Virus record (IMG/VR): IMGVR_UViG_3300032053_000557 | Span: 1 to 22,868 of that record | DNA length: 22,868 nucleotides | Direction: 5' to 3' (one strand) | Source: a virus | Shown here: one piece after another, positions 1-22,868 of the stretch | Position numbering within the stretch: the first letter of the stretch is position 1 | Layout: the number at the start of each line of letters is the position of its first letter | The notes under the pieces: model-generated | Seen by the model: the letters and a program-made list of their open reading frames with translations, nothing else | Told to the model about the DNA's origin: nothing | Databases searched by the model: none | Translations under genes and position numbers: made by a program

Positions 1-338
1 TGTTCTGTTGGAAACAGACCTTAAACCCCGGATCAGATGAGCCGTTATTCCATAATTTCACGGAACATGGCAGACCGAGCGAATGGATTCGAGAGGACTT
101 GAAGGCGGCGAACTTGCCGACTAAGGATTATGAGGGCCGTAAAATTGATTTTCACAGCCTACGCGGCTCGTACATCACGTTTCTTGCCAACAGCCAAACT
201 CCAGTGAGGGTCACGCAGGAACTTGCAAGGCATTCAAACCCAGCCCTTACAATGAATGTTTATGCGAAAGTCCTGCCGGAAATTCAAAAGCAAGCGGTTC
301 GGTCTTTGCCTGATATAAATCCTTTGCTTTTATATTAG
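1..338 (+). CDS. int: Tyrosine recombinase (phage integrase), C-terminal part, cut by the window edge
   Basis: The frame is open from base 3 to the TAG at 336-338, so the visible part is the C-terminal catalytic half of a longer gene. The conserved end of the tyrosine recombinase fold is clear: HSLRG (second catalytic Arg, with Gly where His is common), then LARHSNPALT with the third-box His, then the nucleophile Tyr in MNVYAKV. The first-box Arg lies outside the window. Family knowledge: these enzymes integrate and excise temperate phage DNA at att sites through a 3'-phosphotyrosine intermediate. The next gene, 29 bp downstream, is an AlpA/Xis-type protein, which fits an int-xis module. No att core or tRNA gene is visible. 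Identification as an integrase is firm; its use by this phage is inferred from position. Confidence 0.93.
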   Translation, partial: FCWKQTLNPGSDEPLFHNFTEHGRPSEWIREDLKAANLPTKDYEGRKIDFHSLRGSYITFLANSQTPVRVTQELARHSNPALTMNVYAKVLPEIQKQAVRSLPDINPLLLY

Positions 339-367
339 ATAATTAAAAATTTTAGAAGGGGTATGGT

Positions 368-586
368 ATGAAGAGTGAAAATTTAGACAAGCTTTTGTTG
401 TCCGTAAGTGAAGTTTGTAAAATATTAAGTATATCACGGGGAACATATTTCGTGCTTAAGGCGGCTGGTCGAATCGGGCCAAAGGAAATTAAATTTGGGG
501 TAAAAATATATTTGCGTAAAAACGAAATTTACGCATGGGTTGACGCGGGATGTCCATCAAAAAACAAATGGCGCTGGGAGAAATAA
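368..586 (+). CDS. AlpA/excisionase-type helix-turn-helix protein
   Basis: This 72-residue protein starts at ATG 368 behind a purine-rich GAAGGGG site. It has the layout of small MerR-like HTH excisionases (HTH_17/AlpA family): VSEVCKILSISRGTYFVLK (about residues 13-31) forms the helix-turn-helix, followed by a short wing (GPKEIKFGVKIYLR) and a helix with W and the AGCPSKNKW tail common in this family. Family knowledge: such proteins bind att-site DNA to favour excision or act as small transcription regulators. It lies between the integrase and a T5orf172 gene, so an excisionase or directionality role is likely. A plain repressor or activator is the main alternative. Base composition here is AT-rich compared with the late genes. 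Confidence 0.8.
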   Translation: MKSENLDKLLLSVSEVCKILSISRGTYFVLKAAGRIGPKEIKFGVKIYLRKNEIYAWVDAGCPSKNKWRWEK

Positions 587-587
587 A

Positions 588-1148
588 ATGGGTATTTATG
601 TTTTTGCTGTTGTATCAAACGAATATCAAATTAGCGAAATATCGAATTTAAAACATAGTAATACGATAAAGATTGGATATTCAGAAAATTATGATAACGC
701 ATTAAAAAGAATTTTAGAGATGCAAACCGGATGTCCATACAAGATATGTCTCTTGTGTTGGAATGAAAAATTAAATAGAGAATATGAGAACATGTTTCAT
801 AAATTGTTAAATCCATTTCGTATAAAAATAACAAAGGGGCATGAATGGTTCAAGGAAAACATGCGATGGGAAAATGCCAAGATAAAATATTGCCGAAATG
901 GAAGTATATCAAAATGGACCAGACAAATTGAATGTCCTGTTTTTTGTTCTATAATCAAAATTATATCCAATTTGACCTTAAAACAAAAAAACGCCTTGTG
1001 TTCAATGATGGGATATGAATCTCTTGATATGGCATTTATGTTATTTTTCAATGCCAATTTAAAAACGTGGAAAAATTACGGCGAAACACAAGAAGAAACA
1101 ATCCAATTCCTTAAAAATTTACAGGGATTATTCATTATAAATCAGTGA
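588..1148 (+). CDS. T5orf172 / GIY-YIG-superfamily-like protein
   Basis: I start this 186-residue protein at ATG 588, one base after the upstream stop and behind GGGAG; the same frame is open further upstream inside the xis gene, but that part is a shadow. The N-terminal ~90 residues match the T5orf172/MUG113 pattern: GIYVF start, KIGYSEN (27-34), RILEMQTGCP (41-50), an E..FH segment (67-71) and GHEWFKE (84-90). Family knowledge: these domains belong to the GIY-YIG nuclease fold and occur in phage and mobile-element proteins; many are not shown to cut DNA. The C-terminal ~95 residues are unrecognised. The gene is clearly more AT-rich than its neighbours downstream, suggesting separate acquisition. 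Its stop codon lies inside a copy of the dispersed repeat, so its C-terminus may be repeat-derived. Confidence 0.72.
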   Translation: MGIYVFAVVSNEYQISEISNLKHSNTIKIGYSENYDNALKRILEMQTGCPYKICLLCWNEKLNREYENMFHKLLNPFRIKITKGHEWFKENMRWENAKIKYCRNGSISKWTRQIECPVFCSIIKIISNLTLKQKNALCSMMGYESLDMAFMLFFNANLKTWKNYGETQEETIQFLKNLQGLFIINQ

Positions 1149-1168
1149 AATCTGCGCAATCTGTGGTT
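1139..1168 (+). repeat. Dispersed repeat A, right half only
   Basis: This segment ends in AATCTGTGGTT (1158-1168), the right arm of the dispersed inverted repeat seen six more times in the window. It begins AAATCAGTGAAATCTG, and the TGA at 1146-1148 within it ends the T5orf172 gene. No left arm is present. A related short tandem (AATCCAA twice, 1203-1216) follows just downstream. Confidence 0.75.
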
Positions 1169-1274
1169 AAAAAATATCAGCATGGATGCTTAAAAAATCG
1201 ACAATCCAAAATCCAAAACAGAAAACGAGAAACAAGTCATCCGGTCGCAAAAAGAGGCAGCCGACTACTGCGGC

Positions 1275-1790
1275 GTGGAACCGCGGACCGTCCGCAACTG
1301 GGAACAAGAAGAAGTCCTCCGCGACAAGAGGGGCCGGTACGATATTGCAAAATTAGACGCCCATCGACTCAACGGTAATCCGGAAAAACCCAATGTCAAA
1401 CAGCAGGTCCTTTTCGCGGACCTCGATCTGAAAAGTAAAAAAAGCGAACTGGCCCAGTTGCAGATCAACATGCAGTCCGGAAAACTCATTCTCGTCGAAG
1501 AGATTGACCGGCAGCGGGTCAGCCGAATCATCGAGGTACGGCGTGTGCTGATGTCGCTGGTGCGAAAATTGCCGGCCAAGCTGCAGAACCTGAATGTCCA
1601 CCGGATGCAGGAGGTCTGCCGCGATGAGATTTATCGCTGCTTAGATATTTTCGCGGGGGAAAAATTAGAACCGTCCGAGGACCGCATCCGGGAACTGCTG
1701 GAGTATTACGGGAATTTGACCCCTGCGGAAAAAAGACAATTTAAAGTGAAACTCAATGACCGCCATCACCAACAAAAACCGAAGGAATAA
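1275..1790 (+). CDS. Terminase small subunit-like protein with N-terminal HTH (start uncertain)
   Basis: The frame is open from 1194 to the TAA at 1788-1790. An HTH of the Nu1/phage DNA-packaging type is visible: SQKEAADYCGVEPRTVRNWE, followed by a wing-like segment ending in RGRYDIAKLDAHRL. The rest is mostly helical, with a coiled-coil-like stretch (LDLKSKKSELAQLQINMQSGKL). Position directly before a GpA-type large subunit, with a 35-bp overlap, supports a small terminase that recognises packaging-site DNA. The only canonical start in the open frame is GTG 1275, in the middle of the HTH; starting there would delete its first helix. Upstream codons are all non-canonical, and the leader (1139-1216) is repeat sequence. 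The natural start may therefore have been lost, or a rare start such as ATC is used. Confidence 0.72.
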   Translation: MEPRTVRNWEQEEVLRDKRGRYDIAKLDAHRLNGNPEKPNVKQQVLFADLDLKSKKSELAQLQINMQSGKLILVEEIDRQRVSRIIEVRRVLMSLVRKLPAKLQNLNVHRMQEVCRDEIYRCLDIFAGEKLEPSEDRIRELLEYYGNLTPAEKRQFKVKLNDRHHQQKPKE

Positions 1791-3774
1791 CAGCCTTCTT
1801 CGGCGATCACAAGACAGGCTGTTCCAATGGCCGGACGGCCAGCCCCGTCAACAAACCCAGGGCGGGCCGCAGAATAAGCGGCGACAATCGGGCCCGCCGC
1901 GATGGACGGCGGCCGAACGCTCTGCCTGGAAGAGACCGCCGGACATCAGCACCAGCCGGCACGCGGACCTGTACCGCATCGTCGATGATACCTCGTCCGA
2001 ATCGGGACCGTGGAGAACAGACCGCACGCCCTATCTGCGCGCAATTATGGATGCCTTCGATGAACCTGACACGCAGGAAATTACCATCGTGGGCCCCGGT
2101 CGCTGCGGAAAAACCGAGGCCACGTTTAATATGATGGCCAAGCATGTCAATCTGACTCCGTCGCCGATTCTATACGCCACGGCGGTCGAGGAGATGATAC
2201 CCTCCACCGCCCGGGACCGGCTGGCGCCGATGTTTGAAAACAGCCCCGAATTAGCCAAACACCTGACGGGCCGCGACTGGGACCTGCAGGGCGCCGAGTT
2301 TCGATTTAAGACCATGCCAATGTATTTCGTAGGCCTTCGCTCCGCGATAAAATTATCCTCCCGGTCTATCGGCCTGCTAATTGTTACAGAGACGGACAAA
2401 TCGCCGGACACCCTGCAGACGGAAGGCAACCCGATACGCTTAGCCTTCCGCCGCGGCCAGACCTATCCGGATTTCAAAGCAATCTATGACTGCACGCCGA
2501 CGACGGCCGAGGGGTTTATCAATGTCTCATACCATCGCTCCGATATGCGTCGGTATTATATCCCATGCCCTCGCTGTAATGGATATCAGATTCCAAAATT
2601 CGGCAGACTGAAGGTTGACCCGCCGGACCTGCGGGACAAAGAAGTCATCATCAAAACCAATTGTGTCTATTATGAATGCGAGCATTGCAGCCATCATATT
2701 CCGCCTCAGCAGCGGGATGAAATCGTGGCAAAGGGCGTCTGGTGCCCTGAAGGATGCACGGTCAACCGCGATGGGACGTTATCGGGAAAACCCAAACGCG
2801 GGAAACTGCATGTCGGATTCTGGATTCCGCCTCTTGTCAGCCCGTGGCACAACTGGGCGGAGCTGCTGGCCGAGTGGTTCGAGCTGCAGCATGACCCGGT
2901 CAGCAAGAAAGGACGCCTGCAGGAATTCCGCAACCAGGTGATGGCCGAACTCTGGGAGGAAGAAGGGATATCCGTCAGTTATGAACATCTCAAAAAAAAT
3001 ATCGGTGCCAACCCGCGAGGATTTGTGCCGGCTGATTGCAAAATCCTTGTGGCGGGCGCCGACCCGCATAAAAACGACATAGGAGAATGGCGAATCGATT
3101 ATATGCTCAGGGCTTTTGCGCCGGGACCGCGAAGCTATGTGATTTCCGCAGGTTCCGTTGAAAGCTGGGAGATGCTGAAGGAAGAAATTCTTATCCCCTT
3201 CTTTGGACAATTGGCAGTGGACCCGGTGTTTGTCGATAGCGGCGCTGAGACGATGGAAATCTATGACTGGGCGATTCAATATCTCGGCGTCGTGTGGCCC
3301 ACCAAGGGGCTCGATTTTCTGCCGGAGATCATCCGCATCAAGCGGTGGAAACCGGAAGACGATAAAAAATGCCGGCGACGCCGCCGAAAAAACCTGGAGG
3401 GTCTGGAATGGATTGACATCGGAACGAATGAATTAAAGGACAAGGTCGCGGCGAACCTTGAAAAGGAGATCGGCGCTATCGGCAGCATAGAGTTTTATGC
3501 CGATATCCCGCCGCATATCCTTTCGCAGATTTGCGGAGAACATAAGGTCAAAGAACGCCGACGGGGACATATCGTCTCGATATGGAAACCCAAGACGGAA
3601 CACGGGGACGTGCATTTTTGGGACACATTGGTTTTAACCGAGGCGGCCGGGTATAAGAAAAAGGCATATCTGCTGCGGGATGAAAACGAGCCGGAACGAG
3701 TACCGGCGGCGATGCGGAATAGGCCGGAGAAAAAACGGATTGTGATGTCGGCGATGCCGAGACGGAGAATTTAA
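1756..3774 (+). CDS. terL: Terminase large subunit, lambda GpA family
   Basis: This 672-residue protein is the packaging motor ATPase and nuclease. A conserved GpA-like N-terminal ATPase region follows a basic, Arg/Gln-rich leader (1-60). The Walker A motif is GPGRCGKT (113-120). The Walker B position reads LLIVTETDKSP (about 207-217), where many relatives have DEVD, so the first acidic residue is Thr here. Two CxxC pairs, CPRC (271-274) and CEHC (308-311), form the zinc-knuckle-like insertion usual in GpA homologues. The nuclease half starts near VAGADPHKNDIGEWRID and includes FVDSGAET and a WPTKG segment. Length is close to lambda GpA (641). The gene overlaps the small-subunit frame by 35 bp, implying coupled translation; no good Shine-Dalgarno sequence is seen before ATG 1756. 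Confidence 0.95.
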   Translation: MTAITNKNRRNNSLLRRSQDRLFQWPDGQPRQQTQGGPQNKRRQSGPPRWTAAERSAWKRPPDISTSRHADLYRIVDDTSSESGPWRTDRTPYLRAIMDAFDEPDTQEITIVGPGRCGKTEATFNMMAKHVNLTPSPILYATAVEEMIPSTARDRLAPMFENSPELAKHLTGRDWDLQGAEFRFKTMPMYFVGLRSAIKLSSRSIGLLIVTETDKSPDTLQTEGNPIRLAFRRGQTYPDFKAIYDCTPTTAEGFINVSYHRSDMRRYYIPCPRCNGYQIPKFGRLKVDPPDLRDKEVIIKTNCVYYECEHCSHHIPPQQRDEIVAKGVWCPEGCTVNRDGTLSGKPKRGKLHVGFWIPPLVSPWHNWAELLAEWFELQHDPVSKKGRLQEFRNQVMAELWEEEGISVSYEHLKKNIGANPRGFVPADCKILVAGADPHKNDIGEWRIDYMLRAFAPGPRSYVISAGSVESWEMLKEEILIPFFGQLAVDPVFVDSGAETMEIYDWAIQYLGVVWPTKGLDFLPEIIRIKRWKPEDDKKCRRRRRKNLEGLEWIDIGTNELKDKVAANLEKEIGAIGSIEFYADIPPHILSQICGEHKVKERRRGHIVSIWKPKTEHGDVHFWDTLVLTEAAGYKKKAYLLRDENEPERVPAAMRNRPEKKRIVMSAMPRRRI

Positions 3775-3789
3775 AAACCACAAAAAAGG

Positions 3790-3862
3790 AACCACAGATT
3801 AACACAGATTTTCGCAGATAAATATTTTTAATAAATCAGTGGAATCGGTGAAATCTGTGGTT
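3790..3862 (+). repeat. Dispersed inverted repeat A, full copy
   Basis: Left arm AACCACAGATT (3790-3800) and right arm AATCTGTGGTT (3852-3862) are perfect 11-bp complements. Between them are further CACAGAT-like and ATCAGTG/ATCGGTG-like half-units, so the transcript could fold as a long imperfect hairpin. Positions 3803-3840 match 18589-18626 at 37 of 38 bases. The following ATG (3873) is 10 bp past the repeat and has no Shine-Dalgarno sequence. Confidence 0.85.
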
Positions 3863-3872
3863 ACAAAAAATT

Positions 3873-4208
3873 ATGAAAAAAGAGCAAAAGAAAAAAAATA
3901 AAGACATCATCGTCACCGGCGGATGTGTTGTGGTAAAAAATACCGGCGAGATATTGAGGGAACTAAAGAATACAGGAACACAAGAACTCAAGAACCCACG
4001 AACGCAAGAATTAAAAAAACGGGAGATGCCGAAACCGGCGGAGATTCCGGTCGGAATCCAATGTCGCAACTGTGGATGCAGACATTTTGACGTTACCCAT
4101 AAGATACCAATCTCCGGCAATCGTGAACGGCGATATATGAAATGTCGGTACTGTGGACTGATTCACCGCACAATTGAAATGGTAGAAAAAACCACATCTC
4201 ATAATTAA
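3873..4208 (+). CDS. Small zinc-ribbon protein
   Basis: The 111-residue product has a C-terminal zinc ribbon: CRNCGC (64-69) and CRYCG (91-95), separated by an Arg-rich segment (GNRERRYMK). This resembles Ogr/Delta-like or NrdR-like phage zinc ribbons that contact DNA or RNA polymerase. The N-terminal half is low in complexity: a Lys run, then two versions of a KNxxTQELK unit (about 32-48) encoded by GAACACAAGAACTCAAGAAC-like DNA, which looks like repeat sequence translated into protein. The gene follows repeat A without a visible ribosome-binding site and is followed at once by a 14-bp hairpin. Possible roles are late-gene regulator or terminase accessory factor; neither is shown by the sequence. 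Confidence 0.65.
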   Translation: MKKEQKKKNKDIIVTGGCVVVKNTGEILRELKNTGTQELKNPRTQELKKREMPKPAEIPVGIQCRNCGCRHFDVTHKIPISGNRERRYMKCRYCGLIHRTIEMVEKTTSHN

Positions 4209-4225
4209 AATTTTGTGATGAAAAC

Positions 4226-4257
4226 AAGATTTTATGCTACTGGTAGCATAAAATCTT
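4226..4257 (+). terminator. AT-rich 14-bp perfect hairpin after the zinc-ribbon gene
   Basis: Arms 4226-4239 and 4244-4257 are perfect complements (AAGATTTTATGCTA / TAGCATAAAATCTT) around a CTGG loop. It starts 17 bp after the stop at 4208 and is followed by TTAATTTTG, a poor but present U-rich tail. It could act as a weak or bidirectional terminator or an mRNA 3'-end stabiliser. Confidence 0.6.
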
Positions 4258-4336
4258 TAATTTTGGGCGGATTTTTGTTGCATTTTCCATTTCATGAGGG
4301 ATTACTTTAATATGACAAGTTCATAGTCCGGGTTTT

Positions 4337-4358
4337 GGTCAGGTTGATCAGCCTGACC
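4337..4358 (+). other. Short hairpin upstream of the main terminator
   Basis: GGTCAGG (4337-4343) pairs with CCTGACC (4352-4358) around an 8-nt loop containing the palindrome TGATCA. There is no T-tract. It sits 18 bp before the strong terminator at 4377-4421 and may be part of one structured RNA, for example an anti-terminator or processing site. That role is speculative; the hairpin is real in sequence. Confidence 0.4.
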
Positions 4359-4376
4359 GGACGAACAGGCAAAAAC

Positions 4377-4421
4377 AAGACGGCCGTCCAGGGCTGGACA
4401 CCCAGGCGGCCGTCTTTTTTT
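4377..4421 (+). terminator. Strong rho-independent terminator
   Basis: A perfect 10-bp GC-rich stem, AAGACGGCCG (4377-4386) with CGGCCGTCTT (4407-4416), is followed directly by a seven-T run (4415-4421). The 20-nt loop contains its own small inverted repeat (TCCAG..CTGGA). This is the clearest terminator in the window. It separates the terminase/zinc-ribbon group from the head genes, so the late genes downstream need read-through, antitermination or their own promoter. I could not identify a convincing promoter in 4422-4529. Confidence 0.85.
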
Positions 4422-4443
4422 GCGCCCGAAGAAAAAAAGTATT

Positions 4444-4509
4444 AACCACAGATTTCACAGATAAACACAGATTTTTTTAATCAGCGAAAATCAGTGTGAA
4501 TCGGTGGTT
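4444..4509 (+). repeat. Dispersed inverted repeat A, full copy
   Basis: Left arm AACCACAGATT (4444-4454) pairs with AATCGGTGGTT (4499-4509) with one mismatch. CACAGAT half-units recur inside. The copy lies between the terminator and the gpW-like gene, 20 bp before its ATG. Confidence 0.85.
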
Positions 4510-4529
4510 AAAAATTATGGTTGAAAATT

Positions 4530-4760
4530 ATGGTGGCAAATTATCAGACAATCATTGATGACATCAATACGGCAATCGCCGCCGGCGTCAGCAGTCCCGG
4601 CAAACTCACAACGCGAGACGGCAGAACCATCGAATACCGCGACCTCGCCGATCTTGTCGCCGCACGAAAAGAATATGCGTCCCTGCTGGCCCAGCAGACC
4701 AAAGGCGGCGGGAAACGATTCGGCATCATCCCAATGTCCCACGGTTCGGGGGTATTGTAA
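4530..4760 (+). CDS. Head-tail joining protein, gpW-like
   Basis: The product is 76 residues from ATG 4530; a TTG at 4521 in the same frame would add three residues. The pattern fits the gpW family: an N-terminal helix (YQTIIDDINTAIAAG), then the beta-hairpin segment GKLTTRDGRTIEYR, and a second helix (LADLVAARKEYASLLA). Family knowledge: gpW binds below the portal after packaging and is needed for tail attachment. Size (lambda gpW 68) and position just before the portal support the call. The gene ends one base before the portal ATG. No clear Shine-Dalgarno sequence precedes it; the repeat copy ends 20 bp upstream. Confidence 0.8.
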   Translation: MVANYQTIIDDINTAIAAGVSSPGKLTTRDGRTIEYRDLADLVAARKEYASLLAQQTKGGGKRFGIIPMSHGSGVL

Positions 4761-4761
4761 A

Positions 4762-6270
4762 ATGCAACAGGCGATTGTCAGACGCAGACAGACGGGACAA
4801 ATCCTCGACCAGTTCGGCAGGCCGTTTGAAAAATTAGCCGCCAGCTTCGCCGACAGCGCTGAAACCACACGCCTTAACTCCAGGCACTGGGCCCGGGCAA
4901 AGTCCGGAGATTTTAACGCACTCATCCAGGGAGACCTGGCCACGCTGCAGCGCCGCGCACGATATGAGATGCTCAATAACAGCTACGCCTCCGGCATCGC
5001 CGATACGCTGGCCTTCGACTTTATCGGCAGCGGACCGAAACCGCAGCTCAACAGCGGAAATGAACCCTTCGACCAGGAAGCCGAAGAGCGATTTCTCGAA
5101 TGGGCGGCACAATGTGATTTCGGCAGACAGATGGACCTCGCGGAAATCCTGCAGTCCCAGATGGCCCTTCAGCAATGCGAGGCGGGGGCATCCATCACCG
5201 TGTTGAAACGGGAGGACATACCCTACAATATCTCACTGCGACTCTTGTGCGTGGATATCGACCGGCTGGATTCCTCGGCCGGGATGATGAATACGGCCAT
5301 TAAAAACGGCATTGAATTTGATTCACTCGGCCGCCCCGTCGCCTACCACATACGAAAATATGACCCGCGGCTGGGATATACCCCCTACTCCATGCAATCC
5401 GAACGCATCATGGCCAGCGACGTCATACACCTTTATCGAATCAAGCGTCCCGGACAGATGCACGGCATACCGTGGTTTACGCCAGTATTGGATAAATTTG
5501 CGCAGTTGCGAAGATTCGTCGATGCCACGCTCGATTCGGCCGAGACGGCGGCCCAACCTTCGGCGGTCATATCCTGCAAAGACCCGGATTCCGAGGCCTC
5601 CCACAAAATACAGGAAAACGATGTCCTGGAATTTGAGCGCAATGCAATGCTCGTTCTGCCGGATAATTACGAGACGTTTCAGATCAAGCCCGAACATCCG
5701 GCGGCGACTTTTGAAATGTTCAAGGCGGAGATCATCAACGAGATCGCACGCTGCGTGCTGATGCCCTACAACGTCGCGGCAATGAACAGCGCCAAATACA
5801 ACTATGCCAGCGGCCGACTTGACCATCAGAAATATCACCGGTTCATCGCCGCCATCCGGACATGGGGAGCAAGGCGATTTTTGAACCGTGTGTTTGCCGA
5901 GTGGCTATCCGAGGGCTATCTGCTCGATGGATTTTTTACGACGCGACCCACATTCGAACAGGTGATGAAGGCCATCCGAACCATCAAATGGCAATGGGAC
6001 GGATTCGAACACGTGGACCCGGTCAAAGAAGCTGATTCGCAGAATACCCGCCTGCAAAAATCAGGCACTACAACTTTGGCCGCCGAATATGCCAAAGACG
6101 GCAAGGACTGGCGGCGCGAAACGCGACAGCGGCTTAAAGAGATATTCAGTATTTTGGAGGACGCCGACGCCGCGGGCGTGCCGAGGGAGATTGCCATGAA
6201 ATTGTTTTTTGGTGAACAAAAACAGGAAATTCAAAAAACTTATCAGGTCAATGAAGACACTGCGGATTAG
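4762..6270 (+). CDS. Portal protein, lambda gpB family
   Basis: The 502-residue product starts at ATG 4762, just after the gpW stop; the longer frame back to 4555 runs through gpW and is rejected. Lambda-type portal features are visible: an N-terminal region with RLNSRHW and DLATLQRRARYEMLNNSYASGIADTLA, LDQ/F-type core text, RLLCVDIDRLD, HLYRIKRPGQMHGIPWFTPVL (cut here as key words) and the C-terminal wing with MNSAKYNYASGRLDHQ and WEFF-like Trp segments. Family knowledge: twelve copies form the DNA entry ring and the docking site for terminase and connector. Length is close to lambda gpB (533). The protease-capsid gene starts 10 bp after its stop, so the two are probably co-translated. Confidence 0.94.
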   Translation: MQQAIVRRRQTGQILDQFGRPFEKLAASFADSAETTRLNSRHWARAKSGDFNALIQGDLATLQRRARYEMLNNSYASGIADTLAFDFIGSGPKPQLNSGNEPFDQEAEERFLEWAAQCDFGRQMDLAEILQSQMALQQCEAGASITVLKREDIPYNISLRLLCVDIDRLDSSAGMMNTAIKNGIEFDSLGRPVAYHIRKYDPRLGYTPYSMQSERIMASDVIHLYRIKRPGQMHGIPWFTPVLDKFAQLRRFVDATLDSAETAAQPSAVISCKDPDSEASHKIQENDVLEFERNAMLVLPDNYETFQIKPEHPAATFEMFKAEIINEIARCVLMPYNVAAMNSAKYNYASGRLDHQKYHRFIAAIRTWGARRFLNRVFAEWLSEGYLLDGFFTTRPTFEQVMKAIRTIKWQWDGFEHVDPVKEADSQNTRLQKSGTTTLAAEYAKDGKDWRRETRQRLKEIFSILEDADAAGVPREIAMKLFFGEQKQEIQKTYQVNEDTAD

Positions 6271-6280
6271 GAGTTTTGCG

Positions 6281-8422
6281 ATGAAACAAATACGCGGCAA
6301 AATTGAAGCGGAACAAAAGAAATTCGCGGCCATCGCCATGCCGTGCGAGCTGGAGATCGTCGCGGCGGCCGAGGGCAATGCCAAATCGGCGCCGACATTC
6401 AAATTGCTGGCCTATACCGGCGGACTGCTGATGCTGGAGTATTGGGATTACCCGGTCGTGGTGGAACTGGCCGGGATGAATGTCCCCTCTCAAACACTCC
6501 CAGCGCGGATGCAGCATGACCCGTTAAAAGGCGTCGGACACACCACGAAAATTACAAAGACAAAAAACAAACTGACCGCCGAAGGCGTCATCAGCCGCGT
6601 TACGGAATGGGCCAGGGATGTCATCGAAAGCAGCAAGAATGGTTTCCCATGGCAGGTCAGCATGGGGGCAAGACCGGTCGAGGTGGTCTTTGCCGGGGAA
6701 AAACAAAAGGTCAAGGCCAACGGCCAGACATTCGAAGGGCCGGTCTATCTCGTTTCCAAATCCGTGCTGGACGAGCTGAGCTTCGTGGACCTCGGCGCGG
6801 ACACCCATTCGTCAGCCGCCATCGCGGCACAAAATGAAAATACCCATCAATTACAGGAGACAGACAAAATGAAGATTGCAGAACTGCGCCTGTTGGCGCA
6901 AAAATTCACAGGGCGGCTGACCAAAGAACAGCTTGACCAGGAGATTCTGGCGGCCGCGGAAAACGACATCATCACCGCCGAGGCGTTTACGGCGAAACTG
7001 GAAGAGCTGGCGGTCAAACATGCTGCACCACCGGCCGCGGCGGTACAGGCGGCCGCAAGACAGGACCCGGCAGCCGGCAGCGTCGATACGGCCGCCATCA
7101 CAAAGGCGGCCACCGAGGCCGAGGCCCTGCGTCAGAAAACCATCCGGGCCGAGGCAGCAGGCCTGGGCATCGCGCCGGACAAGATCGAAAAAATGGCGAC
7201 GGACACATCCGTGACCATCGACGCGGCACGCGCTCAAATGCTCACTGAAATCCGCGCGAAGTTCAACAACAAGATCGGCTCGGCGCCGGCCATTCATATC
7301 GCCCGGGATGGACAGAACACGGCCAAAGTGCTGGAGGCGGCGGCATTGATCTCCGGCGGGTTCGGAGAGAAAAAGGTCGTTGAACAATACGGCGCCGAGA
7401 CCGTTGAGTTCGCATACCGTCAATACCACGGCAGGATGGGACTTCAGCAGTTGCTGATGGAGGCGGCGATTGCCACCGGATGGTCCGGGCGGTATTTCCG
7501 CGGCAATGAACGTGAAATCCTGCAGGCGGCGTTCAGCACGGCGGACATCTCCGGCATTCTAAGCAATATCGCCAATAAGTATATGCTGGCGGCATTTATG
7601 GCCGTCGAGCAGACGTGGCGGCTGCTTGCGAAAATTCGCCCGGTCAATGATTTCAAGACCGTGACGGGTTACCGGCTGACCGGGGACCTGACGTTTGAAA
7701 AAGTCGGCCCGGGCGGCGAGTTAAAACATGGCACCGCCGGAGAGGAAACCTTCACCAATAAGGCGGACACCTACGGAAAGCTGTTTGATATCTCCCGAAC
7801 GGACCTGATCAATGACGACCTCGGCGCTTTGAGCGCCATGCCGGCACTGATAGGCCGCGGCGGAGCGATAAAACTGTGCATCGTGTTCTGGACGGAATTC
7901 CAGAGCAACACCGGTTCTTTCTATTCGGCGGTTGCCCACCTCAACCTGACCGGTTCGGCAACGCTGGCCATCGATACACTGACGGCCGCGGCCCTGAAAT
8001 TTGTGGACCAGGTGGATTCCAACAAGGACCCCATCGCGGTAGAACCGAAACTGCTCGTGGTCGGATCATCCAACAAGACCCTCGCCGAAAGACTGTTCAA
8101 AGACACCAACATCATCGCCGGGACATCCACGGCCAAGCAGACCAGCGGCAACCCGCACCAGGGCAGATATACCCCCGCCGTCAGCGCATACGTCGAAAAG
8201 ACGAAATACGGCGGCGTTTTGGGCGACTGGTATCTGGTCGCGGACCCGTTGGACCTGCCACTCATCGAAGTGGTGTTCCTCAACGGCAACGAGACGCCGA
8301 TTGTGGAATCCGCGGACGCCGATTTCAACACGCTGGGCATCAAGATGCGCGGCTACTATGACTTCGGCGCGGCCAAACAGGATTACCGCGCTGCGCAAAA
8401 GTGCACTGTCGCCGCACTGTAA
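6281..8422 (+). CDS. Prohead protease-scaffold-major capsid protein fusion
   Basis: The 713-residue product starts at ATG 6281 behind GGAG (6269-6272); an upstream TTG at 6209 lies within the portal gene and is less likely. Residues about 40-185 look like a HK97-type (U35) prohead protease, with His79 in MQHD and Ser127 in WQVSMGAR as the expected catalytic pair, followed by DELSFVDLGAD. Residues about 197-345 are helical and Ala/Glu-rich, as in scaffold or delta domains. The remainder resembles the major head subunit group found in such fusions (ISRTDLINDDLGAL, LADPLDLPLIEVVFL-like end). Family knowledge: the protease matures the capsid by removing scaffold. A strong internal start at 6869 would give a protease-free product. 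A GC-rich hairpin follows the stop. Confidence 0.9.
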   Translation: MKQIRGKIEAEQKKFAAIAMPCELEIVAAAEGNAKSAPTFKLLAYTGGLLMLEYWDYPVVVELAGMNVPSQTLPARMQHDPLKGVGHTTKITKTKNKLTAEGVISRVTEWARDVIESSKNGFPWQVSMGARPVEVVFAGEKQKVKANGQTFEGPVYLVSKSVLDELSFVDLGADTHSSAAIAAQNENTHQLQETDKMKIAELRLLAQKFTGRLTKEQLDQEILAAAENDIITAEAFTAKLEELAVKHAAPPAAAVQAAARQDPAAGSVDTAAITKAATEAEALRQKTIRAEAAGLGIAPDKIEKMATDTSVTIDAARAQMLTEIRAKFNNKIGSAPAIHIARDGQNTAKVLEAAALISGGFGEKKVVEQYGAETVEFAYRQYHGRMGLQQLLMEAAIATGWSGRYFRGNEREILQAAFSTADISGILSNIANKYMLAAFMAVEQTWRLLAKIRPVNDFKTVTGYRLTGDLTFEKVGPGGELKHGTAGEETFTNKADTYGKLFDISRTDLINDDLGALSAMPALIGRGGAIKLCIVFWTEFQSNTGSFYSAVAHLNLTGSATLAIDTLTAAALKFVDQVDSNKDPIAVEPKLLVVGSSNKTLAERLFKDTNIIAGTSTAKQTSGNPHQGRYTPAVSAYVEKTKYGGVLGDWYLVADPLDLPLIEVVFLNGNETPIVESADADFNTLGIKMRGYYDFGAAKQDYRAAQKCTVAAL
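6855..6871 (+). promoter_or_regulatory. Internal ribosome-binding site and ATG inside the protease-capsid gene
   Basis: AGGAGA (6855-6860) lies 8 bases before ATG 6869, which is in the same frame as the surrounding gene (Met197). The same pattern, AGGAGA or AAGGAGA followed by A/C-rich sequence and ATG, precedes the decoration gene (8527) and the tail tube gene (16661). This is among the best ribosome-binding sites in the window, yet it lies inside an ORF exactly at the protease/scaffold junction. Confidence 0.75.
6869..8422 (+). CDS. Nested scaffold-major capsid product (internal start)
   Basis: Translation from ATG 6869 would give a 517-residue protein, starting MKIAELRLLAQKF, that lacks the protease. 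It has a helical, Ala-rich scaffold-like segment (to about residue 150) and then the capsid fold. By analogy with lambda C/Nu3, where scaffold is made from an internal start within the protease gene, this allows many capsid subunits per protease-bearing one. The internal start and its ribosome-binding site are seen directly; that the shorter product is the main capsid form is inference. Confidence 0.62.
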   Translation: MKIAELRLLAQKFTGRLTKEQLDQEILAAAENDIITAEAFTAKLEELAVKHAAPPAAAVQAAARQDPAAGSVDTAAITKAATEAEALRQKTIRAEAAGLGIAPDKIEKMATDTSVTIDAARAQMLTEIRAKFNNKIGSAPAIHIARDGQNTAKVLEAAALISGGFGEKKVVEQYGAETVEFAYRQYHGRMGLQQLLMEAAIATGWSGRYFRGNEREILQAAFSTADISGILSNIANKYMLAAFMAVEQTWRLLAKIRPVNDFKTVTGYRLTGDLTFEKVGPGGELKHGTAGEETFTNKADTYGKLFDISRTDLINDDLGALSAMPALIGRGGAIKLCIVFWTEFQSNTGSFYSAVAHLNLTGSATLAIDTLTAAALKFVDQVDSNKDPIAVEPKLLVVGSSNKTLAERLFKDTNIIAGTSTAKQTSGNPHQGRYTPAVSAYVEKTKYGGVLGDWYLVADPLDLPLIEVVFLNGNETPIVESADADFNTLGIKMRGYYDFGAAKQDYRAAQKCTVAAL

Positions 8423-8431
8423 AACTATGAC

Positions 8432-8456
8432 GGCGGAGGAACGCTGTTCTTCCGCC
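8432..8456 (+). other. GC-rich hairpin after the capsid gene
   Basis: GGCGGAGGAAC (8432-8442) pairs with GTTCTTCCGCC (8446-8456) with one G-U pair and a 3-nt loop. There is no T-tract, so it is more likely an mRNA-stabilising or attenuating hairpin than a full terminator. It starts 9 bp after the capsid stop. Confidence 0.5.
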
Positions 8457-8526
8457 ATCCTTTCAGGATTTGAAAATCAGTTTTGTAACCGTTAAAAAAT
8501 AGAATTTTTTTACAGGAGATAACACA

Positions 8527-9273
8527 ATGACAATGTTCACAGAAGCTCAAAATTTGGCCCAGGGGGCCGTGATTGACCATACCCCCGCGGCGGCGCTGGA
8601 AGCCGGTCAGGTCATTAAGGTCGGCGGCCGTGCGGCCTTCGCCGTCACAGATATCGCCGCGAATGTACTGGGGGCGATCCAGGTGGCGGGGAACGCAAAG
8701 GCCCAGGCCGGGGCGGTCGTCGGCAATGTCGGCGATAACCTGTACTGGGACGAAAACGGCAGTTCCGTCAATGGGACCGCCAGCGCCGGCTGCGCCACCA
8801 CCAACGCGGTCGCCGGAGATATCTGGCTCGGCACACTGACCAAGGCCCTTGCCGCCACGGACGGCGAGGCGGAGTTCGCACTAAATGTGGTCAATCCGGA
8901 ACAGCCGGCATGGATCAACCGATACCATATCGCCGACACCACCGGCACGATGGATAATACCGACGGCGGCATTGTCCACCACATCCAGACCGCCGACCAG
9001 ACGATCACCCTGCCGGAGATCGCCACGGTGTATATCGGTCTGGAATTGATCCTCATCAATGACCTGGCGGACGCCGCCGGCTCGGTTGGATTGATCGTTG
9101 CACCGCATGCTAACGACGGATTTAACGGGTTCGGGATCACGCACGCGGTCAATAAGAGCCTGACCAATACCGCGGCTACCAGCAAACGCGGAGATTATCT
9201 GCGGCTGCAGGCCACCGGCGATACAATGTGGCAGGTCATTGAAAAACGCGGCACCTGGCTGCGGGCCACATAA
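8527..9273 (+). CDS. Capsid cement/decoration protein (DUF2190-like) with C-terminal extension
   Basis: The product has 248 residues from ATG 8527, behind a good AGGAGA site. Residues 1 to about 118 match the DUF2190 capsid cement pattern: an N-terminal AQNLAQGAVIDHTPAAALEAGQVIKVGG strand pair (quoted in part), then AVTDIAANVLGAIQVAG and GDNLYWDENGSS. Family knowledge: these small beta proteins sit on or stabilise the capsid surface and are usually about 110-130 residues. Here a second Gly/Asp/Thr-rich segment (about 125-248; HIADTTGTMDN, GDYLRLQATGDTMWQV) is attached and probably displayed on the capsid. It ends in the W-V-E-K-R-G-T-W style typical of phage head or tail appendage domains. 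It occupies the lambda gpD position. Confidence 0.78.
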   Translation: MTMFTEAQNLAQGAVIDHTPAAALEAGQVIKVGGRAAFAVTDIAANVLGAIQVAGNAKAQAGAVVGNVGDNLYWDENGSSVNGTASAGCATTNAVAGDIWLGTLTKALAATDGEAEFALNVVNPEQPAWINRYHIADTTGTMDNTDGGIVHHIQTADQTITLPEIATVYIGLELILINDLADAAGSVGLIVAPHANDGFNGFGITHAVNKSLTNTAATSKRGDYLRLQATGDTMWQVIEKRGTWLRAT

Positions 9274-9296
9274 CCAGCATATAGTCCCCCTATAGA

Positions 9297-9331
9297 CCGG
9301 TCCGGCTGCGGCCAGACACAGTCCGGACCGG
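9297..9331 (+). terminator. Possible terminator hairpin after the decoration gene
   Basis: CCGGTCCGG (9297-9305) and CCGGACCGG (9323-9331) are perfect 9-bp complements with a 17-nt loop. The downstream CATATTTTGG is only weakly U-rich. It lies 24 bp after the decoration stop and marks the boundary between the head genes and the cargo cassette. Confidence 0.5.
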
Positions 9332-9348
9332 CCATATTTTGGCGGAAT

Positions 9349-9374
9349 AAATCCGAAATCCGAAATCCGAAATG
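9349..9374 (+). repeat. AAATCCG tandem repeat running into a start codon
   Basis: Three 7-bp units AAATCCG (9349-9369) are followed by AAATG, so the fourth unit supplies the ATG at 9372. A degenerate relative (AATCCAA twice) is at 1203-1216 in front of the small-terminase frame. Confidence 0.75.
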
Positions 9375-9578
9375 AAAAAAATGAACACACTGGCGGAACA
9401 TATCGCGGAGCTGGAAGAGACATTAAACCTGATGACGGCGAACGGACATTTCGCCGACGAGGAACTCAACGCCGCGGGAAAGATGCTGGACGATGTCATT
9501 GCCCTGCTGTGGAAACGACAACGGGAACTTTCGAGTTCATTGAATATTGAAAAAGACAATGAAGGGGTCGCAATATGA
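9372..9578 (+). CDS. Small helical hypothetical protein
   Basis: The 68-residue product is acidic and helical, with heptad-like text (LAEHIAELEETLNLM and MLDDVIALLWKRQREL), so a short coiled coil is likely. I do not recognise a family. It has no Shine-Dalgarno sequence: the AAATCCG repeat runs into the ATG. It overlaps the next gene by 4 bp (ATGA), which implies translational coupling with the membrane protein downstream. It could be a lysis or connector accessory factor, but nothing in the sequence shows this. Confidence 0.6.
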   Translation: MKKMNTLAEHIAELEETLNLMTANGHFADEELNAAGKMLDDVIALLWKRQRELSSSLNIEKDNEGVAI

Positions 9579-9997
9579 ACGGACAGGATAATCAGGGCGG
9601 CGCAAAGCAACCGCAAATTTTGGTTCCTCTCGATGAGTTTGTCAGACAGATCGGACGGGAGGCTGGGACCGTAGCGGCAAAAATGGCCATTGAGGACCAT
9701 AGCCAGAACTGTCCGGCAAGGATAAAGATTGAGACCTGCGGAAGAATCGCACGACACCTTCCCCACGTCATAACGGCGACATTATCATCAATCGTCACCG
9801 TTACGGCGGTCCTGGGCGTCGTGTCCCCAAAACTCTACGCGAAATTCGAGGAAAAGATAAAAATTCTCCAGACAATCAAACAGGAGATTGAAAAAACGCA
9901 ATCGAGCGGGCCGGCACAAACACCGTCTGCATTGAATCTGTCGAATCCCTTGGGGACAAGTGGCTTAGCCACAAGTGCAACGGAAAAACCAAAATGA
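9575..9997 (+). CDS. Small membrane protein, holin-like
   Basis: The 140-residue product has one clear hydrophobic stretch (about 65-84: VITATLSSIVTVTAVLGVV) after a soluble N-terminal part, then a charged helix (KLYAKFEEKIKILQTIKQE, 87-105) and a flexible Ser/Pro/Ala tail. Single-span proteins of this size near the centre of late clusters are often holins or lysis accessory proteins, but family motifs are absent, so this is inference. The last codons (TSGLATS) include a GGCTTAGCC palindrome flanked by ACAAGT direct repeats, so the C-terminal tail may be repeat-derived. It overlaps both neighbours by 4 bp. Confidence 0.6.
   Translation: MNGQDNQGGAKQPQILVPLDEFVRQIGREAGTVAAKMAIEDHSQNCPARIKIETCGRIARHLPHVITATLSSIVTVTAVLGVVSPKLYAKFEEKIKILQTIKQEIEKTQSSGPAQTPSALNLSNPLGTSGLATSATEKPK
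9956..9976 (+). repeat. GGCTTAGCC palindrome inside a coding region
   Basis: GGCTTAGCC (9962-9970) is flanked by ACAAGT direct repeats (9956-9961 and 9971-9976). It is in frame in the holin-like gene, encoding Thr-Ser-Gly-Leu-Ala-Thr-Ser. The same 9-bp core occurs at 14587, 14636, 16616 and 16631. Confidence 0.6.
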
Positions 9998-10458
9998 TTA
10001 TTTATCGAAACCTGAAATCCTATAAGTATGAATTACTGGAGGATTATGTCGTTGATATCGACATCCATCCGCCGAAGGATATCTGCTTAGAATTTATCAG
10101 CATGACTATCGAAGGACACCTGATTACCCGCAAAGGGTATGCCTGGGACGGACCCAGCGGACCGGCAATCGACACGAAAAATTTCATGCAGGGTTCGCTG
10201 ACACATGACGTACTTTGCCAACTCATGCGGATGGGACTGCTGCCAATGACCTGCAAGGACGCGGCGGACAGGTTGCTGGAAAAAACTTTTGTCGAATCTT
10301 CCAGGCTGCAAAAAGACACATGGTGGCAGCGATGCGAGTTCAGGCAGTGGCTATGTAAAATACGGTCGAAGTGGATATATGAAGGGGTGCATCTGTTCGG
10401 GGCGGGAAGCTCCAAACTGACGGGTGAAAAAGAGGTTGAGATACTGACGGCGCCGTGA
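9994..10458 (+). CDS. DUF1353 family protein
   Basis: The 154-residue product matches the DUF1353 pattern: GYAWDGPSGPAID (about 48-60), then GSLTHDVLCQLMRMG (about 68-82) with the conserved HD pair, then LEKTFVESS. Family knowledge: DUF1353 is common in tailed phages and prophages, often near lysis or tail genes, and has no assigned biochemical role. It starts within the previous gene's stop (4-bp ATGA overlap), forming a three-gene coupled set with 9372 and 9575. There is no signal peptide. A full and a half copy of repeat A follow. Confidence 0.8.
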   Translation: MIIYRNLKSYKYELLEDYVVDIDIHPPKDICLEFISMTIEGHLITRKGYAWDGPSGPAIDTKNFMQGSLTHDVLCQLMRMGLLPMTCKDAADRLLEKTFVESSRLQKDTWWQRCEFRQWLCKIRSKWIYEGVHLFGAGSSKLTGEKEVEILTAP

Positions 10459-10465
10459 AAATATT

Positions 10466-10496
10466 AACCACGGATTAACACGGATAGATGCGGATT
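10466..10496 (+). repeat. Dispersed repeat A, diverged left half
   Basis: AACCACGGATT followed by two more CGGAT units gives a left half in which CACAGAT has become CACGGAT. No right arm is present. A complete copy begins 16 bp downstream. Confidence 0.7.
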
Positions 10497-10511
10497 AAAA
10501 TAAAAACAAGG

Positions 10512-10583
10512 AACCACAGATTACACAGATGACACTGATTTGTTAAAAAAAATAATCTGTGAAAATCTGTGAAATCTGTGGTT
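10512..10583 (+). repeat. Dispersed inverted repeat A, full copy
   Basis: Left arm AACCACAGATT (10512-10522) and right arm AATCTGTGGTT (10573-10583) are perfect complements. Inner units are CACAGAT, CACTGAT, AATCTGTGAAAATCTGTG. An extra AATCTGTGG fragment follows at about 10596-10604. The next gene's ribosome-binding site (GAGGTG) begins just beyond. Confidence 0.88.
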
Positions 10584-10623
10584 TTAAAAAAGTGAAATCT
10601 GTGGCAAAAAAATGAGGTGAAAA

Positions 10624-13368
10624 ATGAGACGGATAACGATTTTATTTTTGATAATGATGTCGGTGGCGCCAGCGATCCCGCCGATTAAAGAGGGTGGAGT
10701 CAATATGTCCGTCAATACCGTCCGGAATTCCACGGCGATTTCCACCGATTATACAACAACTTTAGCCGTCAATCAGGGTCGGACAGAAAAAGTTTTGTTA
10801 TCTCAACCCCTGACAAAAATAAGAGATATTGCTTATGCCCCGTTAGCCACCGATACCACGAGAGGCGTTGCCTTATTTGGTGACCTATGCCCCAATGCGA
10901 ACAATATCTATACTTCCTCCGACGGGGTTACCTTTACAAAAATAGCGGATAAAACAGCCGGGGCTTTTTTAACTTATAGGACAGCCGTTGGAGTGAGTAT
11001 TTCGTTATTTTCCGTGGCCGTTCTGGATAACGGCGATTATCTTCTTTCGGCGGGGACGGGAGTGGAATGGGACGGGAATGCCGCACATCCGGCGGGCAGA
11101 TTATTCCGTTCCACCGATGGCGGTACAATATGGACGGCGGTTTTAGATACACTTCACGGATACCTTTTGACCTTTGGATGGGGTGGAATTGACGGGGCAA
11201 ATGTCGCCATCGGGGAATACGGTTATAATGCCGCCGGTACTGCCACATATTCCCCGTCGAGAATATATGTCTCAACAGATTATGGTGCGACGTGGGGAAC
11301 CATTCCCGCATACGACGACGGGTTTTCCGCAACAAAACATATACACTGTGTTGTCTTTGACCCGACCAAGACAGACCATAGTAAGATTTATGTTGCCCAG
11401 GGGGACGGGACGGGACTTTCTGAAATCTATTCTATCTCAAAGGCCGCAGGTGTTTGGACGAGAGATGCTTTTTCCACCAAGACCGCCGCCGCAACTTATG
11501 GCCAGTGGACTTCTGGAATTACCATTGGAAATTACATTTATTGGGTATCTGATGATGTTTCCGTCCCGCCGGTAATGCGGCACGACCCATCGGACGATAC
11601 ATTTTATGTTGGGGAAAACTATGCGAGATTGTGGAGTCCGCCTCCTTTAGGGACAACCCCCGGATTATTTCATATCGAAAGAACGTCTGGGTCTTCTTTT
11701 TTTGATATTGAAAAATTAGGGAGCTTATATTTTTCTGGCGGTCAGCAAAGGGATGCAACCGTCATTGACAGAAATGGGTTATTTTTTTCCCAAGACGGCA
11801 ATTTATGGTCTTGTCTGTCGCGAAAAAGTACGACAACAGTAACCCACGGTTTTCGATATTTCGCACGGGCGGGAAATAATCTCTTTGCCACAACCTATAC
11901 GAATACCGCCGAGACAGTCGGGGCGCAATACAATTTCCCACAAACGAAGATAGTCAACGCCGAATATGTCTTCCCTGCGATTACAAATCTCTGCACCAAT
12001 AATGATTTCGAGACAAATACAACTAGCTGGACAGCGGCCAACACAGGAGAGACCAGTTTTGCAATCGCGTCCAGTACTGATTATGCTTTGCACGGTTCAA
12101 AATCTATGAAATGCACTCTTGTTGCGGATGGAACTGGCGGAACAGCCACGATTGACGGGCCGACAATTCAGGTGGCGGGAGGATATAAACCAGTTGCCGG
12201 GGATTATATCACGGCAAGGGCGTTTATCAAGAACGGGACTTGCCCCAAACAGGTGAAGTTCAAGGCGATAAATACATATAATGGTTCAGGAACGGCGCAG
12301 AATTCCACCGCCATTGGTTCGAGTATAGGGATAATCTCGAATGACTGGAACTTGATTACCTGCACTTTTAAGGCCATTGGAGACTGGACCGGGAAAGACT
12401 GGCATCTGCAAATCCTTGCCGATGACCCGACGACCGACCCGATTGCGGCGGGTGATTATATCTTCTATGTGGATTGTGTCGAATATATCGTCAGCACTTC
12501 AAGGGTTTATGACCTGAAAGGATTTGACGCGGGGATTACGGACGCGGAATACAAATCTTCCATTCTTAATAAACTTTCCGATAAGTGGTCGGTGTCGTTT
12601 GTGTGGTTTCCGAGATATGCAGCCAATAATAGAAAAAACGGGAATACGGCTATTGCCTACATTAAAGGGGCGGGAGCGACTTATCTTGATTTATACTTAT
12701 CCTATCATACCAATGTGAATTCATCGGACAGATTCACAATGAATGATGGAACAACGGCTACCGGCTGGCAATATAAAGGAACTCACACGGGAGAGGATGG
12801 TTCAAGTACAACACTTGTTGACAGTAACGCAAACTGGACGCCGGATTCACTTATAAATAGTGTTGTATCAAATGTAACCGAAGAAAGTGTATTTATCACC
12901 ATTGCCGATAACGATGCCACGACGGTTACAACAGACAATCTTGGAGGAAAACATTGGCATAATGGAAATACTTATCATATCGCATTTGTTTATCAGCCCT
13001 TTTATCTTGACCAGGTGAATGTTTGTCTTGTGGGGGATTCATCTGGAACAAAAATTTATATCCAAGACCCCCGGTGGGGATTTAGATGGGTCGGCGATGG
13101 AACAACAAACCCTTTATCAAGTCCTTCCGAATTAAGATTAGGATACAATGACAATGCGGGCGCACCTGTTTATGGCCGGGGCGCTTTTGCGAATGTGCGG
13201 ATATTCGACAGAAAACTCACACAGGCGGAAGTGGTTGAAGTGTTTAATTCTATTGACCCGATGATTTACTCTCATAGTCTCGGTTCGTCATACGGGAATT
13301 CGTTAGGTTCTCCGAACGGAAATTCGTTAGGTTCATCAAACGGAAATTCACTTGGACCCAATTACTAA
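10624..13368 (+). CDS. Large Asp-box propeller / CBM / LamG-like appendage or exported protein
   Basis: This 914-residue protein has a hydrophobic N-terminus resembling a signal peptide (ITILFLIMMSVAPA). Residues about 60-420 contain Asp-box (BNR) motifs, STDGGTIW (163-170), STDYGATW (217-224) and SQDGNLW (near 390), typical of sialidase-like or sortilin-like beta-propellers. From about 455 a CBM4/9-like domain begins (NNDFETNTTSW), and a LamG-like lectin domain ends near 880 with ANVRIFDRKLTQAE. The C-terminus is three 8-residue Gly/Ser/Asn repeats. ATG 10624 has a GAGGTG site; ATG 10705 (Met28) also has GGAG 5-6 bases upstream and would give a leaderless protein. It is probably a glycan-binding tail appendage or exported lysogen protein. 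Catalytic sialidase residues cannot be assigned. It is more AT-rich than the head genes. Confidence 0.75.
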   Translation: MRRITILFLIMMSVAPAIPPIKEGGVNMSVNTVRNSTAISTDYTTTLAVNQGRTEKVLLSQPLTKIRDIAYAPLATDTTRGVALFGDLCPNANNIYTSSDGVTFTKIADKTAGAFLTYRTAVGVSISLFSVAVLDNGDYLLSAGTGVEWDGNAAHPAGRLFRSTDGGTIWTAVLDTLHGYLLTFGWGGIDGANVAIGEYGYNAAGTATYSPSRIYVSTDYGATWGTIPAYDDGFSATKHIHCVVFDPTKTDHSKIYVAQGDGTGLSEIYSISKAAGVWTRDAFSTKTAAATYGQWTSGITIGNYIYWVSDDVSVPPVMRHDPSDDTFYVGENYARLWSPPPLGTTPGLFHIERTSGSSFFDIEKLGSLYFSGGQQRDATVIDRNGLFFSQDGNLWSCLSRKSTTTVTHGFRYFARAGNNLFATTYTNTAETVGAQYNFPQTKIVNAEYVFPAITNLCTNNDFETNTTSWTAANTGETSFAIASSTDYALHGSKSMKCTLVADGTGGTATIDGPTIQVAGGYKPVAGDYITARAFIKNGTCPKQVKFKAINTYNGSGTAQNSTAIGSSIGIISNDWNLITCTFKAIGDWTGKDWHLQILADDPTTDPIAAGDYIFYVDCVEYIVSTSRVYDLKGFDAGITDAEYKSSILNKLSDKWSVSFVWFPRYAANNRKNGNTAIAYIKGAGATYLDLYLSYHTNVNSSDRFTMNDGTTATGWQYKGTHTGEDGSSTTLVDSNANWTPDSLINSVVSNVTEESVFITIADNDATTVTTDNLGGKHWHNGNTYHIAFVYQPFYLDQVNVCLVGDSSGTKIYIQDPRWGFRWVGDGTTNPLSSPSELRLGYNDNAGAPVYGRGAFANVRIFDRKLTQAEVVEVFNSIDPMIYSHSLGSSYGNSLGSPNGNSLGSSNGNSLGPNY
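13282..13353 (+). repeat. Three 24-bp in-frame tandem repeats at the 3' end of the large appendage gene
   Basis: Units 13282-13305, 13306-13329 and 13330-13353 encode GSSYGNSL, GSPNGNSL and GSSNGNSL. A partial fourth unit (GPNY) precedes the stop. In-frame 24-bp units could expand or contract without a frameshift, changing the length of the C-terminal tail. Confidence 0.85.
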
Positions 13369-13386
13369 AATCGAAAGGATTTTGCG

Positions 13387-14175
13387 ATGAAAAAGATGAT
13401 TTTGGCGGCTTTATTTGCGGCCCTTGGCGGCTTGATTTTGGCGACGGCGGACCCGAACGAATTCGACGTGATCGGGCCGCAGTATCAGGGGTATACAAAG
13501 ACATACTTTCAACTGCAATCCGCGTCGGACGCGAAAAAATGGGACACAAATTCGTCTGCCATGAACGCAAATTGCACATTCGCTCACGCGGCCATCGACC
13601 TGACGGCGGACACGGCGTTTAAGAAGTTCTACGGCAATATCCCGGCGACGCTTCCCACCGGAATTTATACGGTCCCGATTTTCGGATCGGCGGACGCGAC
13701 GGCAGATTATGGCGATCTGTTGATATCCTGCAACTGGGGGCAATGGAACAAATCGCGGCGGAAATGGACGTGGTTTGACCCCCAATATGGACCGGCGTCG
13801 CAGAAAAAGACGCTGAGCATCATCCTTGATATCACGGGCAAGATTAAAATCCTCGCCACGGCCGGCCAGCTCAGCGACCCGATCAACATCCAGTTCGGAA
13901 GCGCTGTGGAATTGACAGCCTGGGACAATATTAATAAAGTGTTTTCCGCCACACCGGCCTGGGCCGATACGCTGATTTCCGTGGTCTACAATCCCTATAC
14001 CGGCTCCTATAACCTTAACCAACCGACCAAGGCGAATGGCTCCGCGTGGGATATCGGGCAGGTCTGGATGAAGGTGTTCGGCACCGAAAACACCGACCCC
14101 AACGAAATCACAGATGCGGTGCAATACTATTGGTCGGGCAGCCGGGTGATCGAGGGTTCTTTCCGCCACCTGTAA
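13387..14175 (+). CDS. Hypothetical protein with signal peptide
   Basis: The 262-residue product starts at ATG 13387 behind AAAGGA. It has a classic leader: MKKM, a hydrophobic core (ILAALFAALGGLILA) and an ATA-D cleavage-like site near residue 21. The mature part is rich in Trp, Asn and aromatic residues (WNKSRRKWTWFDPQYG near 120-135; VYNPYTGSYNLNQ) and looks beta-structured. I do not recognise a family. It sits 18 bp after the large appendage gene, probably in the same transcript, and both have export-like N-termini, unusual amid virion genes. It may be a lysogenic conversion or surface protein, or a structural protein whose N-terminus only mimics a leader. A 252-codon reverse-strand frame through it is a shadow. 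Confidence 0.65.
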   Translation: MKKMILAALFAALGGLILATADPNEFDVIGPQYQGYTKTYFQLQSASDAKKWDTNSSAMNANCTFAHAAIDLTADTAFKKFYGNIPATLPTGIYTVPIFGSADATADYGDLLISCNWGQWNKSRRKWTWFDPQYGPASQKKTLSIILDITGKIKILATAGQLSDPINIQFGSAVELTAWDNINKVFSATPAWADTLISVVYNPYTGSYNLNQPTKANGSAWDIGQVWMKVFGTENTDPNEITDAVQYYWSGSRVIEGSFRHL

Positions 14176-14203
14176 CCGGAATCAAGGAACAGGAAAATAA
14201 ATA

Positions 14204-14548
14204 ATGTCCACTGAAATCGAGACAGCGGAACAAAAGGCCGCCCTGCTGCAGCTTGCAGTATGGGGAGAGACCGTGGTGTATATCCCCGCCGTCGGCGCCG
14301 AACGCGGCATCAAGGCCATCGTGGAACGCAACGGCATCGGCCGCGTGGCCGGGACAAAACAAGGCACGGGGCCGGAGCTGGCGATATCCGTAGCCAATTC
14401 CATCTCAGACGGGATCAGCTCGGCGGAATTCAAAAAAAACCAGGACAAAATACGATTGGCGGTCAATTTCGGAGAGACCCCGCAGGACCGTCTGCTGGTG
14501 AAAATTTTAGACCAGGACGCCGGGATGCTTGTGTTGGAAGTGCGGTAG
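14204..14548 (+). CDS. Head-tail joining protein (FII-like)
   Basis: The 114-residue product has the usual layout of small phage head-tail joiners: WGETVVYIPAVGAERGIKAIVERNG (N-terminal strands, quoted in part), then ELAISVANSISDGISSAEF, KIRLAVNFGETPQDRLLVKILDQDAGMLVLEVR (C-terminal strands). Position also supports it: it precedes the gpZ-like gene as FII precedes Z in lambda. Length is close to lambda gpFII (117). It has a GGAA-type site upstream. The cargo cassette lies between it and the capsid cement gene, where lambda has no comparable insertion. Confidence 0.68.
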   Translation: MSTEIETAEQKAALLQLAVWGETVVYIPAVGAERGIKAIVERNGIGRVAGTKQGTGPELAISVANSISDGISSAEFKKNQDKIRLAVNFGETPQDRLLVKILDQDAGMLVLEVR

Positions 14549-14563
14549 TGAAGAAACAATATT

Positions 14564-14649
14564 AACCACAGATTGCGCAGATTGATGGCTTAGCCATTGG
14601 CGCGGATTCATAAAAAATAATCTGTGAAAATTGATGGCTTAGCCATCAA
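14564..14649 (+). repeat. Dispersed repeat A carrying two GGCTTAGCC palindromes
   Basis: A left arm AACCACAGATT (14564-14574) and AATCTGTG (14619-14626) mark repeat A, but the right end is cut off. Two copies of the other family are nested inside: ATGGCTTAGCCAT (14585-14597) and TTGATGGCTTAGCCATCAA (14631-14649), the latter with 9-bp perfect arms. The second palindrome occupies the place where the right arm should end. The gpZ gene begins 13 bp later. Confidence 0.8.
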
Positions 14650-14661
14650 AAGGTAAAATTA

Positions 14662-15414
14662 ATGAATCAGCAGTTTTTTGTACAGGCGGACACAAGACAG
14701 ATACAGGCGCTGATTTTAGCGATGCACGGGCTCAGCCCGGACAAATTAGACCGGGTGCTGGTGCGGGCGGAGAACCGGACCATGAGAATGGCGAGAACGG
14801 CGATTGTCCGAACGATGAAAGAGAAAAGCACCATCAAACATGTCACGGCGATCCGCAAGCGGGTGATCCCTTATGAAGCCCCAAATGCCGCCGCAGGCGC
14901 TGCGATCCGCATCAGCCATACACGGATCAACCTCATCGAATTCGCGGCAAAGCAGATCAAGAAACGCGGCGGCGGCGTGCAGTATCAGGCCGGAATAGGA
15001 TCAGGTACCAGGATGGCGGTCAGCGCATTTATCACAGGGGGCTTTGGCGGAACGAAAGGGGTTTTCATCCGCAGACGTGGATTATGGAAAAAATGGGAGG
15101 GGGGCTATTGGAGACCAAAGAAAAAACAGAAGTATCCCAGACCTCCCGACATTAAGCACTGGCCATATACGGAAATGGAGAAGGTGGGCGATTACGAAGA
15201 ACTTCCCGGTCCACTGAAAATTAGTGGCAACGGTCCCCAGCGGACGCCGCGATACCCCATCGATATGCTCCGCGGGCCATCCCTTTGGCGAATGTTCACA
15301 GGGATGGAAAATATGGTGGATGAGATTATCGTGGATGCCAAACAGAAATTGAGCAAGCACGTGATGGACCAGGTCAGGCTGATCGTCGAACACCGGAAAG
15401 GGGCGGTGGCATGA
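14662..15414 (+). CDS. Minor tail protein Z (gpZ-like)
   Basis: This 250-residue protein follows the gpZ family pattern. An N-terminal helix bundle holds RALDRTxxR-like text (VLVRAENRTMRMARTAIVRTM), then a segment with IKHVTAIRKRVIPYEA, then RINLIEFAAKQ, a basic linker (KKRGGG), GVFIRRRG, and the C-terminal marker PIDMLRGPSLWRMF (family consensus PIxxLxGPSxxxMF). Family knowledge: gpZ is needed to form infectious tail-head joints in lambda. It is slightly longer than lambda gpZ (192), with a Lys/Pro/Trp-rich insert at about 140-180. It overlaps the next start by 4 bp (ATGA), which couples translation to the tail terminator gene. The ribosome-binding site is AAAAGG just after the repeat. Confidence 0.9.
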   Translation: MNQQFFVQADTRQIQALILAMHGLSPDKLDRVLVRAENRTMRMARTAIVRTMKEKSTIKHVTAIRKRVIPYEAPNAAAGAAIRISHTRINLIEFAAKQIKKRGGGVQYQAGIGSGTRMAVSAFITGGFGGTKGVFIRRRGLWKKWEGGYWRPKKKQKYPRPPDIKHWPYTEMEKVGDYEELPGPLKISGNGPQRTPRYPIDMLRGPSLWRMFTGMENMVDEIIVDAKQKLSKHVMDQVRLIVEHRKGAVA

Positions 15415-16613
15415 GTACACTCTTAGAAGCCTGCGTTGCGCACTACAAAATGAATGATTGCGCACGGAACAAAACCGTCGCCGACAGCCGGGAAACCTCC
15501 AATGGTACGGCACAACGAAATACGAATCTGCTGTCCGTGGACGGCAAGGTCGGCGGGGCGCTTCAGTTTGACGGTTCGTCTGATTATGTGGATACCAATA
15601 AAACCTTTCAGGACACTTTCAGGGATAGTTTTACGATGAGTTTATGGGTAAAACCTACGGATGGACGACCACCGGAAATACAACGTTTTTTATGCCACGA
15701 ATACGATGACGAGAGTACTCCATACGGAATAAATGATGTCAGCATTTCACTTGGGATAGATGGTAGAATTTTCGCGACCTATTTTGCAAAAGACAAATCT
15801 TTATATGCTTATTTTGAAGATGTTTTACCAAATGGCGTCAATCCTTGGATAATGATTACCGTCGTAATCACTAAACTTGCACCTTCTATTGCAAAATTAG
15901 AACTCTATAGAAACGGCATTATGCAGCATTACATTGACGATACAGGCATAAGGTCAGACATCGAAATGACGGATTATACAAATCCTGTTTCGCTTCCTTT
16001 GGGAGCAGAGATTTATGATTATGGTAACGGTCCGATTGTCAACCAATTTTTCTCCGGTCTTCTCGATAACGTTATGATCTTTAACCGGGCGCTGACGGCG
16101 GCGGAGATCACATATCTGTATAACGCAGGCGCCGGGTCGGAAACACTGGAAGATGTACCGGTGCTGGAAAACATCGCGGAAAATATCAAGCAGACCATTA
16201 ACGGCATCACCATCGCCGCGGGATATAAACAGACGCTAACGGCACGGCGGTGCAAATCCTACAAAAACGCTCCCCCTGCGGAGGGAGAAGTTCTCATTGC
16301 GCAGGATGAAACACCGGAGGAAACCGACGCCCAAGCCGTCGGATGCTGCGATATAGACCAGAAATTTTATCTGATTGTGGACGTGATGGGTGAAGACACC
16401 GAGACAAATTTGCTCGATACCCGACGCAATCAGATTTACGCGGACATAAAAAAGGCCCTGATGGCGGACCATACCCGGGGACACTATGCCATCGATACGC
16501 ACGTCCTGCCGCAGGCAGATTTCCAAGTAGAAAATGAAACAGAATCGGTTACCGGCGTGGTCGCGCCGGTGGTCGTGACCTATCGAACTCAATATGATAA
16601 CCCTTATGCGTAA
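15411..16613 (+). CDS. LamG lectin domain fused to tail terminator (gpU-like) domain
   Basis: The product has 400 residues in one uninterrupted frame from ATG 15411, overlapping gpZ's stop by 4 bp. Residues about 5-238 form a concanavalin-like (LamG) domain: VAHYKMND, GKVGGALQFDGSSDYVD, FTMSLWVKP, and the closing FSGLLDNVMIFNRALTAAEITYLYNAG (quoted in part). Residues about 244-400 (VLENIAENIKQTING to TYRTQYDNPYA) have the size and layout of a tail terminator/completion protein, expected at this place before the tube gene. Family knowledge: terminators form a ring at the head-proximal end of the tail. A lectin fused there would be displayed at the neck. The middle of the LamG part is visibly more AT-rich than the ends, suggesting domain acquisition. 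LamG is firm; the terminator assignment rests on position and size. Confidence 0.76.
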   Translation: MSTLLEACVAHYKMNDCARNKTVADSRETSNGTAQRNTNLLSVDGKVGGALQFDGSSDYVDTNKTFQDTFRDSFTMSLWVKPTDGRPPEIQRFLCHEYDDESTPYGINDVSISLGIDGRIFATYFAKDKSLYAYFEDVLPNGVNPWIMITVVITKLAPSIAKLELYRNGIMQHYIDDTGIRSDIEMTDYTNPVSLPLGAEIYDYGNGPIVNQFFSGLLDNVMIFNRALTAAEITYLYNAGAGSETLEDVPVLENIAENIKQTINGITIAAGYKQTLTARRCKSYKNAPPAEGEVLIAQDETPEETDAQAVGCCDIDQKFYLIVDVMGEDTETNLLDTRRNQIYADIKKALMADHTRGHYAIDTHVLPQADFQVENETESVTGVVAPVVVTYRTQYDNPYA

Positions 16614-16641
16614 ATGGCTAAGCCATAAAGGGCTAAGCCCT
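16614..16641 (+). repeat. Two adjacent GGCTAAGCC palindromes
   Basis: ATGGCTAAGCCAT (16614-16626) begins directly after the TAA of the terminator gene, and AGGGCTAAGCCCT (16629-16641) follows. Both share the 9-bp core with the copies at 9962, 14587 and 14636, but in the GGCTAAGCC orientation. The tail tube gene's ribosome-binding site comes next. Confidence 0.75.
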
Positions 16642-16660
16642 AAATTAAAGGAGACACAAA

Positions 16661-17587
16661 ATGACCATGAGCGATACACTATTAGAACGAACCTACGTTA
16701 TCAAGGTATTAAGCGAAGCCGCCAAAGGGACCTACGAAACACCGACGCTGGACCTGCTGTGCTTTGACCTGAAATGCGACCCGACCACGGAGAACGAGGC
16801 GCGGCAGGGGACGGGCAAATATGAGGCCGACAATAACGTCGGGGTATTCACATCGGAAAAAGGAAAATGCAGCTTTAGAACGGAACTCCTCGGCAGCGGG
16901 GCGGGCGCCTTAAACGCGGCGATATCGGCCTTGCTGCAGGCGTGCAACTTCAAGCTGACCACAAGCACCTATACCGCGCCGACTTCCAGCTACACCGACA
17001 AAAAAACAATCTCCATCGCGGCGTATCAAAGCGGAAAACTGAAAACGATGTCGGGCTGTTCCGGCACCTGCGTTATTTCCTGCGACGCGATGGGGAAGCC
17101 CGCCTCGATGCAGTTTGATTTTACCGGACGATGGCTCGGCGAAGCCGCCGCCGCCCTGCCGACATGGACCCCCTCGACACAAAAGCCAATGAAATTTACG
17201 GCTTTTACCATTGACGCGGCGCCGGCGAAGATATCTCGCTATGAATTAGATTTGGGGATTGCCGTGGAACCCCAGCCCAACCCCAACGGCACAGGCGGCG
17301 TGACAGCCTATCTTGCCTATTCCGAATCCATCATGGTCAGTATGGACCCGGAATCCCAGTTGATCGCGACCTGGGACGTTGATAGCCTGCGAAAGGCACA
17401 GACGACGCTGGCCCTGGTGGCCACCTTCAGCAACGCGACCGACAAACTCATCATCACGGTCGCCAAGGGGGAAATTCTCGAAAACCCGGCCGCGGCGCGC
17501 AACAAACTTTTAGTCAATCAGGTCAAATGCCGCGCGCTGCTGACTTCCGGAGACGACAATGTTTCAATGGTCGTGTCGGCGGCGTAA
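16661..17587 (+). CDS. Major tail tube protein
   Basis: The 308-residue product starts at ATG 16661 behind AAAGGAG; a second Met at residue 3 is possible. It fits the phage tail tube family (Phage_tube_2-like): an N-terminal strand with LLCFDLKCDPTTENEARQGTGKYE, GVFTSEKGKCSFRTELLGSG, a repeated middle, a SMQFDFTGRWLG segment (about 145-156), and a C-terminal half of similar architecture ending in VKCRALLTSGDDNVSMV (quoted in part). Family knowledge: hexameric rings stack to form the tube. Its place after the terminator and before the chaperones is exactly the lambda V position. The strong ribosome-binding site fits the high copy number needed. Confidence 0.88.
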   Translation: MTMSDTLLERTYVIKVLSEAAKGTYETPTLDLLCFDLKCDPTTENEARQGTGKYEADNNVGVFTSEKGKCSFRTELLGSGAGALNAAISALLQACNFKLTTSTYTAPTSSYTDKKTISIAAYQSGKLKTMSGCSGTCVISCDAMGKPASMQFDFTGRWLGEAAAALPTWTPSTQKPMKFTAFTIDAAPAKISRYELDLGIAVEPQPNPNGTGGVTAYLAYSESIMVSMDPESQLIATWDVDSLRKAQTTLALVATFSNATDKLIITVAKGEILENPAAARNKLLVNQVKCRALLTSGDDNVSMVVSAA

Positions 17588-17594
17588 TGAAAAC

Positions 17595-17627
17595 AGTTTT
17601 GAGTTGGTAGTTCTTAGTTTTGAGTTG
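17595..17627 (+). repeat. Short direct repeat AGTTTTGAGTTG
   Basis: AGTTTTGAGTTG occurs at 17595-17606 and again at 17616-17627, 9 bp apart, in the gap between the tube and the next gene. It has no hairpin or promoter character. It is a fourth type of simple repeat in this window. Confidence 0.6.
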
Positions 17628-17661
17628 TGAAAAAACAGTATAAAAGAAAGCAAGAAAAAAT

Positions 17662-17886
17662 ATGAACACTCACACTGAAAAGCCGACGCCGGATGTTATC
17701 GTCAAGGCGTTCAAAAAACACCACGGCGGGCATGAGAATACCGACCCGCGGGAGATCGTGAGATTGTTTAGGGAATTGCCGGCGGAAACACAGGAGCGAT
17801 ATCTGACGGCCGTGAAAACCACAAAACCACAAAAAGAAAGCGAGGCAACAAGTGCCGATAATCTGCGACCCAACACAAACGTTTAA
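17662..17886 (+). CDS. Small hypothetical protein before the tail chaperone
   Basis: This 74-residue product is charged and mostly helical (DVIVKAFKKHHGG; REIVRLFRELPAETQERYLTAV). I do not recognise a family. It lies between tail tube and chaperone G and overlaps the next start (GTG 17852) by 35 bp. The ribosome-binding site is weak (AAGAAAAAAT). The overlap and position suggest a tail assembly accessory protein translated in coupling with G. It could also be a spurious upstream ORF, but its composition resembles the neighbouring genes. Confidence 0.55.
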   Translation: MNTHTEKPTPDVIVKAFKKHHGGHENTDPREIVRLFRELPAETQERYLTAVKTTKPQKESEATSADNLRPNTNV

Positions 17887-18268
17887 GGTGATACTGGCGG
17901 TGGATGAAAACAAAGACCCGCAGCCGGCGTTTTTGTGCCGAACCCTGACGATGCGGCAATGGCGCGAGGCGGCCAAGCTGCATGACGCCGCGTATCGGGC
18001 GGATACCAAAGACCCGGACGTGGTGGCCGACGCCGTCCTGGCCGCGATAAGACCCCTTATCGTTGGCTGGGAAAATGTCTCCGACCCCGACAAGAAAGAA
18101 ATTCCGTTCGCCTTTGAGAAAATAGAGGACGTGCTGATTATCGACGAGGCGTTTGAATTGCTGAGCAAGGCCTGGAAGGGCCAGAAACCGACGGTGGACG
18201 AACAAAAAAAATCAGACTCGCCGTCGGGTACAAATACGGCAGGCCCTGCGGCGACTGCCCCGGAATAA
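17852..18268 (+). CDS. Tail assembly chaperone, G-like
   Basis: The 138-residue product starts at GTG 17852 with GAGGC upstream. It begins with strands (TFKVILAVDENKD, QPAFLCRTLTMRQWREAAKL) and continues with helices (DVVADAVLAAIRPLIVGWENV, IEDVLIIDEAFELLSKAWKG), ending in a Ser/Thr/Pro/Ala tail after the slippery site. Size and position between the tube and tape measure genes match lambda gpG (140 residues). Family knowledge: G and its frameshifted G-T product keep the tape measure soluble and recruit tube subunits. Sequence similarity to lambda G itself is not obvious to me; the call rests on synteny, size and the frameshift site. Confidence 0.75.
   Translation: MPIICDPTQTFKVILAVDENKDPQPAFLCRTLTMRQWREAAKLHDAAYRADTKDPDVVADAVLAAIRPLIVGWENVSDPDKKEIPFAFEKIEDVLIIDEAFELLSKAWKGQKPTVDEQKKSDSPSGTNTAGPAATAPE
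18205..18211 (+). promoter_or_regulatory. A-AAA-AAA slippery heptamer for -1 programmed frameshift
   Basis: In the G frame the codons are CAA-AAA-AAA-TCA (18203-18214), giving the heptamer A AAA AAA at 18205-18211. A one-base slip back makes the next codon ATC (18211-18213) and enters the T frame, open to the stop at 18556-18558. The G frame itself stops at 18266-18268. Heptamer and frames are seen directly; the frameshift itself is inferred from the lambda G/T precedent. Confidence 0.82.
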
Positions 18269-18558
18269 AAAACTGCAAAGATAAACCGACCGGGCAATTG
18301 CCCCTGGTGATGGAATGCACCCGTTGCGGAGGACACGGCTGCCAGGAATGCGATGTCGGCAGAATCGAAATCACAGGCTGCCCTTTGGAATTGATTACAC
18401 CGGATATCTGGGAGCTGCTCGAACTGGCTGAGCTATATAAAAAAGGCCTGCCGCCGGTTGACGGCGGCGTATTAGACCAGGCGGCGGACTTTGTCACCGC
18501 CTGCCGGTTTGTCTGGAGCGAAGAAAACATCCATAAAAAACGATTGGGAATTGACTAA
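18211..18558 (+). CDS. Tail assembly chaperone T extension, reached by -1 frameshift from G
   Basis: This 115-codon frame follows the slippery site. Fused to the first 120 codons of G it gives a protein of about 235 residues. The frame is open from 18157 but has no ATG, GTG or TTG before TTG 18298, which has no ribosome-binding site. Real coding begins earlier: CGDCPG and a nearby NC pair (18250-18280) are followed by CTRCGG and CQEC, then GCP, a Cys-rich zinc-binding-like segment. The C-terminal half is helical (DIWELLELAELYKKG; LDQAADFVTACRFVW). Family knowledge: in lambda the T part binds the tape measure. A Cys cluster is not part of lambda T and seems particular to this lineage. Confidence 0.75.
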   Translation: MRLAVGYKYGRPCGDCPGIKNCKDKPTGQLPLVMECTRCGGHGCQECDVGRIEITGCPLELITPDIWELLELAELYKKGLPPVDGGVLDQAADFVTACRFVWSEENIHKKRLGID

Positions 18559-18576
18559 GAGGTTTAAATAAATATT

Positions 18577-18648
18577 AACCACAGATTGCACAGATTTTCA
18601 CAGATAAATATTTTTAATAAATCAGTATAATCAGCGAAATCTGTGGTT
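18577..18648 (+). repeat. Dispersed inverted repeat A, full copy
   Basis: Left arm AACCACAGATT (18577-18587) and right arm AATCTGTGGTT (18638-18648) are perfect complements. The inner 38 bp (18589-18626) match 3803-3840 except for one base. The ribosome-binding site of the tape measure gene (GAGG) begins 8 bp after the right arm. Confidence 0.88.
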
Positions 18649-18665
18649 TTAAAAAAGAGGTAAAT

Positions 18666-20030
18666 ATGGGAACGCCTTACGCGGTTGACATCATCTTTCA
18701 GGCCATCGACCAGTCCCAGCGCGGGACGACATCATTTTTGCGACAGATCAAACAAGTCGATTCCGCGATTAAGAGAACCACGGCCGGCGGCGGCATGGGC
18801 GGTGCGGCGGCCGGCGGTCCAACAAGTTCGGTGGATCAGTTGTTTGCCGGGCTGTCGTCGAGAATGGCGGTCGTGACGGCGATGCGGGTGGGCATCGACC
18901 TGGTGACGGTCGGATTCAAAATGTGGCAATATGAGTCGATGAAACTAAAGGCCCCCTTAGACGAGGTCCTGAAAAAACATATCGAAATCAACGAGGCCGT
19001 GGAAAACATAGTTAGGGACATCCCGCTTATCGGCCGTGCGGCGGCACGGATGATGGAGGCGATCAGCAATACCGCGGGCCTAAAACACATCGTCAGTCTG
19101 CTGGACGAGGTGAGAAAATCCACGGAAAGAACATTTGAAAGTATTCGGAAGGGTATCTATGATATCCGGCGGATGCAGCTTGAAAACATCGGCGCTCCCG
19201 GCTCCGCAATTAAGGCCGTCGATATTGAGGCACAACGGGCCGGCCGGAAAGAAGAATTGGCCGCGCTCGAGAAAGAAGTGGAGAAGGGCAGAGAGGCGGT
19301 ACGATTAAAACGGAAAATGGAGGGCGAGGGAGAACCCCGTCCACCCCTTTCTCCATTGGGTTTGTACCCGGCATATTATAATCCTGCGGCGGCGGCCCAG
19401 GCGAGAGATCGAACCGAATCCGAACGCGCCAAAAAAGAAATTCTTGGGCCGGCACAGGAGGCGCTGCGGAAAAAACAGGCGGAGGATGCACAACGCAGAA
19501 TAGAGGAAGATAAAGCATTAGCCCGAATGCGGACGGAGGAAGGCGAGCAACGACTGGCGGTCCAGCAAAAAGAGATGGAACGGCGAAACAAGGAGCGAGG
19601 GGACGAACTTTCATGGGAACGGGACCAGCGGCAGCGAGTCGAAGAGCTGGAGGCCTCGCAGATTAAGGACAAGGTGGAGCGCGAAAAAAAGGCCATCGAG
19701 ATCAAGTATAGATATGAGATTCAAAAGGCCCGCGAGGCCTTCCATGATACAAAACTTCTCGAAGAGCAGAGGCGATTAGAGCTGGCGGGGGTTAAGCCGG
19801 ACGAAATAAAGGGCCGTTCACATCCGTCGGGTAAAACGCCGGCGGAGGATGTACGGTTTATGTCGGGGGCGTATGGATACAACGCGGGATACGACCCAGC
19901 GGTGCAGACGGCGAATCACACCAAGACAATGGCGGAAGCAATCAATAGAATGAATCGCAACATCGAACAATTACTGCGACACGCACAGGGCCAGCCCACC
20001 ACACAATTGCGATTCAGTAATTTCGGATAA
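18666..20030 (+). CDS. Tape measure protein (short)
   Basis: The 454-residue product lies straight after the chaperones. The N-terminal part reads VDIIFQAIDQSQRGTTSFLRQI, then a Gly-rich linker, then helices with a hydrophobic stretch (MAVVTAMRVGIDLVTVGF, about 60-82). Residues about 195-370 are a long, highly charged coiled coil with two breaks (a Pro-rich piece near 224-245). The C-terminus ends in MAEAINRMNRNIEQLLRHA, like many tape measure ends. It is short compared with lambda gpH (853). With about 1.5 Angstrom of tail per residue it would predict a tail below about 70 nm. It has a GAGG ribosome-binding site just behind repeat A. The fold evidence is general, but synteny is strong. Confidence 0.8.
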   Translation: MGTPYAVDIIFQAIDQSQRGTTSFLRQIKQVDSAIKRTTAGGGMGGAAAGGPTSSVDQLFAGLSSRMAVVTAMRVGIDLVTVGFKMWQYESMKLKAPLDEVLKKHIEINEAVENIVRDIPLIGRAAARMMEAISNTAGLKHIVSLLDEVRKSTERTFESIRKGIYDIRRMQLENIGAPGSAIKAVDIEAQRAGRKEELAALEKEVEKGREAVRLKRKMEGEGEPRPPLSPLGLYPAYYNPAAAAQARDRTESERAKKEILGPAQEALRKKQAEDAQRRIEEDKALARMRTEEGEQRLAVQQKEMERRNKERGDELSWERDQRQRVEELEASQIKDKVEREKKAIEIKYRYEIQKAREAFHDTKLLEEQRRLELAGVKPDEIKGRSHPSGKTPAEDVRFMSGAYGYNAGYDPAVQTANHTKTMAEAINRMNRNIEQLLRHAQGQPTTQLRFSNFG

Positions 20031-20034
20031 CAGG

Positions 20035-20065
20035 AACCACAGATTTCACAGATTAGCGCTGATTT
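20035..20065 (+). repeat. Dispersed repeat A, left half
   Basis: AACCACAGATTTCACAGATT is followed by AGCGCTGATTT; the right arm is absent. It lies 4 bp after the tape measure stop and 19 bp before the next ATG, which has no clear ribosome-binding site (only AAAAAAAGAC). Confidence 0.75.
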
Positions 20066-20084
20066 ATAAAAAAAGACAAAAAAA

Positions 20085-21023
20085 ATGGCAGTGATTAAAG
20101 TCACACAACCGCATGCGGGATGTTCGGTCAGTCAGCGGCGCGATGGAGTCAACCTCGCCGGCGAGGCCACACTGGTCTATCAGGTGGAATTCGACAGCGA
20201 TGAAACGATGGCCGGAAAACAGAGCCTGGCATTGACGGCCAGCGGCGGCGGCGTGACTGTCCCAAACTACGGCGATACACACCCCTGGGGGCCGGAGTGG
20301 TTCGTGGTGGATAAAAAGGCCAGGCCGGGAATAGGTCCCCTGTCGTGGTTCGTCGACGTCACATACCGGTATCAGCAGAATCCACTGGAGCGATTCGCGG
20401 AGGTCAAATGGGACACCGTCGAAGAATCGGCGATTGTCGAAAATGATATCGACGGCCAGCCCGTGGCCAACAGCGCCGGGGAACCCTTCGACCCGCCGCC
20501 TCGGGAAATGGCCACCGACCTCGTCGGACGAATCACTTATGCCGCGGCGACTTATGACCCTTTAATTGTCGCGGATTATACCAACGCGGTCAACAACGAC
20601 AACATACAAATCGACCGAGCCAACTTCCCGGCCTATGTCATTAAAATCAACAAATGGACGTTCACCCCGGCCTATTGGGGCAACGTGCTGTATTATGAGG
20701 TCTATCTCGAGATCCATATCCGGCTGGCGTATAAGCCGGGTACAACCAACCTATACGGCTGGCAGAGACAGCAACTCAATCAGGGATTCTTTTACAGGGA
20801 CGCCCAGTTAAAAAAACGCCGGATCCTGGAAAAAAACCTGCCGGAAAATTTCGGCATCGACCTGACCACCCTGCCCAATAACGGCGAAAACCCCATCGAT
20901 TCACCGGTGCTGCTGGATTCGGTCGGCAATACGCTGATGCCAGGGGCTCCGCCGGTCTTTTTATACTTCAAGACAAAAAAACAACGTTCCTTCAATATAT
21001 TCCAGTTGAGGTGGCGAACGTGA
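20085..21023 (+). CDS. Tail tip/baseplate-region protein, unrecognised
   Basis: The 312-residue product follows the tape measure. It is rich in aromatic and beta-forming sequence: WFVDVTYRYQQNPLERF (about 86-102), NFPAYVIKINKWTFTPAYWG (about 182-201) and YEVYLEIHIRLAY. I do not recognise a family; it is not evidently like lambda M, L, K, I or J. By position it may be a distal tail or hub protein that closes the tube and receives the adhesins encoded next. The start at ATG 20085 has no good ribosome-binding site; repeat A is just upstream. It overlaps the next gene by a few bases, so the next two genes are probably translated from the same message. Confidence 0.6.
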   Translation: MAVIKVTQPHAGCSVSQRRDGVNLAGEATLVYQVEFDSDETMAGKQSLALTASGGGVTVPNYGDTHPWGPEWFVVDKKARPGIGPLSWFVDVTYRYQQNPLERFAEVKWDTVEESAIVENDIDGQPVANSAGEPFDPPPREMATDLVGRITYAAATYDPLIVADYTNAVNNDNIQIDRANFPAYVIKINKWTFTPAYWGNVLYYEVYLEIHIRLAYKPGTTNLYGWQRQQLNQGFFYRDAQLKKRRILEKNLPENFGIDLTTLPNNGENPIDSPVLLDSVGNTLMPGAPPVFLYFKTKKQRSFNIFQLRWRT

Positions 21024-21808
21024 CCGGCCTGGATGGCGTCGTATTGACGCCGGAAAACGCGCGGCGGGTCGAGGACGCCATTCGCGTGATCGAACGGCGG
21101 GCGCGGGCGATACAACCGACCTATCGCCGGCGACAGCGTTTTATCCCCGGCGGCGGCGGTGGGACTGATGTTCATCTTGCCTATTGCAAGATAGCGGCGG
21201 GGACTGGAAATACGATTGTATGTTTCCTTGATAATCCATTTCCGAGAGTTTGGGTGGCAGCGACTCCTTATGCCATAGACAAGTTAGTGTGCTGCGGCGG
21301 TGATGAAAAAGTTTATGTCTCGCTGCAAAACAACAACACGGGTCATACCCCAGCGACCTCGCCGACGTGGTGGAAGGAGGTAAAAAACTGGGTAAATACT
21401 ACGACCTATGCGGCGAATGAACGTGTTTTTGGAAGCGATGGTTTAATTTATAAATCGCTGCAGGCAGCCAATGTCAATCATTTGATAACCGAAACGGCCT
21501 GGTGGGAGAAATTCGGGACCTGGGACGGCGGGACACCTTATAATTTAGGGTCAGTGGTTTTTGGCAGCGATAATAATTACTACACATCCCTCCAAAATTC
21601 CAATACGGGACACAACCCGACCTCTTCTCCGACGTGGTGGGTTTTGTATCCGACGATCACCGTGACTTGTAAAATATATGAGGGCGGCGAAAATCTTAGT
21701 TATTGTACGCCATTGCTCGCGGTCAGAGATGAAATGAAGGTGGAACAGATCGCTGGACTCTGGCGTTCGTTTACAACATTTTCACCCATCTGCGGGGGAG
21801 AGGCATAG
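21020..21808 (+). CDS. Tail adhesin with three CBM5/12-like repeats
   Basis: I choose GTG 21020, which overlaps the previous stop (GTGA) and has GAGGTGG (21008-21014) at good spacing; GTG 21011 would add three residues. The product has 262 residues. After a short N-terminal helix and a Gly-rich linker there are three repeats of about 43 residues (21245-21376, 21386-21514, 21515-21643). Each has a W....PY/TYA..V start, Y.SLQ..N..H in the middle and a W-W end, the layout of chitin-binding or cellulose-binding modules of the CBM5/12 type. Family knowledge: such modules bind insoluble polysaccharides. The C-terminal part (about 215-262) may attach to the tail or to the next protein. Polysaccharide binding is inferred from the fold. 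Confidence 0.72.
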   Translation: MTGLDGVVLTPENARRVEDAIRVIERRARAIQPTYRRRQRFIPGGGGGTDVHLAYCKIAAGTGNTIVCFLDNPFPRVWVAATPYAIDKLVCCGGDEKVYVSLQNNNTGHTPATSPTWWKEVKNWVNTTTYAANERVFGSDGLIYKSLQAANVNHLITETAWWEKFGTWDGGTPYNLGSVVFGSDNNYYTSLQNSNTGHNPTSSPTWWVLYPTITVTCKIYEGGENLSYCTPLLAVRDEMKVEQIAGLWRSFTTFSPICGGEA

Positions 21809-22868
21809 ATGCGAAATACTAATTGTGTCCGAAAAATCTCCGCGGGCCTGTTCAATGACCTTTTTATAAGAAAAGACTTCACCCTTACAGGTCTTGGTCA
21901 GGATAATTACCAAAACCTCATAAATGGCCCTTACTATGCCGGTCCACCAGTTTATTCAGGAAAACCTGCGGGGAGATTTATAGATGTAGCGTGCGGAAGT
22001 TACTTCTGCCTGGCAATTGACCAGACAGACGGGCATATAGCGCAATGGGGGGTAACAGAATATGGTTTAGAAAATTCGCCTCCCCCGGCAGGAATTTTTA
22101 CAAAAGTTGCGGCCGCTAACATTACGGGAATGGCTTTAAAATTAAATGGTTCAATCGAGGTTTGGAGACTCTATTCCAATAGTCAGATTACCGATAAGCC
22201 GACAACCGGTGTTTATGTTGATATAGCTTGTGGACCATCGCATTGTCTCGCAATAAAAAATGATGGTACAATTGTTGGCTGGGGAGACAATGGTCATGAA
22301 GAATGTAACGCTCCCGCACTCGGTCCGGGTGAAACGTACATTGCTATTGCTTGTGGTCTTGCACATTCTCTCGCATTAAAAACAGACGGCAATACTGTTA
22401 CGTTGGTTAAATGGGGGATGGCAATCGGAGGAACCTTTCCATCTGCACCGACTTCGCCTGTCAAATGGATAAAAATATCAGCCAATTACAGAAATGCAAT
22501 GGCACTCAGGTCGGATGGCACAGCGGCTGCCTGGGGCGATGATTGGGGTTGGTACTACAATGATACTGGTCAACGGGATATTCCAAGCGGGAAAAATTTC
22601 GGCATCATCGACATTGCCTGCGGGTATTCGCACAACGTGGCATTAAAATGGAATGGGTCGGTATTGTCGTGGGGAGAAAATTTGGGGGCTGTCTGCACAT
22701 CGTGGCATAACCGATGTTTTAAGGCATCAACGGGATTGTCCGCATGGTCTGCTCCATGGGGAGGAGCTACGACACTATTAAAGACGGATGGAACAATTGT
22801 CTTTGCGTCGGCTGGAGGAAAAGCTTATATATCCACACCTTTGCCACGTTTTTATGGGAACTATGTAA
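21809..22868 (+). CDS. RCC1-repeat beta-propeller tail protein, cut by the window edge
   Basis: ATG 21809 follows the previous TAG directly, with GGGAGAGG upstream. The frame stays open to the window end (353 complete codons). Five to six RCC1-type repeats of about 50 residues are visible: VACGSYFCLAIDQTDG, IACGPSHCLAIKNDGTIVGWG, IACGLAHSLALKTDG, ISANYRNAMALRSDG and IACGYSHNVALKWNG, each followed by a W-G turn. Family knowledge: seven such blades close a propeller used for protein or ligand binding; similar repeats occur in bacterial surface proteins. As the last visible gene after a carbohydrate-binding adhesin, it is probably a receptor-binding or fibre protein. It is AT-rich compared with the head genes, like 10624-13368. 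The C-terminus is not in the window. Confidence 0.78.
   Translation, partial: MRNTNCVRKISAGLFNDLFIRKDFTLTGLGQDNYQNLINGPYYAGPPVYSGKPAGRFIDVACGSYFCLAIDQTDGHIAQWGVTEYGLENSPPPAGIFTKVAAANITGMALKLNGSIEVWRLYSNSQITDKPTTGVYVDIACGPSHCLAIKNDGTIVGWGDNGHEECNAPALGPGETYIAIACGLAHSLALKTDGNTVTLVKWGMAIGGTFPSAPTSPVKWIKISANYRNAMALRSDGTAAAWGDDWGWYYNDTGQRDIPSGKNFGIIDIACGYSHNVALKWNGSVLSWGENLGAVCTSWHNRCFKASTGLSAWSAPWGGATTLLKTDGTIVFASAGGKAYISTPLPRFYGNYV

Follow-up and report, generated by a model that had tools for sequence, protein, structure and literature searches.

The short inverted repeats dispersed through the gaps of this virus contig are most plausibly, with a probability of roughly 0.6, copies or part-copies of REP-like extragenic host repeats that reside mainly in bacterial chromosomes and were acquired by the phage. 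The window, that is, the whole stretch of DNA analysed, is virus contig IMGVR_UViG_3300032053_000557, 22,868 nucleotides long, with all genes on the + strand. We suggest that the phage would have obtained the copies while it was integrated in its host, which was probably one of the Planctomycetota, and that the copies would have persisted in its gaps because gaps after stop codons tolerate insertions. Their spread may have proceeded by copying of short DNA, through either a putative enzyme or a recombination route. Overall, the interpretation offered in the first-pass annotation is partly supported.

All eight repeat places located by that annotation are present, four as full hairpins and four as half copies. 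Allowing up to two mismatches, AACCACAGATT occurs 18 times in the window against 6.0 +/- 2.4 in shuffled sequence (0 of 100 shuffles reach 18), and the CACAGAT units described within the repeats are confirmed by 23 exact occurrences of CACAGAT/ATCTGTG where about 1.7 are expected. The copies, and two genes at the start of the window, are as follows.

3-338: C-terminus of the integrase
540-1148: ORF of the MUG113/T5orf172 (GIY-YIG-like) protein, adjoining the integrase; its TGA stop codon lies inside repeat E1
1138-1168, + strand: E1, right half copy (AAATCAGTGAAATCTGCGCAATCTGTGGTT), including the TGA stop (1146-1148) of ORF 540-1148
3790-3862, + strand: E2, full hairpin, with the terminase stop 15 nt before it and the ATG at 3873 10 nt after it; RNA fold z -5.9
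4444-4509, + strand: E3, full hairpin preceding a small gene (ATG 4530) and the portal gene; RNA fold z -4.7
10466-10495, + strand: E4, left half copy with the spelling CACGGATT; it may be the outer arm of a nested composite that includes E5
10512-10583, + strand: E5, full hairpin, part of the composite 10474-10604; RNA fold z -6.2
10592-10606, + strand: additional right-arm unit GTGAAATCTGTGGCA, which may be the composite's outer right arm
14564-14650, + strand: E6, left half copy into which the palindrome ATGGCTTAGCCAT intrudes; another palindrome lies at the end of E6
18577-18648, + strand: E7, full hairpin between the stop at 18558 and the ATG at 18666; RNA fold z -3.5
20035-20064, + strand: E8, left half copy, with the stop at 20030 4 nt before it and the ATG at 20085 20 nt after it

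The inner part of E7 is 90% identical to E2, and the full copies have the terminal inverted repeats by which MITEs are recognised (AACCACAGATT...AATCTGTGGTT), the half copies being without one end. The 11-mer ends that the copies had been said to share are indeed there, but the deeper unit is a tandem unit of 9-10 bp and not an 11-mer end. Their constant orientation, also claimed, is weak as evidence, because the element is near-palindromic and all genes lie on the + strand, although in the copies at 1138, 3790, 4444 and 18577 the right arm retains a spelling of its own (ATCAGT/ATCAGC). Confinement to gaps and gene ends holds for all eight, whose midpoints fall in gaps making up 6.5% of the gene-bearing stretch (p ~3e-10). 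The extragenic location characteristic of REP/REPIN elements is found in the bacterial copies as well, which lie mostly outside crude ORF calls (26 of 122 inside, against 88% of random points).

The genes of the window comprise the integrase C-terminus, an HTH protein, the MUG113/T5orf172 protein, the small and large terminase subunits and the portal, followed by a head protein with protease, a head decoration protein, a neck protein and then structural genes. As it carries an integrase, we infer that the phage is temperate. Apart from a sister contig (L026), which is 99.7% identical along 11.4 kb with zero indels, the best terminase match comes from a genome of the class Phycisphaerae (44% identity), and the best described phage is below 30%. 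Since that match falls in the Phycisphaerae, a planctomycete (Planctomycetota) host is likely. A search for the exact host with the 26-mer common to E2 and E7 matched no genome in the bacterial/archaeal collection; the true host would be expected to carry the phage spelling with TATTAACC/AAGGAACC flanks.

Several other features of the contig were seen in passing. At 1149-1275 no ATG is available to start the small terminase ORF; its first usable start is the GTG at 1275, in a reading frame open from about 1194. The 321-bp gap preceding the portal module holds both a 32-bp near-perfect palindrome (4226-4257) and, at about 4378-4422, a G+C hairpin that resembles a terminator and has a T run. A second dispersed palindrome, (A)TGGCTWAGCCA(T), occurs at 9953-9975, 14583-14599, 14632-14650 and 16612-16642; one copy splits E6, another falls in the 3' end of ORF 9575-9997, and one pairs in tandem with GGGCTAAGCCC. 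A tandem gap repeat with a 7-nt unit, AATCCGAAATCCGAAATCC, and its variant AATCCAAAATCC are found at 9350-9374 and 1201-1220, the former sequence recurring in a Planctomycetota locus (L054). Further small-unit repeats, TTTTGAGTTGTGA and CAAGAACTCAAGAA, occupy 17600-17640 and 3962-4013. Of these, TTTTGAGTTGTGA recurs in L208 and in two viral loci (L016 and L022), and CAAGAACTCAAGAA lies inside ORF 3873-4208. Upstream of the point corresponding to the window start, at 4768-4847 of the sister contig, a CACAGAT unit is combined with the CCACAGAG spelling (CTCTGTGAACTCTGTGGC).

The repeat family extends far beyond this phage. A gapped pattern for the full hairpin gave at least 120 matches in the bacterial/archaeal genome collection, isolates included, so contamination of metagenome bins does not explain the distribution. 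Going by record titles among the matches listed, repeats with identical ends occur in at least 10 phyla, the carriers including Chloroflexi, Planctomycetota, Cyanobacteria, Treponema, Aminicenantes, Solimonas, Verrucomicrobia, Bacteroidales and Prevotella, Nitrospinota and Hydrogenedentota. Half-sites number from 2 to 380 per genome across 16 carriers (the richest five having 380, 248, 193, 90 and 62; reversed-pattern control 0), the highest load being 380 in 2.2 Mb. Within the class Phycisphaerae the repeat is carried by 70 of 298 genomes (control 0); it is in none of 5,426 E. coli genomes and in 16 stretches of viral contigs. The phage itself, with 8 half-sites per 22.9 kb, has a higher density than every bacterium examined, and amplification inside the phage is therefore possible.

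Across this range the repeats are built from a basic unit, CRCNGAT(T), with a period of 9-10 bp (9 bp in 221 cases and 10 bp in 29). A full copy has about three units before an A/T-rich centre and three after it, the latter inverted and ending in GGTT; half copies are common. Spelling is specific to the genome. Phycisphaerae genomes use AGCC/AACCGC/AACCACGG; examples of the dialects are AGCCACAGATT, AACCGCAGATT, AACCACGGATT and TTAGACGCNGATT. Similarity of the inner part is 0.47 within genomes versus 0.25 between them, where the largest permuted difference is 0.05. Against this variation C1, C3, G5 and A6 of the unit are nearly fixed: in third units, picked with no requirement for an exact match, mismatches at positions 1-7 number 6, 28, 11, 30, 3, 3 and 24 (chi-square p 2e-10), concentrating at positions 2, 4 and the last T. 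Such invariance suggests a conserved factor recognising the unit, which would then resemble a recognised site rather than a decayed master copy.

One reading of this pattern is that the repeats are arrays of putative binding sites for a conserved host protein, with units spaced by about one helical turn and useful to host and phage alike. The spacing and the near-fixed positions are as it would predict, but the patchy occurrence within a single class, the absence from E. coli and the fact that relatives spell the first unit differently make it quite unlikely. A broader proposal, which we hold only tentatively, is that a unit-built superfamily (CRCNGATT, period 9-10 bp, lineage dialects) spreads through phyla and phages by a form of copying that is neither RAYT-driven nor classical transposition, its recognition positions being readable from the unit. 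Two known kinds of element were compared and rejected: the DnaA box (TTAACCACA against TTATCCACA), because the one mismatch falls at an important position and roughly half of the copies start with GGAACC, and CRISPR, since the arms are palindromic and there are no spacers.

Comparison of related phages and of orthologous gaps shows how the copies change over time. The first-pass annotation had proposed that the same copies at the same places in distant relatives would point to vertical inheritance; relatives at 36-44% terminase identity instead have no repeats or other dialects. A Phycisphaerae-class genome (L208/L209) contains a colinear prophage-like region (terminase 44% overall, portal 47%) with zero repeat arrays. 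Five viral relatives have 36-41% terminase identity, and three of them (L258, L259 and L261) carry the other dialects CGCAGATT, CACGGATT and TTAGACGCNGATT; in one relative a full TTAGACGCTGATT hairpin stands directly before the small-terminase gene, the place of E1 in the window. The 54 remaining, more distant terminase relatives have no arrays. A search by portal protein gave no closer phage relative than the sister contig, which, being 99.7% identical, shows no repeat difference from the window, so that movement was not caught in the act. As colinear relatives have either no repeats or other dialects in their gaps, the copies are evidently acquired anew and exchanged for others instead of being passed down at fixed sites. 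Further, 24 of 298 Phycisphaerae genomes contain the TTAGACGC dialect of the related phages, and 19 of the 24 also carry AACCACAGATT (p 2e-9); uptake by each phage of its own host's repeats would predict such a pattern. At 3401-3600 of L261, the ORF upstream of the repeat ends on a stop codon formed by the repeat's first bases (TTAGACGC), and the small terminase ORF reads through a half copy in frame at its N-terminus.

Turnover is also seen in bacterial chromosomes. In the Bacteroides ilvE-trmB gap, B. finegoldii has the phage-type dialect (of the AATCTGTGG kind), two other genomes (L228 and L241) have a TTAGGCACGGATT...AATCCGTGCCTAA element of the CACGGATT dialect, and 28 of 30 gaps read, some just 3-4 bp long, have neither dialect. 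By eye, the B. finegoldii copy occupies the spot of a terminator-like hairpin in its relatives. Orthologous gaps in Laspinema hold one or two copies with altered flanks. In both genera the gaps differ by more than the repeat itself. A precise insertion site with defined ends was not obtained, and the flanks of the bacterial copies listed show no constant target duplication.

The first-pass annotation placed the copies usually within 25 bp of a start codon; this is true for six of the eight (8-20 nt), but the bacterial copies point to the stop codon instead. Among 142 element ends facing a long ORF, the median distance to the stop codon is 16 nt, and 51% fall in the interval from -5 to +20 nt around it; with crude gene calls, divergent gaps are underrepresented among the bacterial copies (11 of 87 versus 86 of 350, p 0.02). 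Seven of the eight phage copies overlap a stop, follow one by at most 18 nt or follow such a copy, and the gaps of the phage are too short for association with starts and with stops to be separated there.

Such locations could also be explained by functional RNA hairpins in the phage operon, acting for example in RNase III processing or mRNA stabilisation between cistrons and kept by selection. The four full copies do fold strongly as RNA (z -3.5 to -6.2, -17 to -33 kcal/mol), they sit in intercistronic gaps, the bacterial copies lie near stop codons, and the B. finegoldii replacement of a terminator-like hairpin fits as well. However, four of the eight phage copies are halves that cannot form a hairpin (E1 z +0.15), the colinear relative is entirely without repeats, and an element's own arm matches no better than the arms of other elements in seven of eight bacterial genome groups (p 0.036 in the eighth). 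With arms that do not covary and half copies that cannot fold, a required RNA structure is not supported, and comparison with described RNA families (Rfam) gave only two microRNA-precursor matches, far under gathering scores. We consider this explanation unlikely, and the suggested RNA element acting on translation is not favoured, the bacterial signal being at stops.

Returning to acquired host repeats, nested copies add to the evidence that such elements move. The composite 10474-10604, made up of the E4 half copy, the E5 hairpin and the extra right unit, has an 82% alike counterpart in viral contig L009, which by blastn shares nothing else with the window and in which the composite lies at a different gene junction. 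L009 contains a tandem duplication; in one of its copies the outer element encloses an inner one, which is missing from the other copy. In the window E6 is itself split by another small palindrome, ATGGCTTAGCCAT, which recurs elsewhere in the window. Nesting, turnover and dialects together support mobility of the repeat. Two of the possibilities raised in the first-pass annotation are accordingly borne out: a mobile miniature repeat, being gained or lost at orthologous gaps, different between related phages and found nested, and a host repeat acquired by the phage, the family being abundant in bacterial genomes.

Searches for a mobilising enzyme were negative. REP/REPIN elements are palindromes tagged with GTAG and CGTC (PMC3733652) and associated with RAYTs (PMC3116915), and the repeats resemble them in being extragenic, palindromic, abundant and placed at gene ends, so movement by RAYT transposases was considered. 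The REP-associated tyrosine transposase named as a possible mover finds no backing: the 19-mer pattern (up to 3 mismatches) occurs within about 1.5 kb of none of 30 Y1_Tnp loci, one of which has a lone 11-mer nearby, and the family is missing from 4 of 16 repeat carriers. RAYT-family (PF01797) genes are present in 265 of 298 Phycisphaerae genomes (89%) regardless of the repeat. By eye, about 120 elements among the matches listed end in AACC/GGTT and show no consistent GTAG/CGTC tag, CGTC/GTAG flanks appearing in one Planctomycetota genome only. Movement by RAYTs is thus very improbable. Across 120 loci no neighbouring gene family recurs that would suggest a mover or parent transposon; a distant parent is possible.

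That no mobiliser was found agrees with passive capture, in which host repeats enter by illegitimate or homologous recombination and the number of units shifts through replication slippage and gene conversion, with no transposition. Half copies, tandem copies and blurred ends, with flanks extending differently in each genome, would follow, and gene conversion could also yield genome-specific spelling. Yet identical ends in ten phyla, nested copies and scatter over unrelated gene ends are hard to reach in this way, and passive capture alone struggles because recombination needs a pre-existing copy. We therefore regard it as rather unlikely.

The family is very widespread and apparently without a name in the literature searched: its sequence strings were in no relevant paper of the open-access literature, and an earlier description is possible. 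That short non-coding DNA should be near-identical in phages and across ten phyla is unexpected; as descent should not preserve non-coding sequence over such distances, a widespread process of transfer or copying is implied, for which temperate phages are plausible carriers. CRCNGATT provides a sequence handle for finding the protein responsible, and matching phages with their hosts could be made easier by the dialects.

Among known systems, the repeats are REP-like by behaviour and not REP by membership tests, because they have neither a consistent GTAG/CGTC tag nor a link to RAYTs. With REP/REPIN elements they share short, extragenic, palindromic sequences or inverted doublets in high number, occurrence both singly and in tandem clusters, families specific to a genome, presence in several phyla and location at gene ends; they differ, besides tag and RAYT, in having 9-10 bp tandem units in each arm and the same ends in at least 10 phyla. 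MITEs, which are non-autonomous transposons with terminal inverted repeats, are likewise dispersed, nested and devoid of coding capacity with inverted ends, whereas the present repeats have no visible target duplication, blurred ends, common half copies and no parent transposon found. The small dispersed repeats of cyanobacteria, or STRRs, are very short, intergenic, made of small tandem units and mutually nested, all of which holds here as well; set apart by description, STRRs are lineage-specific heptamers or short hairpins, while the present unit is common to Cyanobacteria, Bacteroidota and phages. The DNA uptake sequences of Neisseria and Haemophilus also consist of a fixed short word, often in inverted pairs right after genes, a likeness that extends to the repeats described here, but the latter are far fewer in copies, form tandem arrays with degenerate positions, and span unrelated phyla and phages.
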